A stretch of DNA of 64,000 nucleotides from Lachnospiraceae bacterium (GTDB lineage Bacteria; Bacillota; Clostridia; Lachnospirales; Lachnospiraceae): assembly GCA_017448245.1 (NCBI GenBank), contig JAFSLV010000041.1:1-64000 (forward strand). The letters run 5' to 3'. How positions within the stretch are numbered: position 1 is the stretch's first letter; every line of letters begins with the position of its first letter. This document shows positions 1 to 64,000 of the stretch, in pieces. A program made the position numbers and the translations under genes. The notes below the pieces were generated by a model. It worked only from the letters and a program-made list of their open reading frames with translations, searched no databases and had not been told where the DNA came from.

Positions 1-1
1 T

Positions 2-319
2 AAAACCTTCGCACCTATGGAGGTTACCAATTTTGTTGCAGGAATAAAGGGCATCAGTGCAAGCCAACGCCAGAAACGATTATCAAGCAAACCTATCGCC
101 GAATTTATCAGCCTGCTATATGTCTACAAGGAATTAACCGGCTCGCATATCGAACACGGGAGCATGAAATCATTATTGACACTTCTGCTTGTCCGCATGA
201 AGGAACATTCGGATTATTTCAAAAATAATGATCTGCTTGTCGGATGTTATGCATTTGTTGTAAGGATTGCTGAAGAGCTTTTCCCCAATTTGGTTTCAAG
301 TATTGTATCTGACAATTAG
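2..319 (+). CDS. C-terminal part of an unrecognised protein (cut by left edge)
   Basis: The reading frame is open from the first codon of the window to the stop at 317-319. The first ATG (17) has no Shine-Dalgarno sequence, so this is probably the tail of a longer protein. About 100 residues are visible. They are helical-looking and mixed in charge, with no motif, signal peptide or membrane segment that I recognise. Codon use is more A+T rich than in most of the window. Together with the adjacent tnpV remnant this suggests acquired DNA. I cannot assign a function. Confidence 0.5.
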   Translation, partial: KTFAPMEVTNFVAGIKGISASQRQKRLSSKPIAEFISLLYVYKELTGSHIEHGSMKSLLTLLLVRMKEHSDYFKNNDLLVGCYAFVVRIAEELFPNLVSSIVSDN

Positions 320-360
320 CGTATAGCCGCTTAAAAATGCGGATTTTCACATCTTTTAAT

Positions 361-389
361 TTGACAAATCATGCGATTTAGGCTATACT
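361..389 (+). promoter_or_regulatory. Strong SigA-type promoter of a short transcription unit
   Basis: A perfect -35 box TTGACA (361-366), a 17-bp spacer and TATACT (384-389) predict transcription from about 396. The only thing downstream before a terminator is a stretch of about 60 nt, so the product would be a very short RNA. Confidence 0.7.
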
Positions 390-395
390 CTAGTC

Positions 396-456
396 AATGA
401 AAAAACGCCTCGCGCGTTTTTGTAAGAGCGACGTTACGACGGCGCTCTAGTTTTTT
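396..456 (+). ncRNA. Possible short structured RNA or leader with a 17-codon mini-ORF
   Basis: The region between the strong promoter at 361-389 and the terminator at 425-456 holds two hairpins, AAAACGC/GCGTTTT near 400-421 and AGAGCG/CGCTCT at 425-448. A mini-ORF runs through both (ATG 397, TAG 448-450), giving MKKRLARFCKSDVTTAL, but it has no ribosome binding site. A small RNA, a leader peptide or a leftover of a mobile element's end are all possible. Confidence 0.35.
425..456 (+). terminator. Intrinsic terminator
   Basis: AGAGCG (425-430) and CGCTCT (443-448) form a stem followed by TTTTTT (451-456). It ends the short transcript that starts near 396. Confidence 0.65.
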
Positions 457-460
457 GCCC

Positions 461-500
461 AAAAACTGAGCGCCCATCCGGTGTTTCATGGACAGGCGCT
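461..500 (-). terminator. Putative terminator of tnpV
   Basis: On the minus strand, AGCGCC and GGCGCT (arms near 494-500 and 469-474) are separated by a 20-nt loop and followed by CAGTTTTTG. It lies just downstream of the tnpV stop. The loop is long, so confidence is moderate. Confidence 0.45.
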
Positions 501-511
501 GCGATCAGGCT

Positions 512-865
512 TTACATCGTATAGACCAGTTCGTGGAGAATGACCTCCTCGGCGCGGTACTTGATGTTGTTCATACGTCCGACCCACACCATTTGGTCGC
601 TGCGCTTGAGTTCCTCGGTGACTCCCTCAGCTTTCGCCATCTGCGGTATCATGCGATCAAGCCTCGCCTGTGCGGTTTCCTCGACCTCAGCCAGATGCCG
701 AAACAGCGTCTCGGACAAAAGCATGTCACTGTAGATCGCCGGATGATGTTCCTTTAGAAAGGTCTTACGCAGATGGCCGTATTTACCGATATGATAGTGT
801 GTGGTGTCGGATAGCTGCAGATCGGGGATGAGATACTCTCCCTCCCAATGGTATGTAAGTTCCAT
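512..865 (-). CDS. tnpV: TnpV family transposon-encoded protein
   Basis: The 117-residue product begins MELTYHWEGEYLIPDL and ends in a helical region containing QMAKAEGVTEELK and MNNIKYRAEEVILHEL. This is the pattern of TnpV, a small accessory protein of unknown biochemical role in Tn4451-type and related clostridial mobilisable elements. The frame is open further upstream, but ATG 865 is preceded by AGGAGG with 6-nt spacing and matches the usual family start. No recombinase or other transposon gene is visible, so this is probably a remnant, or the edge of an element extending left of the window. Family assignment is from sequence memory. Confidence 0.8.
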   Translation of the reverse strand: MELTYHWEGEYLIPDLQLSDTTHYHIGKYGHLRKTFLKEHHPAIYSDMLLSETLFRHLAEVEETAQARLDRMIPQMAKAEGVTEELKRSDQMVWVGRMNNIKYRAEEVILHELVYTM

Positions 866-977
866 AACGTGCCTCCTCATCTGTGACTGTTGATGGCTGC
901 AAAGTGTGTATTTAGTGGGCATCACCCCCTTTCGCCATATGCAACCGATTCGATTCACCACAAATGAGTCTGCCGCA

Positions 978-1073
978 TATGCTGTAAGTGTTTACATCTA
1001 TCTTTTACAGCATATAGCTTCCTTCACATACCGGCATTCCTCACATCCGTGTTCGTCATGAGATGCCGGTATG
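978..1073. repeat. Two tandem inverted repeats upstream of the transglutaminase-like gene
   Basis: Dyad 1 is TATGCTGTAA (978-987) / TTACAGCATA (1005-1014), a perfect 10-bp match. Dyad 2 is CATACCGGCAT (1027-1037) / ATGCCGGTATG (1063-1073), a perfect 11-bp match. Neither has a T-run. They lie 27-122 bp upstream of the predicted -35 box of the next gene and could be operator sites or mobile-element scars. The remainder of 866-1134 shows nothing else. Confidence 0.6.
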
Positions 1074-1099
1074 TTCATGGACACACGTCCTGTGTAGTC

Positions 1100-1128
1100 T
1101 TGCAAAGACGGTATATTTCCTCTAAGAT
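1100..1128 (+). promoter_or_regulatory. Promoter with -10 box 6 nt before the start codon
   Basis: TTGCAA (1100-1105), a 17-bp spacer and TAAGAT (1123-1128) precede ATG 1135 by only 6 nt. Transcription would start at or next to the A of the ATG, and no Shine-Dalgarno sequence is present. A leaderless mRNA is predicted. Confidence 0.6.
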
Positions 1129-1134
1129 AGAGAC

Positions 1135-2523
1135 ATGGCTTTTTATGACGGATCAAGACGCACGGGACGGATGTTTCTTCGTCTCACATTCTTTTTTTCC
1201 TTTCTGGCGCTGGTGATTCTTGCGGCAGCTTTTTATGTGGTGAGAAAACAGGAAGCCTATGCGAGACGCCTGACGGAGATCAGCGCCAATGCACCGGTGA
1301 TCTATGAGCCTTCCTTACCGGCGACGGATATGCCCGAAAAAAAGAACTACCGCTATGAGCTGCCCGCACCCCTGACGGATTCTTCTCCTGTCGGGACTGC
1401 GGAACAGACACAGACACCGGCTGATACCCCCGTGCAGGATACACATCTCGCGCCGGAGGACCTCGTCGCCACAAGAGCCGCCTGCGGGATGACGGACGAG
1501 GTGATTGCAAGGATTCGACAGGAGCAGGCTTCCCTGTATTACTATGCGCAGCTCACGGAGGCGGAACAAACGCTTTATGCGGAGCTCTATCACATCATGA
1601 CCACGCTTTCGCAGGATGTCTATATCTCCGCCACGGATACCGCTTCGATCGAAAAGGTGCAGGGGTGCGTAATGAATGATCATCCGGAGATTTTCTATAT
1701 TTCCGGTTACTATACCACGAGATATACGATCGGCGACCGCACGGTAGGGTTTTCCTTTTCCGGACGAACCATCTATGATGCGCAGGAGATTGCCTCCCGC
1801 AATGCGCAGATCGATGCCTATGTCCGCACATGTCTTGCCGGCGCACCGCAGGGAGACGATTATGCCAGGGTGCGCTATGTCTATGAATATCTGATTGACC
1901 GGACCTCCTATCTCATCGACTCCCCGGACAATCAAAACATCTGTTCCGTGATGATGTACGGCGCCTCGGTCTGTCAGGGCTATGCCAAGGCCGCACAGCT
2001 TCTGTTGAACCGCCTCGGTGTGCGCACGACGCTGGTGGTCGGAACCGTGCATACGGCGGAGACCTCCGGTTCGCACGCATGGAACCTCGTGCTTGCCGAC
2101 GGCAACTGGTACTATCTCGATGTAACCTGGGGGGATGCCTCCTTCCGCAGCGGCGAAAGCGTCTCTGCGGGCACCAATTATGATTATCTTCTGACTACGG
2201 GAGCGGATATCTCCGCGACACATACGCCGCAGGTACCGGTCGCTCTTCCTTCCTGCGACCATATGGAAGACAATTACTATGTCCGCGAAGGCGCGTATTT
2301 TACGGAAGCCTCGCTGGATCTTTTTTCACAGCTTGTGGAAAGACGACGCGCGGAGGGTGCGCCATCCGTTACGTTTAAATGCGCAAACGCCGAGATCTAT
2401 TCACAGATGGTCCGCACGCTGATCGACGAGTCCGCGGTCTTTGACTATATCAAAAAAGCGCCCGGCGAGACGCTTTCCTTCAGTCGGTCGGACGAGACCA
2501 GATCCTTAACCATCTGGTTTTAG
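1135..2523 (+). CDS. Membrane-anchored transglutaminase-like domain protein
   Basis: The 462-residue protein has an N-terminal signal-anchor helix (about residues 14-36). A variable Pro/Thr-rich linker follows, then a C-terminal transglutaminase/protease-like domain. The papain-like triad is intact: C280 in ASVCQGYA, H314 in GSHAWN and D329 in YLDVTWGD. Families with this layout act outside the cell as peptidases or crosslinking enzymes on cell-wall or surface proteins. The actual substrate is unknown. The neighbouring convergent sortase B fits a cell-surface role. The start is placed at ATG 1135, where a promoter overlaps the start region. The gene ends 4 bp inside the sortase gene on the other strand. 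Confidence 0.85.
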   Translation: MAFYDGSRRTGRMFLRLTFFFSFLALVILAAAFYVVRKQEAYARRLTEISANAPVIYEPSLPATDMPEKKNYRYELPAPLTDSSPVGTAEQTQTPADTPVQDTHLAPEDLVATRAACGMTDEVIARIRQEQASLYYYAQLTEAEQTLYAELYHIMTTLSQDVYISATDTASIEKVQGCVMNDHPEIFYISGYYTTRYTIGDRTVGFSFSGRTIYDAQEIASRNAQIDAYVRTCLAGAPQGDDYARVRYVYEYLIDRTSYLIDSPDNQNICSVMMYGASVCQGYAKAAQLLLNRLGVRTTLVVGTVHTAETSGSHAWNLVLADGNWYYLDVTWGDASFRSGESVSAGTNYDYLLTTGADISATHTPQVPVALPSCDHMEDNYYVREGAYFTEASLDLFSQLVERRRAEGAPSVTFKCANAEIYSQMVRTLIDESAVFDYIKKAPGETLSFSRSDETRSLTIWF

Positions 2524-3389
2524 TCCGCTCTTCCGCTGTCCTCCAGGATCCCGTGTACCAGATAGCGATACTCGGTCCCCGTGCCGCCGTAACAGGTGGC
2601 CAGTGTCACGATACGTCCTCTTTGAGAAAAATCGGCATCCAGCGCCCGGTCGCTCAATCCCATCGTCAGTCCCGCATAGTAATCGTAGGAGGCATCATCC
2701 CTGAAATAGACAAAACTCCGGCTCCCCGTCTCGGCGTAGTAATAGGAGTAGATACGGTACTTGTCGACGGTTCCGTTCGGACGGTAAATATAAAAATAGG
2801 GTTCGGTGTCCGTGTAGGAATCCGATATGCTCAGCTCATGCAGCCGGCCGAACATCGAACCGTCCACCGAGTTGTGACCGTAGAGAAAGGTATTGCCGTC
2901 GGAAAAATCCGGACGGTTTTCACATTCCATAAAGATCGCGCCGTTGGCGTTGGCGGTGCCGTCCGTTGTATGGTCCAGATAGTAATCGTTGTCTTCCCCC
3001 TGCACCACCGGATAGCTGATATCCAGTGCGGGTACGTGTAACCAGCCGATGAGCGTCCCCTGTGCCACGGATATTTTATCAAAATCAATCTCGAGTACCG
3101 CGCCCTCCGGCAGGGAAGCGTAGTCCCCGTGACGCCTGAGGGCCGGCGGATCGTCCGTGGTCGAGACCGCGTGATTCCTGATCGTATCGTAGGAGGCTCT
3201 CGCGCTCCGGTAGGAAAAGACGGCGCGAATCACCAGAATAATACCAAGCGCAAGAACGGCAAATGCCGCCACAAAAAAAAGCACACGCCCCATATTTCCG
3301 GGGCCTGCGTGCGGCTCTTTGGCATCGAGGCGCATGTCCTCAAGGAATTCGAGCGGCTGTGACGCCTGGTTGTCCGAGGTGTCTGGCAT
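2520..3389 (-). CDS. Class B sortase
   Basis: The product is a sortase transpeptidase anchored by one N-terminal helix (about residues 33-55), with the catalytic domain outside the membrane. The active-site residues are H172 (FLYGH), C266 (TLATC) and R275 (TEYRY). The insertion around FLYGHNSVDGSMFG is typical of class B enzymes. Length (289 aa) is normal. An upstream in-frame ATG exists at 3425, but ATG 3389 has a GGAG 10 nt upstream and suits translational coupling: the gene overlaps the preceding small membrane protein gene by 50 bp. I see no LPXTG- or NPQTN-type sorting signal in the proteins of this window, so its substrate lies elsewhere. Confidence 0.9.
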   Translation of the reverse strand: MPDTSDNQASQPLEFLEDMRLDAKEPHAGPGNMGRVLFFVAAFAVLALGIILVIRAVFSYRSARASYDTIRNHAVSTTDDPPALRRHGDYASLPEGAVLEIDFDKISVAQGTLIGWLHVPALDISYPVVQGEDNDYYLDHTTDGTANANGAIFMECENRPDFSDGNTFLYGHNSVDGSMFGRLHELSISDSYTDTEPYFYIYRPNGTVDKYRIYSYYYAETGSRSFVYFRDDASYDYYAGLTMGLSDRALDADFSQRGRIVTLATCYGGTGTEYRYLVHGILEDSGRAD

Positions 3390-3642
3390 GGTACGAGTTC
3401 TCCATACGGGCGGCAAACAGAACACAGACGATCAGCGTAACGATCAGGATCAACGCAAAAATCAGAAGCCGCAACGGATCCCCTTCAGGCCGCGGCATCG
3501 TGACTCCTTTTCTTACGCGGACGGTCCTGACCGTTCCGTCTTTTTGCAGGATATCATATAGATCCTCCTCTTCCGTCGGTTCGTGCAGATAGCCGAAACG
3601 CGGCCGGTACGGGATCTTTTCTTCCTGTTCCCTGTACTCCAT
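3340..3642 (-). CDS. Small single-pass membrane protein upstream of sortase
   Basis: A 100-residue protein with a charged N-terminal half (EEKIPYRP, EPTEEEDLYDIL) and one hydrophobic helix at about 57-77. A GGGAGG ribosome binding site sits 5 nt before ATG 3642. The gene overlaps the sortase start by 50 bp, so the two are very likely co-transcribed and translationally coupled. No family is recognised. A partner or regulator of the sortase is possible, but that is only an inference from position. Confidence 0.65.
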   Translation of the reverse strand: MEYREQEEKIPYRPRFGYLHEPTEEEDLYDILQKDGTVRTVRVRKGVTMPRPEGDPLRLLIFALILIVTLIVCVLFAARMENSYHARHLGQPGVTAARIP

Positions 3643-3686
3643 ATCGCCTCCCAGTTAATACCTATCCACACTATCATAAAAAGTGG

Positions 3687-3715
3687 TTGTTTACAATAAG
3701 AAAATGTTCTATAAT
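3687..3715 (+). promoter_or_regulatory. potABCD promoter, nearly leaderless
   Basis: TTGTTT (3687-3692), 17 bp, then TATAAT (3710-3715). ATG 3727 follows the -10 box by 11 nt, leaving a 5' leader of about 4-5 nt. No Shine-Dalgarno sequence precedes the ATG. Confidence 0.7.
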
Positions 3716-3726
3716 CTTTAATTGCT

Positions 3727-4800
3727 ATGGAAAAAGAACTGATCCGTCTCGAAAATATCTCCAAGAGCTTTGACGGTACGCTTGTCCTGGACGAGCTGGA
3801 TCTTGTCATACATGAAAATGAATTTGTCACACTCCTCGGACCCTCCGGCTGCGGCAAGACGACGACGCTCAGGATCATCGGAGGCTTTGAGACCCCGGAT
3901 ACGGGACGTGTGATTTTTGACGGCAAGGACATCACCGATCTGCCTCCCAATAAGAGACAGCTCAATACCGTCTTTCAGAAATATGCGCTCTTTACGCATA
4001 TGGACATCGCGGAAAACATCGCGTTCGGCTTGAAAATCCACAACAAACCCAAATCCTATATTGATGACAAGATCAAATATGCCTTAAAGCTCGTCGGTCT
4101 CGAGGGATATGAACACCGCAAGCCCTCTTCTCTTTCGGGCGGCCAGCAGCAGCGTATCGCGATCGCGAGGGCGATCGTCAACGAACCCAAGGTGCTGCTT
4201 CTCGATGAACCCCTCGGTGCGCTTGATTTAAAGCTGCGCCAGGAGATGCAGTACGAGCTCATCCGGCTCAAAAACGAGATCGGCATCACCTTTATCTATG
4301 TCACGCATGACCAGGAAGAGGCGCTGACGATGTCCGATCATATCGTCGTCATGAACCAGGGCTATATCCAGCAGGAGGGAAGTCCCGAGGACATCTATAA
4401 CGAGCCGGAAAATGCCTTTGTTGCGGATTTTATCGGTGACTCCAATATCATCGATGCCGTGATGGTACGCGACGAGCTCGTCAACATTCTGGGCACGGAG
4501 TTTCCCTGTGTCGATAAGGGGTTTGGCGAGATGAAGCCGGTCGACGTCGTGATCCGCCCGGAGGACGTGGAGCTCGTATCGCCGGATAAGGGCATCATTA
4601 CCGGGGAAGTGACGCACATCATCTTTAAGGGCGTGCATTACGAAATGGAGGTAACGGCCTTAGGCTTTGAGTGGCTTGTGCATTCGACCGACATGTTCCC
4701 CGTGGGACAGACGGTCGGCATTTGGGTCGATCCCTATAATATCCAGATCATGAACAAACCGGAATCCGAGGACGAGGAGGCGATCCCGCTCGATGTTTAA
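3727..4800 (+). CDS. potA: Spermidine/putrescine ABC transporter ATP-binding protein
   Basis: ATPase subunit that powers polyamine import with PotB and PotC. Walker A is GPSGCGKT (38-45), the signature LSGGQ is at 136-140 and Walker B VLLLDEP with catalytic E161 is at 156-162. The switch histidine lies in [10 protein letters not shown]. The C-terminal 110 residues form the TOBE-type regulatory domain typical of PotA/MalK-like ATPases. Length (357 aa) is normal. The gene overlaps potB by 8 bp (ATGTTTAA), so translation is coupled. The start is fixed by the family N-terminus ([15 protein letters not shown]) although no ribosome binding site exists. Confidence 0.95.
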
Positions 4801-5620
4801 AAATAAAAAAACATCCGCGGCGCTGTCCGCACCTTATACGGCCTGGATGACGATCTTTATCATCGTTCCTCTCCTTATGATCTTCTATTACGGGCTGACG
4901 GATTCTCAGGGAAGCCTGACGCTTGCCAACATCACGGCGATCGGCTACGGCGTGTATTTCAAGTCGCTCTTACTGGCACTGTGGCTGTCTTTTTTATGTA
5001 CCTTGATCTGTTTTATTCTCGCATATCCGCTTGCCCTCATTCTTGCAAGAGTCTCCAAAAACGCGGGACAGGGACTGATCATTACGATCTTTATCCTGCC
5101 GATGTGGATGAATTTTCTTCTGCGCACCTATGCGTGGCTTACGCTTCTTGAGGGGAACGGCATCATCAACGGGATTCTTTCTTTTTTGCATCTTCCGACA
5201 CAGCATATGATCAACACTCCGACCGCGATTGTTTTCGGTATGGTCTATAACTTTTTGCCCTTTATGGTGTTGCCGCTGTACAACGCAATCTCGCGTATCG
5301 ATACGGCGGTCTTCGAGGCGGCAAGGGACCTGGGGGCCGGGCGCAGACAGACGCTTTTTCGGATCACGCTGCCTCTCTCCGTGAACGGCATCATCTCCGG
5401 CGTCACCATGGTCTTTATCCCGGCGCTGACGACCTTTGCGATCTCGACGCTCCTTGGAGGCTCCAAGGTATTGCTCATCGGAAACGTGATCGAGTCGACC
5501 TTTACGCAGGTCTATGACTGGCATCTCGGGAGCGGACTTTCGATCGTGCTCATGATCTTTATCATCATCAACATGATCATCTCCAATATCTCCGATGCAA
5601 GACAGGAAGCGGAGGGCTGA
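4793..5620 (+). CDS. potB: Spermidine/putrescine ABC transporter permease PotB
   Basis: First inner-membrane permease of the polyamine importer, 275 residues with about six hydrophobic helices. The ABC-coupling EAA loop is visible as [22 protein letters not shown]-type sequence around residues 176-198, which docks onto PotA. The start overlaps the end of potA by 8 bp and potC begins 4 nt after its stop. Polyamine specificity is inferred from the complete potABCD order rather than from residues in this subunit. Confidence 0.92.
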
Positions 5621-5623
5621 CGG

Positions 5624-6406
5624 ATGAAGAAGACGATCGAGCGGGGATATATGGTACTCATCCTGATCTTCATGTATGCGCCGATCGTGACGATGATTGC
5701 GCTCTCCTTTAACGCATCCAAATCGCGTGCCAAATGGGGCGGGTTTACGCTGCAGTGGTACGGTTCCCTTTTTACGGACGGACCGATCATGCGGGCGCTC
5801 GTCAATACGCTCGTTGTGGCCGTGCTCTCTTCGCTGATTGCAACAATCATCGGCACCGTGACCTGTATCGCCCTGATGGGAATGCGGACGAGGACCCGTG
5901 CCGTCATCATGGGTATCACCAACATCCCGATGATCAACGCGGATATCGTAACCGGCATTTCTTTGATGCTTCTCTTTCGTGTGCTCGGACTCACGAACGG
6001 CTTTTTGCCCGTTCTGATTGCGCATATCACGTTCAATATTCCTTTTGTGATGCTGTCGGTTCTGCCGCGCTTAAAGCAGGTCGAGCCCAGTGTCTATGAG
6101 GCCGCACTCGATCTCGGGGCAACGCCCGTCTATGCGTTTATGAAGACGGTACTGCCGGACATCATGCCGGCCGTCATATCCGGTGCGCTCATGGCGTTTA
6201 CGATGTCGATCGATGATTTCATCATTACGTATTTCACGAAGGGGGTCGGATTCAATACGCTGTCCACGCTGATTTACAGCGAGGTCAAGAAAGGAATCCG
6301 TCCGGAGATCTATGCGCTCTCCGCGCTGATCTTTATTGCGGTATTGACGCTGCTCTTCTTTTCTGACAGAATACCTAAGTGGACCGCGAGGCAAAAGAAA
6401 GACTGA
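5624..6406 (+). CDS. potC: Spermidine/putrescine ABC transporter permease PotC
   Basis: Second permease of the importer, 260 residues with six predicted helices. It starts with a short cytoplasmic MKKTIERGY and a first helix YMVLILIFMYAPI. The EAA motif is present as EAALDLGATPVYAFM near residue 160. It is separated from potB by 3 nt and precedes potD by 30 nt, so the four genes form one operon. Confidence 0.92.
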   Translation: MKKTIERGYMVLILIFMYAPIVTMIALSFNASKSRAKWGGFTLQWYGSLFTDGPIMRALVNTLVVAVLSSLIATIIGTVTCIALMGMRTRTRAVIMGITNIPMINADIVTGISLMLLFRVLGLTNGFLPVLIAHITFNIPFVMLSVLPRLKQVEPSVYEAALDLGATPVYAFMKTVLPDIMPAVISGALMAFTMSIDDFIITYFTKGVGFNTLSTLIYSEVKKGIRPEIYALSALIFIAVLTLLFFSDRIPKWTARQKKD

Positions 6407-6436
6407 AATGTATTTGAAGATACGGGGGATCAGAGC

Positions 6437-7513
6437 ATGAAAAAGAAAATGAGCCGTTTTTCCGCGCTGCTGATGTGTGCAGCATGTTTCGCTTTTATGC
6501 TGTCGGGATGCGGCGGTTCGGGCGGTGCACAGGGCGGCGCCGGAGAACTCAGGGTTTTTAACTGGGGCGAGTATATCGACCCGGAAGTGATCGCGGAGTT
6601 TCAGGAAGAGACCGGCATCAGGGTAGTCTATGAGGAGTTTGAGACCAATGAGGTCATGTATGCCAAGCTCGCACAGGACCCTTCCGCCTATGATGTCCTG
6701 TGTCCTTCCGACTACATGATTTCCAAACTGATCGAACAGGATATGCTGCAGGAGCTGGACGCTTCGCGCCTTACGGTTGCGCATGAAGAGATCGGCGATT
6801 CCTACTGGAAGGAGTCCGAGGGCTTTGACCCCGGCAACAAGTACTCCGTTCCCTACTGCTGGGGCACGGTCGGGATTCTTTATAACAAGACCATGGTATC
6901 GGAGCCGGTAACCTCCTGGTCCGTGCTGTGGGATGAGCAGTATGCGGGTTCCATTCTGATGCAGGATTCCGTCCGTGACGCGATGATGATCCCGCTTGTC
7001 ATGAACGGTGTGTCGATGAATACGCTGGATGAGGCAGAACTCGAAAAGGCGACGCAGATGCTGATCGAGCAAAAGCCTCTCGTGCAGGCCTATGTCGTCG
7101 ACCAGGTGCGCGACAAGATGATCGGCAACGAAGCCGCCATCGGTGTCATCTATTCCGGAGAGGCGATCTATACACAGCGGGAAAACCCGGATCTGGTCTA
7201 CGTGATCCCGGAAGAAGGCTCCAATGTATGGATCGATTCGTGGGTGATTACAAACGGCGCCAAAAATGTCGACAATGCCTATGCTTGGATCGAGTATATG
7301 TCACGTCCCGAGGTCGCCCTCAAAAACTTTGATTACATCACATATTCCACGCCCAACGAGGGTGCGCGGGCGCTGATCGAGGATGAGGCGATCCGCAATT
7401 CCGAGATCGCGTTTCCGGACCTGAGCAGGTATAAGCTCGAAACCTACGTCTACCTGGGCGAGGAGGGCGACGCCCTCTACAACGATTACTGGATGCGCAT
7501 TAAAAGTGAATAA
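6437..7513 (+). CDS. potD: Spermidine/putrescine-binding lipoprotein
   Basis: Extracellular substrate-binding component of the polyamine importer. The N-terminus is a lipoprotein signal peptide with lipobox LSGC and the lipidated C25. The mature domain opens with LRVFNWGEYIDPEVIAEF, a family hallmark, and contains DVLCPSDYMISKL and SYWKESEGFDPGNKYSVPY-like segments typical of PotD. The length is normal (358 aa). A GGGGG-rich ribosome binding site precedes ATG 6437. The stop at 7511-7513 is followed by a copy of the GGGGACGGTTCT repeat family. Confidence 0.93.
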   Translation: MKKKMSRFSALLMCAACFAFMLSGCGGSGGAQGGAGELRVFNWGEYIDPEVIAEFQEETGIRVVYEEFETNEVMYAKLAQDPSAYDVLCPSDYMISKLIEQDMLQELDASRLTVAHEEIGDSYWKESEGFDPGNKYSVPYCWGTVGILYNKTMVSEPVTSWSVLWDEQYAGSILMQDSVRDAMMIPLVMNGVSMNTLDEAELEKATQMLIEQKPLVQAYVVDQVRDKMIGNEAAIGVIYSGEAIYTQRENPDLVYVIPEEGSNVWIDSWVITNGAKNVDNAYAWIEYMSRPEVALKNFDYITYSTPNEGARALIEDEAIRNSEIAFPDLSRYKLETYVYLGEEGDALYNDYWMRIKSE

Positions 7514-7533
7514 TCCCGACTATTTATGCCAAC

Positions 7534-7554
7534 GGGGATGGTTCTCAGTGGCTT
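7534..7554 (-). repeat. GGGGACGGTTCTCA-type intergenic repeat, divergent copy
   Basis: On the plus strand GGGGATGGTTCTCAGTGGCTT differs by one base from the unit at 56743-56760. Read on the minus strand it supplies the last codons and the TGA stop of the thioesterase gene (AGC CAC TGA). Short repeats of this type are common in clostridial genomes; their mobility is not proven here. Confidence 0.6.
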
Positions 7555-7949
7555 ATGCCTTGTTTTTTTAACCCGGCCTTTTCCATAAACGAATCGTTAA
7601 GGATCACAAAACGCTCGTGCGTCCCCTCGCCGATGAGACCGGCCTCGTCATAGGCTTTTACATCAAAGGTAAGGCGCTTGCGGTCTATTTCCGTAAGTAT
7701 GCTTTCACAGCGTACCCGCATGCCGACGGGGGTCGCCGCGACATGTGAGACATGCAGTGCCGTTCCAACGCTTCCCTCTCCTTCGTCCAGATAAGGAATG
7801 ATGCTCTCCAGCGCGCATTTTTCCATCAGGGCGATCATCGCGGGCGTGCCGAAGACCTCGAGGCTGCCGCTGCCGTAGACTTTGGCCGTATCGTTATCAG
7901 TGACAGTCATTTCGTAATGACCTTTTGTTCCGACAGGAATCTCTTTCAT
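7545..7949 (-). CDS. FlK-like hotdog-fold acyl-CoA thioesterase
   Basis: A 134-residue single hotdog domain resembling the fluoroacetyl-CoA thioesterase FlK family. The catalytic trio is visible as T35 (GTPAMI), E43 (MEKC) and H69 (VSHVA). Its spacing (8 and 26 residues) equals that of FlK T42/E50/H76. The housekeeping role of such enzymes is not settled; hydrolysis of small or toxic acyl-CoAs is likely. A GGAGG ribosome binding site precedes ATG 7949. The gene lies downstream of an acyl-CoA dehydrogenase on the same strand, which may indicate a shared acyl-CoA role, although a terminator separates them. Its extreme C-terminus (SH) and stop are provided by a repeat element. Confidence 0.82.
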   Translation of the reverse strand: MKEIPVGTKGHYEMTVTDNDTAKVYGSGSLEVFGTPAMIALMEKCALESIIPYLDEGEGSVGTALHVSHVAATPVGMRVRCESILTEIDRKRLTFDVKAYDEAGLIGEGTHERFVILNDSFMEKAGLKKQGISH

Positions 7950-7970
7950 GGATGCACCTCCAAATCAGTG

Positions 7971-8006
7971 AAAAAAAGGGGACAGTCCGTGAGAACCGTC
8001 CCCTTT
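7971..8006 (-). terminator. Terminator of the acyl-CoA dehydrogenase gene, made from a repeat
   Basis: On the minus strand GGGGAC (arm 7998-8003) pairs with GTCCCC (7978-7983) and is followed by TTTTTTT (7971-7977). The left arm belongs to a GGGGACGGTTCTCAC repeat unit, so a repeat has been turned into an intrinsic terminator. Confidence 0.75.
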
Positions 8007-8046
8007 GACCGGAAACAAGCCAGTGAGAACCGTCCCCTTTGGCTTA
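7978..8046. repeat. Two tandem copies of the GAGAACCGTCCCCTTT repeat
   Basis: Two units, GTGAGAACCGTCCCCTTTG (from 7989) and GTGAGAACCGTCCCCTTTG (from 8023), are separated by ACCGGAAACAAGCCA. The second unit abuts the stop codon of the acyl-CoA dehydrogenase gene. Related copies are at 7534-7554, 30308-30319 (partial), 56741-56765 and 59940-59957 (partial). Confidence 0.75.
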
Positions 8047-9186
8047 TTTTACTCCCATCCAGCCGGAGATGACCATGCGCTGCACCTCGGATGTGCCTTC
8101 GTAGATCTCGGTGATCTTGGCGTCACGCATATGTCTCTCAAACGGATACTCTCTTGTATAGCCGTAGCCGCCGGCGAGCTGCACCGCGCGTCTCGTGACG
8201 TCGGACGCCGTCTCGGAGGCAACGAGCTTGGCCATCGCCGCAAAGTGGCCGTAAGGCTCGTGGTCCTGCTTGGCCTGGGCGGCGCGATACAAAAGCAGTC
8301 TTGCCGCGTCCACCCTGGCCTGCATGTCGGCCAGCTGGAACTGTGTGTTCTGGAACTGGCTGATGCGCTTGCCGAACTGCTCTCTTTCCGCCGTATACTT
8401 GACAGCGTCATCGATCGCGGACTGTGCGATTCCGACCGCCTGCGCGGCGATACCGACACGGCCGCCGTCGAGCGTCGTCATGGCGACCTTGAAGCCCTTG
8501 CCGAGCTCGCCCAGGAGGTTCTCCTTCGGCACCTTCATGTCCTGGAAGACCAGCTCGCAGGTGGAGGAGCCGCGGATCCCCATCTTTTTCTCATGTGCGC
8601 CGACCTGGAAGCCGGGCATATCCTTGTCGACGATAAAGGCACTGATGCCCTTGGTGCCCTGGGACTTGTCCGTCATCGCAAAGACGATAAAGACATCCGC
8701 ATAGGCCGCATTGGTAATAAAGATCTTGGAGCCGTTGATGAGCCAGTGATCACCCTTGTCCTCGGCGACGGTCTTCTGCATGGCGGCGTCGGTACCGGCA
8801 CCGGGCTCCGTCAGGGCAAATGCGCCGAGCTTTTCGCCGGAGCAAAGAGGCTCGAGGTATTTCTTTTTCTGCTCATCCGTTCCGTACTCGCTGATCGGCC
8901 AGCAGCACAGGGACGAATGCGCGGAAACCGTCACCGACGTCGAAGCGCAGTGTTTTGCCAGCTCCTCGCATACGCCGATGTAGGTCAGATAGGAAAGCCC
9001 CGCGCCGCCGTACTCTTCCGGATACGCGATACCCATCATGCCCATCTCCGCGAGCTTCTTCATGACCTCTTCGGGAAACTTTTCTTCCTCATCGAGCTCC
9101 GCCGCGATCGGATCGAGCTCCTTTTCGGAAAAGTCCTTGATCATGTCGAGAATGTCTTGTTCCTCTTCGGTGAAATGGAAATTCAT
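8044..9186 (-). CDS. Acyl-CoA dehydrogenase (butyryl-CoA-dehydrogenase-like)
   Basis: A 380-residue FAD enzyme that oxidises short acyl-CoAs, or reduces crotonyl-CoA in butyrate-forming anaerobes. Family signatures are CEELAKHCASTSVTVSAHSSL, FALTEPGAGTDA (FAD/substrate region), and the C-terminal EIYEGTSEVQR with the catalytic base E363. The frame continues upstream, but ATG 9186 is preceded by AAGGAGG with 7-nt spacing and matches the usual MNFHFTEEEQ start. No etfAB or crotonase genes are nearby, so it is an isolated copy and the exact chain length is uncertain. Confidence 0.92.
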   Translation of the reverse strand: MNFHFTEEEQDILDMIKDFSEKELDPIAAELDEEEKFPEEVMKKLAEMGMMGIAYPEEYGGAGLSYLTYIGVCEELAKHCASTSVTVSAHSSLCCWPISEYGTDEQKKKYLEPLCSGEKLGAFALTEPGAGTDAAMQKTVAEDKGDHWLINGSKIFITNAAYADVFIVFAMTDKSQGTKGISAFIVDKDMPGFQVGAHEKKMGIRGSSTCELVFQDMKVPKENLLGELGKGFKVAMTTLDGGRVGIAAQAVGIAQSAIDDAVKYTAEREQFGKRISQFQNTQFQLADMQARVDAARLLLYRAAQAKQDHEPYGHFAAMAKLVASETASDVTRRAVQLAGGYGYTREYPFERHMRDAKITEIYEGTSEVQRMVISGWMGVK

Positions 9187-9242
9187 AGGGGTTCCTCCTT
9201 GTGTATGTGAACAGTTACATATTGCACGAAAGTCATCGGGGG

Positions 9243-10094
9243 TTACTCCCCTGCGATAAATAATACACCAAGCGTGCCCGGTCCGCAATGGCTCGATACG
9301 ACGCCTCCCGCGTGGGTGGTCAGGATCTCGTCAAAATAATCAAGTTCTTCCAGATAGCGCTTTACGGAGAGCACCACATTTTCATCCCGCTGGGTGTGCG
9401 TGACAAAGACACGGTCTTTTTTTGCATGAAGAAGATCTTCTTCCATGTCCTTTGCGTATTCGAGGGAGGCCTTGCCGATGGAACCCCGGTATTTTTTGCC
9501 GGGCGACATCGTGCCGTCGGCCACAAAGATCCTCGGATGCAACTGCAGGACGCTTCCCGCAAGCGCGGCAAGTCCCGAGCATCTGCCGCCCCGGTGCAAA
9601 AAGGTCAGCGTATCCACAACAAAAGAAGCACGCACCAGCGGAACGAGGTGTTCAATCCGTGATACGATTTCCGCGCGGCTCTTCCCCTCCGCCGCCATGA
9701 CGGCGGCCTCGATCACGAGAAGGCCGATGCCGGTGGAGAGATTTTTGGAATCGATGACGCTGATCCTGTCCTCCGCTTCCAGTGTCTGTGCCGCCAGATG
9801 CATCACCTGATTGGAACTCGACATGCTCTCCGAGATCGAAAACGCAATGATCTCATGGTCCAGTTTGATAAAGGATCGGAAAAAAGAAACGGTCTCATCG
9901 AGAGAAGGCGCGCTTGTTTTGGGCGTCGTTTTGTATTTATCGGACCAGGCAAAGATCTGGTCCGGCGTGATGTTGCGGCTGTCGGAATACTCCTCTTCTC
10001 CCAGAAGGATATGCAGCGGAAGAATGGAAATCCCGTAGCGCGCAAGGATGTCCGAAGACAAATCGCAGGTTGAATCCGAGATAATTTTTATCAT
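9243..10094 (-). CDS. DegV family fatty-acid-binding protein
   Basis: 283 residues with the DegV/EDD fold. It starts MIKIISDSTCDLS, a family hallmark, and has DSKNLSTGIGLLV and DTLTFLHRGGRCSGL, which shape the lipid-binding groove. DegV proteins (FakB in staphylococci) bind fatty acids for phosphorylation by a FakA kinase, which is not encoded here. A weak GAGGGGG ribosome binding site precedes ATG 10094. It is a single gene between tRNA-Leu and the acyl-CoA dehydrogenase. Confidence 0.92.
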   Translation of the reverse strand: MIKIISDSTCDLSSDILARYGISILPLHILLGEEEYSDSRNITPDQIFAWSDKYKTTPKTSAPSLDETVSFFRSFIKLDHEIIAFSISESMSSSNQVMHLAAQTLEAEDRISVIDSKNLSTGIGLLVIEAAVMAAEGKSRAEIVSRIEHLVPLVRASFVVDTLTFLHRGGRCSGLAALAGSVLQLHPRIFVADGTMSPGKKYRGSIGKASLEYAKDMEEDLLHAKKDRVFVTHTQRDENVVLSVKRYLEELDYFDEILTTHAGGVVSSHCGPGTLGVLFIAGE

Positions 10095-10126
10095 AACCCC
10101 CTCGTTAAGTGCTCATAGCATAGCGA

Positions 10127-10210
10127 TGCCGGTGGCGGGACTTGAACCCGCACGCGGTTGCCCGCAACAGATTTTGAGTCTGCCTCGTCTGCCAATTCCG
10201 ACACACCGGC
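10127..10210 (-). tRNA. tRNA-Leu (anticodon CAA)
   Basis: On the minus strand the acceptor arms GCCGGTG and CACCGGC pair, the anticodon loop is CTCAAAA (anticodon CAA, codon UUG) on a GCAGA/TCTGT stem, and the T arm is GCGGGTTCAAGTCCCGC. A long variable arm (TGCGGGCAACCGCG region) identifies a class II leucine tRNA. The discriminator base is A and the CCA end is not encoded. Confidence 0.95.
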
Positions 10211-10392
10211 GCACCTGTGATCATACCATAAAACACGTTCTGCATCAAGGAGACCGGGCCCGTCCCTCCCCTATGCCACGTGTCCGGGGACGGAACCGGA
10301 CGGGCGCAAGACCGGACGCCTGTTTGTGGCATTTACGACATTTTTCATACAAAAATATGCCGAAAATCACATTATTTTGTTAAATTTGTTAT

Positions 10393-10421
10393 TTGAAACC
10401 GTCAAACAAACGGATTATAAT
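10393..10421 (+). promoter_or_regulatory. Promoter with -10 box 9 nt before the start codon
   Basis: TTGAAA (10393-10398), exactly 17 bp, then TATAAT (10416-10421). ATG 10431 follows after 9 nt, leaving a 2-3 nt leader and no ribosome binding site. The rest of 10211-10430 holds only a GTCCGGGGAC/GTCCGG-type G+C-rich inverted repeat and an A+T-rich stretch. Confidence 0.7.
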
Positions 10422-10430
10422 AGGTATGTT

Positions 10431-11189
10431 ATGAAAAAACAGGTGATTCATCCAATCAGGCAACCGGGACGTCTCAGGGAGCGCTTTTTTTTGGCGCTGC
10501 CGATGATCCTCTACGGTTTTGTATATCTGTTATGGTGGTCAGGGCTCGAGCAGACCAATCTCCGTCACTATTCGGAGATTCATTCGGTCATCGATGACAT
10601 GATCCCCTTTGTCGAGATCTTCATCGTGCCGTATCTGTTATGGTTCGGATACTGCCTCTTTACGGTGCTCTATTTCCTCTTTGGCGATGACAAAGAGGAA
10701 TATGCGCGCGTTTTGGCATTTCTGGGATTCGGCATGACGCTCTTCCTCGTCATCAGCACGCTCTTCCCCAACGAGCTGCACCTGCGCCCCGCGTATCTGC
10801 CGAGGGACAATGTCTTTACCCGCATGGTGGCGGGCCTCTATGCGCGCGACACGTCGACCAATGTCTTTCCTTCGATTCATGTCTACAACGCGATCGGCTG
10901 TCATCTGGCGCTTTCGTATTCGGAGCGGCCCTCTCTTCGTACCAGACGGCTGTCTCTTGTTTTGTGTATTTCCATCGTGCTCTCCACGATGTTTTTAAAA
11001 CAGCACAGCGTCTACGACGTGCTCGGTGCGATGGCGCTTTGTGTGGTGGCGGATTATCTCGTCTACCGCACTTCCTTAGTTAAATTTGTAAATCTTTCGC
11101 ACCAGCTTGTAACCGCCGATGGTGATAAATCGGCCGCCCTTGCCGGGCAGGTAGACCAGATTTCCCATTCCCGAAAAGCGCATTCTTAA
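10431..11189 (+). CDS. PAP2-family membrane phosphatase
   Basis: A 252-residue polytopic membrane protein with about six helices. The PAP2 motifs are VFPSIHVYNAIG (P-S-x-H) and KQHSVYDVLGAM (second His-Asp motif). The family dephosphorylates lipid phosphates such as phosphatidic acid or undecaprenyl pyrophosphate. The start is ATG 10431 (MKKQVIHPIRQ); an upstream in-frame ATG at 10326 lies before the promoter and is rejected. The last 38 codons overlap the 3' end of the convergent glycosyltransferase gene by 114 bp. They lie beyond the last membrane helix, so they look like a C-terminal extension read into antisense sequence. Confidence 0.85.
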   Translation: MKKQVIHPIRQPGRLRERFFLALPMILYGFVYLLWWSGLEQTNLRHYSEIHSVIDDMIPFVEIFIVPYLLWFGYCLFTVLYFLFGDDKEEYARVLAFLGFGMTLFLVISTLFPNELHLRPAYLPRDNVFTRMVAGLYARDTSTNVFPSIHVYNAIGCHLALSYSERPSLRTRRLSLVLCISIVLSTMFLKQHSVYDVLGAMALCVVADYLVYRTSLVKFVNLSHQLVTADGDKSAALAGQVDQISHSRKAHS

Positions 11190-12101
11190 ATACAGCGCAA
11201 GGCTCTTTGAGCGGATGTATTTCCACAGCTCCTTTTTCTTTTTCAGATTTTCCGGTTCCCCCGAATAGATCAACAGAATCGAGGAGATGATCGTGATGAT
11301 CTCCAGATAATTGTACATGTACTGTTTTCTCTGCAGCGAGGAAGCGATCATGCCGTAATTTTCCGTATAGAAATCCACCATCAGCCTGTTGACACGGATC
11401 TGCTGGTCGATTCTCGAAATCATGACCTCTTCATGCACGGACTGGTCCTCGCGGCCGATAAAGTAATGATAAAAATTGACATCGAGATAATACATGTATT
11501 TGACAAAGGGTAACGGCTCAAAGACATAGATATTGTCGACATAAAACGTATGCTCCGGGAGCTTTAAGCCGCATTCCTTCAAGAGCTTGGTCCGAAAGAT
11601 CACCGAATGCATCAGGATGTATTTGCCCTTCGGAAATTTCTTCAGCTCACGCCATGTAAAGACCTCCTCGACCGGCATATACCGGTGATAACGCATCACC
11701 TTTTTATGCCTGGCATCCACCTTGTCATAGACGAAATTGCTGATCAGAAGATCGAGTCTCGTCTCGCTCCCCGCAAATTCCTCGAGCGTCATGAGGATCT
11801 TGCGGTAGGCGGTCTCCCTCACCCAGTCATCGGAGTCGACGACCTTGAAAAAAAGCCCCGTCGCATGCTCGATGCCGGTGTTGACGGCAGAGCCGTGTCC
11901 GCCGTTTTCCTTGTGGATCGCGCGCACGATCCCGGGATGGGCGGCGGCATATTCGTCCGCGATTTTGGCGGTGTCGTCCGTTGATCCGTCATTGATAATG
12001 AGAATCTCGACCTCATCGCCGCCGATGAGAAGCGAATCAATACAGTGACGCATGTATTCCTGTGAATTATAGCATGGTACCGCGATGCTCAGTAATTTCA
12101 T
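11076..12101 (-). CDS. Family 2 glycosyltransferase
   Basis: 341 residues. The N-terminal GT-A domain has IAVPCYNSQEYMRHCIDSLL, IINDGSTDDT and HGSAVNTGIEHATG, and the metal-binding DSDDW at about residue 90. It probably transfers a sugar to a cell-surface polymer or lipid; donor and acceptor cannot be read from sequence. The C-terminal half is rich in aromatic and basic residues, with a possible amphipathic helix. It is the last gene of an apparent holA, DUF1653, glycosyltransferase operon (29-bp gap upstream). Its 3' end overlaps the PAP2 gene on the other strand. Confidence 0.88.
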   Translation of the reverse strand: MKLLSIAVPCYNSQEYMRHCIDSLLIGGDEVEILIINDGSTDDTAKIADEYAAAHPGIVRAIHKENGGHGSAVNTGIEHATGLFFKVVDSDDWVRETAYRKILMTLEEFAGSETRLDLLISNFVYDKVDARHKKVMRYHRYMPVEEVFTWRELKKFPKGKYILMHSVIFRTKLLKECGLKLPEHTFYVDNIYVFEPLPFVKYMYYLDVNFYHYFIGREDQSVHEEVMISRIDQQIRVNRLMVDFYTENYGMIASSLQRKQYMYNYLEIITIISSILLIYSGEPENLKKKKELWKYIRSKSLALYLRMRFSGMGNLVYLPGKGGRFITIGGYKLVRKIYKFN

Positions 12102-12129
12102 AGAATCTCAAAGACTCCTCTCTCACAGC

Positions 12130-12801
12130 CTAACTGCGTAACCGGTTGGACTCAAAGCGCTGCCTCGTCAGCAAAACGTCCCTGAGCGCACCGTAGCGCT
12201 CATAGATCTCCCCCGCGGGGATCTTGGCATCCACGGCCATCGCACAGATGTCGATCTGGTCATCCGTGATATCACGGTGCAGATCATCGAGAATCGCAAG
12301 GCGCTTTTCCGGAGAATCCGCATCGAGGAAGGCGACGACCCGTTCATCCATCCCGAGTTCTCTTGCTTCCTCCTCGATCGTCTTGCCCATGACCGAGGGC
12401 TCCTTTGTCCCGTTCGGTTCCGTATGCGGGAAAAGTTCGATCTCCTCTTCGTCATACATCTCTTCTTCGTAACGCTCCGCGGAAGGATGGCGATTCAGCC
12501 GGTCTGTCGTCTGTTTTTTTAATACCTCGGGGATGTCCGGCTTGTCCGGCGGCTGGCGCAGCGACGCGCTGATCGGCTTCATCAGCTGAAAGCGGTAGGG
12601 CTGGTCCGCGTCCGGATAGCGGATCGTATCGAGTGTCTCGGTAAACATATAGAGCGGGCGGCAATAGATCGAAAAATCGCCGTACATGGCCTGATAGACG
12701 ACCATCTCCTCTCCGGTCTCCGAGTGCTTGCAGAGCGTGACGACCTGATAAAGCCGTCCCTTGAAATGCCGGTAGATCTCCTGCGGTTTCGGTTTACGCA
12801 A
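12130..12801 (-). CDS. DUF1653 domain protein
   Basis: The N-terminal 60 residues (PKPQEIYRHFKGRLYQV, GEEMVVYQAMYGDFSIYCRPLYMF) form a DUF1653 domain, a small beta-rich fold of unknown function. A long acidic tail follows (EEEMYDEEEIELFP and EARELGMDERV region). An ATG at 12831 would overlap holA. I prefer TTG 12801: it lies 2 nt after the holA stop, has AGGGGG 9 nt upstream, and gives the family-typical start L/M-RKPKPQEIYRHFKG. It sits between holA and the glycosyltransferase in one operon. Confidence 0.75.
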   Translation of the reverse strand: MRKPKPQEIYRHFKGRLYQVVTLCKHSETGEEMVVYQAMYGDFSIYCRPLYMFTETLDTIRYPDADQPYRFQLMKPISASLRQPPDKPDIPEVLKKQTTDRLNRHPSAERYEEEMYDEEEIELFPHTEPNGTKEPSVMGKTIEEEARELGMDERVVAFLDADSPEKRLAILDDLHRDITDDQIDICAMAVDAKIPAGEIYERYGALRDVLLTRQRFESNRLRS

Positions 12802-12803
12802 TG

Positions 12804-13835
12804 TCAGTTTCCCCCTGTCTTTGCCGTGCATCCGGCGATGATCATTTCCAGTGCGATCTGTTTGTCCATCATGGAGCGTTTGAGTGCGCGTTCGTTACTC
12901 AGGCACAGCTCCAGCGTGTTTCTGCATTCGTTTTCCGTAAAATGCTGCGCCCATCGGCGGTATTTGGCGACGAGCCAGGGCGCAATCCCGACGGCTGATG
13001 CAATCTGCGCATCCGATGTATGCCTCAGCTGCATCTCCCTGACCTCAAGCATCAAAAAGAACTGTCGCTCGATCAGCGCGATCAGCTTGTTCGGGGACTC
13101 CTCCATCTCCGTCAGCGTCACGTAATGCCGCATGGCGGCGGCCCTGTCGCGCTGTGCCAATGCATCCGTCAGGTCAAAGACCTTGCTGATCAGATGCGGA
13201 CGGCACACGGCATCGATGTCTTTGGCGGTGATCTCTTTTTTGTCCGCACAGTAGGAAATGAGCTTTTCCATCTCCTGCTCGATCAGAAACATGTCATTTC
13301 CCGTATGCTCCAGAAAACGGTCGATCACCGATTCCTTAAAGAGCTTGCCCTCCTGTTTGCCGAGTACGGAAACCACCCAGGTCTTGAGGGCCGCGGCAGA
13401 GAGTCGTTCGCAATGCAGGAGCCTTCCGATGGCAGTGGCCCTTTTGGTGAGCGCCCTGTTCGCCGTCACTTCCTTTTCGGCAAAGACAAACACCGCAGAC
13501 GCGGGCATCTCCCGAAAGTACTCCTCGAGCTCCGCGCAGCCGTTTTTGAAAAAGCCGGTCTCCTCCGCGACGATCACCCTGCGCTTTGCAAAAAACGGCA
13601 TCGTTTCCGCAAAACGGATCATCTCTGAAGGATCCGCTTCCTCCCCTTTGACGGTGTGGAGATTCATCCGGTCCGCACCGTCAAGCAGTGCCTTCGTCAG
13701 ATGCAGCTTGTAGCGGCGTACCAGATAGGACTCTTCCCCGTACAGCAGATAGCAGGGACGAAAGCTCGCGGTTGCAATGTCTGCTTCGATCTGTTTGCGC
13801 TGTGCGGGATATGCGGAAGTATCAGAGCGTTCCAT
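12804..13835 (-). CDS. holA: DNA polymerase III delta subunit
   Basis: 343 residues. HolA is the clamp-loader subunit that opens the DNA sliding clamp. The family start is visible (PCYLLYGEESYLVRRYKLHL), as are FFAKRRVIVAEETGFF and GNDMFLIEQEMEKLISY, the latter typical of the AAA+-like domain II. The length is normal. The gene probably heads the operon with the DUF1653 and glycosyltransferase genes. TAAAAT stands 6 nt before its ATG and no Shine-Dalgarno sequence is seen. Confidence 0.93.
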   Translation of the reverse strand: MERSDTSAYPAQRKQIEADIATASFRPCYLLYGEESYLVRRYKLHLTKALLDGADRMNLHTVKGEEADPSEMIRFAETMPFFAKRRVIVAEETGFFKNGCAELEEYFREMPASAVFVFAEKEVTANRALTKRATAIGRLLHCERLSAAALKTWVVSVLGKQEGKLFKESVIDRFLEHTGNDMFLIEQEMEKLISYCADKKEITAKDIDAVCRPHLISKVFDLTDALAQRDRAAAMRHYVTLTEMEESPNKLIALIERQFFLMLEVREMQLRHTSDAQIASAVGIAPWLVAKYRRWAQHFTENECRNTLELCLSNERALKRSMMDKQIALEMIIAGCTAKTGGN

Positions 13836-13841
13836 GAAAGT

Positions 13842-13847
13842 ATTTTA
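13842..13847 (-). promoter_or_regulatory. Candidate -10 box directly upstream of holA
   Basis: TAAAAT on the minus strand ends 6 nt before ATG 13835, the same distance as in the promoters at 1123-1128 and 44225-44230. The -35 region is poor (TGGCGA at 17 bp), so this is a weaker call. Confidence 0.4.
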
Positions 13848-13906
13848 ACATGTTTCGGGCGCTTTCGCCATAACCGTTATGTGCTTCTTTGCCTTATTTT
13901 TCCATC

Positions 13907-13937
13907 AAAAGAGGCAGTCTCCCCAAGAAACTGCCTC
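13907..13937 (-). terminator. Terminator of gpmA-fumC
   Basis: On the minus strand GAGGCAGT (13930-13937 arm) pairs with ACTGCCTC (13911-13918 arm) and is followed by TTTT (13907-13910). It lies about 95 nt after the fumC stop. The rest of 13848-14032 holds nothing recognisable. Confidence 0.75.
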
Positions 13938-14032
13938 GACATCGATTTATGTAAATTCATATACCCCGAAAAGATCATACCACGGGGCCTATCATAGAAA
14001 CGATCAAATAACGGTCGAATTTTTAAATATTT

Positions 14033-15424
<1,392 letters not shown>

Positions 15425-15428
15425 TTTC

Positions 15429-16175
15429 TTACTTTTTCTTACCCTGGTTGGCGACCGCCTCCATTTTCGCCTTCAGGGCCTCCTGGTCGCCGAGGTAATA
15501 GTGGTTGACCGCCCGGAAGCTGTCGTCAAACTCATAGACAAGCGGCACGCCGGTCGGGATATTGACGCCGATGATGTCCTCGTCAGAGATGTTGTCAAAA
15601 TATTTCACGAGGGCGCGCAGGGAGTTGCCGTGGGCCGCGATGATGACGCGCTTTCCGGCCTCCATGTCCTTTTTGATGACGTCGTTGAAATACGGCACCG
15701 CGCGATCGATCGTGATCTGTAAGGACTCGGTGAGCGGGAGCTTATCCCTGTCCACCGTCCGGAACATGTCCTGATTTTGCGGGGCTCTTTCGTCCGTGGG
15801 CTCAAGCTCCGGCGGCGTGATGTCAAAGGAGCGGCGCCAGATCTTGACCTGATCCTCGCCGTATTTTTCGGCGGTTTCCGCCTTGTTCAGGCCCTGCAGG
15901 GCGCCGTAGTGGCGTTCGTTTAACTGCCAGGCCTTGACGACGGGCAGCCAGTTGCGGTCCATCTCGTCGAGGATGTGATTGAGGGTGTGAATCGCCCGTT
16001 TCAGATACGACGTGTAGCAGATGTCAAAATCGTATCCTTCCGCCTTTAACAGCCTGCCGCCCTCCTTTGCTTCCTCGTGTCCCTTTTCGCTCAGGTCGAC
16101 ATCCGTCCAACCCGTAAAGAGATTGAGCTTGTTCCACTCGCTTTCGCCATGTCTGACAAGTACCAGCTTCATCAT
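15429..16175 (-). CDS. gpmA: 2,3-bisphosphoglycerate-dependent phosphoglycerate mutase
   Basis: 248-residue glycolytic enzyme converting 3- to 2-phosphoglycerate. The active-site histidine is H9 in [10 protein letters not shown], followed by [15 protein letters not shown]. The acid residue lies in [11 protein letters not shown], and the second histidine in [15 protein letters not shown]. The C-terminus ends in a Lys run. An AAGGAG ribosome binding site precedes ATG 16175. The promoter with an extended -10 lies at 16256-16264. Confidence 0.95.
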
Positions 16176-16238
16176 ATCTGCTCCTTTCCATATGAACCGC
16201 TTTTCTGCGGCATTTCACATTGTCATTTCCAAAAAGCA

Positions 16239-16291
16239 GGAATCGCACCCAGTTCATTATATCACAATTCTGAAACATTGGATGCGATTCC
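16239..16291 (-). promoter_or_regulatory. gpmA promoter enclosed by a 9-bp inverted repeat
   Basis: On the minus strand an extended -10 (TGATATAAT, 16256-16264) lacks a clear -35 box. It is enclosed by GGAATCGCA (16239-16247) and TGCGATTCC (16283-16291), a perfect inverted repeat. The dyad could be an operator or, as RNA, a long-loop terminator for the TPM gene's transcript. Confidence 0.5.
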
Positions 16292-16347
16292 CGGCATTTT
16301 TTATGTGTTCTTACGGACTCAGCAGCAAGTGCTTCGTCCTGATTGGA

Positions 16348-17265
16348 CTAATACTTTCCGCCGCCGCCGCCGTGCGATCTGCCGGAGGAGGAGGTATGGA
16401 AGGTTGTGGAGCCTCCGACACGTCCGCCGGAGGAAGAACTCCTCTCCGTCCGGATCGGTGTCTTATTCATCGTACGGTTGACCAGGATGTCATTGGAGAA
16501 ACGCAGCCGGGAAGCGCCCGACCTGACATAGTGCTGTGCGCCGGACTGCTTGCGGACGCTCACCAGTTTCCGCTTTTGCCCGCCCATGTACAGGAAGGAA
16601 GAGATAAAACCGAAAACCGGCGCAAGGACAACATTGCCCGCCGCATACTCCGTGATCTTTTCAAAAAAGGACTTTTCCTTCTCCGGCGGATTAAACAGAT
16701 ACTTTGCGTCCTCCGGATATTCCTGAATGTCCTGATAGGATATCGAGACGCCGTACTCCTCCATATACATCATATAATTGTCGACGCCTGTGATATACGT
16801 CTCATAAGCACCCGCAAAATCATCCGCACGCAGACACTCGACCACCGCGCCCGTCAGATCCTCCATGGCATCGTCGGACACCGCGTCGGCCACGCGGCCG
16901 CAGGTGGAGATCCAGTAATCGCGGCTGTCCGGACAGTGCAGAAAGAGTGCCCCGGAGTAGTCGGCATCTCTGCCGTAGCCGTTATAATCATAGTAGTCAT
17001 CCGCGTAATCCATCGCCTCTTTGCCTTCAAGGTCAGTGACCGTCAGTACGACGAGGTCGATATTATAGGCGTCGGAGACCTCCGCGAGATCCTCCTCGAG
17101 ACGACGCGCCTCACTGTCCGATAAAACCTGCGCCTCATCGACGAGCAGAGGCTGCGCGGCCTTGACCCGCAGTGCCGGTGCCATAACCACACACAGCAGT
17201 AAAAAGGCAAGCAGCACCTTAAGCCTCACTATCGCTCGATGTTTTGTCGTAATATGCTCTCTCAT
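16348..17265 (-). CDS. Secreted TPM-domain protein (YdjH-like)
   Basis: 305 residues. A signal peptide (about 1-36, ending VKAAQ) is followed by a TPM/TLP18.3 domain (QPLLVDEAQVLSDSEARRLEEDL, IDLVVLTVTDLEGK, YWISTCGRVADAV). A hydrophobic segment follows (about 217-235), then a basic Ser/Gly-rich tail ending GGGGGKY. B. subtilis YdjH has this domain and works with PspA, YdjG and YdjI in membrane-stress protection. Here it is the last gene of the SPFH, zinc-ribbon, TPM operon, 12 nt after the previous stop. The function is inferred from operon content, not shown. Confidence 0.8.
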   Translation of the reverse strand: MREHITTKHRAIVRLKVLLAFLLLCVVMAPALRVKAAQPLLVDEAQVLSDSEARRLEEDLAEVSDAYNIDLVVLTVTDLEGKEAMDYADDYYDYNGYGRDADYSGALFLHCPDSRDYWISTCGRVADAVSDDAMEDLTGAVVECLRADDFAGAYETYITGVDNYMMYMEEYGVSISYQDIQEYPEDAKYLFNPPEKEKSFFEKITEYAAGNVVLAPVFGFISSFLYMGGQKRKLVSVRKQSGAQHYVRSGASRLRFSNDILVNRTMNKTPIRTERSSSSGGRVGGSTTFHTSSSGRSHGGGGGKY

Positions 17266-17277
17266 AAGATCATCCCG

Positions 17278-18384
17278 TTATAAAGCAAAAACTTCAAAAA
17301 TTGTCAGCAGGACAAAAATCGCTGCGGCAAAGATAAGTCCCATCTTGATCCTTGCGCGTCCGAAGCCCTTTTTGTCGAGAGGGAGATTTCCGACAAACTT
17401 GCCGGACTGTCCGTTCATCGCAAAGAGGTAATTCTGTCCTTCCCAGGTCGTCGACAGCATCCAGACCGGAAAGAGTGCGTAGGATACCTGTGCCCGGTTC
17501 CAGGTGACGTGGGTTGCGGCCACCGTCACGCCCGTATAGCCCTTGACGGTCGATCGCATCGATTTCTCCGCGGTCACGCGCATGCGCTGCTGTGCACGGT
17601 CCTTGCACTGCGTATAATCCACGTCATAGCGGTCCGCGAGATATCCCGCAAGATACGCGGTCTGAAAGGGAACCGCGTCTTTGGTATCAAAGGGCTCGAT
17701 CGATTCGGAGAGATCGTCCGCCATCTTGGTGGAGCCGTCGACCGGCACATGCTCCATGCGGACCGTGCCGGCACGTCGCACGCGGTAATGCTCCGTTTCG
17801 GTATAATTGTAATTGCTGTCACTCCAGGAGCGCACCCGCTGCGCGTTGTAGACGACATCGGCCTCCGCGTCCGCCGTAAAGAGCCAGAAGGGCACGTAGA
17901 CCCCCTTGATCTCCTCCGGATGCCCCTTGGCGGTAAAGACGGAAGGGACATACTTTTGGGAAGAGATATGCTTCTTAAACTTTTCTACGGCCTGCTCCTT
18001 GGTCATCTTGAAGGGGATGATCAGATCGGGCCTGAGGTCACCGCTAAACTGTCCCTTCATGACCACGACATTGCCGCAGTAAGGACACGACGTCGCGCCG
18101 GTCGTGGCGTCCGCGACGATTTCCGCGCCGCAGCTCTGACAGCCGTAGATGCGCATATTGTCATTTTCACCGGCCTGCCAGTCGCCTCCTGCAAACTCCA
18201 TCGCCTCCGCGCCCTGCACCGGAGCCGCGCCGTCCGCATAGGCGTCCTGTGCATTGTCCTGCACCTGCAGATCCTGCATCGTAAAGGCGGACTCGCAGTA
18301 GGGACAGCGCATCTTCTGACTGGCGGGATCAAACTCCAGGATGCCGCCGCAACTGGGACATTTGTATTGTATGACATCAGCCAT
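17278..18384 (-). CDS. TFIIB-type zinc-ribbon membrane protein (YdjG-like)
   Basis: 368 residues. Two zinc ribbons open the protein: C9/C12/C27/C30 (YKCPSCGG, RCPYCES) and a second in YGCQSCGAEIV / TSCPYCGNVVV. A cytosolic region with YVPFWLFTADAEADVVYNAQRVRSWSD-type sequence follows, with a C-terminal membrane helix (about 347-366). This is the architecture of B. subtilis YdjG. The ATG overlaps the SPFH gene stop by 8 bp, indicating translational coupling. Partnership with the SPFH and TPM proteins at the membrane is likely by analogy. Confidence 0.8.
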   Translation of the reverse strand: MADVIQYKCPSCGGILEFDPASQKMRCPYCESAFTMQDLQVQDNAQDAYADGAAPVQGAEAMEFAGGDWQAGENDNMRIYGCQSCGAEIVADATTGATSCPYCGNVVVMKGQFSGDLRPDLIIPFKMTKEQAVEKFKKHISSQKYVPSVFTAKGHPEEIKGVYVPFWLFTADAEADVVYNAQRVRSWSDSNYNYTETEHYRVRRAGTVRMEHVPVDGSTKMADDLSESIEPFDTKDAVPFQTAYLAGYLADRYDVDYTQCKDRAQQRMRVTAEKSMRSTVKGYTGVTVAATHVTWNRAQVSYALFPVWMLSTTWEGQNYLFAMNGQSGKFVGNLPLDKKGFGRARIKMGLIFAAAIFVLLTIFEVFAL

Positions 18385-19711
18385 TGATTATATCCTCATC
18401 ACCAAAGGGGTCGCCGCATTCCGGGCAGAACTTGGGCGGATTGGCGGGATCCTCCGGCATCCAGCCGCACTTGTCGCACTTGTACTGGAGTGCGCCGGCG
18501 GGCTTTTTCTTTCCGCACTGCGGGCAAAACTTGCCCTGGTTGACCGCGCCGCACTCACAGGTCCATCCGTTTGCGACAGGCTGCGGCTTGCCGCATTGTG
18601 CGCAGAACTTGCCGGTGTTTTGTGCGCCGCATTCGCAGGTCCATCCCTGCTGCGCTCCGCCTGCGGGCTGCATCATCGGCTGTACCTGCGGCTGGGGCTG
18701 CATCTGCTGTTGCTGCGCGGCTTGCGCAAAGAGTCCCGCGGTATTGCCGCTTGCCGCCTGTGCAACGTTGAGTCCCATAAATCCCATGGCCGCACCCGAC
18801 GCGTTGTTGGCCGCGTCGATCTTGGCCTGCGCATCCGCCTGCGCGTTGAGACCGGCCGCCATCTGCACATTGGAGTAGAGGTTGGCCTGGCCGGCGTTCT
18901 TTTGCATTTCCTTGAGCATCTTTTCATCTTCGGGATCGGCGGACAGCGTGTTGACGCCGAACGAGACGATCTCGATGCCGCGCTTGTCAGACCACTCGGG
19001 ACTTAATACCTCGTTCAGGGCTCTTGCGATCTCCGTGGTATGCCCCGGCAGTGCGCTGTAGCGCATCCCCTGCTCGGAGAGTTTGGCAAAGGCGGGACCT
19101 AAGGCCGTCAGAAGCTCGGATTTCAGCGTCTGGTCGATCTTGTCCCTGGTATAATCCGCCGTCACATTGCCGCAGACATTTTTGTAGAACAGCATCGGGT
19201 CACAGATCCGGTAGGAGTATACACCGTTGCAGCGCAGGGAGATGTCGATGTCGATCCCCGCGCGCTGGTCGACCACACGGAAGGGCACGGGATTGGGCGT
19301 GCCGTATTTGTTGTCCATGATTTCCTTGATATTGACATAATAGACGCGCTGGTCCTTGGGCGGCGTGCCGCCAAAGGTAAAGCGGCGGCCGATCACCTTA
19401 AAGGTCTCCATGAGTGAATCACCGAGATTGCCGGAAAAGATCGTGGGTTCCGTCGATGCGTCATAGACAAATTCACCGGGCTCTGCGCAAAACTCCGCGA
19501 TGACGCCCTGATCGACGATCATCATCGCCTGGCCGTCCGCCACTGTTACCACGGAGCCGGACGTGATGATATTGTCGGATCCGGTCTGCTTTTTGGGTCT
19601 GCCCTTGGTCACAAGAACATTGGCAGGCAGCGCTTCACAGTAGAAAAACTCCTTATACTGGTCGCTTAAGGTGCTTGTCACAGAGCCGATGGCTGTTGAG
19701 ATTAATCCCAT
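18377..19711 (-). CDS. SPFH-domain protein with three C-terminal zinc ribbons (YdjI-like)
   Basis: 444 residues. Residues 1-270 are an SPFH/virion-core domain (ALPANVLVTKGRPKK, IVDQGVIAEFCAEPGEFVYD, SEQGMRYSALPGHTTEIARALNEVLSPEW). A Gln/Ala/Met-rich linker follows. Three zinc ribbons end the protein (WTCECGAQNTGKFCAQCG, WTCECGAVNQGKFCPQCG, YKCDKCGW...FCPECGD). It matches B. subtilis YdjI, a membrane-associated partner of PspA. An AGGAGG site precedes ATG 19711. It heads the operon, and its promoter (19782-19825) carries the shared 7-2-7 operator. No pspA gene is present in the window. Confidence 0.85.
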   Translation of the reverse strand: MGLISTAIGSVTSTLSDQYKEFFYCEALPANVLVTKGRPKKQTGSDNIITSGSVVTVADGQAMMIVDQGVIAEFCAEPGEFVYDASTEPTIFSGNLGDSLMETFKVIGRRFTFGGTPPKDQRVYYVNIKEIMDNKYGTPNPVPFRVVDQRAGIDIDISLRCNGVYSYRICDPMLFYKNVCGNVTADYTRDKIDQTLKSELLTALGPAFAKLSEQGMRYSALPGHTTEIARALNEVLSPEWSDKRGIEIVSFGVNTLSADPEDEKMLKEMQKNAGQANLYSNVQMAAGLNAQADAQAKIDAANNASGAAMGFMGLNVAQAASGNTAGLFAQAAQQQQMQPQPQVQPMMQPAGGAQQGWTCECGAQNTGKFCAQCGKPQPVANGWTCECGAVNQGKFCPQCGKKKPAGALQYKCDKCGWMPEDPANPPKFCPECGDPFGDEDIING

Positions 19712-19781
19712 AATCGTATTCCTCCTGCTTATAATAGATGATGATCGTATCCCTCACGGGCTTATGTTACATGCACTAATG

Positions 19782-19825
19782 ATTATATCATAAAACAGTC
19801 TCAGTGGTACCCTACATTTGTGGGG
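19782..19825 (-). promoter_or_regulatory. Regulon promoter 1: 7-2-7 operator + TATAAT (SPFH operon)
   Basis: Operator CCCTACATTTGTGGGG (19810-19825, plus strand) is a nearly perfect 7-2-7 inverted repeat. On the minus strand TGTAGG is followed by exactly 23 bp and then TATAAT (19787-19782). The -35 position reads GTACCA, far from consensus, which suits an activator-dependent promoter. This is the only member without a hairpin at the -10 region and the one with the best -10 box. Confidence 0.75.
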
Positions 19826-19878
19826 ACTTGGCGGCTGTCGCATCCGTCGTTTGTTTGCCGGGGATTGAAGTCCGTCCG

Positions 19879-20262
19879 TTACGGATATACCGATTCTCCC
19901 GCCATGGTGCGGTCACAGATGCTGATGATCGCGTCCGCGTTGACCTCCTTAAACCAGAAGCTTTCGACACCGCATTGTTTCGCTTTTACGATCCACTCCG
20001 TTTCGGGAGAGGATGTGATAATGATGACCTTTACCTCGGGATAATCGCTTTTGATGCGCTCCGCGGCTTCTATCCCGTCCGCGCCCATGGCGGTAAAAAT
20101 ATCCATCAGCACAAGATCCACGTTTCCGTTCAGCAGATAGATATCGCACACGTCCGCACTGTCCACCTCATAGAGCACGCGGTACCTGCCACTGTCCTCC
20201 AGTGCGCTTTTGACGATCTTGCGCTGCAGTTCCTGATCTTCCACGATCATTACATGTGTCAT
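19879..20262 (-). CDS. Stand-alone response-regulator receiver domain
   Basis: 127 residues containing only a receiver: acidic pocket E8/D9, phospho-acceptor D54 (LVLMDIFTAMG), and ITSSPETEW. It closely parallels the receiver halves of the LuxR-type regulators at 28510 and 49526 (ADGIEAAERIKSDYP, ESFWFKE, CDRTMAGESVYP). It stops exactly where those continue into the linker and helix-turn-helix. ATG 20262 lies 1 nt after the kinase stop behind GGAGGAG. It may be a phosphate sink or competing partner for the NarX-type kinase, or a regulator that lost its DNA-binding half. Confidence 0.85.
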   Translation of the reverse strand: MTHVMIVEDQELQRKIVKSALEDSGRYRVLYEVDSADVCDIYLLNGNVDLVLMDIFTAMGADGIEAAERIKSDYPEVKVIIITSSPETEWIVKAKQCGVESFWFKEVNADAIISICDRTMAGESVYP

Positions 20263-20263
20263 G

Positions 20264-21337
20264 TCATTCTCCTCCCCCCGCAGGCACATGGACGATGACG
20301 GTAAAGGACGGTGACGTTTCATAGCTGACCGTGCCGCCCTCCTTTTCCACACGCGCGCGCATACTCTTTAATCCGCCGCCCTCATTGATCACGTCAGGGA
20401 TGCGGCCGTTATTGGAGATCCGAAAGGTCCATCCGGCATCCGCTCCGGTATCGTCAAAGGAAAGCGTAATCTCATCCGCGTCGCCGTGACGGACCGCATT
20501 GATCATGGCGACTCTGGTGCAGGCAATGACGAGCTTTTGCATCCGTACGTCGTCCGTGGAGGGATGCCCCTGCACATTCAGTGTGGCGCCCAGTGCATCT
20601 GCGGCCTGCTCAAGGGGACGCAAAAAGGACATCTCTTCCGGTGTCTTCGTATCCCCCGTGCCAAAACGGTCCAGTTCGTCAATCGTCTTTTCCCATGCGG
20701 ACAACACTTCTTCCTGCGTGATCTTTGCGTCCTTTTCCGTCAGATAATAACGGGTAGACAACAGTACCTGGCCCAGACTGTCGTGGATGCGTTCCTTTGC
20801 CGCGAGATACGCCTGCGTCTGCGCACGCTCGCGCACCCGCGACTGATACTGTGTCAGTTGTGCTTCCGTGTCACGAAGCTTTTGTACCTGTCCCTCCAGC
20901 TCCCGCTCCCTTGCATAGAGCTCGCTGATATCATACGCCGTCAGCTGTACGACGGGTACGCCATCTTCTGTCCGCAAGTCTCTTTGCATCATCCATACTT
21001 CTTCTCCGCTGATTACGTGAAATGCCTCTGCCGAACCGTCCGACGTAAAGTCCGATCCCGCGGGGGCTGTCAAAAGAAATGCATGAAAATCCTTTCCGTT
21101 CATCAGACGCTGGTGCATTAACTTCAGGCTCAGTGACTGCATCGCCTCATTGTCCAGAAGAATGAGCCCGTCCTCACGGTAAAACGCAATCCCCATCGGC
21201 AGATGATCCATGGCATATTTCACCGACGCGTTGCCGATCCTCTCACGCAGGATCCTGCGGTTGAGCAATACAAAAAAATATAAGGCCAGCGGTATGAACG
21301 CGGCGGTTGCGAGATATATCCACCGTAATGTATTCAA
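20264..21337 (-). CDS. NarX/DegS-type sensor histidine kinase
   Basis: 357 residues: one N-terminal helix (about 7-25), a PAS-like sensor (about 40-140), a coiled coil, then a HisKA_3 dimerisation domain with H185 in KERIHDSLGQ. The ATP-binding domain has N-box N280 (MINAVRHG), SNNGRIP (309-313) and the glycine lid GGGLKSM. HPK7 kinases of this kind almost always pair with NarL/LuxR-type regulators, which fits the regulator that opens this operon (28510). It overlaps the preceding gene by 4 bp (ATGA) and precedes the receiver gene by 1 nt. Confidence 0.9.
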   Translation of the reverse strand: MNTLRWIYLATAAFIPLALYFFVLLNRRILRERIGNASVKYAMDHLPMGIAFYREDGLILLDNEAMQSLSLKLMHQRLMNGKDFHAFLLTAPAGSDFTSDGSAEAFHVISGEEVWMMQRDLRTEDGVPVVQLTAYDISELYARERELEGQVQKLRDTEAQLTQYQSRVRERAQTQAYLAAKERIHDSLGQVLLSTRYYLTEKDAKITQEEVLSAWEKTIDELDRFGTGDTKTPEEMSFLRPLEQAADALGATLNVQGHPSTDDVRMQKLVIACTRVAMINAVRHGDADEITLSFDDTGADAGWTFRISNNGRIPDVINEGGGLKSMRARVEKEGGTVSYETSPSFTVIVHVPAGGGE

Positions 21338-22935
21338 ACCGCACCTCCTTCCACGACGTTTTTGATCTCAAGTTCTTTTTCCCTGCCGCCGGTAAGCCCC
21401 ATGCGCAGGGAAAGACAGACTTCATCCGCGGTTGTCAGGAGCGTCATCCTGAGGAATTCAAGATCATCGAGCACCTCTTCGATCTGTATCTGAAAGGCGT
21501 CATAGATGCGCATGATCGAGTGGGCGGGCATAACGCCCCGTCCGTCTGTTTCGTTCCTGTAGATCGTGGAGACAGGGATGAGCACCAGCGCTTCGTTTGA
21601 TTCGTGCAGACAAAAGTGCAGCTCAGTGACCGGCAGATCCTTCGCCTTATCCGACAAAAGCACCAGATTGGAGCGCCGCTTGACGTAGGCTCCCAGCACA
21701 CCGATGACAGAGAGCAGGCGTTTCCTTTTTTCTTCCGAAGCGTCCTGCGCGGGCAGTGTGCGGCATTCTTCCACAAGACGCCTTATCCGTGCGATACGGT
21801 CTCCGGTCTCTCCGAGCGCCCGGTCATAGAGTCTTGCGTTTTCTCTTGTTCTTTCGGACTGCATCCGCATCCTGTTCTGCGCTTCGAGTCTTTCATTGGA
21901 ACGCAACAGATGCGATGCAACCTCCTCTCTTTCCGTGATCAGGGCAGAGATCCGTGTGACATCCTCGCGCCAGCGGATGACACCGCCGGAGATCGGAAAC
22001 TGTCTGGTGATGTACACGGGGAGCACGGATTTTTCTCCCGGAAAGCCGGCCTGCGATTTTTCCGCATAGCCACCCGACCGAAAATGTATCTCTCCGCGAT
22101 TGTCGAGGATCTCCATCGGTACCGTGCACGCATTGAAGCGTCTGCCGTAGCCGCTGTTCGATGGGATGAGCCGCATAACGATACACAGCTCCCAGAGCAA
22201 AAGCGTCGGAAAGCAGCTCATGACATCCGGCTCGATATAGCCAAAGCCGCCGGGGGAGCGGTCTGTCGCATACAAGGCCGTATAGATGAGTCCGGTCGCA
22301 ACGACCGCAACAAAAGGAAGCGCATAGGCGCGCAGATGGTTTCGTTTCAGCGTCCGGTAGAGAGAAGTAATCGCAAGACAGGCAAAGCCGAAAATCCAGA
22401 TCTGTGCCACAAAATACACGGGCCCGAGGTGATAACTGCCGGCATTTGCGACGGGGATTCCCTTCACGTCAAAGCGAAAGGCCAGCTGATGGTATTCGTT
22501 GGTGAGGATGACGGCAATGATCGCGATATACGGCAAAATGAGGAGTCTTGCACGTGCCGGCAAGCGATCGCTCTCCTCTCTTCCCACATACAGCGTCATG
22601 TACCAGGAAAGCAGGGGAATCAGCAGATTGGGGATATAGTACATGTACCACAAAAGATGCTCCGCCGGATAGACCCCCGCAAATACGACCTGACGAAGCC
22701 TTCCCAAAAACAGCAGCAGAATAAACAGCGTCACGACAAGTTTCTGGATCCTGCGGATATTTACCCCGGAGATCCGTCTTCCCGCGGACACCGACCACAG
22801 GACGATCATGACGCAGTACACTCCGTACTGGATCATCAGGGAGTTTTCCCGGGAAAACGCGGGACTCAGATCCAGTCCGCTGATGCCAAGCAGGATCAGT
22901 ATATACAGGACAACCTTAAGTATCCAGTACTTCAC
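21334..22935 (-). CDS. 7TM sensor protein with kinase-like cytosolic region lacking a recognisable ATPase
   Basis: About 533 residues. Seven or so hydrophobic helices fill the N-terminal 230 residues (histidine-kinase N-terminal 7TM type). A PAS-like segment follows (FNACTVPMEILDNRGEIHF), then a long coiled region and a domain with AYVKRRSNLVLLSDKAKDL. No H-box or canonical ATP-binding motifs are visible. It is probably a sensor that works with the NarX-type kinase encoded immediately downstream (ATGA overlap). The start is uncertain: GTG 22935 gives a protein starting just before the first helix and overlaps the receiver gene by 20 bp; a longer frame to 23001 exists. The Lys-Arg-Arg region resembles the N-terminus of the 27674 product. 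Confidence 0.7.
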   Translation of the reverse strand: MKYWILKVVLYILILLGISGLDLSPAFSRENSLMIQYGVYCVMIVLWSVSAGRRISGVNIRRIQKLVVTLFILLLFLGRLRQVVFAGVYPAEHLLWYMYYIPNLLIPLLSWYMTLYVGREESDRLPARARLLILPYIAIIAVILTNEYHQLAFRFDVKGIPVANAGSYHLGPVYFVAQIWIFGFACLAITSLYRTLKRNHLRAYALPFVAVVATGLIYTALYATDRSPGGFGYIEPDVMSCFPTLLLWELCIVMRLIPSNSGYGRRFNACTVPMEILDNRGEIHFRSGGYAEKSQAGFPGEKSVLPVYITRQFPISGGVIRWREDVTRISALITEREEVASHLLRSNERLEAQNRMRMQSERTRENARLYDRALGETGDRIARIRRLVEECRTLPAQDASEEKRKRLLSVIGVLGAYVKRRSNLVLLSDKAKDLPVTELHFCLHESNEALVLIPVSTIYRNETDGRGVMPAHSIMRIYDAFQIQIEEVLDDLEFLRMTLLTTADEVCLSLRMGLTGGREKELEIKNVVEGGAV

Positions 22936-23278
22936 GTATCGTACCCAACAGCGCGTTCGGCGAAAACGGCTTGGTGACATAGGCCGTTGCGCCCGCCTCA
23001 AGGCAGCGTGCCTTCATGTCCTCTTCTTCTTTGGCGGTCAGAAAGATGACCGGCACACCGGGAGCGATATCTTCCTCCCGTATCCTGCGGAAGGTCTCAA
23101 AGCCGTCGGTTTCAGGCATCAGGATGTCCATCAGCACCAGATCAATGCCTCCTTCGCCAAGCTTTTTTAACGCCTCCTCTCCGCTGTAGGCGGAGATCAA
23201 CTCATAGCTGTCGCGCACGATCCTTTTTGCCAGAATATGATGGATGTTTTCGTCATCCACCAGAAGAATCGTCTTCAT
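22916..23278 (-). CDS. CheY-like single-domain response regulator
   Basis: 120 residues, a bare receiver. Acidic pocket D8/D9 (LLVDDEN), phospho-acceptor D51 (LVLMDILMPETDGF), Thr in FLTAKEEED and the conserved Lys in YVTKPFSPNALL. It differs from the 19879 receiver family and looks like a classical CheY/Spo0F-type relay protein. It could take phosphate from the Hpt domain of the hybrid kinase encoded two genes upstream. It overlaps the HD-GYP gene by 4 bp (ATGA). Confidence 0.88.
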   Translation of the reverse strand: MKTILLVDDENIHHILAKRIVRDSYELISAYSGEEALKKLGEGGIDLVLMDILMPETDGFETFRRIREEDIAPGVPVIFLTAKEEEDMKARCLEAGATAYVTKPFSPNALLGTIREVLDT

Positions 23279-25161
23279 CGCACATCCTCCTGTCCCTTTC
23301 TGAGCAGTCCATAGGTTTTGCGGTAATGATCGGTCACGCCCTCCGAAAGGAGCGTTTCAATCTCCGCGGAAACCTGTATGTCCTCGAGCAGCGCCGTGAC
23401 TTTTGGTGCATAAAACGTGCCGCTGCCGGTTCTTGCCACATTGCGAAACTCCCGGAAGCTCATCTGTGCGTGATCGTCAAAACGCACCTCGTCGCACATT
23501 CCCTCCATGTCATTGGCAAGCCCGATAATGAGAGCCGCAAGATCCTCCTGCCCCCTTACGGTTTCCTCCGTCAACGGATATCCGCCCTTGCGGTCATAAT
23601 GCACATGATGCCGCAAAACGGTCCCGGCAAACGGCCTTGTGCTTGCAAACTGTTCCAAAAGCCTTGCGCCGGCCGCGGGAGCCGACTCCTGCAGCAGATA
23701 CTCCTCCTCAAAGAGCGGCCTGTGATAGGTGATGATGGTCTCCGCGATCAGCAGCTTTCCGACATCGTGCAGCATGGCGGCTCTTTTTACATAAGAGATG
23801 ATCTCTTCTGCGTCCGGATAGCCCGGTACGTTTTCAAAAAGCGTCCTGTCCTTTGCAAACAGATGCTTTGTGAGAATCCCGGAGATGCCTGCCACATTGA
23901 GGCTGTGCAGATAGAGCTGCGGATTGATCGCGCAAAGGAGCTGTACGGAGAGCTCCTCAAAGGTCATCCCGTCTTTCACCTCGATAAAGGCATCCATCGC
24001 GTGGGCAAGATAGCTCAAAAGAAAGGTGAGGGACCCGAGCTTGGGCATCCGGTGCACGTAGGTGATGAGATTGTGATAAAACCTTTGTATTGTCTGCTCC
24101 TGCGCTTTTGTCAGATGCGCGGGATCGAGCGTCATCATATACTCCGTCTGGGCAAAGATCATATTCATGTTGCCGTCATGGGAAAAGTCCTCTTTATCTG
24201 CGCCGTCGATCAGGGCAAGGATCTCCTTCCTGAAGCGCCGGACATCGATTTCTCCCGCGAGATACGCGTTGCGGTACATGCTCTGGTAGAGCGTTTCCTT
24301 TGCGCAGAGCGCGCCGTAGGAAATATCATCCTTTTTCCAGAGGGCTACCATCTGTCTGGTATAATCGTTGATTTCCGCAAGCATCTCCTCATCCGCACCG
24401 CTCTCATTGCAATACTCCGTCATCTGCGCAATGCCCTGGAGCGCGCGGAAGGTATGGTTTTTCCAGTTGTATTTGGAGGCCTGCGCGATATAAAAAGAAT
24501 CCTCCGCGAGGGCAAGCGCGCGTTTCATCGCCTCGATATTATTCGTCAGATAGGACACGGAGCCTTTCCCGGCGACACGCTCATACAGCGCATTGACGTA
24601 GCGGGAATTGATCAGCACGATCTCCTTTAAGTCATATTCCGAAAGGGAAGCGAAACGATCCTTCTCCAGATAAGAAAGCAGGTATTCGGCCGCTTTCAGC
24701 CCCTCCTTCTGGTAGGCCGTGTATTCGTCCCTGACCTTTGCGATGCGGGAGAGGATGATCATCATGTAGTAGCAGGTTTCGATCATCTGGTCGCAGGCTC
24801 TTAGCTGCGCGGGCGTATCCTGCTTGCGTGAGGCATCCTCCAGGAGCCTGCGCACGATTTTTAAGCGCAGATGCACGTCCACGCACTCGATATGCACGGC
24901 ATCCAGCAAGGACGCGTTAAAATCGGAAAGATCGCAAGCCTCCTCATCGGTCAAAAGACGGTCCGCCTGCAAAAGCGGCATGATCTCACGCTCGAGGATC
25001 TGTCTGCTGGTCCTCGAGAGCTCCCGGATCCTCGCATAGTTGCGTACAAAACGACTGCGGTATTCCTCCGCGCTCCGGATCCCGGAGATCTGCGGGGCGC
25101 TCAGCTCCCTGATCCATTCCGTCAGCTCCGTAAAACGGCTCCATTCCTCGCTTTTAGCCAT
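23275..25161 (-). CDS. HD-GYP-like domain protein
   Basis: 628 residues. The N-terminal 400 residues are helical with no recognised domain. The C-terminal part carries an HD-GYP-type hydrolase signature: LHSLNVAGIS, MLHDVGK (H465/D466), and HHVHYDRKGGYP (H518/H519). This corresponds to the HHExxDGxGYP motif, with some substitutions. Canonical HD-GYP proteins hydrolyse cyclic di-GMP; here catalysis is plausible but the degenerate motif leaves room for a pure signalling role. It overlaps its neighbours on both sides (8 bp upstream, 4 bp downstream). Confidence 0.8.
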   Translation of the reverse strand: MAKSEEWSRFTELTEWIRELSAPQISGIRSAEEYRSRFVRNYARIRELSRTSRQILEREIMPLLQADRLLTDEEACDLSDFNASLLDAVHIECVDVHLRLKIVRRLLEDASRKQDTPAQLRACDQMIETCYYMMIILSRIAKVRDEYTAYQKEGLKAAEYLLSYLEKDRFASLSEYDLKEIVLINSRYVNALYERVAGKGSVSYLTNNIEAMKRALALAEDSFYIAQASKYNWKNHTFRALQGIAQMTEYCNESGADEEMLAEINDYTRQMVALWKKDDISYGALCAKETLYQSMYRNAYLAGEIDVRRFRKEILALIDGADKEDFSHDGNMNMIFAQTEYMMTLDPAHLTKAQEQTIQRFYHNLITYVHRMPKLGSLTFLLSYLAHAMDAFIEVKDGMTFEELSVQLLCAINPQLYLHSLNVAGISGILTKHLFAKDRTLFENVPGYPDAEEIISYVKRAAMLHDVGKLLIAETIITYHRPLFEEEYLLQESAPAAGARLLEQFASTRPFAGTVLRHHVHYDRKGGYPLTEETVRGQEDLAALIIGLANDMEGMCDEVRFDDHAQMSFREFRNVARTGSGTFYAPKVTALLEDIQVSAEIETLLSEGVTDHYRKTYGLLRKGQEDVR

Positions 25162-27619
25162 GCTCCGCCTCCGTGTCTGTCAGTTCCTTCGCGTGCTTTG
25201 CCATCAGCGCCGCAAGATGCGATGCGATCTCTTCGTATTCCTCGATCAGGCGCGGTGTCTCCTCACGTATCGTTTCCATGTCCCCCTGCTCCGATATCTG
25301 CTCCAGATGATAGGCGCTCTCCGCAAGGTCCGTCGCGCCGATCATGCGGGAGGCGCTTTTGATCGCATGGACACGGATGGTGTATTGCCCGGTATCTCCC
25401 GCTTCGCTGTATTCTTTCAACTGACGGATGTTTTCCGGTATGTTGACATAGTATTCCTTCAGGATATCAAAGAGCGTCTCCGCGTCCTGACAGTGGTGGA
25501 TCGCCGTTCGGAAGCTCAATATCCCGGTATCGTCATAAAACCTGCGCAGTGTGCGTTCATCCGGCGAAGACGACATGGTTTTTTCTTCACCGGTTGCGTC
25601 TGTTTCTTCAGGTGCCGGCATATCCGCCACACCGCTCTCCTCATCCGCTTTATCCTCCGCGGGAGGATGCAGTTTTTCCTCCGGAAGATACTGCATGATC
25701 ATCGCTTCGAGCCTGGCAGCGTCAAGGGGCTTGCTCAGATAATCGGTAAAGCCCAGGGCCAGATACCTGCCTTTTGCCCCCTGCACCGCGTCCGCCGTCA
25801 GACAGATGACGCTTGTTTTCGTATTAACGCCGCCCTCCTGGCTGCGGATGTAAGAGAGGGTCTCCGCGCCGCTCATGCCGCTCATCCGCTGGTCGAGAAA
25901 GATGAGATCATAGGGGGTATCCTGGGTTAAGGCGATCGCGTCAAGTCCGCTCAATGCGGTATCGATCACGAGGTGCGTCTGCTTCAAAAGCTTTTGAAAG
26001 ACCAACAGATTGATGTCCGCGTCATCCACCACGAGGACTCTCGCATCCGGCGCCGAAAACCGCGCACGGTACGTATTGCTTTGCTCCTCCGTCGTAAAGA
26101 GCACGTTGCTCAGATCGCCGACTTTTTTTTCACCCTCCACACGCTGCGGTATGCGCAGGATAAATTCGGAGCCCTCGCCGTAGGCGCTTTTCACCTCGAT
26201 CCGGCCTCCCATCAGATCGGAGATCTCTTTGACGATCGCAAGGCCTAAGCCCGTCCCTTCGACGGAGCTGTTCTGCTTCATGTCGACACGCTCAAATTTG
26301 TCAAAGAGACGCTCCATATCCTCTTTGGCGATGCCGATCCCCGTATCCTTGACGCTGATGATCAGCGTTGTCATATCACGGTCTTCGACGCGCCGGATTC
26401 CGTCGCACTTAACGTGAAGCGTCACACTCCCCTCTCTCGTGTATTTCACGGCATTGCCGAGGAGATTGAGCATCATCTGCCGGAGCCTGATCACGTCCCC
26501 GTAAAAGGACTCCGGTGTCGATTCTTCGATATGTGCATGAAACGTAAGTCCCTTCTCCGCCGCGCGGAAGGAAATGATACCGCAGACGTCTTTTAGCACC
26601 TTCGTCAGGGAATAGACATCCTCGACGAGCGTAAGCTTGCCCGATTCGATTTTGGAAAAATCCAGGATGTCGTTGATGACCGACAAGAGGTTTTGCCCCG
26701 CGCGTTCGACGCTCCTGGCATACGAGAGAATCGTTTTGTCTTTTTCTTCCCTGAGGATCATCTCATTCATCCCGAGGATGGCGCTTAAGGGCGTGCGGAT
26801 CTCATGGCTCATATTGGACAAAAAGCCGCTTTTCGCCTCGGAGGCGGCATCGGATTGCTTTTTGGCTTCCTCCAGTTCGATCAGTGTCCTTTCGAGTGTC
26901 AGATAATCCGGCGTCTCCACGTTGAAATAAAAGACAAACATGCCAAAGGTCGCGCCGAGGTAATTGATCACGGGCGCGCGGCCGATAAAGGCCTGCAGCA
27001 ACACCGTCCCGATCGTGAGGAGAAAGGTCACGATGACCGTCATCTGCGCCCTTGTATTTAAGATGGAGCGCTTTCTCACGATGATCAGCATCGCGTAGAG
27101 CATCGGCCAGACCTCCATCGCGAAAGCGATGATCACATAAAAGAGACCGGACGGGCGTATCAGGGTGTTGTTTCTCATGATATACGGAACCGCAAAGATC
27201 AGCCATAAGGTCAAAAGAAGCGCCTCCGCAAAGGGAAGCAGGCGGTTGATCAGGGGCATTTTTGTGTCTTCCTGCAGTGTGCGATTGACAAAATAGAGCA
27301 CGTAGGCCGCAAAGAAATAACTCACGATCGTATTACAAAGAAGGGCAAACGCCTGCAGCATACAGACGGCGGTGTTGCCGAAACCGATGTCCGCACTCGA
27401 CAAAAAAACATACAGGCAGGTGACGGCATTTGCGAAAAGAACCGACAACAGCACAGAGGAAAAGGTGTTTTCTCCCTGTCTGTGTCTGCCCCTTTGCGCT
27501 TCCACGATCATTAACAGCAGCAGGTTGAAGAGCATCGCGATGACGGAGGCCTCGATGTATTGAAAGGCATCCGGCATGGATACTTTTTCGATGGTTATCG
27601 CTTCAAAAAAACGAAACAT
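25154..27619 (-). CDS. Hybrid sensor histidine kinase with receiver and Hpt domains
   Basis: 821 residues in the order: about seven membrane helices (15-245), HisKA domain with H272 (SNMSHEIRTPL), HATPase (LLGNAVKYT, DTGIGI, GTGLGLAIVK), receiver with D576 (IFLDQRMSG), an acidic linker and an Hpt domain with H751 (RVHAIKSASRMIG). This is a complete phosphorelay in one chain. It could pass phosphate to the free CheY-like receiver or to the LuxR-type regulator. Two starts are possible: ATG 27619 with AAGGAG 13 nt upstream, or ATG 27577 just before the first helix. The stop overlaps the next gene by 8 bp. Confidence 0.9.
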   Translation of the reverse strand: MFRFFEAITIEKVSMPDAFQYIEASVIAMLFNLLLLMIVEAQRGRHRQGENTFSSVLLSVLFANAVTCLYVFLSSADIGFGNTAVCMLQAFALLCNTIVSYFFAAYVLYFVNRTLQEDTKMPLINRLLPFAEALLLTLWLIFAVPYIMRNNTLIRPSGLFYVIIAFAMEVWPMLYAMLIIVRKRSILNTRAQMTVIVTFLLTIGTVLLQAFIGRAPVINYLGATFGMFVFYFNVETPDYLTLERTLIELEEAKKQSDAASEAKSGFLSNMSHEIRTPLSAILGMNEMILREEKDKTILSYARSVERAGQNLLSVINDILDFSKIESGKLTLVEDVYSLTKVLKDVCGIISFRAAEKGLTFHAHIEESTPESFYGDVIRLRQMMLNLLGNAVKYTREGSVTLHVKCDGIRRVEDRDMTTLIISVKDTGIGIAKEDMERLFDKFERVDMKQNSSVEGTGLGLAIVKEISDLMGGRIEVKSAYGEGSEFILRIPQRVEGEKKVGDLSNVLFTTEEQSNTYRARFSAPDARVLVVDDADINLLVFQKLLKQTHLVIDTALSGLDAIALTQDTPYDLIFLDQRMSGMSGAETLSYIRSQEGGVNTKTSVICLTADAVQGAKGRYLALGFTDYLSKPLDAARLEAMIMQYLPEEKLHPPAEDKADEESGVADMPAPEETDATGEEKTMSSSPDERTLRRFYDDTGILSFRTAIHHCQDAETLFDILKEYYVNIPENIRQLKEYSEAGDTGQYTIRVHAIKSASRMIGATDLAESAYHLEQISEQGDMETIREETPRLIEEYEEIASHLAALMAKHAKELTDTEAEHG

Positions 27620-27673
27620 ACGCTGGTGTCTTCTCCTTGCCCCGTTTCAAAAGAAACTCCCGCAATCCTGCCG

Positions 27674-28513
27674 TCATATGGTAAGCGCACGCTCTCCCGC
27701 CCGGACCGCGGCGACGATCTTTGCGGAAGCGTCTTTTACATAGCGGCGCACGGCCTCATCCTCCTCCGGCACCGCCGTCACAAAGGTCACTTTGACACCG
27801 GCCGCGTCAGCCGCTGCAAGGATCTGTGCCCCCACATCGGGGTGCTCCTCGTCCCATTCTCCGGTGCGCATGGTATGGAGGACCCTTTGCCAGTGGCTGA
27901 CCAGCGCGGCGCGTGCGTTGTCATCCGCCTTATTGTCCGTCACGGCACGTGTTCCCTCCGGTCCCTTGTCACCGGACAGGTACGCGCGGCTTGCGACGAG
28001 CACCCCGCCCATGTCGGCATGGATCTTTTGTTTGACTGCAAGGAGCACGTCCTGGCCCGTTTCGGGAAACGTCGTCTCCTTAAGGTCCCGCGCTGTTTTG
28101 TAATAATCCTCAAGGCACTCTTTTGCCAACGCGTCCGCGAATGCGCAAAAAGCCGCAAGCTTATTTTTTGCATCCGTCTCCTTCCCGTTGTCCTCCAAAA
28201 ATGACGACGCTGACAGCGATACGTCATATCCCGCAAAATGCGCGGTGTCAAGGGCTTCCTTTACCGAGAGCCGGACATCCCCGGGGGAAATCATGTCCGT
28301 CTCTCCCGACATCAGGAGGAGATTTGCCGTGCGCTTTACGAGGACCCCCGCAACGAGGGCTTCCTTCAGACGTGCGCGAAATGCTTCTTCCGGACACGCA
28401 AGACACTTTCCGGGATCGAGGAGCTCTTCGATCGCCAACAGATACGTCCCGCACAAAGCGCAGATCGCGTCATACAGGCGCTTTCTTTCGGAGACAGTTT
28501 GCTCTTTCGTCAT
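27674..28513 (-). CDS. Degenerate kinase-like protein with an H-box but no ATPase domain
   Basis: 279 soluble residues. The N-terminus (RLYDAICALC, KRTANLLLMSGE) resembles the cytosolic part of the 21334 sensor. The middle has KQKIHADMGGVLVASRAYL with H165, clearly similar to the H-box of the 20264 kinase (KERIHDSLGQVLLSTRYYL). The protein ends at AAVRAGERALTI, where an N-box would be, without Asn and without a glycine lid. It is probably a phosphotransfer or dimerisation partner, or a decaying kinase. The start overlaps the LuxR-type regulator stop (ATGA). 54 nt separate it from the hybrid kinase. Confidence 0.6.
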   Translation of the reverse strand: MTKEQTVSERKRLYDAICALCGTYLLAIEELLDPGKCLACPEEAFRARLKEALVAGVLVKRTANLLLMSGETDMISPGDVRLSVKEALDTAHFAGYDVSLSASSFLEDNGKETDAKNKLAAFCAFADALAKECLEDYYKTARDLKETTFPETGQDVLLAVKQKIHADMGGVLVASRAYLSGDKGPEGTRAVTDNKADDNARAALVSHWQRVLHTMRTGEWDEEHPDVGAQILAAADAAGVKVTFVTAVPEEDEAVRRYVKDASAKIVAAVRAGERALTI

Positions 28514-29160
28514 TCGGGAATCACCAGGCCGACTTCCCTTGCCCGGATCGCCATTTCCGTTCTGGTATGAAAGCCGGTTTTGGACATCATGATTTTGATG
28601 TAGTCGCGGACGGTATTGACCGAAAGATACAGATGCTCCGCGATCTCCTGATTGGTGGAGCCGCGGGCGACCTCGCGCAGGATATCGAGCTCCCTTGCGG
28701 TGAGCTCCTTGCTGGTGATGAGCCCGAGTGGCAGCTCCGGGGAGTCGTCGGGATAGACCTGTTCTCCCTGCATGGTGCGGTCGCAGATTTCAAGAAGTGC
28801 TTCCTCTCCCGCTTCCTTATACCAGAAGCTGTCGATTCCGCCTTCCTTTGCGCGGCGGATATAGCTGACCTCGGGAAGCGACGTGATGATGACGATTTTG
28901 ATGTCCGGATGATCTTTTTTGATGAGGGAGGCGGCTTCAATGCCGCTTGCGCCAAGCTCCGTATAGACATCCATCAGGATGAGTTCTACCCCACCCCTGC
29001 TACAGAAAGCGGGCGCGAGATCGGCATTTTTTAAGTGTCCGGCGACCTCGTATCTGCCGGAGGACAAAAGAAATGTTTCAAAGAGCTTGGCGGTGATGTC
29101 CTGGTCTTCCACGAGCAGGACACGTATCTTCTTGTCTGCGGATTTTGATTTCCTTGCCAT
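28510..29160 (-). CDS. LuxR/NarL-type response regulator
   Basis: 216 residues: receiver with D64 (LILMDVYTELG) and a C-terminal LuxR helix-turn-helix (about 150-216: ELTARELDILREVARGST, NQEIAEHLYLSVNTVRDYI). ATG 29160 has GGGAGG 8 nt upstream and is preferred over ATG 29184. It is the first gene of the eight-gene signalling operon that also encodes a NarX-type kinase. It is the best candidate activator for the 7-2-7 operators at 19.8-52.6 kb. Its paralogue is at 49526. No clear promoter is seen in the 67 nt before it. Confidence 0.92.
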   Translation of the reverse strand: MARKSKSADKKIRVLLVEDQDITAKLFETFLLSSGRYEVAGHLKNADLAPAFCSRGGVELILMDVYTELGASGIEAASLIKKDHPDIKIVIITSLPEVSYIRRAKEGGIDSFWYKEAGEEALLEICDRTMQGEQVYPDDSPELPLGLITSKELTARELDILREVARGSTNQEIAEHLYLSVNTVRDYIKIMMSKTGFHTRTEMAIRAREVGLVIPE

Positions 29161-29227
29161 GTCAAACGCCTCCCGTCCGGGCATGCTTTACCGATGCGCA
29201 TGACTGCCGGAGGTCTTTTTTGTGCGC

Positions 29228-29273
29228 AAAAAAAAGACCGCCGTGATATCTCTTCTATGATACCACAGCGGTC
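29228..29273 (-). terminator. Strong terminator of the 29288 lipoprotein gene
   Basis: On the minus strand GACCGC...GCGGTC arms (29236-29273) enclose a second TGTGGTATCA/TGATATCACG pairing and are followed by a T8 run (29228-29235). It is almost the same sequence as the terminator at 36842-36883. Confidence 0.85.
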
Positions 29274-29287
29274 CGCATTATGCCAAA

Positions 29288-30184
29288 TTACGGTTCGTTA
29301 TCGCCCTCCGCATCCTGCTGTTCCTGCATCTCGAGCTCGAGCTGTTCGCGCTCCTCCTCCGACAAAACGCGGCTTAAGAAAATCGTGAGTGCTTCGTCGT
29401 CACCGCTTTCCGCGCCGTTCATCACAAGGCGCATATAGCCGTCCTCCTGGATGCCGATCGTGATCGTGATCTTTTCCGCACCCGTGCCGTCGGTAAAGGT
29501 GAGCTGTCCGTCCGAAAGGGTAAACTTTGCGATGTCGTCACCGAAGATGTCACCGCCCAAAGCGACGTTTTCACCCTCGATATAGATGTCGGTGTTGTCG
29601 TCGATTGCCTGTGCGCTTATCGTATAGCCCTGAAGTCCCACGAAATCGCTTGTCCAGTAGCCGTCAAAATCGCCGCTCTTCAGGTCCGTCCGAAGTGCCG
29701 CTTCCTCGTACATGTAGGGTACATCGCGTGTAAAAAACATATCCAGCGCCGTCCAGATGAGCATGTCACTGCGTACGTCAAGCGGCGCATGTGTATCATC
29801 ATCCAAAAAGATAAAGCCGTCGTCATATTTCCAGGTGCCCGATTGCACCTCCGCGTTCTCATCGGTGGCGGAAGCGGCCGCTTTTTCCAAAAGCGATGCG
29901 GCGTCCTCCTCCGCGGCGATGCCGATGCTCAAAAGATATGTATCGTCGTCCTGTAACAGGAGCGTCATCGGAAAGCCCTGCGGCGATGCGTACCAGGCGC
30001 CGATGTAGTTGTCCTCAATGCGCGGCTCTCTCGGTGTCTCTTCACTCGTCGCTTCCTGCGCGCTGTCCGAAGACTCCGTCTCCGGAGACTGCGTCTGCGG
30101 ACCGGGATCGACCATGGCGCCAGAGCAGCCTGCGAACACCAGCATCATCCCCGCGAGCAATATCCCTGTCATCTGCTTTTTCAT
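29288..30184 (-). CDS. Secreted lipoprotein of unknown function
   Basis: 298 residues. Lipoprotein signal MKKQMTGILLAGMMLVFAGC with the lipidated Cys at 20. An acidic Ser/Thr/Glu linker follows, then beta-rich sequence (YIGAWYASPQGFPMTLLLQDDDTYLLSIG, DFDGYWTSDF), and a Glu/Gln-rich tail (SEEEREQLELEMQEQQ). The GxW-type repeats suggest a small beta-barrel or calycin-like fold, but no family is recognised. GGAGG precedes ATG 30184. Its promoter (30253-30296) carries the shared operator, and a strong terminator follows, so it is a single-gene target. Confidence 0.8.
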   Translation of the reverse strand: MKKQMTGILLAGMMLVFAGCSGAMVDPGPQTQSPETESSDSAQEATSEETPREPRIEDNYIGAWYASPQGFPMTLLLQDDDTYLLSIGIAAEEDAASLLEKAAASATDENAEVQSGTWKYDDGFIFLDDDTHAPLDVRSDMLIWTALDMFFTRDVPYMYEEAALRTDLKSGDFDGYWTSDFVGLQGYTISAQAIDDNTDIYIEGENVALGGDIFGDDIAKFTLSDGQLTFTDGTGAEKITITIGIQEDGYMRLVMNGAESGDDEALTIFLSRVLSEEEREQLELEMQEQQDAEGDNEP

Positions 30185-30252
30185 GATGTTTTTCCTCCGT
30201 ATCGGAATACAGTGTTTTTCCCGTGCATAATCATGCGCTATGGCACATGATT

Positions 30253-30296
30253 ACCATAGCGCATTCTGATCCTTTGCACACCCTACATTTGAGGGG
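30253..30296 (-). promoter_or_regulatory. Regulon promoter 2: 7-2-7 operator + TATGGT (lipoprotein 29288)
   Basis: Operator CCCTACATTTGAGGGG (30281-30296, plus strand); on the minus strand TGTAGG, 23 bp, TATGGT (30258-30253). The -35 position reads GTGTGC. The -10 lies in the left arm of a perfect hairpin TGCGCTATGG / CCATAGCGCA. No T-run follows, which argues against a terminator role. The rest of 30185-30464 holds the divergent promoter of the ATPase gene and a partial AGAACCGTCCCC repeat. Confidence 0.8.
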
Positions 30297-30337
30297 TTTT
30301 CTCTGCAAGAACCGTCCCCGCCTCCCCATATACACGG

Positions 30338-30366
30338 TTGCAAACAATCAGGATTTATGCTATACT
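30338..30366 (+). promoter_or_regulatory. Promoter of the ATPase gene
   Basis: TTGCAA (30338-30343), 17 bp, TATACT (30361-30366). The leader of about 90 nt contains a perfect 10-bp hairpin, TAATCTGCTG (30407-30416) / CAGCAGATTA (30441-30450), ending 15 nt before the start codon and directly before the CGGAG ribosome binding site. Confidence 0.65.
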
Positions 30367-30464
30367 GTGATTGTATTTCAGCAAAATATGCGCGCATAAC
30401 ACCGCATAATCTGCTGGAATATAGTAATATATACAGTTTTCAGCAGATTATAACGGAGAATGCC

Positions 30465-31886
30465 ATGAGTATCCTTGGGAGAGAAAAAGAACAGGATGTC
30501 CTGTCGGGGTGCCTGAAATCCATGCGTCCGGAGCTGCTTGTCGTCTTCGGGCGTCGCCGTGTCGGCAAAACCTTCCTGATCAGAGAGTATTTCAACGAAC
30601 ACTTCTCTTTTTATACGACCGGAATACCGGATGAAAAAACCCGCAATCAGCTGAAGGCATTCCATGAGTCCCTGATCAGCTTCGGTGATCAGACCAACAC
30701 CATTCCCCGGGATTGGTTTGAGGCATTCAGACGTCTTCGCGGCATATTAGAAGGAAAAACCGTCCGGCGCGACTATTCAAGCGGAAAAAGAGTTGTGTTC
30801 CTGGATGAAGTCCCCTGGATGGACACCGCCAGATCGGATTTTAAGCCGGCGTTTGACTTTTTCTGGAACAGCTGGGGGAGTGCACAGAAGGATCTTCTGT
30901 TGATTATATGCGGTTCCGCAACCTCATGGATCATAAACAACATCCTGAATGACAAAGGCGGGTTTCATAACAGAATCACCAGGCAGATACAGTTAGCGCC
31001 GTTCAATCTGCGTGAGTGTAAAGCTTTTTTTGAGCATAACGGCATACGTCTCAGCAGAGATAACATGATAGAGAGTTATATGATTTTCGGCGGGATACCG
31101 TATTATCTGAATCTGTTTGACAAAAGACTGAGCCTCGCGCAAAATGTGGACAGCCTGATCTTCGACGACAGAGGAGATCTTCATCACGAGTATGAGCGAT
31201 TGTTCCGGTCCTTGTTTAAAAGGCCCGAAAACCATATAAAGATTATAGAGACGATGGCCGGAATAAAAAAAGGCCTTCAAAGAACCGATCTTGTTAAAAT
31301 GTCCGGTGTCCCGGACGGGGAAGGACTCACGAAAGCGCTTCGCGAGCTGGAGCAGTGCGGCTTTATCCGGCATTTCCAGAATCTGACAACCCGGCACAAC
31401 AATACTTTCTATCAGGTCATCGATCCTTTTGTTTTGTTTTCTCTGTCCTTTCTTCGTGACGGGAAAACAAAAACATGGCAGGCCTTTCTGAAATCTCCCG
31501 GTTATTATGCCTGGAGAGGAAATGCCTTTGAAATGGTATGCCTTGCACACATTCCCCAGATCAAATCGGCACTGGGCATTTCCGGAATTGAAAGCACCGA
31601 ATATTCCTGGAGGAGCAAACAGAAGGATGGCGGTACGCAGATCGACCTGTTGATCGACAGGCGCGACGATGTCATCAACCTGTGCGAAATGAAATGCACC
31701 GACAAAGCGTTTGAGATCACCAAAGAATACAGAAATGATATTATAAACAAGGTTGACACCTTCCTCAGGGAAGCGCACCCGGACAAATCCGTACATGTTA
31801 CACTGATCACTTCAAACGGATTAAAGGAAAACAGGTACACGGATGTCGTTCAGAATAACATCCTGCCGGAAAGCCTTTTTCAATAA
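30465..31886 (+). CDS. Archaeal-type AAA ATPase with DUF234 domain
   Basis: 473 residues. The N-terminal P-loop ATPase has Walker A GRRRVGKT (29-36) and Walker B VVFLDEVPWMD. A winged-helix-like middle follows (GVPDGEGLTKALRELEQCGFI), and a C-terminal DUF234 nuclease-like domain (IDLLIDRRDDVINLCEMK). This PF01637/DUF234 family is widespread in anaerobes, with unclear function. ATG 30465 is chosen because GGAG lies 6 nt upstream and the sequence MSILGREKEQ is the family start; an in-frame ATG at 30357 lies before the promoter's -10. It is A+T richer than its neighbours, suggesting transfer. Confidence 0.88.
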   Translation: MSILGREKEQDVLSGCLKSMRPELLVVFGRRRVGKTFLIREYFNEHFSFYTTGIPDEKTRNQLKAFHESLISFGDQTNTIPRDWFEAFRRLRGILEGKTVRRDYSSGKRVVFLDEVPWMDTARSDFKPAFDFFWNSWGSAQKDLLLIICGSATSWIINNILNDKGGFHNRITRQIQLAPFNLRECKAFFEHNGIRLSRDNMIESYMIFGGIPYYLNLFDKRLSLAQNVDSLIFDDRGDLHHEYERLFRSLFKRPENHIKIIETMAGIKKGLQRTDLVKMSGVPDGEGLTKALRELEQCGFIRHFQNLTTRHNNTFYQVIDPFVLFSLSFLRDGKTKTWQAFLKSPGYYAWRGNAFEMVCLAHIPQIKSALGISGIESTEYSWRSKQKDGGTQIDLLIDRRDDVINLCEMKCTDKAFEITKEYRNDIINKVDTFLREAHPDKSVHVTLITSNGLKENRYTDVVQNNILPESLFQ

Positions 31887-31898
31887 CCCCGAAGGCAG

Positions 31899-31924
31899 GG
31901 GGACGGAAATCCGTCCCCATTTTT
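31899..31924 (+). terminator. Terminator of the ATPase gene
   Basis: GGGGACGG (31899-31906) pairs with CCGTCCCC (31911-31918), followed by ATTTTT. The stem resembles the GGGGACGGTTCT repeat family. The 137 bp from here to 32061 hold nothing I can name. Confidence 0.75.
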
Positions 31925-32061
31925 CTGTACCTGTTTGTTTCTGTATGTGCTTGTTTCTGTTGCCTTTTTCGGGCATGCTGTAGTGACCGATTCACTTTAG
32001 GCACGCACCCCGGGCGGGCATTCTTTGTCACAGAGACTTTCTCCGACGGAACCGATCGCGG

Positions 32062-35019
32062 TTATTTTAATTCCAGCAAATTCGTGTCGACTTTTACAAA
32101 ATCCCAATAACCATATGCTTCCGATTGGAACATCTGTCCGTTTGCATCCGTTACTACGAACCTGAATTTTTGCCAGCCTTGCTGCTCAATTATTTCATCC
32201 TGCCATTTCACATAATAATAATAGGGGAGGTCAGCATAAAACCAATATTTGTCATTATTTATTATCATCTTGCTTTCGGACAAATACTCGTATTCTTCCC
32301 CAGTCATATCGAGGTTCCGTATCAAATAAAATTCGACATCATAAGGCGCACTACCACCATGAACAGCATAGTTGATGTAGTATCCTCCAGGACTTACCTT
32401 TATGCTTAAATCCTCCACACTTAGTTTCACATCCACCTTCACCTCCCGGCTGTATGTCGTTGTGCCGGTTTTTGTGTCATAGACCTTGCAGCGGTAGACG
32501 CCGCAGATGTCTTCGGCGCTTCCCTTTGCCCACTTTGTCTGTGCGCTCCCCGAAGGCCACCAGAGGCCGTTACTTCTCTTCTTTTGCCAGTAGTAGCGCA
32601 GGGTACTGTCATCGCCGGATCCGGAGGCGGCATTGCAGTACATGCCGGCGGAATAGGCATCGTCTTCCCGGTAATCCAGCAGCACATCCTCCGGTTCATG
32701 GACGATATGGATTCCCGTTCCGGCCCAGCTCACGCTGATGTTTTCCGTCCGTACGGTCTCTCCGTTTTTGTCCGACACGATGCAGCGGTAGGTGCCGGGG
32801 GAGGTGGCATAATACGTCGATACGGAAAAACGCTCTGTCCTTCGGTAAATATCCTGCCAGAGCGTGCCGGCATCTTCCTCTTCTCCGTACGGAAGGTACT
32901 GCCACTGATAGGTATAAGGTGCCGTGCCGCCTTTCACATAGGTGCTCAGTGCGCAGGGCGCGGTTTGGCTGTAGATCTTGCCGCTCTCCGTATGGCTTTC
33001 GATTTCCAGGGTCGTCTCGTAGGGTGACACCTTTGCAGATCTGGAATACACATACCTGCCCTGTGCGTCCTCGATGCGGATATAGTAATATCCGGGTTCC
33101 CAGGCATCAAAACTACACATAAAATCATCGCTGGTTTCACGGACAACTTCCTTGTTTGCATGATACAGGATATAGGTGAAGGGTGCATCTCCATGGTCAT
33201 CGTATAAGGTGACCTCTATTGGACACGGGGTCTCACCGTCCCCGGATAGCACTCCGTCCTCCGGCTGCTCTTCGATATCCAGTTTGTACGGCATGACGGT
33301 CGTATATGCACTCTGCGTCTCCCCGTCCGCGTCGGTCACGGTGAGCGCGTAGGTGTCCTGTCCCGTTTCATTGGCGGTGAGGGGCACATAATAGACAGCG
33401 GCATCCATCCCGTCCCAATCCTTTTCCGTGATCGTATCTTCCCCGCGCAGGGTACCGTTCACAAACCACTGTATCGTATAGGGAGCCGTACCGCCGCGGT
33501 AGTAAAAGCCGATCTCCCGTTCGCCTTCCTCCGGCTCCCACTCGATCTCTTCACTCTCCACCCACAGATTCAAAGGCTCTGTATTGACGACCTTTACGGT
33601 CTGTGAGGTCAGCGGCTCATCCGCGCTTCCCACGTAAATATCACAGTAGTATTCGCCCTCCTCCCGGATGATGCATTCCGGATCCTCGCCCGCAAGCGTG
33701 CCGTCAACCGCAAACCATTCATAAAGCGCATCCTCCGTACCGCGTCCGCCGGACACAAGGCAATCAAGCGTCACGGGGCCGTCATGGAGGTTTCCGCCCT
33801 GCGGCTGTCTGCTGATGTAGGGCATATGGTATACAGACACGGGATCCGATTCCACCTTGTTGCCTGCCGCGTCCGTGATGATGCAGTAATAGTTGCGTTC
33901 GCCTTTTGACGCAGTATAGGTCGGACCCTCAGTCCCGACAGTTGTCCCCCTGCCGGAAAATACACCGTAGTGCCGCTGCCTTGCGCGGCGGGAACCGCCC
34001 CTGGAGGAGGTGCGGTAGCGCGACGCGGTCTGTGTAAAGGCTGCCCGTCCGCCTGACGACCGTCGTGCCGCAAAAGCGGCTGCCCTGTAGTCAGCCAGGC
34101 TTGCGGACGTGCCTGCCAAAGCATTGAGTGCGGATGTATGCAGTACCTCGCGCCATTCATAGCTGTAGGGCTCCACACCGCCTTCGACCGTTACGGACAG
34201 TGTGATCTGCTCTCCGGAGCCGTACGGGATGTCAAATTCGCCCTCCGTCTGCTCCGTAATCCTGAGCTCTTCCGCGTTATCCTGCCTGTTTGCACGATCC
34301 GGATCCGTGTGGCGCAGCAGGTTGAAGAGCGCAGGCCCCGCGGGAAGCGTCTGCGTCTCCTCTTCGCCGCAGCGGCGGCAGATGGCGTGCGCTTCGCCGT
34401 CGGTGAAGCCGTCCGGCTGTACGGTGCCGCTTCTGTCCCAGTCGTGGCCGAGCGCCGGAAGCGTATCCGTCCTTGCATCATTGCATCGCGTGCACTTCGT
34501 TACCTTTGTGCCGGTTTCCGTACAGGTCGGCTGTTTTGTGACCGTTTCCTGATAGGCATGACCGATCGCCGCGATCTCTTCCGTCTTTGTGTCACCGCAG
34601 CGCGTGCACTTGATCTCCCTTACGCCCGCCTGTGTGCAGGTCGCTTCTCTGGTCACCGTGATGCTGTCGTAGGCATGGCCTGTAGCGAGGATTTCCTCCG
34701 TGCGCTTTTCGCCGCAGCGCGTACAGGTAAAGGTCCTCACGCCGTTCGACGTGCATGTCTGCTGAACAGTGACCGTGCCGCCGTCAAAGGCATGGCCAAG
34801 GGCGGGGGTGGGTTCGGTGGTTTCTGTCAAACACCACTTGCATTTCCAAAACTTCGCCCCTTCCGCGGTACAGGTCGCGGCGTTTTCATGTGCCAGTTCC
34901 CACTCGTGCGTACAAAACTGCGGTTCCATGGCCTGCACCGTCACCGGCAAGGCCGTGGGCATCGCCGTCACAATCAGTGCCGCAAGCAAAACCATGATCC
35001 ACGCTTTTGTCTTTTTCAT
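32062..35019 (-). CDS. Large secreted surface protein with paired-Cys repeats and Ig-like modules
   Basis: 985 residues. After a signal peptide (MKKTKAWIMVLLAALIVTAM, cleavage near VQA) come five repeats of about 42 residues. Each has the pattern C-x-G-x-x-x-C-T-R-C-G followed by GHA/GHD (CTSNGVRTFTCTRCGEK, CTQAGVREIKCTRCGDT). The remaining 750 residues are a series of Ig/PKD-like modules with GG(T/V)(E/A)PY(S/T)Y signatures (VEGGVEPYSYEW, RGGTAPYTIQW, KGGTAPYTYQW). Such proteins are surface-exposed, probably adhesive. No LPXTG anchor is visible. ATG 35019 is preferred over GTG 35046. The promoter is at 35136-35179. Confidence 0.82.
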   Translation of the reverse strand: MKKTKAWIMVLLAALIVTAMPTALPVTVQAMEPQFCTHEWELAHENAATCTAEGAKFWKCKWCLTETTEPTPALGHAFDGGTVTVQQTCTSNGVRTFTCTRCGEKRTEEILATGHAYDSITVTREATCTQAGVREIKCTRCGDTKTEEIAAIGHAYQETVTKQPTCTETGTKVTKCTRCNDARTDTLPALGHDWDRSGTVQPDGFTDGEAHAICRRCGEEETQTLPAGPALFNLLRHTDPDRANRQDNAEELRITEQTEGEFDIPYGSGEQITLSVTVEGGVEPYSYEWREVLHTSALNALAGTSASLADYRAAAFAARRSSGGRAAFTQTASRYRTSSRGGSRRARQRHYGVFSGRGTTVGTEGPTYTASKGERNYYCIITDAAGNKVESDPVSVYHMPYISRQPQGGNLHDGPVTLDCLVSGGRGTEDALYEWFAVDGTLAGEDPECIIREEGEYYCDIYVGSADEPLTSQTVKVVNTEPLNLWVESEEIEWEPEEGEREIGFYYRGGTAPYTIQWFVNGTLRGEDTITEKDWDGMDAAVYYVPLTANETGQDTYALTVTDADGETQSAYTTVMPYKLDIEEQPEDGVLSGDGETPCPIEVTLYDDHGDAPFTYILYHANKEVVRETSDDFMCSFDAWEPGYYYIRIEDAQGRYVYSRSAKVSPYETTLEIESHTESGKIYSQTAPCALSTYVKGGTAPYTYQWQYLPYGEEEDAGTLWQDIYRRTERFSVSTYYATSPGTYRCIVSDKNGETVRTENISVSWAGTGIHIVHEPEDVLLDYREDDAYSAGMYCNAASGSGDDSTLRYYWQKKRSNGLWWPSGSAQTKWAKGSAEDICGVYRCKVYDTKTGTTTYSREVKVDVKLSVEDLSIKVSPGGYYINYAVHGGSAPYDVEFYLIRNLDMTGEEYEYLSESKMIINNDKYWFYADLPYYYYVKWQDEIIEQQGWQKFRFVVTDANGQMFQSEAYGYWDFVKVDTNLLELK

Positions 35020-35135
35020 CTGTCTACCCTCACTCTCTTTTTTCACCGTGTGCTATCCCAAGCGATGTGTCTTATTTGTAACCTTTTGCCTTTTGCGTCT
35101 TAACGGCGCACAAAAAATACGCCTGCTTTGTTACA

Positions 35136-35179
35136 AGCATAGCGTATTCTTTCGCCTCGCACACCCTACAAATGAGGGG
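35136..35179 (-). promoter_or_regulatory. Regulon promoter 3: 7-2-7 operator + TATGCT (surface protein 32062)
   Basis: Operator CCCTACAAATGAGGGG (35164-35179, plus strand); on the minus strand TGTAGG, 23 bp, TATGCT (35141-35136). The -35 position is GTGTGC. The flanking hairpin is AATACGC..GCTT / AAGC..GCGTATT, with different bases but the same pairing as in the other members. The operator ends 5 bp before the stop codon of the upstream ATPase gene. Confidence 0.8.
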
Positions 35180-35183
35180 TATT

Positions 35184-36794
35184 TTATTTCACAAATCGTT
35201 CGATCCGGCAGGTATGGGTTTTTTCTTTTTCGTCATAGGAAACGCCGACGAAGAGAATGTCGCCCTGATAATGAGACAGGGATTCGTAGTATTGCTTTTC
35301 TTTGATCTGGTCGATCGCGCTGGCGGCGGAATCATTTTTTTTCAGTTCGATGATCATCGCGGGGATGTCCGAAAGAAACGGAATGAAGGTCACATCGGAA
35401 AAGCCCTTGCCGGCCGTCATCTCTTTCACGACCGTATATTTGTTGAGCGCATAAATATAGGCCAGGTAGATCGCCGACTGCAGGGCGTCCTCATTGTTGT
35501 AAGAACGGTTGCTCGTCACATGGATATGCGAACGGTCAAGGGCTTTTGCAACCGCTTCCTCATTGCCCGCAAGCGTTTCCGCGAGCAGTTCTTTGGAGTC
35601 CTGTATGATACGATCCGTTTCCTTATAATCCGGCATCCGGTTCAACGCGCGCACCCACTCGTCCCGCACCTCCTTGTTGGGGATGCGGCAGGTTCTTTCT
35701 GCGCTGTTGTATGCCAGATAGCCCACATGCATCAAATAGGTGAAAACATCATTGCGGTTTTGAAAATCCGTCATGGTGTTCAGATAGCTTTCGGGATCCA
35801 CGTCCACCTGTTCCCCGGACATCATCCGGATCACCGCCTCGCGGGTACCCTCGAAATCACGGGAGACAAAGTCAGAAATCACTTCATAAGAAGATGTCTT
35901 TCCCCAGTAGCTGCCAAGCTTTCTGTTTTTGACGGCCTTTACCACGGACTCCGGGTTGTACACCTCGTAATATTCCTCTTTGCCGTAATCCGCGTCCGGA
36001 TTATATTTTTCCAGCTGATAGCCGTCGTACCATTTCCTGCACTCGCGAAAATCCAAACGATGTCCCTCACACAACGCACGCGTCTCCTCCGATGTAAAAC
36101 CGACAAACTCCGCCAGTTCACGCGCGTTCAGGATCGTATATTCCTCAAAATTATTGAGCTTCGACTGGATCTTGTCGCGCACGACGGGCAGGATCCCCGT
36201 GAGATACGCAAGCGAGATCGCGGAGCGCAGCGTGTCTGACTTGAACAGGCCGTTTAAGAAGCTTAAAAATGTGTCAAACAGTTCCTGCGGCACCTGCTCC
36301 CGCACCAGCACGTCGTATTCGTCGATCAGGAGGATAAAGGTTTCGCCGGTCTTTTCATAAATCCGCAGGATGCTTTGTGCGAGGGAATCATCCTCTTCCA
36401 GTGATACCGAAGGAAACTGTTCGCGCATTTCCCGTTTGATTTCGAGTGTCAGACGGTTCAATAACTTCACTTTATCCGTCGTATTCTGGTACTCGCTGTT
36501 CATGTCAATCTTGATGACATTGTATTTGTTCAGCTTTTCCTCAAATGACGGATCCTGAGCGATCTTGTATGGCGCAAAGAGCTGCCTCGCGTCGCAGCCT
36601 TTGGAATAATACGCATTCAGCATATTTCCCGCGATCGTCTTTCCGAAGCGCCTAGGGCGGGATACGCAGATATAGTTATTCCCCGTGTCAATAAAACGGT
36701 TGATTTCTTTGATCATCATCGTCTTATCGACATAGATGTCCGCCGCCAGTGTCCGTCTGAAGTTTTCATATCCAGGATTCAGATAAATACCCAT
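35184..36794 (-). CDS. AAA-ATPase-like protein with PD-(D/E)XK nuclease domain
   Basis: 536 residues. Walker A is SRPRRFGKT (45-53); Walker B FILLIDEYDVLV. The C-terminal 100 residues carry a PD-(D/E)XK nuclease-type core (FSDVTFIPFLSDIPAMIIELKK). This is the AAA-ATPase_like/PDDEXK_9 pair found in many copies in Firmicutes and Bacteroidetes, with no proven role; toxin, mobile-element or defence roles have been proposed. ATG 36794 (MGIYLNPGYENFRR, GGGAG upstream) is the family start; the frame extends to 36896 through the upstream terminator and is rejected there. Confidence 0.88.
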   Translation of the reverse strand: MGIYLNPGYENFRRTLAADIYVDKTMMIKEINRFIDTGNNYICVSRPRRFGKTIAGNMLNAYYSKGCDARQLFAPYKIAQDPSFEEKLNKYNVIKIDMNSEYQNTTDKVKLLNRLTLEIKREMREQFPSVSLEEDDSLAQSILRIYEKTGETFILLIDEYDVLVREQVPQELFDTFLSFLNGLFKSDTLRSAISLAYLTGILPVVRDKIQSKLNNFEEYTILNARELAEFVGFTSEETRALCEGHRLDFRECRKWYDGYQLEKYNPDADYGKEEYYEVYNPESVVKAVKNRKLGSYWGKTSSYEVISDFVSRDFEGTREAVIRMMSGEQVDVDPESYLNTMTDFQNRNDVFTYLMHVGYLAYNSAERTCRIPNKEVRDEWVRALNRMPDYKETDRIIQDSKELLAETLAGNEEAVAKALDRSHIHVTSNRSYNNEDALQSAIYLAYIYALNKYTVVKEMTAGKGFSDVTFIPFLSDIPAMIIELKKNDSAASAIDQIKEKQYYESLSHYQGDILFVGVSYDEKEKTHTCRIERFVK

Positions 36795-36841
36795 GTCTGC
36801 TTTTCTCCCGTATCCCTGATCGCAGATGCTTTGCATTTCGC

Positions 36842-36883
36842 AAAAAAACCGCCGTGATACCCTTTTATGATACCACAGCGGTC
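36842..36883 (-). terminator. Terminator of the four-gene lipoprotein operon
   Basis: On the minus strand GACCGCTGTGGTATCA pairs with TATCACGGCGG, followed by TTTTTTT (36842-36848). Nearly the same sequence ends the 29288 gene, so a terminator cassette appears duplicated. Confidence 0.85.
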
Positions 36884-36912
36884 GTAAATGCGCCAACTAA
36901 CGCCATTCCTTC

Positions 36913-36960
36913 TTAAAACAGCCCGCTGGTTGCAAGCGCTTCGTCCACCTCGTGGTCGTG
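36913..36960 (-). pseudogene. In-frame tail ending in TSGLF after the stop of the 36961 gene
   Basis: Directly after the TAA of the upstream gene and in the same frame come 15 codons (HDHEVDEALATSGLF) and then TAA (36913-36915). The final TSGLF equals the last residues of the 41894 lipoprotein (ELTTSGLF) and of the gene remnant at 46694. Either the upstream gene has gained a recent nonsense codon, or this is a fragment of a lost paralogue. Confidence 0.5.
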
Positions 36961-39138
36961 TTACCACTTTCCCTGCGGGTTTTCCCTGTTTACCGGGATC
37001 GTTACCTCGCAGGCATAGTCCTTTTCGTACGCGTCACGCGTCCCCCTTAAGCGCCAGTAGTCTTCCCAATAGGCCCACCAGCGTTTGTTTCCCTCAACGA
37101 TCATTTCCTCCGTATACTTTCCCCGGTGAGATACCACTGCGATCCGGTCTCCGCCGACCACAAAGCCCACATCCCCGCATTTGCCGGACATGATATGCTT
37201 CGCGCTCGAAAAGAGGCTTTCGTCAAAGCGCGGGCGCACGGAGTGCCTTCGCCTGTAGGAGCGCATCACATTTTTTGCATCCTTCACATTGTCGAAGGAC
37301 AGCTCATATCCGTCCAGTTCAAACGGTCCGGCCTCGTCATTGTGCAGTTTGACATACCAGTCTTCGTCATCCGTCCTGTCCAGAAATACGGCAAAGTAGT
37401 TTCCGGTAAAGCATACCGCGATATGCGAGGAATGCGTCTCTTTTACCTCCTTAGTATCGTCATAGAGCTGGACATCGCAAAACTCCATCTGGATCATGTC
37501 CTCGTCCGTGTCCCACCAGATCCAGGAACCGATATCGGAGATGGCGTCCGACAGGATATTCAATGTGTCCCTGCTGTATTCGATCTCTTTTTTGATCTCG
37601 CCGACCTCCTCAAAGGTGACAGCGCCGGACAACAGATTGTCGATCCGCTCCCGGTTGTGCTCCGCGGGCTCCGTGTCGCGCAGACGCGTCAGCAGATCGT
37701 AAAACTCCGGAAGAAGCTCTGACAGCGGCTTTTCTTTTCTTGTCACCCAGCACTCCAGCGCATAGAGCGCGGCGTTCCGGGGACGTAAGGTTTCGCACTG
37801 CAGTCCGCACGCGACAAAGTCCTGTCCCTCGCAGGGGTAATCCCTTAATTTCTGCAGCAGATACGTGATCGCCCATTCTCTCCAGTACTGATCGCCGATC
37901 CCCAGCTTCGTCCCCGGGGGCTTCTTCATCTCCTCCAGCGGAAGCTGCTCGCGGTAAATCGCAAGTGTTTCCTTCCGGTGCGCTTCCTCCTCCATCATAT
38001 ACATGCAAAGATGCATGTGGTCTTTCAGGGAAGCGCGTAAGAGACCAGGAATATAGCGTCTCACATCGATTCCGAGGCCACGCGCCATCTCCATCGCCTT
38101 TCCTTCCCTTGCGGCGTCGATGACAACACAGTAAAACTTATATGTCAGCAGGAGCTTTTTGCTCTTTAAGGCAAGCTTGTGGAGATGATGTTCATGTTCC
38201 TTGTAATACACATGGATGTCATAGATGACCTGGCAGTCGTCCAAAACCAGCGGCATGTTCTCCGCCACGTCCAGAAAGAGATCGATGACCTGATCCCGGT
38301 TCTCCAGTCCGGAAATCCCGATCACGGCCTCCTCGTTCAAAAGGCCCCCGAGGATTTTCCGGATCCCCGTAAATTGATCATAGTCCGGATGGTTTCTCAA
38401 AACAAACCAGGCGTCCGCCTTGTTCCAGCAGGTCATTGCAGAATAGGCAGCCGGCACATCGTTTTCAACGCCATCGGTCAACAGCCACTTTTTGATGCTC
38501 GAAGATCTTGGCTCAAGGCGTTCGATTGCATGGATCCTGCCCCAGCCGTGTACCTTTTGCGCGAGCCGGAAGATCTCGTTATTGCCGTCTGCCCATCCGC
38601 GCATGACGTTGACGGAAAAGTAAGTAAACTCATCGCACACACCGACGGTTCTGACAACCTCCTTTACGGCATCATTCAGCTTCGCGCCGAAGGTTTCCAA
38701 AAGCAAAAGACCGAATTTGACGCACTCCCGGTCCGCGGACTCCATCACCAGCCACAGAGCCGCTTCGTACAGATCGCCTGCCTTCAGCTCTTCTTTATGC
38801 GTGGCAACATATTGCTGCAGTTCATCCGCGAGCGCAATCGCATAGCGCTGTCTGCCGAGTGCTTCAAACAAAGCGCCCGCTTCTTCGAAATCCTGCACGC
38901 CGCGCGGCTCTTCCCCCGTGCGCCTTCCGGCGGCGGCCATAAGCGCACGGAACATCAGGGAGCGGTCCTCCCCGGTGATCTCACCAAAGCCTTCCGTATG
39001 GAAGATGCCAATGCCGTCCACGGCGCCGTCCGCAAAGAAAACCTCCTTACCTGCTTTTTGCGGATCCGGCAGGGAAAAATCCTGCGGCAGCTCCCCGTTT
39101 TCAACCGATGCGACGATCAGGTCGTAAAGGGATGTCAT
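36961..39138 (-). CDS. Large cytosolic protein of unknown function, helical repeats
   Basis: 725 residues, no signal peptide or membrane segment. The first 500 residues are helical and HEAT-like (FEEAGALFEALGRQRYAIALADEL, AALYALECWVTRKEKPL). The last 220 are mixed and rich in Trp/Asp, with ISDIGSWIWWDTDEDMI, HIAVCFTGNYFAVFLD and NKRWWAYWEDYWRLRG. No family is recognised. It overlaps the preceding lipoprotein gene by 4 bp (ATGA) with AAGGAG upstream and is the last gene of the four-gene operon. It may be the cytosolic partner of the secreted proteins, but this is only positional inference. An in-frame TSGLF tail follows its stop. Confidence 0.75.
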   Translation of the reverse strand: MTSLYDLIVASVENGELPQDFSLPDPQKAGKEVFFADGAVDGIGIFHTEGFGEITGEDRSLMFRALMAAAGRRTGEEPRGVQDFEEAGALFEALGRQRYAIALADELQQYVATHKEELKAGDLYEAALWLVMESADRECVKFGLLLLETFGAKLNDAVKEVVRTVGVCDEFTYFSVNVMRGWADGNNEIFRLAQKVHGWGRIHAIERLEPRSSSIKKWLLTDGVENDVPAAYSAMTCWNKADAWFVLRNHPDYDQFTGIRKILGGLLNEEAVIGISGLENRDQVIDLFLDVAENMPLVLDDCQVIYDIHVYYKEHEHHLHKLALKSKKLLLTYKFYCVVIDAAREGKAMEMARGLGIDVRRYIPGLLRASLKDHMHLCMYMMEEEAHRKETLAIYREQLPLEEMKKPPGTKLGIGDQYWREWAITYLLQKLRDYPCEGQDFVACGLQCETLRPRNAALYALECWVTRKEKPLSELLPEFYDLLTRLRDTEPAEHNRERIDNLLSGAVTFEEVGEIKKEIEYSRDTLNILSDAISDIGSWIWWDTDEDMIQMEFCDVQLYDDTKEVKETHSSHIAVCFTGNYFAVFLDRTDDEDWYVKLHNDEAGPFELDGYELSFDNVKDAKNVMRSYRRRHSVRPRFDESLFSSAKHIMSGKCGDVGFVVGGDRIAVVSHRGKYTEEMIVEGNKRWWAYWEDYWRLRGTRDAYEKDYACEVTIPVNRENPQGKW

Positions 39139-40628
39139 TTCAACTCCTTGTACCGCTCATAGACACCGTCGCTGGCTCTCGTATTATTCCACTTCAGGAA
39201 TCCTTCCTCCGTATGCTCGAAAGCGACATCCAGGTATTCTCCCTCCGGCGTATACCACCAGATATGATAAAATGTACCGTAATCCGTTTCCTGTTTGGAT
39301 ATATTTTGCCCCTTGCTCCCGATGAAGGCCACCCAGTCTTCATAATACCAGCTGTAGGAGCCGGCGTCCCGGTACGCAAGCGCAAGCGTATCCATATCCG
39401 CAACCGCTTCACCGTCAATGTCTCCGATCTCCCAGATCAGGGCGCCGTTCAGTTTGCTCGGGCGCTTGTCGGGATCAAAGTCCGCACCTGTGCCGCTTAC
39501 GGTTCCTCCCTGCGTATTACCCGTATCCGTGTTGCCCTGGGCGTTTGCGTTATCGCCGCCGGCGGATTGCGTCTCCGCTTTTCCGCTGATATTGGTGAGT
39601 GCCGGCACCGGCGTGGGATATTCTTCGCCCAGCCATGCCTGTGCCAGCGTCTCCGCGTTTTCCCCGACGGCCAGATGCGCATACTGTGCCGCGTATTTCC
39701 AGTAGATTTCTCTTTCATTCTCCGTCCATTCATCGCCGATTCTTCGCAAGGCAAGTGAGATATCCATCTCATCGCCGTCGTCATTGACGATCTGCGCAAC
39801 GCCGTTTAACAGTCCCCTGTCCACACGGAGGTACACATCGTCCTTGGTATGGCCTTCCAGGAAATCAAAGCTGACCACCACGCTTTCGATCGTCGGGCTC
39901 GTATGTGCGGTGACATTCAGGAAATTAGAGGCAAGCGGGCTGACCGACGCGCATAAGTATACCGTCACATCTCCCTTGTTATCAAAGGAAAAGCGTGCAG
40001 TAGCATACATTTCCACGTCCTGGTGTACGCTGAAGCCGTCATAGGCGTGGTTGACGCGTATCATGCCGTACCAGTCGCCCTCAAAGACCTCCGCAAGCTG
40101 AAGCACGTCCTCGGGAATTGATGCCTCTACTCCGGAACCGATCAGTCCCGACCAGAATCCGCCCTCCGACCCTTCCTGCGAATCCGTTTCCTCCCGATCC
40201 GAACGGTCTCCATTTCTTCCGACTCTGCGGATGATACTCCTGCATTCCAGACGGATGTCGACACCGCTTCCCAGCACGTCCTCAATCTCCATCACGCCGT
40301 CACGGACTGTCCCTGTCAGCTCGGCACCTCCGCCCTTTGCCTCAAATGTGCGGCCCGTGCGTGTCCACTTCATATTGTAATTTTTACCTTCGTAGCTGAA
40401 TACGGCCTTGCCGCCGTCCTTTAATTCGATGGACAGCGGCTCGTCAAAGACATCCTCAAGCGCAACCTCTATCCCGAAGGCCCTTGCGCTGACCGCTTCA
40501 TAGAGACCGGCGTTTTCGTCCGGCTCTCCCTTGGAAGAACAGCCCGCAAGTGCCAGAGTAAGCAGCAAGGCAATCAGCGTCGCAAATAGCCGTCCGCCTG
40601 CCGGCATCCTGTTCTTTTTCCGTGTCAT
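39135..40628 (-). CDS. Secreted lipoprotein of unknown function
   Basis: 497 residues. Lipoprotein signal with lipobox LAGC (Cys about 29). The mature protein has a beta-rich region with FEGDWYGMIRV, which recalls FAGDWEGMTMI in the next lipoprotein. A Gly/Thr/Asn-rich low-complexity linker follows (DNANAQGNTDTGNTQGG), then a C-terminal domain with SWYYEDWVAFIG and YHIWWYTPEGEY. AAGGAGG precedes ATG 40628. It is the third gene of the operon; the shared GDW.GM segments suggest that the two lipoproteins are distant paralogues. Confidence 0.8.
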   Translation of the reverse strand: MTRKKNRMPAGGRLFATLIALLLTLALAGCSSKGEPDENAGLYEAVSARAFGIEVALEDVFDEPLSIELKDGGKAVFSYEGKNYNMKWTRTGRTFEAKGGGAELTGTVRDGVMEIEDVLGSGVDIRLECRSIIRRVGRNGDRSDREETDSQEGSEGGFWSGLIGSGVEASIPEDVLQLAEVFEGDWYGMIRVNHAYDGFSVHQDVEMYATARFSFDNKGDVTVYLCASVSPLASNFLNVTAHTSPTIESVVVSFDFLEGHTKDDVYLRVDRGLLNGVAQIVNDDGDEMDISLALRRIGDEWTENEREIYWKYAAQYAHLAVGENAETLAQAWLGEEYPTPVPALTNISGKAETQSAGGDNANAQGNTDTGNTQGGTVSGTGADFDPDKRPSKLNGALIWEIGDIDGEAVADMDTLALAYRDAGSYSWYYEDWVAFIGSKGQNISKQETDYGTFYHIWWYTPEGEYLDVAFEHTEEGFLKWNNTRASDGVYERYKELK

Positions 40629-40643
40629 AGGAGTACCTCCTTC

Positions 40644-41867
40644 TTACTTTACATCCTGCGGCGTGATGCCCGTCGATGAGTACGCATAATAGGTCAGCTT
40701 GCCGCCGCTTTCGCGGAAGGTCACGAGGATATGGACCTTGTGCTCATTGGTATAATCCTTGTCGGAGTACCAGCCGTAATAGGCATATCCGGCATACACG
40801 ATCCCCTCCATGCGGATGCCGTCGTCGCCAAAGAGGGCCGCCACATCCTCATAAGAGCTTGCTGTCGTGATCTGACCGTTGACGATAGCGCGAAACGCTT
40901 CCTCAAAGCGGCTATACGCTACCAATGGGTAGCCCGCGGGAAGATCCGCCGTGTCGATCGAAAAGTCTTTGCCGGTATTGACATACGGGTCATCGCCGGC
41001 AGCGGGTGCGGCGCCGCCTCCTCCGCCTCCGGAGTTCCCGTTACCGCCTGTCTGAAAAGCCTCCGCCCACGATCCCTGCTGCGTCTGCTGTGCGGGAAGG
41101 AAATCGCTCATGTCCACCACGATCCCCGCCTGCGCCGCCGCAGCCACACGCTCCTCGATCGTCAGTCCCCGGTCTAAGGGCATGTTGTTTTCGACGTACA
41201 TGATATACTCCCTGTCGGGAATCCTGGAAGCGTCAGAGCGCGACCAATCGCTGTCAAGGCGTTTTAAGTAACAGACATAGTCGGCCTTTATGTCTCCGCC
41301 TGTGCGTCCTTCGATCTTAATCACTCCGTCTTCTCCCGGTGCATCCAGGACCACATGGAAATCGCCGCCCGCGACCATCCCGTCAACGCCCAGTCTGTCC
41401 GAGTCGGCATTGTATGCGACGCCCGTGATGCTGTAATTGAGCGGTGCGTTTCTCATGACGCCGACCATATCCATCTGCGCGTTGCCGGAGTCATCAATGA
41501 TGATCCTAGCATACGTCGCAAAGATCCAGTCGCCCGATACCTCCAGCCCTTCGTGGCTGCCGCTGGCATTCGTAATCATCGTCATGCCTTCCCAGTCACC
41601 CGCAAAGGACGCGCCGACGGCTTCTCTCTCCTCCCGGACATCCGCTTCGCTTTCTTCTTCGCCGGACGGGGAGGTGTTTTCGCTCTCCTCTTCTTTGTCG
41701 CTTCTCCGGGAGCTTTCCCGCGCGGACTGCCGCTCGCTTCTTTGGCCGCTTCTTTCCTGCGGCGCTTTGTCAGAGGAGCATCCGGCAAGCATCAATACGC
41801 ATACCAGCAAACATACGATGAGATTTTTTCCTGTAAAAAACCGCCTTCCGTGTGATCTGAGTGTCAT
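40644..41867 (-). CDS. Secreted lipoprotein of unknown function
   Basis: 407 residues. Signal peptide with lipobox LAGC (Cys about 30). A highly charged Arg/Glu/Ser linker follows (ERSGQRSERQSARESSRR), then a beta-rich domain with FAGDWEGMTMITN and a Gly-rich stretch (GGNGNSGGGGGG). The C-terminal domain (AYYGWYSDKDYTNEHKVHILVTF) resembles in layout that of the 39135 product. AAGGAGG precedes ATG 41867. It is the second gene of the operon, 26 nt after the first. No enzymatic motif is seen; a surface-binding role is plausible. Confidence 0.8.
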   Translation of the reverse strand: MTLRSHGRRFFTGKNLIVCLLVCVLMLAGCSSDKAPQERSGQRSERQSARESSRRSDKEEESENTSPSGEEESEADVREEREAVGASFAGDWEGMTMITNASGSHEGLEVSGDWIFATYARIIIDDSGNAQMDMVGVMRNAPLNYSITGVAYNADSDRLGVDGMVAGGDFHVVLDAPGEDGVIKIEGRTGGDIKADYVCYLKRLDSDWSRSDASRIPDREYIMYVENNMPLDRGLTIEERVAAAAQAGIVVDMSDFLPAQQTQQGSWAEAFQTGGNGNSGGGGGGAAPAAGDDPYVNTGKDFSIDTADLPAGYPLVAYSRFEEAFRAIVNGQITTASSYEDVAALFGDDGIRMEGIVYAGYAYYGWYSDKDYTNEHKVHILVTFRESGGKLTYYAYSSTGITPQDVK

Positions 41868-41893
41868 GATACAGCCTCCTTATATGCTGTGCT

Positions 41894-43042
41894 TCAGAAC
41901 AATCCGCTGGTCGTAAGCTCCAGATCAATCGCGTGATATTCCGCGCTTTCCGCAAGCGCCGTGATCAGCTGCGCAGCCGTCTCGTAATGGCTATCCGTCG
42001 GTTCCTCGACACCCACGATGTCGCACTGATAACAGTAGAGACCGTTTTCCGTTTCGATGACAGCTTCCAGCTTGGTGAAGGAGCCGTAATTGGCCGCACC
42101 GCCCGTATGGCTGTAGCTGGAGGTCTTTGCCTTTTCCGCACATCTGAAGGATCCGTACATCTTGTCCGCATAATCACGCGATACATGGCTGTCGATATCG
42201 CCGGACCTTGTGCCGTCGGTATAAAATGTATACACCACTCCGTCAGCCGCCTCATAGACACCCTGCACGCGGGATACCGCGTCACCGCCGGCAAGCTCTT
42301 TGGAAAGAGTGATTTCCTCTCCCATCGCGCTGACCGTTTCCGGGAAGTACAGGGTAAGTGTGTTGTCCGTAAGCTGCTCCGCGGGAAGATTGGCATCAAA
42401 TGCGGCAACCTCGGGAGAAGCAAGTAGCGCCTCCTCCACCTCCGAAGCCAATGTGTCGTCGCCCAGCTTTTCCACGCTGTAGTGGACCTGCAGGAAATAC
42501 TGCGCCTCGTGTCCCGCAAGGTCGCCCATGTTGACATAGAACAAGTCGTAAGGATCGCCTTCCCTGACGGCCGCGGGATAGCCGTTGCCGGTATCCATGG
42601 CGGTCAGATCACTTTCCTCTCCGGCAAACTTTTTCAGGCTTGCGCCGTCGCCCTCTTTCCAGATGTCCTTTGCCCGCGCCTGCAGGTAGACGCGTACTTC
42701 GATATCGTCCGTGCTGAAGTTATAGCAGGTGTTAGCGGATACCGAGCCGCGGTTGAGATTGATGATGTCCCATTCCGCCTCCGGCAGATAAAAGCTGAGC
42801 TGATACCCGAGCACCGGATTGTGGATGGTGTACGCCTGCCAGCTGTCCTTGATGGCAACCGCCTGCGCCCCGGTCTCCTCTTCCTCCGCGATGGCCTCCG
42901 CTGCCGAATACTCCGTGCTCGCCGCAGCAGGCGCGGACGAGCTCGCCGCGGCGGACGGTGCGCCCCCGCCCGAAGAACACCCTGCCAGTACATGAGCGAT
43001 CAATGTGCCGCATAATAAAAGTATGGTCAGTTTCTTTTTCAT
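41894..43042 (-). CDS. Secreted lipoprotein ending in TTSGLF
   Basis: 382 residues. Lipoprotein signal MKKKLTILLLCGTLIAHVLAGC (Cys 22). An Ala/Ser-rich linker precedes a folded domain with NPVLGYQLSFYLPEAEWDI and RVYLQARAKDIWKEG. The extreme C-terminus is DLELTTSGLF. The same end is preserved in a fossil at 46694 and, more distantly, at 36913. It is the first gene of a four-gene operon (43042 to 36961) driven by the promoter at 43120-43163. AAGGAGG lies upstream of ATG 43042. No family is recognised. Confidence 0.8.
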   Translation of the reverse strand: MKKKLTILLLCGTLIAHVLAGCSSGGGAPSAAASSSAPAAASTEYSAAEAIAEEEETGAQAVAIKDSWQAYTIHNPVLGYQLSFYLPEAEWDIINLNRGSVSANTCYNFSTDDIEVRVYLQARAKDIWKEGDGASLKKFAGEESDLTAMDTGNGYPAAVREGDPYDLFYVNMGDLAGHEAQYFLQVHYSVEKLGDDTLASEVEEALLASPEVAAFDANLPAEQLTDNTLTLYFPETVSAMGEEITLSKELAGGDAVSRVQGVYEAADGVVYTFYTDGTRSGDIDSHVSRDYADKMYGSFRCAEKAKTSSYSHTGGAANYGSFTKLEAVIETENGLYCYQCDIVGVEEPTDSHYETAAQLITALAESAEYHAIDLELTTSGLF

Positions 43043-43119
43043 GTCATGCCTCCTTACCTTTCATGTAGGGCTTTTGTTCACTGTTTCTGCGCACAAAAAA
43101 TGCGCTGTTGCCTGAAACC

Positions 43120-43163
43120 ACAATAGCGCATTTTTCATCTCTCCACATCCTACAAAAGGGGGG
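43120..43163 (-). promoter_or_regulatory. Regulon promoter 4: 7-2-7 operator + TATTGT (lipoprotein operon)
   Basis: Operator TCCTACAAAAGGGGGG (43148-43163, plus strand), the weakest right half-site of the set. On the minus strand TGTAGG, 23 bp, TATTGT (43125-43120). The -35 position reads ATGTGG. The hairpin AAAATGCGCT / AGCGCATTTT encloses the predicted start site. Confidence 0.8.
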
Positions 43164-43231
43164 TTTTGAGGCGGGCTGTTTATCCGGTTTTATCAGATGC
43201 CCATACCGCTATGCTATACTCTTTCCGCCTG

Positions 43232-44218
43232 TTATTTGGCCTTAGCCAAACGAGTATTGAACTTCTCTTCGCTTTCGCCAAGTTGTTCCGCCGCTTGGGC
43301 AATAGAGATCGTGCCTTTTTTGACAAGGCTGATCAGCATTTTAATGCCACCTTTTTGTTCACCCTTTTGTTCGCCTCTACGTTCTGCCTTTTTTATCAGT
43401 TTTTCCGACGGTAATTCTAATATTTCGCCACCCATTGTCTTTTGAACCTCCTTCCGCATTTTATTTTGGTTCGCCAACAAATAATCCGATATATCCGTAA
43501 TCAACTTTGTCAGATCTTTGTATAGTAATGCCTTGTTCTTTTTAACAGTTTCTCGCTCCAGGCGTTTCCGGATTGATTCCAGTTCTTTCAGAAACGCGTC
43601 CAGGCGTTCTTTGCTCTCCTCTATCTTCGCAAACTCCTTTTGGTAGCGCATAATGTAATACGGCAGGAACAGGAGCAGCTTTTTTTCGAAGATTTCATCA
43701 CTTGTGTAGTCCTGAACGTTGATAATGCGCGACTCATAGGCAATGCTCTTGCCGTTCGGAAACTCAACCAGAACGCGATGTTTATCCGGTCTGTTTTTAT
43801 TATTCCGCAAATATACTACGCAGGACTCCGGAAAACGAATCTTATATGTGCTCCCGCTCTTTTCCGCCCTCCCGGCAGCGATGGCAAAGTCGTACTGTAT
43901 CATTCTGAGTGCCATCGTCTGGTCTTCGGTCGACTGCAGTTCAATATGATACAGTTTATCCCCGATCCGGAAGATGGAGTCTGTAATCACTTTCCCGTCC
44001 TTTTCATAAAACTCATTTCGCAACTGTTCAATTTTGCGATCAGAACGGTAGTTGGTGCCAAACACCTCGTTGATGAGCGGAATCATCAGCGCCGGCATTT
44101 TGGTGGCCATGGTGCGGTAGACGGTGTCAAAAATCTGCTTGTTATTCTTTTTGTTTCCTCTTTTGACAACGATCTTTTTCCGTTGCCCCTGTTTTCCGTT
44201 GTTTTTCCGATCTGTCAT
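43232..44218 (-). CDS. Rpn-like PD-(D/E)XK recombination nuclease/transposase-related protein
   Basis: 328 residues. The N-terminal domain has the Rpn/PDDEXK transposase-like pattern: IFDTVYRTMATKMPALMIPLINEVF, DSIFRIGDKLYHIELQSTED (D...ExQ core) and PESCVVYLRNN. A long charged coiled coil follows. The C-terminus holds repeats of GEQKG and a short helix-turn-helix-like segment (IAQAAEQLGESEEKF). Rpn proteins promote RecA-independent recombination. The gene is clearly A+T richer than its neighbours and probably acquired. It starts with TATAAT 6 nt before the ATG and no ribosome binding site. Confidence 0.82.
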   Translation of the reverse strand: MTDRKNNGKQGQRKKIVVKRGNKKNNKQIFDTVYRTMATKMPALMIPLINEVFGTNYRSDRKIEQLRNEFYEKDGKVITDSIFRIGDKLYHIELQSTEDQTMALRMIQYDFAIAAGRAEKSGSTYKIRFPESCVVYLRNNKNRPDKHRVLVEFPNGKSIAYESRIINVQDYTSDEIFEKKLLLFLPYYIMRYQKEFAKIEESKERLDAFLKELESIRKRLERETVKKNKALLYKDLTKLITDISDYLLANQNKMRKEVQKTMGGEILELPSEKLIKKAERRGEQKGEQKGGIKMLISLVKKGTISIAQAAEQLGESEEKFNTRLAKAK

Positions 44219-44224
44219 GACTTG

Positions 44225-44230
44225 ATTATA
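44225..44230 (-). promoter_or_regulatory. -10 box 6 nt before the Rpn-like start codon
   Basis: On the minus strand TATAAT is followed by CAAGTC and ATG 44218. ATGGCA lies 18 bp upstream as a possible -35. No Shine-Dalgarno sequence can be fitted, so the mRNA should be leaderless. Confidence 0.55.
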
Positions 44231-44321
44231 GCATATTTAAGGGGTTTCTGCCATATTATTATCCCTCTAATCGCGCCATTCAGGTAGCCCGCTGAACCCT
44301 CAGGTACAGATAGTTACTTTT

Positions 44322-45542
44322 TCAAAGCAGCCCGACCGGGATGGTACGGATGCCCTCTGCCAGTATACTCAACTCCGGGTAATTGCAAATGATGCCGCCC
44401 TCCCCGATCCCGACAGTCGGGAAAAATGTTTTTAATGTACGGAAGGTTTTTGCATCTTTCACATTAGGGGAAGCCGTCTTTTTGATTTCGACGGGATACA
44501 GTGTATTATCACGGTAAAAAAGAAGATCCACCTCCTGCTTGTCCGTATTTCGGAAAAAATACATATCCGGTTCTTTTCCGGCGTGGTACCATGATTTGAG
44601 AATTTCCGTCACCACCCATGTCTCAAAAAGATTACCCGCCATGGCGCCGTTTGCTGCCGTTTCCGGTGTCAGCCACCGGCCCAGGTGGCACACCAGACCG
44701 GTATCCGTAATATATGCCTTCGGTGTCTTCACGATCCGTTTATTGATATTCAACGAAAACGGTTTCAAAAGATAAACGAGACCGGATGCCTGCAAAATCG
44801 AAAGCCAGCGTTTTGCCGTCTTGTCATCGATGCCGCAGTCCGACGCCATTGCATGCAGATTCAGCAGCTCTCCCGTTCGTGCGGCAAGCGCGGTCATAAA
44901 ACGCATAAACGCAAGCGTGTCACCTACCTGGGTAAGCTGCCTGACATCACGTTCCACATAGGTATTCACATACGCGGAATAATATGCATCCCAGTCCATC
45001 CGCGGATTTGCATTCAGCTCCGGAAGAGACCCTCTGTGAATCCGCTTCCACAAGTCAGTCTTTTTTTTCTTCAAAGAGGACTGCCTTGCCTTCAGAAAGT
45101 ATGCGGAAGGAAAAAACGGTTCATCAAATGCATCCCCTGCCAGCTCCCGGGCGGAAACACCAAGCAGATTCAAAATACCGATCCTGCCCGCAAGCGATTC
45201 ACTCACCCCCTGCATCAGTTCATATTTTTGTGAGCCGGTCAGAATGTACATGCCGGGTTTCCGGCCGCTGTCTACCATGTATTTGATATCCAGAAACACA
45301 TCCGCATCCCGCTGGATTTCGTCCAAAATAAGCGGCGTGCCGCGATCAGAAAAAAATCCGCGCGCATCTGTACGCAGGGCGGATAACACGACCCTGTCAT
45401 CCAGCGTCACATAGGGGATATCAGGAAAGCGTTCCCTCAGGAGCGTACTTTTGCCAACCTGTCTCGGGCCGGTCAGAAGTAAAACGGGGAAGTCCTTTGA
45501 CATTCTTCGGACCGTCTTTTCCATGTGTCTTGCAATATACAT
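44322..45542 (-). CDS. AAA ATPase with DUF4143 domain
   Basis: 406 residues. Walker A is GPRQVGKST (25-33), Walker B TPLILDEIQ, followed by LTGSQKYELMQGVSESLAGR (AAA_14). The C-terminal DUF4143 domain has a winged helix (LNLHAMASDCGIDDKTAKRW) and a nuclease-like end (VDLLFYRDNTLYPVEIKKTA). This family occurs in many scattered copies in anaerobes; its role is unknown. GGAGG lies 5 nt before ATG 45542. Its own promoter is likely: TTGACG, 16 bp, TAAAAT about 40 nt upstream. Confidence 0.88.
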   Translation of the reverse strand: MYIARHMEKTVRRMSKDFPVLLLTGPRQVGKSTLLRERFPDIPYVTLDDRVVLSALRTDARGFFSDRGTPLILDEIQRDADVFLDIKYMVDSGRKPGMYILTGSQKYELMQGVSESLAGRIGILNLLGVSARELAGDAFDEPFFPSAYFLKARQSSLKKKKTDLWKRIHRGSLPELNANPRMDWDAYYSAYVNTYVERDVRQLTQVGDTLAFMRFMTALAARTGELLNLHAMASDCGIDDKTAKRWLSILQASGLVYLLKPFSLNINKRIVKTPKAYITDTGLVCHLGRWLTPETAANGAMAGNLFETWVVTEILKSWYHAGKEPDMYFFRNTDKQEVDLLFYRDNTLYPVEIKKTASPNVKDAKTFRTLKTFFPTVGIGEGGIICNYPELSILAEGIRTIPVGLL

Positions 45543-45615
45543 ATAAACCTCCGTTATTATGGCTTTTTATTCCATTTTAACAGATTTATATGTTTCGTCA
45601 AGACTCATCCGTGCC

Positions 45616-46659
45616 TTACGCGACCTGTCCGCCGCAGGACGTGCAAAACCTCGTACCCGGTGCGATCTGTGCCTGACAGAACGGACAGCTCGTCGCCGCC
45701 TGCATCTGGGGTTGCTGCATCTGCGGCTGCATTTGGGACTGCTGCATCGGCATCCCCTGCGCCATCTGCGGCTGTTGCATCATCTGTCCCTGCATGGGCA
45801 TTCCCTGAGGCATCTGCTGCGGCATCCCGTAGCCACCCTGCATCTGAGACTGCATCTGCGGCTGCATCTGCGGCTGCATCTGACCCTGCGGTGTCCACTG
45901 CGGCGTAAAGCCCGCCCCCTGCACAGGCACTCCGTAGCCTCCCTGCATGCCGGGCGCGAATCCTCCCTGCGGAGGCGCCATCCCGGCCATCTGGTATACG
46001 GCATTTTTGATCTCCTCACCGAGCATCACATACTCGTTAAACTTTTCTTCCCCGCTCCGGATCCCGACCGAGCTGCTGCGCACGCTCCATCCGGCGGCCG
46101 CCGCGCCCATCATCCGGTTGCCCGCGCTCATCGAGCGCTCGCCGACCTTGACATAGCCGTTGGAGAGCGAGTAGCTGATCTCGTTGAAATAAGGCGTACT
46201 GACATGGATATTTACGTGAAAATCATAGCTGTATTCATAACGCGGCGGATTGTAGCTGACCTGCTTTCCGTCCTTGGTCTGCTTGAGCTCGTGGCGGCTC
46301 TCCTGCATGTCGAGCGTGCATCCCGTCGCCTGGGAAAAATCAAGGACATCCGGATTGGCCTTCATGAGATCGGAGGCGCTTGTCACCATAAACTTTCTCG
46401 CGTTATCATCGATGAGGAGCTTCGTCGTATTACCGATCGAGCGCGTCGTCTGAAACATCTGCACAGCCTGACGGTTTTGCTCGCGATAAGCGAGCTGCTC
46501 GTCGAGCTCTGCTTTGGATGCCTGCTTGCGGCTTTTGTACCAGGGAGAGAGCTTTCCCGCGCACTCCTTGCACATGTTGCCCTCCGCGTACTTTTTGTTG
46601 CCGAGCATGCCGATATTGCCGCCGCAAAAATCACAAGTCTTTTTGTCAAATAATCCCAT
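45616..46659 (-). CDS. DUF4428 protein with Gln/Met-rich linker and C-terminal zinc ribbon
   Basis: 347 residues. The N-terminal zinc-binding DUF4428 domain (CDFCGGNIGML, NMCKECAGKL) is followed by a helical region, a beta-rich middle (YEYSYDFHVNIHVSTPYFNEISY), a long Gln/Met/Pro-rich linker (repeats of PQMQ) and a C-terminal zinc ribbon (CPFCQAQIAPGTRFCTSCGG). The layout recalls the SPFH protein at 18377, which also joins a Gln/Met-rich linker to zinc ribbons. It is cytosolic by sequence. AAGGAGG precedes ATG 46659. The promoter at 46798-46841 lies 138 bp upstream, across a gene fossil. Confidence 0.82.
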   Translation of the reverse strand: MGLFDKKTCDFCGGNIGMLGNKKYAEGNMCKECAGKLSPWYKSRKQASKAELDEQLAYREQNRQAVQMFQTTRSIGNTTKLLIDDNARKFMVTSASDLMKANPDVLDFSQATGCTLDMQESRHELKQTKDGKQVSYNPPRYEYSYDFHVNIHVSTPYFNEISYSLSNGYVKVGERSMSAGNRMMGAAAAGWSVRSSSVGIRSGEEKFNEYVMLGEEIKNAVYQMAGMAPPQGGFAPGMQGGYGVPVQGAGFTPQWTPQGQMQPQMQPQMQSQMQGGYGMPQQMPQGMPMQGQMMQQPQMAQGMPMQQSQMQPQMQQPQMQAATSCPFCQAQIAPGTRFCTSCGGQVA

Positions 46660-46693
46660 GGTGACCTCCTTTTTTTCGTGTTATATTCCTGTA

Positions 46694-46750
46694 TCAGAAC
46701 AGTCCGCTGGTCGTAAGCTCCGGATCAGGTGCATGGTATTCCGCACTTTC
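46694..46750 (-). pseudogene. C-terminal fossil of a 41894-like lipoprotein gene
   Basis: On the minus strand the frame reads ESAEYHAPDPELTTSGLF and stops (TGA 46696-46694). It matches the end of the 41894 protein (ESAEYHAIDLELTTSGLF) at nearly every residue. The rest of that gene is missing: the match begins about 25 bp downstream of the promoter hairpin. A duplicated gene was evidently deleted internally while its promoter and last 19 codons remained. Confidence 0.85.
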
Positions 46751-46797
46751 CGGTCATTGTTTCCTGCGCACATAAAAATGCGCTATTGCATAAAACT

Positions 46798-46841
46798 ACA
46801 ATAGCGCATTTTTCATCTCTTCACATCCTACAAATGAGGGG
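46798..46841 (-). promoter_or_regulatory. Regulon promoter 5: 7-2-7 operator + TATTGT (DUF4428 gene)
   Basis: Operator TCCTACAAATGAGGGG (46826-46841, plus strand), on the minus strand TGTAGG, 23 bp, TATTGT (46803-46798). The -35 position is ATGTGA. The hairpin AAAAATGCGCTATTG / CAATAGCGCATTTTT is perfect over 15 bp. It closely resembles promoter 4, consistent with duplication of that locus. The operator ends 7 bp before the stop of the Cys-rich gene. Confidence 0.8.
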
Positions 46842-46848
46842 TTTTACT

Positions 46849-49314
46849 TTAGTCCAGGGAAATAAACTCCAGTCCGTCAGACGAAGGCTTTTTGATCGTG
46901 AACATCCTGCCCGGTTTGCCGTAACCGGCACGTAAGAGGAGGAAGGCCGCACACAGCGCCGTAAGCATCACCGATACGTGCAGAGCAAGCGGGAAGTCCT
47001 CTCCCGTCTGTCCCGTGCGTGCGTTCTCCGCGAGCTGTCCGTCGGTGCGCCTTGCGCCAAGGACCTGTTCACCGGCGGTCTGCGCCACTCCCTGGGCGGG
47101 TGCGCCGGGGGTCGTCTGTTGTGCGGCTGCTGCGGCGGTTGCACCGCCGTCGCCCGGTACGTTGTTGACCGTATTGTATGTAGTATTGTTCGTCGTGTTA
47201 TTTGTCGTGGTTGTCGTGGTGGTCGTCGTCGTGGTGGTCGTACCGCCCCCGGTCGTCGTCGTACCGCCTCCGGTCGTCGTGGTCGTACCCCCGCCGGTCG
47301 TCGTCGTGCCGCCGCCGGTCGTGGTCGTACCTCCGCCGGTCGTCGTCGTGCCGCCGCCGGTCGTCGTCGTGCCGCCGCCGGTCGTCGTGCCGCCCCCGGT
47401 TGTCGTGCCGCCCCCGGTTGTCGTGCCACCCCCGGTCGTCGTGCCGCCCCCGGTTGTCGTGCCGCCCCCGGTCGTCGTGCCGCCCCCGGTCGTCGTGCCT
47501 CCGCCTGACCCCGACCACGGGATCGTGACGGTTTCGATCACATATCCGCATTCCTCACAGCGGATTTCCTCTTTGCCGTCTGTCTTCGTCTCCGCATCCG
47601 GTTCCTTGACCCGTACCGGTTCGGATGCGCTATGTGATTCCGCTGCGTCTGCCGCACCGCAGTCTTCACAGACATGCCAGTGTCTTTTGTCATTGTGTGA
47701 CCATTCTTCTTCCACATGATCATGCTCACATTCCTCGTCATGATCGCATTTGTCCAGGCACTGATCATCCTCATAACACCAATGGTCGTCAAACTCCCAG
47801 GATTCCACGCAAAGATCATGCTCGCATCCGGCGTCCTCCGTACGTGCCGCACAGCATTCTTCGCACAGTCCGCACCAGTCGCACAGCTCATCCGGGTCAA
47901 AGCAGTCCCCGCATTCTTCGCAGAAATGATCCTCCCAGTCCTCTCCGTCCGGACAAAAATCGTGTTCGTCGCAGTGGTAGTCCGCGCGGCAGTCTTCGCA
48001 TTTGCCGCAGTCCTCACAGATATCATCGCATTCGCTGCAGCGCTCGCCGCAGTCTGCGCAAAACTCCGCACATGCGCTGCAGTGTTCCCCACAGTTTTCA
48101 CAGACGCTGACGCAGTCACTGCAAAGAATACAGTCGGGACAGTACGCGCCCGCCATGGCCAGGCACTCCCCGCAGTCATGGCAGTGCAGGTCATTGTCCA
48201 TGGCGCAGTTATGGCACATCTCACATTCGTCACAGTAGCCTCCGCCGCATTCGTCACAATGTCCGCACTCTTCGCACTTGATGGAATCTCCAAAGCCTTC
48301 CACAAAACAGTTTCCGCAGTCTTCACAGGCCGCGCCCTCTTCCAGATGACACTCCAGACAGGCATCGTCACAACCGCTGTTGCACTGTCCGGCGCAGTCA
48401 AAGCAGCGTTTGCACAGCATACACCGGTCATCGGAATCCACATGCTCCCCGCAGTCCGGGCAATGATATCCGGCATCGACCGCGCAATCGTTACACAGGA
48501 CACACTCCTCACACCATTCGTAACAGGCCGAGCATACATCCCCGCATCCGTCGCACAGAAAATGGTCATCCACCAGACACTGGCCGCAGTTCGGGCAGGC
48601 AAGATCCTCTTCCAGATGACACTCCAGACACAGATGGGAATGCCCTTCCGAGCATGACCCGCCGCAGTTTTCATAGCACCTGCCGCATTCTTCACACAGC
48701 GCATCCTCCTCAAAGTGTTCTCCACAGTCGACGCAGTGTGAGCCTTCCTCTATGGCGCAGTCCCAACACATCACGCAGACGTCGCAAAAACCTTTCGCTA
48801 TCACTGAACATTCCCCGCAGCCGATGCAATGATACTCATTTTCCTCTGCACAGTCTTCACACATCATGCAGTATTCACAAATTGCCACATCTTCCTCACA
48901 GGCGTGGCAATACTCGCAATGGCTGTCTTCCGACCAGCAATCGTCGCAGACCCCGCATACATCGCACAGATGGGCACGAGAATCACATTCGCCGCATTCC
49001 CTGCAGTGTTCCTTGTCATCGATCGCACATTCGACGCACTTCCCGTGATCCTCGCAGTAATCCTCTTCGCTTTCACAGACATCGCACTCACTGCAATGAT
49101 GCTCGTCCCCGCAGCCGTAACCTTTCGCGCAATGCGGGCCGTATTCGCACAGCCAGTCGTCATAGCGATATCCGCCGCAATGCTCACAATACGTACCGTC
49201 CTCATAATCCGCATGGGACGTGAACGGCACGGATGCGACCGCCAGCATCATACACAACAACAAAACCAACAGTTTCTTCGGGATGCCGATCCCCCTTCGT
49301 CTACCCTTTTTCAT
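46849..49314 (-). CDS. Extremely cysteine-rich surface protein with Thr/Gly stalk and C-terminal anchor
   Basis: 821 residues. A signal peptide (basic MKKGRRRGIGIPKK, hydrophobic core, cut near SHA) leads into about 550 residues holding, by my count, 112 cysteines. Most are CxxC pairs in a loose repeat such as CxxCGxC...HCxDCGE, rich in Asp, Glu and His. A Thr/Gly stalk of about 14 GGG blocks separated by three to five Thr follows, then an Asn/Thr stretch and a C-terminal membrane helix (LHVSVMLTALCAAFLLLRAGYG) with a short basic tail. Metal binding on the cell surface is the obvious possibility. The Cys pairs resemble zinc knuckles, but no catalytic motif is seen. ATG 49314 (GAGAGG upstream) is preferred over GTG 49332. 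Confidence 0.8.
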   Translation of the reverse strand: MKKGRRRGIGIPKKLLVLLLCMMLAVASVPFTSHADYEDGTYCEHCGGYRYDDWLCEYGPHCAKGYGCGDEHHCSECDVCESEEDYCEDHGKCVECAIDDKEHCRECGECDSRAHLCDVCGVCDDCWSEDSHCEYCHACEEDVAICEYCMMCEDCAEENEYHCIGCGECSVIAKGFCDVCVMCWDCAIEEGSHCVDCGEHFEEDALCEECGRCYENCGGSCSEGHSHLCLECHLEEDLACPNCGQCLVDDHFLCDGCGDVCSACYEWCEECVLCNDCAVDAGYHCPDCGEHVDSDDRCMLCKRCFDCAGQCNSGCDDACLECHLEEGAACEDCGNCFVEGFGDSIKCEECGHCDECGGGYCDECEMCHNCAMDNDLHCHDCGECLAMAGAYCPDCILCSDCVSVCENCGEHCSACAEFCADCGERCSECDDICEDCGKCEDCRADYHCDEHDFCPDGEDWEDHFCEECGDCFDPDELCDWCGLCEECCAARTEDAGCEHDLCVESWEFDDHWCYEDDQCLDKCDHDEECEHDHVEEEWSHNDKRHWHVCEDCGAADAAESHSASEPVRVKEPDAETKTDGKEEIRCEECGYVIETVTIPWSGSGGGTTTGGGTTTGGGTTTGGGTTTGGGTTTGGGTTTGGGTTTGGGTTTTGGGTTTTGGGTTTTGGGTTTTGGGTTTTTGGGTTTTGGGTTTTTTTTTTTTTNNTTNNTTYNTVNNVPGDGGATAAAAAQQTTPGAPAQGVAQTAGEQVLGARRTDGQLAENARTGQTGEDFPLALHVSVMLTALCAAFLLLRAGYGKPGRMFTIKKPSSDGLEFISLD
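47220..47512. repeat. Coding tandem repeat (Thr/Gly stalk of the Cys-rich protein)
   Basis: Eighteen-bp units such as GTCGTCGTGCCGCCCCCG (plus strand), with 21- and 24-bp variants carrying extra Thr codons, encode the (GGGTTT)n stalk. Near-identical units at the 3' side (about 47390-47500 especially) suggest recent expansion and likely length variation between strains. Confidence 0.85.
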
Positions 49315-49345
49315 CGTTTTCCTCTCTTTCACTGCAGTCGGGCGT

Positions 49346-49374
49346 CACAATAACGCACACTTTTCCGTCTACAA
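49346..49374 (-). promoter_or_regulatory. Candidate promoter of the Cys-rich protein gene
   Basis: On the minus strand TTTGTA, 17 bp, TATTGT lies about 35-60 nt before ATG 49314. The -10 context GCGTTATTGT resembles the GCGCTATTGT of the regulon promoters, but no 7-2-7 operator precedes it. I therefore do not count it as a member. Confidence 0.4.
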
Positions 49375-49406
49375 AAAAAGAATACCCCTTGCGGATATTC
49401 TTTTTT
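49373..49406 (-). terminator. Terminator downstream of the second LuxR-type regulator
   Basis: Arms AAGAATA and TATTCTT (within 49378-49402) are flanked by A- and T-runs on both sides, so it can act in both directions. It ends the 52479-49526 operon before the Cys-rich gene. Between it and the regulator stop (49407-49525) I see nothing else. Confidence 0.75.
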
Positions 49407-49525
49407 ACCAACCTGGGTTGGGTTTTTTCTCTCGTTTGGTTTTTATTTTTTTTTGCCTCTGCTTTTTATGATACCCCTGTTTCCGGCCATTGCCCGGCAA
49501 ACGGACTGCGCATTCTTTTCTTTTT

Positions 49526-50188
49526 TCAGTCCGCGATCACGATTCCGAGCTCCCTCGCCCTGACGGCAAGCGCCGTACGGGTACGGAAGCCGGTCTTGGA
49601 CATGATCTCGTTGATATAGCTCTTGACCGTCGAGGGAGAGATACAGAGTCTTTCCGCGATCTCCGTATTGGTGCTGCCGCGCACGATCTCCCTGAGCACA
49701 TCGTGCTCGCGCTCCGTCAGCAGGTCACTGCGGATATCGCCAAACGGCATGCCGGGCGCACGGTCGGGATAGATCGACTCTCCCTCCATCGTACGATGCA
49801 TGACCTCGAGGATGGAGGTACGCGCGCCCTCCTTATACCAGAAGCTTTCCGCACAGGCCTGCCTTGCCCGCCGTATAAAGCTGACCTCCGGCATGCTTGT
49901 AACAATGATGATTTTGACGTCAGGCGACTCCTGCTTGATCCTCGCCGCAGCCTCAAGACCGCTTGCACCCAGCTCCGTACAGACATCCATCAGAATCAGA
50001 TCGACGCCGCCCTTTAAGCAATACGCCGGCGCAAGATCGGCATTTTTGACCCGTCCGCACAGATGAAACGCATCCGACGCATCGATCAGGGTTTCAAACA
50101 TCTGCGCGATCAGGTCCTGGTCCTCCACGACCAGCACGCCGTGTGTTTTTGTATTTTTTTGTGTTGTCACACTCACCGGCGCAGTCAT
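49526..50188 (-). CDS. LuxR/NarL-type response regulator
   Basis: 220 residues: receiver with D68 (LILMDVCTELG), C-terminal LuxR helix-turn-helix (about 155-220: LLTEREHDVLREIVRGSTNTEIAERLCISPSTVKSYI pattern). It is a close paralogue of the 28510 regulator. It lies 34 nt after the 50223 lipoprotein gene behind GGAAGGAG and has no kinase beside it. It is therefore transcribed from the 7-2-7 promoter at 52540-52583, which suggests feedback. It probably shares the NarX-type kinase of the 19.9-29.2 kb operon. Confidence 0.92.
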   Translation of the reverse strand: MTAPVSVTTQKNTKTHGVLVVEDQDLIAQMFETLIDASDAFHLCGRVKNADLAPAYCLKGGVDLILMDVCTELGASGLEAAARIKQESPDVKIIIVTSMPEVSFIRRARQACAESFWYKEGARTSILEVMHRTMEGESIYPDRAPGMPFGDIRSDLLTEREHDVLREIVRGSTNTEIAERLCISPSTVKSYINEIMSKTGFRTRTALAVRARELGIVIAD

Positions 50189-50222
50189 CCGGTCACTCCT
50201 TCCACGTTAAAGTCCCCCCTTT

Positions 50223-52331
50223 TTACATCTCCTGCCTGTAAAGCACTGCCGTCACGTCTCCCGACGCGTAATGCATGGTGAGGACCATCTGGTATGAGCC
50301 GCCCATCTCTTCAAGGAAATACAGGTCCGCCAGAAGGTATCCGGTATCGTCCACCAGCTGCCAGGCAGGCTGGTCGGGATTGCCGTTATAGACGACCTCG
50401 CCCGTATGATAATCACCGGTGGTGCCTAAGATCATCTCAAAACTGCCGCGGTAGGCATACATCCACAGCTCATCTCCGTTTTCGAGATTCAGCCAGACGC
50501 CCTCCCTCTCCTCCGTTTCCGGAGCGGCGTACACGGGGCCCGAATAGGCCGCATAAGGCAGGACAAAGGCGTTTGCAAGCGGGATCCCTCCGATCTCGTC
50601 AACCGTACTCCACGGTCCGTAGGGCGAGGGTTTGGCATAGGCGATGAGATACTCTCCGCTCTCTTCCACTTCAAACAGGACATAGTGGAGGTTATCCGTA
50701 TGCGTCATGCGGATCACCGTCCCGGCGGGATACGTCTTTGTGCCGCTTTCCATAATGGAAACGCCCATTCCGTCCCAGTACGGTGCAATGAGTGGAACCG
50801 CAAGCGTAAATGACGGCTGCTCTCCCGTGACCCTGTAATCGGAGGGCGTATCCGGTGCCATGAAATGAGGCGCAGGCAACCCGTCCTCTCCGACCGAGTT
50901 TGAGCGTACACAAAACACCCTTCCCTCGGCGAACGGATTGTCCAGAATAAAGCTGATAATCCCTGTATGGAAATCAGCGGGATTCAGCGGCGGATAATCA
51001 TCCGGTTCAAACCCTTCCTCCGTGCTGCCCGTATGATACAGCCCGTCCACTTCCACCTCATATACCTCGAGCGAACGCACGCGGTATTCTCCCTCGTGGC
51101 AAAGATACAAAAAGGTTTTTCCCTGCGACTTTGCAAGATAGACCTCCGTACCGAAGTTCATGTACGGGTCGATATCGCCTCCGTCATCCGTGATCTCTTC
51201 CTCTCCGTACAGCACTTTGACCTCTCCGGTATACAAGGTGTAGGAAACGCCGTATTCCGCGATCTGCCTCAGCGGCACCTCTACGCGCAGCGGCAAGGAC
51301 CCCTCCCCCGTATCGATCAGATAGTCGGTCTCCGTCTCAATCCGGGCAAAGTATTCCTCCGGCAGATCGGTATAAGAGGCTTCAAAAATCTCCGGTGCCA
51401 TGGTATACGGCACGGTCACTTCAAAACAATCGGAAAGCACGGTATATCCGCCGTTTGCCTCAAACGCGCGCATCGCGTCATACGAGGCAATCTCGTCAAA
51501 AAACATCATCCGCAGCCCGAGATACGACGGCGACCAGGTATAGACGCTGTCCGCATACAGCCGGTTGCCTTCGAGGATGCTTTGAATGTCCTTTGCGAGT
51601 TGCTCCCTGCTCTCAAACAGATCCCCGGCCGCTGGATTGGGGCAGTTGTCGACATATCTTGCATAGATCAGGTCCGCAGTCAGTACGCTCAGCGCTTCGA
51701 TGTCCTTCACCACATCCGTCAGTGCGATTTCCGCACCGGTTTCGGCATCAATATTGTATGTGGTAAACGACTTGTCCCTGACATCCGCAAAATACGCGCT
51801 TCCCGCGTTATCGGTATCACGCCTGAACGACAGGGATAATACCCGGGAGTCCGCACGATACAGCGTGCAGTCCTCCCCGGTCCATACATACATATCCTCG
51901 TTTGTTTTCGCTTCGCGCTCGGCCGTCAGGTGCATGTCGCGCACCCTGGTAGCTGTTTCTTCTCCGATGCGGGCAAGAAACCGTTCCGCTCCTTCCGGGA
52001 GATACGGTTCCGTTGATGTCACCACGTCATACGTATGGAAAAAGGCGCTCCCGTATTCCCCGCGGCTGACGCTGTCATAAGTCTGTTCAATCGAAATCTG
52101 ATAGTGCTCGATGGACGGATCCGTACGGTTGACAACAGAATCGGTGGTATCCTCCGGCTGTTCTTCGTCTTCTTCCCCTTCATCCGCCCGGCTTCTTCCG
52201 GTGCTGTTGCGCACGGAGGTTCGAGGCGACCCCGTATCCCTTGTGCCGGTATTGCCTGCGCCGCAGCCGGACAGGAGGGACGCTGTCATAATCAGGATCA
52301 GGATGATGCTGTATGCTTTTTTTGCTTTCAT
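50223..52331 (-). CDS. Large secreted lipoprotein of unknown function
   Basis: 702 residues. Lipoprotein signal MKAKKAYSIILILIMTASLLSGC (Cys 23). A Ser/Arg/Asp-rich linker follows (TSVRNSTGRSRADEGEEDEEQ), then beta-rich sequence resembling DUF3298/PdaC-type modules (YADVRDKSFTTYNIDAETGAEIALTDVVKDIEAL, YLGLRMMFFDEIASYDAM). The second half has EVYEVEVDGLYHTGS and a C-terminal WLNLENGDELWMYAYRGSFEMILG. The function is unknown. ATG 52331 (GGAG upstream) gives the lipoprotein start; the longer frame to 52391 overlaps the small basic peptide gene. Confidence 0.8.
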   Translation of the reverse strand: MKAKKAYSIILILIMTASLLSGCGAGNTGTRDTGSPRTSVRNSTGRSRADEGEEDEEQPEDTTDSVVNRTDPSIEHYQISIEQTYDSVSRGEYGSAFFHTYDVVTSTEPYLPEGAERFLARIGEETATRVRDMHLTAEREAKTNEDMYVWTGEDCTLYRADSRVLSLSFRRDTDNAGSAYFADVRDKSFTTYNIDAETGAEIALTDVVKDIEALSVLTADLIYARYVDNCPNPAAGDLFESREQLAKDIQSILEGNRLYADSVYTWSPSYLGLRMMFFDEIASYDAMRAFEANGGYTVLSDCFEVTVPYTMAPEIFEASYTDLPEEYFARIETETDYLIDTGEGSLPLRVEVPLRQIAEYGVSYTLYTGEVKVLYGEEEITDDGGDIDPYMNFGTEVYLAKSQGKTFLYLCHEGEYRVRSLEVYEVEVDGLYHTGSTEEGFEPDDYPPLNPADFHTGIISFILDNPFAEGRVFCVRSNSVGEDGLPAPHFMAPDTPSDYRVTGEQPSFTLAVPLIAPYWDGMGVSIMESGTKTYPAGTVIRMTHTDNLHYVLFEVEESGEYLIAYAKPSPYGPWSTVDEIGGIPLANAFVLPYAAYSGPVYAAPETEEREGVWLNLENGDELWMYAYRGSFEMILGTTGDYHTGEVVYNGNPDQPAWQLVDDTGYLLADLYFLEEMGGSYQMVLTMHYASGDVTAVLYRQEM

Positions 52332-52353
52332 CTGTTTTCTCCGTATCCTCCGT

Positions 52354-52479
52354 TTATGCAAGGCTGTACTTTTTGCGGCTCTTCCAGACACGTCTGCGGA
52401 CGTAGTCTCTCTTCATCCTGAAAAGGACGGTCGCTGCGGTATTTTTCACAGTCCCTGCGGTGCGTCTGATCTGCTTCAT
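52354..52479 (-). CDS. Small basic protein (41 aa) opening the 52.5-49.5 kb operon
   Basis: ATG 52479 with AAGGAG 8 nt upstream encodes 41 residues with about 14 Lys/Arg and no acidic residue except one Asp (MKQIRRTAGTVKNTAAT..., RMKRDYVRRRVWKSRKKY). There is no signal peptide or membrane helix. It ends 22 nt before the 50223 lipoprotein start and is the first gene behind regulon promoter 6. A nucleic-acid- or membrane-binding peptide, or a leader peptide, is possible. It is too short for family recognition. Confidence 0.6.
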   Translation of the reverse strand: MKQIRRTAGTVKNTAATVLFRMKRDYVRRRVWKSRKKYSLA

Positions 52480-52539
52480 CGTGCCTTCTCCTTTGCTTAT
52501 GTGATCATGCGTACAAAAAATGCGCTGTTGCCTGATACC

Positions 52540-52583
52540 ACAATAGCGCATTTACCCTCCCCGCACATCCTACATTTGAGGGG
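52540..52583 (-). promoter_or_regulatory. Regulon promoter 6: 7-2-7 operator + TATTGT (regulator-containing operon)
   Basis: Operator TCCTACATTTGAGGGG (52568-52583, plus strand), on the minus strand TGTAGG, 23 bp, TATTGT (52545-52540). The -35 position is ATGTGC. The hairpin AAATGCGCT / AGCGCATTT encloses the start site. The nearest upstream gene is divergent, so this hairpin has no transcript to terminate. Confidence 0.8.
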
Positions 52584-52738
52584 GTTTTCACCAGCATCTG
52601 TGTTTTTCCGGATGCAATACCTCAGGCCGGCTCCATCAGCTCCTCCATCCGGCAAAACAGCGCCGTGGCGAAGCATCTCCAGGTGCGGTAAATGACGCGC
52701 GGAATCAACCTATGGTTGTCTGTATGCAAATTTGTTTC

Positions 52739-52775
52739 GATTGTATTCAACCGCTGGTTTTTGTATAATACAATC
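52739..52775 (+). promoter_or_regulatory. XRE gene promoter framed by a 9-bp inverted repeat
   Basis: TTGTAT (52741-52746), 17 bp, TATAAT (52764-52769). Inverted arms GATTGTATT (52739-52747) and AATACAATC (52767-52775) overlap the -35 and -10 boxes, a natural operator for autorepression by the XRE protein. The remainder of 52584-52821 shows nothing else. Confidence 0.65.
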
Positions 52776-52821
52776 ACAAGTTGTTTTCCGGCATACCGGC
52801 TTTGATGAAAGGACATACCAC

Positions 52822-53724
52822 ATGACACTCGGCGAAAACATCTCAAAACTGCGCAAGGAACGCGGTCTGACACAGGAACAGCTCGGAAAGGCCCTGCATA
52901 TTTCCGCACAGGCTGTCAGCAAGTGGGAAAAGGGCGGCTCTCCCGACGCGGAAATGCTGCCGCGGATTGCGGACGTCTTCGGTGTCACGACAGATACGCT
53001 GTTCGGCAGGGAGACAAGGGAGAAGACGGATGCCGTGGATTTTTTGCAGACGCATCTCAATACCTTTCCGCATAACAAAAGAATGGAGGAGCTGTTCCGC
53101 ATTCTCTGTCATGTATTTCTGGCCAGCACCACACTCGACCAATTAACCGGTTTTCTGGACTCTGTAATGGAACTTCCCATTACAAAGAGTTTTTTGGAAC
53201 AGCCGGGGACGGAGAAAGGCGAGTCTCCCGCATGGATGCGTTCGGGTCTTGTTCTCCCGGAAGGGATGATGCTCGGCGTTCTCGCCAAGGACTGTCCCGT
53301 GTTTTTGCTGATGCCGGAGCCGGAGGGCGGTTATGATCCGCTGTTCGCAGACGATGAGGCCTACAGGGCTTTATTTGAAACACTTTCTGCACCGCATGTC
53401 TTTCGCACGCTGCATGCGCTCTATCGCCTGACCCATGCGGATACACATCCGCATACGGCTGCGGCCGTTGCCAAAAAATTGCAGCTTCCCGAAAAGGAGA
53501 CGGCTGAGGCACTGGCAAAGCTTGCCGTGCACGGACTGGTCACGGAATCACAGATTGAACTGGCCGAGGGCGGCGTCAGCGCCTACATTTTGCATGACAA
53601 CGGCGCCTTTGTTCCCTTCCTGTTGTTTGCCAGATGGCTGATGGAACAGCGTGACTATTGGTTCTACTTCTGGCGCGACAGAAAGCATCCGATGCTGCAA
53701 CATCAGCCTGTGAAAGACAACTGA
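52822..53724 (+). CDS. XRE-family transcriptional regulator
   Basis: 300 residues. The N-terminal helix-turn-helix (about 5-60: ISKLRKERGLTQEQLGKALHISAQAVSKWEKGGS) is classic XRE. The C-terminal 230 residues hold a second possible winged helix (HTAAAVAKKLQLPEKETAEALAKLAVHGLV) and are otherwise unrecognised. ATG 52822 has AAAGGA 8 nt upstream; the longer frame to 52732 runs back through the promoter and is rejected. It is followed 18 nt later by an ABC exporter and probably controls it. Confidence 0.88.
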   Translation: MTLGENISKLRKERGLTQEQLGKALHISAQAVSKWEKGGSPDAEMLPRIADVFGVTTDTLFGRETREKTDAVDFLQTHLNTFPHNKRMEELFRILCHVFLASTTLDQLTGFLDSVMELPITKSFLEQPGTEKGESPAWMRSGLVLPEGMMLGVLAKDCPVFLLMPEPEGGYDPLFADDEAYRALFETLSAPHVFRTLHALYRLTHADTHPHTAAAVAKKLQLPEKETAEALAKLAVHGLVTESQIELAEGGVSAYILHDNGAFVPFLLFARWLMEQRDYWFYFWRDRKHPMLQHQPVKDN

Positions 53725-53742
53725 TTTCGGAGGTATCAGCGC

Positions 53743-55458
53743 ATGAAAAACAAAGAATTGACAAGGCCCTACTACGCTTCCTTTTACCAAAACAACCGCC
53801 TGCCCTTTTTTGCGTCCCTGCTGTTTTACTGCATCCTGTCCCTTGACGGGCCGATGATCTCCTGGATTTTGGGCGGTGCCACGGACGCGGCCGCGCAGAT
53901 GTCCATGCCGGGGATGATGCGCTTCATCCGTATCGTGCTCGTCTTTTTTCCTGCCATGTTTTTGACGTTGACGCTGTCCTACCGCTTCAAATCCGTCTAT
54001 GTGAAGCGCGGCATCCTGCAATACAAAAACCTGGCCTTCCGGAACATGTCGGAGAAAAGAGTCAGCGCCTTCTCCTTGCGCAACACCGGCGGATATCTTT
54101 CCGCGCTGACGAACGACATCGCACAGATCGAGGAGGATTATCTCTCGAAGAGCGTCAATCTGGTTTATCAGATTCTGCAGTTTTTGATTGCTCTTGGGAT
54201 GATGCTGTATTACTCCCGTGTGCTGACGCTGGCCGTCGTCGCGATGGTGATCCTTCCGGCGCTGGTATCCTCCGTCATGGGGAGGGAGCTCGCAAAGCGC
54301 ACCACGACAGTCTCTGAGAGGAACGAATCCTTTACCGCAAGGCTGAAGGACCTGCTCTCGGGTTTTTCCGTCATCAAATCCTTTAAGGCGGAGGCGCATA
54401 CCCGTGAGATTTTCTACGCGGAAAACGAGACGCTGGAGGAGGCAAAGAAGCGGAAACGCTGGTGGGACGCCCTTCTGAGCGCCTGCTCCGGCATGGCTGG
54501 TGGCCTGACACAGTTTGTCGTGATGTTCCTTGGCGCTTATCTGACGATCACCGGACAGATTTCGCTCGGCACGGTCATGATCTTTATCAACCTGATGGGA
54601 AGCTCGCTCCTGCCGCCGCTGCAGATGGTGCCGGAAATACTGGCCAAACGCAAGGCTGCAAAGGCGCTGGTGGAGAAATGTGCTGAGATGATGTCCGCGG
54701 AAGACGTGCGGGAAAACCGCCTGCAGGTATCCGCAAGACTGACGGATGCCATTGCACTGCAAAACGTAAGCTTTGGCTACGAGGAGGACAATCCCGTTCT
54801 GAAGGATTTGCATCTGCGCTTCGAAGCCGGGAAGAGCTATGCGATTGTCGGCGCGTCCGGCAGCGGCAAGTCCACCCTGTTGTCCCTGCTGATGGGCATT
54901 TATGACGCTTATGACGGTTCCCTTCTCGTGGACGGTAAAGAAATGAAAGAGATCGATCACGATTCCCTGTATGACCTGGTCAGTCTGATTGACCAAAATG
55001 TCTTTCTGTTCGATGATACGATCCGCAATAACCTGACGATGTTTGCGGACTTTGACGACGAGAAGGTGCGGGATGCGGTACAAAAGTCCGCGCTCTCGGA
55101 CATGATACTATCGCGCGGCGAAGACTACCTCTGCGGCGAAGGCGGCAGCAATCTTTCCGGCGGCGAAAAGCAGCGCATTGCCATTGCAAGGGCGCTGCTG
55201 CGCGAAACAAAGGTCCTCCTGATCGACGAGGCGACCAGTGCGCTGGACGCGGAAACGGCGGCGCACATCAATGAAACCATCGCCTCCCTTACAGGCTACA
55301 CGCGCATTGTCATCACGCACCGTCTGGACGAGGCGCAGCTTTCCCGCTTTGACGAGATCATCATGCTCAAAAACGGAACGGTTGCGGAGCAGGGCGATTA
55401 CGACACGCTCTGCTCCAGGAAGTCACCCTTCTACGCCCTGTGCGCGCTGTCGGCATGA
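53743..55458 (+). CDS. ABC exporter (fused membrane and ATPase domains)
   Basis: 571 residues: six helices in the first 310 residues, then the ATPase with Walker A GASGSGKST (370-378), signature LSGGE (471-475), Walker B VLLIDEATSALD and H-loop VITHRL. It is a half-transporter that must dimerise; drugs, peptides or lipids are typical substrates. Only one half-transporter gene is present, so a homodimer is likely. It is coupled to the XRE gene upstream. The stop is followed by a GCCGGCCCCGGC/GCCGGC inverted repeat without a T-run. Confidence 0.92.
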   Translation: MKNKELTRPYYASFYQNNRLPFFASLLFYCILSLDGPMISWILGGATDAAAQMSMPGMMRFIRIVLVFFPAMFLTLTLSYRFKSVYVKRGILQYKNLAFRNMSEKRVSAFSLRNTGGYLSALTNDIAQIEEDYLSKSVNLVYQILQFLIALGMMLYYSRVLTLAVVAMVILPALVSSVMGRELAKRTTTVSERNESFTARLKDLLSGFSVIKSFKAEAHTREIFYAENETLEEAKKRKRWWDALLSACSGMAGGLTQFVVMFLGAYLTITGQISLGTVMIFINLMGSSLLPPLQMVPEILAKRKAAKALVEKCAEMMSAEDVRENRLQVSARLTDAIALQNVSFGYEEDNPVLKDLHLRFEAGKSYAIVGASGSGKSTLLSLLMGIYDAYDGSLLVDGKEMKEIDHDSLYDLVSLIDQNVFLFDDTIRNNLTMFADFDDEKVRDAVQKSALSDMILSRGEDYLCGEGGSNLSGGEKQRIAIARALLRETKVLLIDEATSALDAETAAHINETIASLTGYTRIVITHRLDEAQLSRFDEIIMLKNGTVAEQGDYDTLCSRKSPFYALCALSA

Positions 55459-55503
55459 GCCGGCCCCGGCTGATGCCGGCCTGCCAAAAGGCACGTGCCG
55501 TCG

Positions 55504-56622
55504 CTACGCCCCCTGCGCAGACTCCTGCCTTCTGAGATAGTCCGCCAGCTGCGGAAACGCAAAGGCCAGCTCTCCCCTGCGCGGAGATGTAATGATGCCC
55601 GCGTCGATCAGACGGGACCTGTAGGATTGCAGCATTCCATGCTTGAAGTGTGTGAGGCTTTCAATATCAGCGGTTTTAATGACACCGTCACACGCCGCCA
55701 TGGCAGACAGAAAGACTCTGTCCCGATCTGAAAGCGGATGGATCATCGCCCGAAACACTTTTTCGTCGACTTCTTCCTGAACCATCTGCATCACGCGATG
55801 CAGTGTCTTGCTGCTGACAGATTTACCGTCTGTCGAAAACTTGGACAGATAATATCCCACCAGCTGTATCTGATAGGGAAACCCCTGTGTTGATTCGGCA
55901 GCCTCTCTGATGATCCCGGGTGACGCTTTGATCGAAGCTCTTTCAAACGCAGACCGGTAGTATCCCTCGACGATACCGACAGGAATCAGATCCAACTCAT
56001 AACGCTTTGCGCGGTTTAAGAATGTCAGGGTCTTATAATTTAATATATCGGAAACCGCTGCGGGAAGCCCGGCCATGACGATGGCAATCTCCGTATCGAT
56101 CCCGGAGAGCTCCTGATACGCGGTAGCAAGCTCACGCATTTCTTTAACGGTCGGTGTTACCTCGTCCGCCAGAATCAATACGCGTTTTCCCGCTTTTGCA
56201 AGTTTCTCGCAAATCATTTCGAGTTTGACGCGAAAACCAAACGAACGCTGTGCTTCCTCTGAAAATGTCAGCCCAAAAGAAAAACCAAGCGCCCCGGCGG
56301 ATACTCCTTTAACAGACCGACGGGTTTCTTTGATATACTGCGTTCCCTCCCGTTGCAGCAGTTCGATCAGATTTTCAAGCATCGCCTCTCCACAGGTGAC
56401 CCGGACAGGCACATAGTCCAGCGCACTTGCGCGATCGGCCAGTTCAAGCAACAGCGCGGTCTTTCCCATCCCTCTTTGCCCCACCAGCAGGACACTTCGA
56501 TCGGCACTGCCCGGATAGCTTTGCAGTCCCTCCATGATACGATCAATGACTTCATCTCTGCCAATCAGTTGATCGGGTCTGTTCCCGAATGACGGTCGAA
56601 AGATTTCTCTTTTTGTCTTCAT
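55504..56622 (-). CDS. AAA ATPase (AAA_16/Orc-like)
   Basis: 372 residues. Walker A is GQRGMGKT (48-55), Walker B VLILADEV, then a lid domain (GFPYQIQLVGYYLSKF) and a C-terminal winged helix (SHFKHGMLQSYRSRLIDAGII type). The family of stand-alone ATP-binding proteins is common in Actinobacteria and Firmicutes without assigned function. AGGAG lies 8 nt before ATG 56622. Five 10-bp repeats lie 39-88 bp upstream of the start codon, possibly an operator. Confidence 0.85.
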   Translation of the reverse strand: MKTKREIFRPSFGNRPDQLIGRDEVIDRIMEGLQSYPGSADRSVLLVGQRGMGKTALLLELADRASALDYVPVRVTCGEAMLENLIELLQREGTQYIKETRRSVKGVSAGALGFSFGLTFSEEAQRSFGFRVKLEMICEKLAKAGKRVLILADEVTPTVKEMRELATAYQELSGIDTEIAIVMAGLPAAVSDILNYKTLTFLNRAKRYELDLIPVGIVEGYYRSAFERASIKASPGIIREAAESTQGFPYQIQLVGYYLSKFSTDGKSVSSKTLHRVMQMVQEEVDEKVFRAMIHPLSDRDRVFLSAMAACDGVIKTADIESLTHFKHGMLQSYRSRLIDAGIITSPRRGELAFAFPQLADYLRRQESAQGA

Positions 56623-56660
56623 ACAATATACTCCTGCCGCTCATCCGTGATCATCTTCAG

Positions 56661-56710
56661 CTTTTTCGTCTTCCTTCGTCATTTTTCGTCATTCTTCGTC
56701 ATCTTTCGTC
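56661..56710. repeat. Five 10-bp tandem repeats ending TTCGTC
   Basis: The five units are CTTTTTCGTC, TTCCTTCGTC, ATTTTTCGTC, ATTCTTCGTC and ATCTTTCGTC. TTCGTC recurs exactly every 10 bp, one helical turn. They lie upstream of the ATPase gene. Two similar units (CCTTTCGTC, ATGCTTCGTC) occur at 59956-59975, also next to a GGGGACGGTT repeat. Confidence 0.75.
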
Positions 56711-56740
56711 ATTTTACTCCATGTCGCAGAGCGCGTCAAG

Positions 56741-56765
56741 CCACTGAGAACCGTCCCCTTTGACC
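56741..56765. repeat. Copy of the GAGAACCGTCCCCTTT repeat
   Basis: AAGCCACTGAGAACCGTCCC continues as CTTTGACCG and matches the tandem copies at 7978-8046. It lies 16 bp downstream of the GNAT gene stop. Confidence 0.75.
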
Positions 56766-56780
56766 GAAAGCATTTATACG

Positions 56781-57461
56781 TTATACCTCTTCGCGGAAAT
56801 AGCACCGCAGCGACTTCAGCTTTGCAAGGAGTGCCTTCTCAGATGCGTCCCGAGGCTCAGACAAAAGACGTGCACAGGCCGCCCGGTCCACGATATGTGC
56901 CATCATCACGGGGTTTTCGGGCAGCACCTCCGAGTCGCCCTCCTTGGCCAGGTCGTCCTCCGCCTCCATCCTTTTGAGGTAAAGGGCATCCCGGACGCAG
57001 TAGACGTCATAGCCTTTTTTGATGTCCTCATAAGAAAGCGCCGCGCGCTTATCGTCCCTTGTCACAAAGTCACAGATCGTCTCATAGCCGAAATCCCTGT
57101 AGATCGCCTCGTCCACGGGCAGCAGAAAGCAAAAGGGGATGTGCGCCTTACGCATGTAGTCATCCGCGGCGGCAAGGACCTTTGCCATATATCCTTTTCT
57201 GCGGTTGGCCGCATCCGTTGCGACCGCCACAACGTAATACGACGGCACTTCCTTCCCGCAAACGGACAGCGTGTACGGATTGAGGTGAAGCATAGACAGC
57301 ACCTTCCCCTCTGCATCCCTAAGGACGATCATGACATTGTCCCTGCATTTTTCCGCGTAATAATAATCGACGAAGGCCTTGGGGTCGTCAAAGGCCTGCT
57401 CGTAGAGCGGACGGGTGATCTGTTTGTCCGCCGCGTTTGTCAGGATATGGAGCCTTGGCAT
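56781..57461 (-). CDS. GNAT-family N-acetyltransferase
   Basis: 226 residues. The acetyl-CoA-binding motif is in YYVVAVATDAANRRKGYMAKVL (about 75-96; R-x-x-G-Y/x-A/G core), followed by FCFLLPVDEAIYRDFGYE, typical of Eis-like GNATs. The C-terminal part is short compared with full-length Eis proteins (about 400 aa), so this is a minimal form. The substrate is unknown. It stands alone between efp and the ATPase gene. Confidence 0.85.
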   Translation of the reverse strand: MPRLHILTNAADKQITRPLYEQAFDDPKAFVDYYYAEKCRDNVMIVLRDAEGKVLSMLHLNPYTLSVCGKEVPSYYVVAVATDAANRRKGYMAKVLAAADDYMRKAHIPFCFLLPVDEAIYRDFGYETICDFVTRDDKRAALSYEDIKKGYDVYCVRDALYLKRMEAEDDLAKEGDSEVLPENPVMMAHIVDRAACARLLSEPRDASEKALLAKLKSLRCYFREEV

Positions 57462-57540
57462 GGCGCTTTACTCCTTTACTGCCGTCATCATTCGCTGCCG
57501 GACATCGTCCGGCCGGGCGGCATGCAGTGCATTTGCTGAT

Positions 57541-57577
57541 AAAAAAACCGCCGGGCAGAGCGCTCTGTCCGGCGGTC
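57541..57577 (-). terminator. Terminator of efp
   Basis: On the minus strand CCGCCGGACAGAG pairs with CTCTGCCCGGCGG (one mismatch), followed by TTTTTTT (57541-57547). It lies 17 nt after the efp stop. Confidence 0.9.
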
Positions 57578-57593
57578 GTATACGTCCGGTATC

Positions 57594-58151
57594 TTATGCG
57601 CGGGACAGATACTCTCCCGTCCTCGTGTCGATCTTGATGACATTGCCGATCTCGACAAAGAGCGGCACGTTGACCGTGGCGCCGGTCTCGACGGTCGCGG
57701 GCTTGGTCGCGCCCGTTGCGGTGTCACCCTTAAAGCCGGGCTCCGTCTCGGTGATCTCGAGTTCCACAAAGAGCGGCGGCTCCACGGCAAAGACATTGCC
57801 GTTGTAGGAATTGATCTTGACGGTCTCGTTTTCCTTGACAAATTTCAGGGCGTCACCCACGACATCCTTGCCGAGGGAGATCTGCTCGTAGGACTCGTTG
57901 TCCATAAAGTTGTACAGATCACCGTCCTGGTAGAGATACTGCATGTCCTTGCGGTCGACCCTCGCCTGCGGAAACTTTTCCGTCGGACGGAACGACTGTT
58001 CGGTCACGCCGCCGTTGATGATGTCCTTTAACTTGGTGCGCACAAAGGCCGCGCCCTTGCCGGGCTTGACATGCTGAAACTCGATGATCTGGCACACGCT
58101 GTTGTTGTACTCGATGGTAACACCGTTTCTGAAATCGCCTGCGGTTATCAT
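57594..58151 (-). CDS. efp: Translation elongation factor P
   Basis: 185 residues in three beta-barrel domains. EF-P rescues ribosomes stalled on polyproline. The tip of domain I is KPGKGAAF with the modifiable residue K32; the C-terminal signature [25 protein letters not shown] is complete. The length is normal. The start [10 protein letters not shown] is the family start. No modifying-enzyme gene is adjacent. Confidence 0.97.
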
Positions 58152-58224
58152 GTAAATTACCCCCGTTGTAGTGTTGTATCGCAGTCACATTTTATCATAC
58201 TTGGCGCTGCAGGGCAAATGGCGT

Positions 58225-58908
58225 CTATCCTTCAAATTTGTATCCGATCCCCCAGACGGTCCGGATGGCGCTGCCCTCGGGGCCGAGCTTATTGCGCAGT
58301 TTTTTGACATGGGTATCGATCGTCCTCGCGTCTCCGAAATAGTCATAATTCCAGACCCGGTCGAGGATCTTTTCCCTCGAGAGCGCCATGCCCTGATTCT
58401 CCATAAAAAAAGACAGGAGTTCAAATTCCTTATAGGACAGATGCACCGACCGTTCACCGCAATTCACGACATGGGCGGCCTTGTCCAGTATGATGCCTCC
58501 GCCCTCGAGGACAAAAGGTGCGCCGGACTCATGCGTCGCAAGGCGTCTTAAGATCGCTTCCACCCTGGCTACGAGGATCCGCGGCGAAAAAGGCTTGGCG
58601 ATATATTCGTCGACACCGATCTCAAAGCCCTTGAGCTCATCCTGCTCCGTCCCCCTGGCTGTCAGGATGATGATCGGAACGGACGAACTCTGCCGGATCC
58701 TTGACGCGACCGCAAGGCCGTCAATTCCGGGCATCATGATATCGAGAATCACAAGGGCGATCTGTTTGTCCGAGAAAAAGATGCGCAGTGCGGTATCTCC
58801 GTCCGCCGCCTCCACGATATCATAATCCTGCCGGACCAGATAGTCCCGCACCAGATGGCGCATACGCGCCTCGTCATCCACGATCAGGATTCTGGATCGT
58901 TCCGCCAT
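58225..58908 (-). CDS. OmpR/PhoB-type response regulator
   Basis: 227 residues: receiver with D11/D12, phospho-acceptor D56 (LVILDIMMPGIDG) and K105 (YIAKPF); winged helix about 130-227 (HLSYKEFELLSFFMENQGMALSREKIL, RTIDTHVKKLRNKLGPEG). No sensor kinase gene is adjacent, so it is an orphan in this window. It starts 2 nt after the preceding small gene's stop, so these genes are co-transcribed. Confidence 0.94.
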   Translation of the reverse strand: MAERSRILIVDDEARMRHLVRDYLVRQDYDIVEAADGDTALRIFFSDKQIALVILDIMMPGIDGLAVASRIRQSSSVPIIILTARGTEQDELKGFEIGVDEYIAKPFSPRILVARVEAILRRLATHESGAPFVLEGGGIILDKAAHVVNCGERSVHLSYKEFELLSFFMENQGMALSREKILDRVWNYDYFGDARTIDTHVKKLRNKLGPEGSAIRTVWGIGYKFEG

Positions 58909-58909
58909 A

Positions 58910-59332
58910 TCAGACCGGCACTCCTCTGCTGTTCAGAAACATATTGGTCAAAAGAAGCATATATTCCGCGGATTCGATCTGTGTATTGACATCCCTGAGC
59001 TCCGGTACAAAATCCGGGCGCTCCAGATCCACGCCGCGCAGCTTGATCAGATTGTCCATGCGGATCCAGGCTTCCTCTGGAAACGCCTCTGTCCCCACAT
59101 GAAACTCACTGAATACCTCAAAGCATTCGTCCTGTGTCTCGGGCAGCGCCGAATCGATCGCAAGTGCCGCCTTGATGCCGTAGAGCATCGCATAATAGGC
59201 AAGCTCCGCACAGTCTCGGTAGGTGCTCTTCGAGCCGGAGGAATGCTTGGCCGCCTCCAGCTTTTCCTCACCCAGCTGATACAGTTCGATTGCCTGTTCC
59301 TCCGGGGTCTTTTCCTCACCATCCATACCCAT
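58910..59332 (-). CDS. Small helical protein of unknown function (HEPN-like)
   Basis: 140 residues, all-alpha, acidic. It has EEQAIELYQLGEEKLEAAKHSSGSKSTYRDCAELAYYAMLYG, which looks like a HEPN-type helical bundle, but the Rx4-6H motif of active HEPN nucleases is not present. GGAGG lies 11 nt before the ATG. It sits between the 59358 membrane protein gene and the OmpR-type regulator gene in one tight run and may be functionally linked to that regulator. Confidence 0.65.
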   Translation of the reverse strand: MGMDGEEKTPEEQAIELYQLGEEKLEAAKHSSGSKSTYRDCAELAYYAMLYGIKAALAIDSALPETQDECFEVFSEFHVGTEAFPEEAWIRMDNLIKLRGVDLERPDFVPELRDVNTQIESAEYMLLLTNMFLNSRGVPV

Positions 59333-59357
59333 GGGATTGTATACCTCCGTGTTTGAT

Positions 59358-59939
59358 TTATTGGTTTTGTATATTTAATTCTCTTTCCTTTTCGCGGATG
59401 ACCTGCTCGCGGTCACGCAGCTGCTGCTCATACTCGGCATAGCGGTTCTGCATGTTGCGCTTGTAGTTGATCATGTTGTCCGTTTCCCCGAGCCAAATGA
59501 TCGCAAACATGACGATCACCAGAGCAAACAGCATGATGTTACAGGCAACCGAAGCGATGGTGAACGGCTTGCCGCTCAGTGCGGATTCCTCCCGCTTTCT
59601 TTTTTCCCTGCGTGCAGGCGCCTCGGGTGCCTCCTGCGGCGTATGGGTAAAAGAAACCGGCAGCGGGATCGGCATCAGCTCGATATCCGCCATGCCCATC
59701 TTTAACAGTCTTCTGCGCAGCTCGTGCAAAAAGGACCATCCGACCGGGGTGGAAAAGATCTTGTTCTGGATCGACTTTTCATAGACCGCATTGAGCGCCG
59801 TGGCAGTGGTATATCCGACGTGACTCTCCAGATAGGTGATCTTGGATGCATCGAGCTTGGCCTTCTCCGCATCCTGCGGTGTCAGAAATTTAAAGCCTTC
59901 GACCTCCAGTGTGGGATTGGTCAGATTGTGATCAGCCAT
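59358..59939 (-). CDS. Single-pass membrane protein with C-terminal coiled coil
   Basis: 193 residues. The N-terminal 90 residues are soluble (LEVEGFKFLTPQDAEKAKLDASKITYLESHV). A Pro/basic segment precedes one membrane helix (about 126-150: FTIASVACNIMLFALVIVMFAIIWLG), followed by a charged coiled coil (YAEYEQQLRDREQVIREKERELN). No family is recognised. Its ribosome binding region contains a GGCGGGGACGGTTCC repeat fragment right before the ATG. It starts the run of small genes leading to the OmpR-type regulator. Confidence 0.65.
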   Translation of the reverse strand: MADHNLTNPTLEVEGFKFLTPQDAEKAKLDASKITYLESHVGYTTATALNAVYEKSIQNKIFSTPVGWSFLHELRRRLLKMGMADIELMPIPLPVSFTHTPQEAPEAPARREKRKREESALSGKPFTIASVACNIMLFALVIVMFAIIWLGETDNMINYKRNMQNRYAEYEQQLRDREQVIREKERELNIQNQ

Positions 59940-59963
59940 GGAACCGTCCCCGCCTTCCTTTCG

Positions 59964-59975
<12 letters not shown>
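59940..59975. repeat. Composite repeat: GAACCGTCCCC plus two 10-bp TTCGTC units
   Basis: GGAACCGTCCCCGCCTTCC (59939-59957) is followed by CCTTTCGTC and ATGCTTCGTC. The same two ingredients occur together at 56661-56765. On the minus strand the TGACGAA unit supplies the TGA stop of glgX. Confidence 0.6.
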
Positions 59976-62090
<2,115 letters not shown>

Positions 62091-62099
62091 CAACCGTCG

Positions 62100-63497
62100 T
62101 TATGCGGGATACGCGCCGTTTGCGGTATCGGCGGAATGCAGATCCACCTTGGTCTGTTGTGCCTGACGGTATTTAAAATAGTCCATCGCCACCTGAGGGA
62201 ACAGGGCATAGGACAGGGTATCTTCATCCTGCTGCTTGTATTCCTTGACCTCGTCTTCAAATTTGGCCAGCCCCGGTTCGAGCAGATCCGCCGGACGGCA
62301 GGTGATGACCTCGCGGTCCCCGATGATCTTCTTTTGCACCTCGGGATTGATCGGCTTGATCGTCTGTCCGTAATTGCCGGAGACCAGGTCCTTGGTCTGG
62401 TCGGTCGCGACCTTGTAGCGCTCTCCCATCAGCACGTTCATGACGGCCTGCGTGCCGACGATCTGGGAAGAAGGCGTCACCAGCGGCGGATCGCCAAAGT
62501 CTTCGCGCACCCGCGGGATCTCTTCGAGCACGTCGCGGTATTTGTCGAGGGCATTCTGCTCCTTGAGCTGGCTGACCATGTTGGAGAGCATGCCGCCGGG
62601 GACCTGGTACTGCAGCGTCTTGATGTCGACACCCAGGACCTTCGGGTCCATGAGCTTGCTCTCTAAGCACTCTTCCCTGTACGGCAGGAAATAGTCCGCG
62701 ATTTCCGCAAGCAGATGCTGGTCAAGACCCGTATCATAGGGCGTTCCCTTGAAGGCCTCGACCATGACCTCGACGGAGGGCTGGGATGTGCCGAGGGCCA
62801 GCGGGGAAATCGCGCAGTCGATGATATCCGCACCCGCTTCCGCGGCCTTGAGATACGACATCGCCGCTTCGCCGGACGTATAGTGCGTATGCACGTCGAT
62901 CGGCAGGGAGGTCGCGCTCTTCATCGCCTTGACGAGCTCATAGGTTGTATACGGCAGGAGCAGTCCCGCCATGTCCTTGATGCAGATGGAGTCCGCCCCC
63001 ATCGCCTCGATCTCCTTGCAGATATTCATCCAGTAATCCATCGTATAGGCATCACCCAGCGTATAGACGAGTGCGATCTGCGCGTGGCCGCCTTCCTTTT
63101 TACAGGCTTTGACCGCGGTCTCCAGGTTGCGCAGGTCGTTTAAGCAGTCAAAGATGCGGATGATGTCCATGCCGTTGGCGATCGTCTTTTGCACAAAATA
63201 CTCGACGACGTCATCGGGATAATGCTTGTATCCGAGGATGTTTTGTCCGCGCAGAAGCATCTGCAGCGGTGTGTTTTTAAAGCCTTCTTTTAATTTGCGC
63301 AGACGCACCCACGGGTCCTCTTTTAAGAAACGCAGACACGCGTCAAAGGTCGCACCGCCCCAGCACTCGATCGAGTTGTAACCGACCGCGTCGATCTTGT
63401 CGATGATCGGCAGCATCAGATCGGTCGGCATACGCGTCGCGATCAGGGACTGGTGCGCATCACGCAGGGTGGTGTCTGTGATTTTGATCTTTCCCAT
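62100..63497 (-). CDS. oadA: Oxaloacetate decarboxylase alpha subunit, carboxyltransferase only
   Basis: 465 residues. It transfers the carboxyl group of oxaloacetate (or a related 2-oxo acid or acyl-CoA) to biotin. The start ITDTTLRDAHQSLIATRM, the lysine in CIKDMAG and the metal ligands in DVHTHYTSG are intact. The protein ends before the Pro/Ala linker and MKM biotinyl domain present in full-length OadA, so a separate biotin carrier protein must exist elsewhere. It lies 62 nt after the beta-subunit gene on the same strand. AAGGA precedes ATG 63497. Confidence 0.93.
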   Translation of the reverse strand: MGKIKITDTTLRDAHQSLIATRMPTDLMLPIIDKIDAVGYNSIECWGGATFDACLRFLKEDPWVRLRKLKEGFKNTPLQMLLRGQNILGYKHYPDDVVEYFVQKTIANGMDIIRIFDCLNDLRNLETAVKACKKEGGHAQIALVYTLGDAYTMDYWMNICKEIEAMGADSICIKDMAGLLLPYTTYELVKAMKSATSLPIDVHTHYTSGEAAMSYLKAAEAGADIIDCAISPLALGTSQPSVEVMVEAFKGTPYDTGLDQHLLAEIADYFLPYREECLESKLMDPKVLGVDIKTLQYQVPGGMLSNMVSQLKEQNALDKYRDVLEEIPRVREDFGDPPLVTPSSQIVGTQAVMNVLMGERYKVATDQTKDLVSGNYGQTIKPINPEVQKKIIGDREVITCRPADLLEPGLAKFEDEVKEYKQQDEDTLSYALFPQVAMDYFKYRQAQQTKVDLHSADTANGAYPA

Positions 63498-63559
63498 GTT
63501 ATTTTCCTTTCTTTTATGCTCTGTTCCGGCCTGTCAGTCGAAAATGCCGCAAGCCGCGC

Positions 63560-64000
63560 TTATTTCACTCCGAAAATCGCCATAAAGGTACCGGCAACCA
63601 CCGCCGTTCCTATGACACCTGCCACGTTGGGGCCCATCGCATGCATCAGCAGGAAATTGGTGGGATCGTATTCGGCACCGACCTTCTGCGACACACGGGC
63701 CGCCATCGGTACGGCGGACACCCCCGCGCTTCCGACGAGCGGATTGATCCGCCCCTTGGTGATCACGCACATGAGCTTGCCAAAGAGCGTGCCGGCCGCG
63801 GTACCAAAGGCAAATGCAATGAGTCCGAGCCCCACGATCTTGATCGTTGTCCAGTTGAGAAACGCCTCCGCGCTGGTCGTTGCGCCGACCGAAGTGCCGA
63901 GCAGGATGACCACGATATACATCAGCGCGTTACCCGCCGTCTCCTGCAGCTGGTGTACGACGCCGGACTCCCGGAAGAGATTGCCGAGCATCAGCATACC
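63560..64000 (-). CDS. oadB: Sodium-translocating decarboxylase beta subunit, C-terminal part (cut by right edge)
   Basis: The frame continues past the window end. The visible 147 residues are polytopic membrane sequence of the OadB/GcdB/MmdB type: [66 protein letters not shown] and [23 protein letters not shown]. This subunit decarboxylates carboxybiotin and exports Na+. It pairs with the alpha subunit next to it. Oxaloacetate, glutaconyl-CoA and methylmalonyl-CoA systems cannot be told apart here. Confidence 0.9.

Follow-up and report, generated by a model that had tools for sequence, protein, structure and literature searches.

Promoter units with a 7-2-7 operator at a fixed distance from the -10 box and a predicted NarL-type circuit for surface proteins in a Lachnospiraceae bacterium

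RESULTS

Promoter-like Units, Regulators, and Neighboring Genes

The window, i.e. the whole stretch of 64,000 nucleotides that was analyzed, comprises positions 1 to 64,000 of contig JAFSLV010000041.1 of a gut or rumen bacterium. Six 44-bp units were located on its minus strand exactly where the first-pass annotation had placed them, and in 6/6 the distance from TGTAGG to the TATNNT box was 23 nt.

19782..19825, minus: unit 1; operator 19810-19825 (CCCCACA AA TGTAGGG), -10 box TATAAT at 19782-19787
30253..30296, minus: unit 2; operator 30281-30296, -10 box 30253-30258
35136..35179, minus: unit 3; operator 35164-35179, -10 box 35136-35141
43120..43163, minus: unit 4; operator 43148-43163, -10 box 43120-43125
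46798..46841, minus: unit 5; operator 46826-46841, -10 box 46798-46803
52540..52583, minus: unit 6; operator 52568-52583, -10 box 52540-52545

The operator of each unit is a 16-bp inverted repeat with the window consensus CCC(C/T)NCA-WW-TGTAGGR; its perfect form in relatives is CCCTACA-NN-TGTAGGG. The operator centre lies 30.5 nt before the -10 box, which corresponds to -42.5 if the box is taken as -12..-7 and agrees with the earlier estimate of about -43. The -35 region had been described as unlike TTGACA. It is indeed poor, but five of the six units retain both a T at -34 and a G at -33, the first unit (19782) being the exception that lacks the pair. G at -14 is kept in all six. As read from the sequence, this layout, with a site centred around -42.5 that adjoins or overlaps a poor -35, is that of a class II activator site. 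Units 3 and 5 start only 4 and 7 bp, respectively, past the end of the upstream ORF. Units 4, 5, and 6 have parts of spacer and leader in common.

Regulator and sensor genes were found between and behind the units.

19879..20352, minus: REC3, receiver-only paralogue without HTH
20264..21337, minus: HK_B, kinase with an IHD phospho-acceptor motif and a putative ATPase domain
21334..23001, minus: HK7TM, 7TM pseudokinase with Tyr replacing the phospho-His
22916..23278, minus: REC4, stand-alone receiver
23275..25161, minus: HD-domain protein
25154..27619, minus: hybrid kinase (HisKA-HATPase-REC-Hpt)
27674..28513, minus: 279-aa protein with a DHp-like stretch (IHADMG, recognized by eye), no Pfam match
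28510..29184, minus: RR1, NarL/LuxR-type response regulator, recognition helix TVRDYIK
49526..50188, minus: RR2, paralogue of RR1 (58% identity), recognition helix TVKSYIN

Two regulators and a NarX-type kinase had been reported for this region. RR1 and RR2 account for the former, each matching Pfam Response_reg and GerE above the cut-offs, whereas the kinase proved to be a pair, HK7TM with a tyrosine and HK_B with the phospho-histidine. Residues D23, D68, and K119, which include the phospho-acceptor aspartate and the switch lysine, were invariant in 17 aligned receivers. Among the 25 NCBIfam models listed for each regulator, none reached its cut-off, and RR2 is not an equivalog of Escherichia coli NarL or NarP (66 and 68 bits versus cut-offs of 250 and 343). 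Solved structures related to RR1 include VraR, DesR, and NarL, as well as 4wt0, listed without a gene name, which we take to be LiaR. The genome also holds further, less similar response regulators. Receiver-only relatives of REC3 occur in genomes G063, G064, and G075.

The phospho-acceptor histidine of HK_B was present in 83 of 83 ungapped matches (86 matches, 97 sources scanned). HK_B matched HATPase_c with an E value of 1.2e-4 and 22.9 bits, below the cut-off of 26.4, and gave no match to HisKA_3; its N and GG motifs were conserved in seven aligned sequences. For HK7TM (HisKA_7TM, 26.3 bits, below the cut-off of 28.6), tyrosine occupied the phospho-histidine position in 78 of 84 ungapped matches (87 matches in total) and histidine in none.

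The genes behind the units are as follows.

18377-19711, 17278-18384, and 16348-17265, minus: SPFH / Zn-ribbon / TPM operon behind unit 1 (Pfam)
29288..30184, minus: lipoprotein, first gene of unit 2 (lipobox by eye)
32062..35046, minus: secreted protein, predicted target of unit 3 (985 aa from ATG, 994 from GTG)
36961..43042, minus: whole span of the unit 4 genes, with three lipoproteins (41894-43042, 40644-41867, and 39135-40628) and a 725-aa protein (36961-39138)
45616..46659, minus: DUF4428 / zinc-ribbon protein, predicted target of unit 5
50223..52391, minus: lipoprotein, first gene of unit 6
46849..49332, minus: Cys-rich secreted 827-aa protein behind RR2

The operon behind unit 1 had been called YdjIGH-like; Pfam supported the SPFH, Zn-ribbon, and TPM domains, the equation with YdjI, YdjG, and YdjH being by domain only, and no PspA domain was detected in the three genes (16348-19711). 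The DUF4428 gene, also predicted as a target, does lie behind unit 5, and its relative in G063 is likewise preceded by an operator. Unit 2 had been taken to head a simple unit of secreted proteins; behind it lie nine closely spaced genes for, in order, the lipoprotein, RR1, the DHp-like protein, the hybrid kinase, the HD protein, the receiver, the 7TM pseudokinase, the kinase, and the receiver-only paralogue. The 103-bp gap between the lipoprotein gene and RR1 contains a stem resembling a terminator and a match resembling a promoter, and these may uncouple RR1 from the first gene. Behind unit 6, the lipoprotein gene is followed after a 34-bp gap by RR2 and then by the gene for the 827-aa protein. 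Both regulator genes are thus downstream of units, RR1 of unit 2 and RR2 of unit 6.

Occurrence in the Genome and in Related Genomes

A scan of the window with the 44-bp pattern at up to three mismatches gave six matches versus 0.53 expected, and none of 100 shuffles reached six. At up to two mismatches, eight matches were found in the 2.54-Mb genome: the six window units, all within 33 kb and without mismatch, and two sites outside the window with one and two mismatches. Because the reversed-pattern control of the same scan gave three matches, the site with two mismatches, on contig C10, counts as background by score alone. One further unit was recognized by hand, raising the number to at least nine, six of them in the window. 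Nine is a minimum, since flanks were inspected for part of the 49 operator-like strings of the genome: the six window sites, C3:207633, C10:22127, C3:7242 (both strands), C20:7238, C37:83090, C45:30640, and C19:601. Operator-like 16-mers taken alone were not enriched in the genome (49 versus 95 control matches).

Placement relative to gene starts had been named as a test of the first-pass annotation. Genome-wide, nine of nine units precede a start codon, and none of the intragenic operator-like strings with inspected flanks had a -10 box in place. The first gene behind the unit encodes a lipoprotein or secreted protein in six of the nine cases; an L,D-transpeptidase is among the predicted outputs elsewhere in the genome. 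The term "local regulon" holds for the clustering (six of the eight genome matches within 33 kb), but three more likely promoters lie elsewhere in the genome.

Of 145 genomes, only G000 (eight), G063 (six), and G064 (three) had at least three matches at up to one mismatch, and these are also the genomes with regulator homologues of at least 57% identity. At least one such match occurred in 34 of the 145, one of them, in G112, being exact; G128 gave three control matches, and G075, with a 55% regulator homologue, is without such a unit. Units in the congeners G063 and G064 precede relatives of the genes described above. A relative of the unit 3 secreted protein stands behind an operator in G063 and likewise in G064, there with the -10 box one base further. 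The same shift applies to the G064 sites L081:296 and L081:8213, which were retained, whereas L081:4436, scored without a -10 box, was excluded from later counts. Of the 14 sites in eight other genomes, 13 adjoin the regulator gene, and the reversed-pattern controls gave none. In the Ruminococcus bromii ATCC 27255 genome the pattern matches two sites, both beside the regulator, with TATAAT and TACAAT as boxes.

Geometry and Half-sites in the Wider Family

The geometry recurred with other sequences in a wider family of 77 loci, where 25 palindromes of perfect 7-2-7 form had a TATAAT-like box 22 or 23 nt away, versus a mean of 1.1 and a maximum of 3 in 20 dinucleotide shuffles; some loci are near-duplicates (e.g. 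L130, L132, and L141), so that these counts are not independent. The distance from operator to box peaked at 22-23 nt, with a second, smaller peak at 27 nt (19). Where a site led to a gene that was not the regulator's, the product looked secreted in 39 of 53 cases, compared with 257 of 1002 ORFs; the half-site list behind this count and behind the distance histogram was derived from the same loci. Relative to the regulator start, 22 plus-strand sites fell at -250..0 and 34 at +500..+1000, with none in the first 500 bp. In many relatives the regulator gene stands directly behind a unit.

Half-sites of the wider family include GGCTGA, GGCACA, and GGCGGG, and they vary with the recognition helix. 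Regulators with RDY go with GTAGGG (5/7), those with KSH with GGNTGA or GGCGGA (30/35), and no RDY/KSH cross-over was seen; KNY goes with GGCACA (3/3) and KYH with GGCGGG (3/8). The best site was unclassifiable or absent at 5/35 KSH, 7/10 KTH, 5/8 KYH, and 3/3 RTH loci. The half-site appears to track the recognition helix, mostly along clade lines. On a tree of receivers only, the five operator states change five times, and a single origin of the GTAGGG group was not rejected (p 0.31); operator states were entered by hand for 55 of 90 rows, and L094-L096 and L113, which are the same contigs as the G063, G064, and G075 loci, were left out of the trees and kept in one of the counts. The TG that follows the operator is not universal, being TA or TT in R. 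bromii and GG at GGCGGG sites. A class-wide GGNTGA pattern gave 18 matches and four control matches in 391 genomes. TCAGCC-type matches on the regulator's contig and beside the regulator occurred only in G326 and G356; the remaining class-wide matches may be unrelated hairpins.

An Inverted Repeat over the -10 Box

Inverted repeats cover the -10 box of five window units.

30233..30264, minus: inverted repeat over the -10 box of unit 2, z -3.8, no T-tract
35113..35151, minus: terminator-like hairpin over the -10 box of unit 3, z -3.3
43096..43135, minus: hairpin with T-tract over the -10 box of unit 4, z -2.5
46774..46813, minus: hairpin with T-tract over the -10 box of unit 5, z -5.0
52518..52553, minus: weaker hairpin over the -10 box of unit 6, z -1.9

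Four of the six units have z < -2, three of these four with a T-tract. A terminator scan listed only the hairpin of unit 3, those of units 4-6 being unlisted. The hairpin occurs in 9 of the 20 units of this genus, and the conserved ATGCGC upstream of the -10 box is partly its 5' arm. The pairing itself is evident in these strings, although the pair counts lean towards structure because the 10 sequences behind them were chosen for folding. The tie between the hairpin and a close upstream gene is weak (8/9 versus 4/10, p 0.057; 19 of the 20 units counted, L078 near a contig end being excluded, and the upstream genes being predicted ORFs).

DISCUSSION

Interpretation of the Units

The six units are very probably class II activator-dependent sigma-A promoters bound by a NarL-type regulator, RR1 and/or RR2. 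The first-pass annotation had read one operator at a fixed distance as a LuxR/NarL-type regulon, and clustering, placement before start codons, the two congeners, the 77 family loci, and the local confinement of sites in eight other genomes all agree with that reading. A phosphorylated homodimer of RR1 and/or RR2 would bind the 7-2-7 repeat at the upstream edge of the -35 and help RNA polymerase to start from the fixed -10 box. The regulator would be fed by a membrane sensor pair, the 7TM pseudokinase and the kinase with the phospho-histidine, and in this clade also by the hybrid-kinase phosphorelay. Two of these units have the regulator genes downstream, and in many relatives a unit immediately precedes the regulator gene; the circuit is therefore most likely self-activating.

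The reverse sign of regulation, repression of these promoters, is improbable, but it is the best of the alternatives. An operator that touches the -35 can block sigma, and a -10 box like the TATAAT of relatives could suffice alone; the position at -42.5, the strict phasing, the poor -35, and the location of the regulators inside their own regulon fit activation better.

It is considerably less probable that the palindrome acts as RNA, forming a hairpin ahead of a terminator hairpin within a leader started upstream, in the manner of an attenuator or riboswitch. CCCUAC-N4-GUAGGG and UCAGCC-N4-GGCUGA could indeed pair around a tetraloop, and in this genus a hairpin does follow. However, only the proximal arm is conserved; the distal arm varies (CCCCTC, TCATAC), which would break the RNA pairs. 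Furthermore, the following hairpin is mostly absent in the wider family (z < -2 in 2 of 33 units picked by hand), the start codon comes only about 20-60 nt after the -10 box in many loci, and Rfam gave no match in 19000-53500.

Slightly less probable still is recognition by an alternative sigma factor of the ECF type, which would use TGTAGG as -35 and TATNNT as -10 with no activator. Two conserved blocks at a fixed distance and a non-consensus -35 would be expected of such promoters, but the upstream block has two-fold symmetry, forms a perfect palindrome in relatives, and varies with the helix of the neighboring regulator, while the -10 stays near TATAAT, the ordinary sigma-A box, and equals it in many relatives. 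Copies of a small dispersed repeat that landed by chance in intergenic gaps are the least probable source of the units: several near-identical copies do lie within 33 kb and units 4-6 share spacer and leader, but in G063 and G064 a unit occupies the same place before relatives of some of the targets, operator, G at -14, and -10 box are kept while spacers diverge, nine of nine units stand before starts, and the same geometry recurs with other sequences in other families.

Under class II activation by RR1 and/or RR2, the output would be mainly local, comprising lipoproteins, secreted proteins, the DUF4428 zinc-ribbon protein, and the SPFH/Zn-ribbon/TPM module, with the L,D-transpeptidase elsewhere, and would amount to a cell-surface or envelope program. 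The 5' arm of the hairpin contains the -10 box, and the expected start falls within its loop. Such a structure would terminate transcripts running in from the preceding gene and would not form in transcripts started at the unit, so that the targets would depend on the activator.

Relation to Known Systems

The predicted circuit resembles NarX/NarL of E. coli in its REC plus GerE regulator, its 7-2-7 repeat just upstream of the -35, and its two-component control. In E. coli, activation of ogt by NarL proceeds from a site at -44.5 (PMC7419079). Unlike NarX/NarL, the present system has another half-site, one site per promoter at a fixed distance, a Bacillota host, surface-protein targets, regulators behind their own units, and a sensor pair that includes a 7TM pseudokinase. 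Among Firmicutes systems, VraSR, DesKR, and LiaSR combine a HisKA_3-like kinase with an envelope- or membrane-type output, and, judged by sequence, VraR and DesR rank among the best matches to RR1 with a solved structure; the extra 7TM pseudokinase, the hybrid-kinase phosphorelay, the receiver-only paralogue, and the operator set the present system apart. LuxR-type class II promoters, where the lux box is centred at -42.5, share the operator position and the -35 contact, but the regulator here is a response regulator without an autoinducer domain. Adjacent SPFH, Zn-ribbon, and TPM genes (Pfam domain match) recall the pspA-ydjGHI operon of Bacillus subtilis, from which the operon behind unit 1 differs by the NarL-type unit in front and by the lack of a PspA domain in its three genes. 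The B. subtilis operon is described as sigma-W controlled with pspA in front (PMC8581546). No description of the present system was found in the literature searched.

The system belongs to a widespread family, with differently spelled switches in many other gut bacteria. Tentatively, and with the balance falling just short of even, gut and rumen Clostridia may harbor a family of self-activating systems of 7TM pseudokinase, active kinase, and NarL-type regulator, each with a local surface-protein island and invariant promoters, in which half-sites diversify with two to three helix residues and one genus has placed the -10 box inside a terminator. By sequence alone, a widespread sensor/regulator family, represented also in the cultured species Ruminococcus bromii, is connected with its probable DNA sites and targets. 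It shows a conserved tyrosine in place of the phospho-histidine in a paired kinase. Related regulators with different operators in one fixed promoter layout point to a possible code between helix and half-site, which, if true, would provide a natural set of separate activator/promoter pairs. A promoter may also lie inside a terminator, and if so, its targets would be expressed only through the activator. The family would also give an initial means of asking when a class of large, uncharacterized surface proteins is displayed by gut Clostridia.

Operator-promoter units and the genes behind them

The first-pass annotation had described six 44-bp units, each consisting of a 7-2-7 inverted-repeat operator and a -10 box at a fixed distance. 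All six were present as described when read directly from the sequence. With up to three mismatches allowed, the pattern matched exactly these six sites in 64 kb (expectation 0.53), and six or more matches occurred in 0 of 100 shuffles. The units head the following genes:

19782, minus strand, unit 1: SPFH, Zn-ribbon and TPM genes
30253, minus strand, unit 2: nine close or overlapping minus-strand genes, in order a lipoprotein, the NarL/LuxR-type response regulator RR1 (28510..29184), a 279-aa DHp-like protein, a hybrid kinase, an HD protein, a receiver, the 7TM pseudokinase HK7TM, the kinase HK_B and the receiver-only paralogue REC3
35136, minus strand, unit 3: a secreted protein with weak Ig-like matches
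43120, minus strand, unit 4: three lipoproteins and a 725-aa protein (36961-39138)
46798, minus strand, unit 5: a DUF4428 protein
52540, minus strand, unit 6: a lipoprotein, the second response regulator RR2 (49526..50188) and a Cys-rich secreted protein (46849-49332)

The 725-aa protein had no match in Pfam or NCBIfam and no obvious signal peptide; it is 69% identical to a relative in the comparison genome G063. The Cys-rich protein contains 114 Cys, 62 CxxC motifs and a long Gly/Thr tract, and relatives of it occurred in 6 of the 80 loci of the wider family described below. The sole wide gap in the unit 2 run, 103 bp directly 5' of RR1, holds a terminator-like stem (29274-29235) and a promoter-like match, and RR1 may therefore not rely on unit 2 alone. 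A very similar terminator-like stem lies at 36847-36883, at the 5' end of an AAA-ATPase-like ORF; both read GACCGCTGTGGTATCAT...ATCACGGCGGT followed by a T-tract and are possibly copies of a dispersed element.

In the whole genome (2.54 Mb), eight matches were found with up to two mismatches, the six of the window having none, against three for the reversed-pattern control. The additional units and a ninth are:

C3:207633, one mismatch: 5' of an L,D-transpeptidase gene (Pfam YkuD)
C10:22127, two mismatches: 5' of a zinc-ribbon protein ORF, then a lipoprotein-like ORF
C3:7242, minus strand, TCCTACA-AA-TGTAGGA: TACTAT at 22 nt, with a lipoprotein start codon about 31 nt past it

The score of C10:22127 is at background level; its position before a start and the neighbouring genes speak for a true unit. 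All nine units precede a start codon, and six of the nine first genes encode lipoproteins or secreted proteins (signal sequences judged by eye).

Promoter anatomy and occurrence in related genomes

Sixteen units, seven from this genome and nine from G063 and G064, were compared; the selection pattern had fixed some of the conserved positions, but not 17, 18 or 37. C at positions 1-3 and 6, G at 37, TA at 39-40 and T at 44 were found in 16/16, each position of TGTAGG was kept in 15-16, and T at 17 and G at 18 occurred in 16/16 and 15/16, respectively. The proximal half-site was tighter than the distal one, and the perfect repeat in relatives reads CCCTACA-WW-TGTAGGG. Setting the -10 box at -12 to -7 puts the operator centre at -42.5, positions 17 and 18 at -34 and -33, respectively, and the fully conserved G of position 37 at -14. 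A G at -14 is typical of extended -10 promoters. Among the solved relatives of RR1 are VraR, DesR and NarL; NarL of E. coli activates ogt from a site at -44.5 (PMC7419079).

A looser pattern with up to one mismatch gave some match in 34 of 145 genomes, our own included, mostly one or two each. Three or more were found only in our genome (8), G063 (6) and G064 (3), and the reversed control gave three matches in one genome, G128. Exact matches numbered seven, two and two in the same three genomes and one in G112. Response regulator homologues at 57% identity or more were confined to these three genomes; G075 encodes a 55% homologue, yet lacks the unit. Units precede relatives of the unit 3 secreted protein in G063 and G064, and in G063 also a DUF4428 relative, an RR2 relative and a lipoprotein ahead of a hybrid kinase. 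In two G064 units the -10 box lies one base further away. Less similar response regulators are also encoded in our genome and may bind the operator.

A wider family with fixed geometry and differing operators

A collection scan with six regulators returned at least 503 relatives, from which 80 loci were kept, most of them titled gut or rumen Bacillota and Ruminococcus bromii among them. Of the 80, 73 had a recognisable HK7TM and 74 a recognisable HK_B; the regulator was present at E <= 1e-40 in 20 of 391 genomes of the class. With no sequence assumed, 77 loci contained 25 perfect 7-2-7 palindromes from which a TATAAT-like box lay 22 or 23 nt away, compared with 0-6 at other distances and a mean of 1.1 (maximum 3) in 20 dinucleotide shuffles. 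The half-sites so found gave 68 matches at 22 nt and 20 at 23 nt, other distances averaging 4.7; a second value, 19 at 27 nt, perhaps arises from boxes overlapping the first box.

Sites on the plus strand that kept five of six pairs numbered 22 in the 250 bp 5' of the regulator, none in its first 500 bp, 34 at 500-1000 bp past its start and 1-6 per 250-bp bin further away; minus-strand bins held at most seven each. The regulator gene and the next unit are therefore the commonest predicted targets.

The 77 loci were sorted by the three residues after 'TV' of the recognition helix, which we take to be the NarL positions known to touch DNA, and the best-scoring site near each regulator was taken.

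Recognition-helix residues and half-sites
RDY: GTAGGG in 5/7; a sixth locus GTCGGG
KSH: GGNTGA or GGCGGA in 30/35
KTH: GGCTGA or AGCTGA in 3/10
KYH: GGCGGG in 3/8
KNY: GGCACA in 3/3
KRH: GGCACA in 1/2
RSH: three different TAG-type half-sites
RTH: none in 3 loci

No cross-over was seen, GTAGGG versus GGNTGA-type sites being 5/0 in RDY and 0/30 in KSH. On a receiver-only tree, five changes are required to explain the five operator states, and the hypothesis that the GTAGGG group arose once was not rejected (p 0.31); the full-length tree separates the two parts of this group. The association is largely by clade, and it is a lead to a helix/half-site code rather than proof of one.

Hairpin over the promoter

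Many units of the genus carry an inverted repeat with the -10 box in the 5' arm and the expected start in the loop:

30233-30264: unit 2
35113-35151: unit 3
43096-43135: unit 4
46774-46813: unit 5
52518-52553: unit 6

On folding positions 29-80, z was below -2 in 9 of 20 genus units, among them four of the six in the window, a fifth reaching -1.9; of 33 units selected from the wider family, two had such a value. The arms vary yet pair, with double changes at 6 of 11 pairs (ten chosen sequences, between units and species). A transcript from the unit's own promoter would lack the 5' arm; one from the gene in front would contain the whole hairpin, often plus a T-tract. The best guess is a putative built-in terminator. 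A same-strand ORF ended within 70 bp upstream of 8/9 hairpin units versus 4/10 others (p 0.057), and units 3 and 5 start 4 and 7 bp past the preceding ORF. A terminator scan listed the hairpin of unit 3 only, with totals near those of shuffles in both scans (23 vs 16.2 and 20 vs 16.7). Unit 2, which lacks a T-tract and is preceded by a divergent gene, fits poorly.

Kinase pair and REC3

Ninety-seven sources were scanned for the two adjoining kinase genes. HK7TM (21334-23001) has Tyr at the phospho-acceptor position in 78 of 84 ungapped matches and His in none; HK_B (20264-21337), with an IHD motif, has His in 83 of 83. Because Tyr replaces the phospho-His and the Tyr/His pairing holds across the family, HK7TM looks like a sensor pseudokinase acting with HK_B. 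Among the papers searched, the term HisKA_7TM turned up in two, one with a title about kinases of archaea and one about those of archaea and eukaryotes. REC3 (19879-20352) keeps the key receiver residues and lacks an HTH; since receiver-only relatives also occur in the congeners G063, G064 and G075, it has probably been retained as a component of the system, perhaps serving as a phosphate sink.

Predicted targets and reach of the system

The 88 sites in the 77 loci, near-duplicate loci included, precede a regulator in 24 cases, another ORF in 53 and no gene found by the caller in 11. By a simple signal-peptide rule, 39 of the 53 target ORFs are secreted or lipoprotein-like, against 257 of all 1002 ORFs. 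DUF4428, SPFH and Zn-ribbon proteins come up repeatedly, as do relatives of the window's secreted proteins. With surface proteins, lipoproteins, an L,D-transpeptidase and the SPFH/Zn-ribbon/TPM module among them, the predicted targets suggest a programme of the envelope or surface. In stressed B. subtilis, YdjI, an SPFH protein, tethers PspA to the membrane together with YdjG and YdjH (PMC8581546). DUF4428 turned up in two of the papers searched, one of which places it in homologues of the SNIPE nuclease (PMC13190303).

Eight other genomes were scanned with a pattern that misses some known sites, e.g. those of locus L166. Two R. bromii genomes held two sites each, all adjoining the regulator, and six GGCTGA-class genomes held ten, nine of them adjoining it; reversed-pattern controls gave no match in the eight. 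Because the sites mostly adjoin the regulator, the regulon is mainly local, in agreement with the first-pass annotation, whose observation was correct and whose interpretation holds within what sequence can show. Among the papers listed by searches on the family, R. bromii regulators, helix covariation and promoter/terminator overlaps, largely outside subscription journals, none pointed to a description of the system.

As far as the sequences allow, the finding is larger than first stated: these loci would form a family of 7TM-pseudokinase/kinase/NarL systems that regulate themselves, share one promoter geometry and differ in their operators. R. bromii strains 5AMG and ATCC 27255 offer a cultured test case, with the predicted operator TGTGCC-N4-GGCACA at 10648 and 11331 in L106 (the second reading TATGCC-N4-GGCACA) and at 10648 and 11326 in L143.
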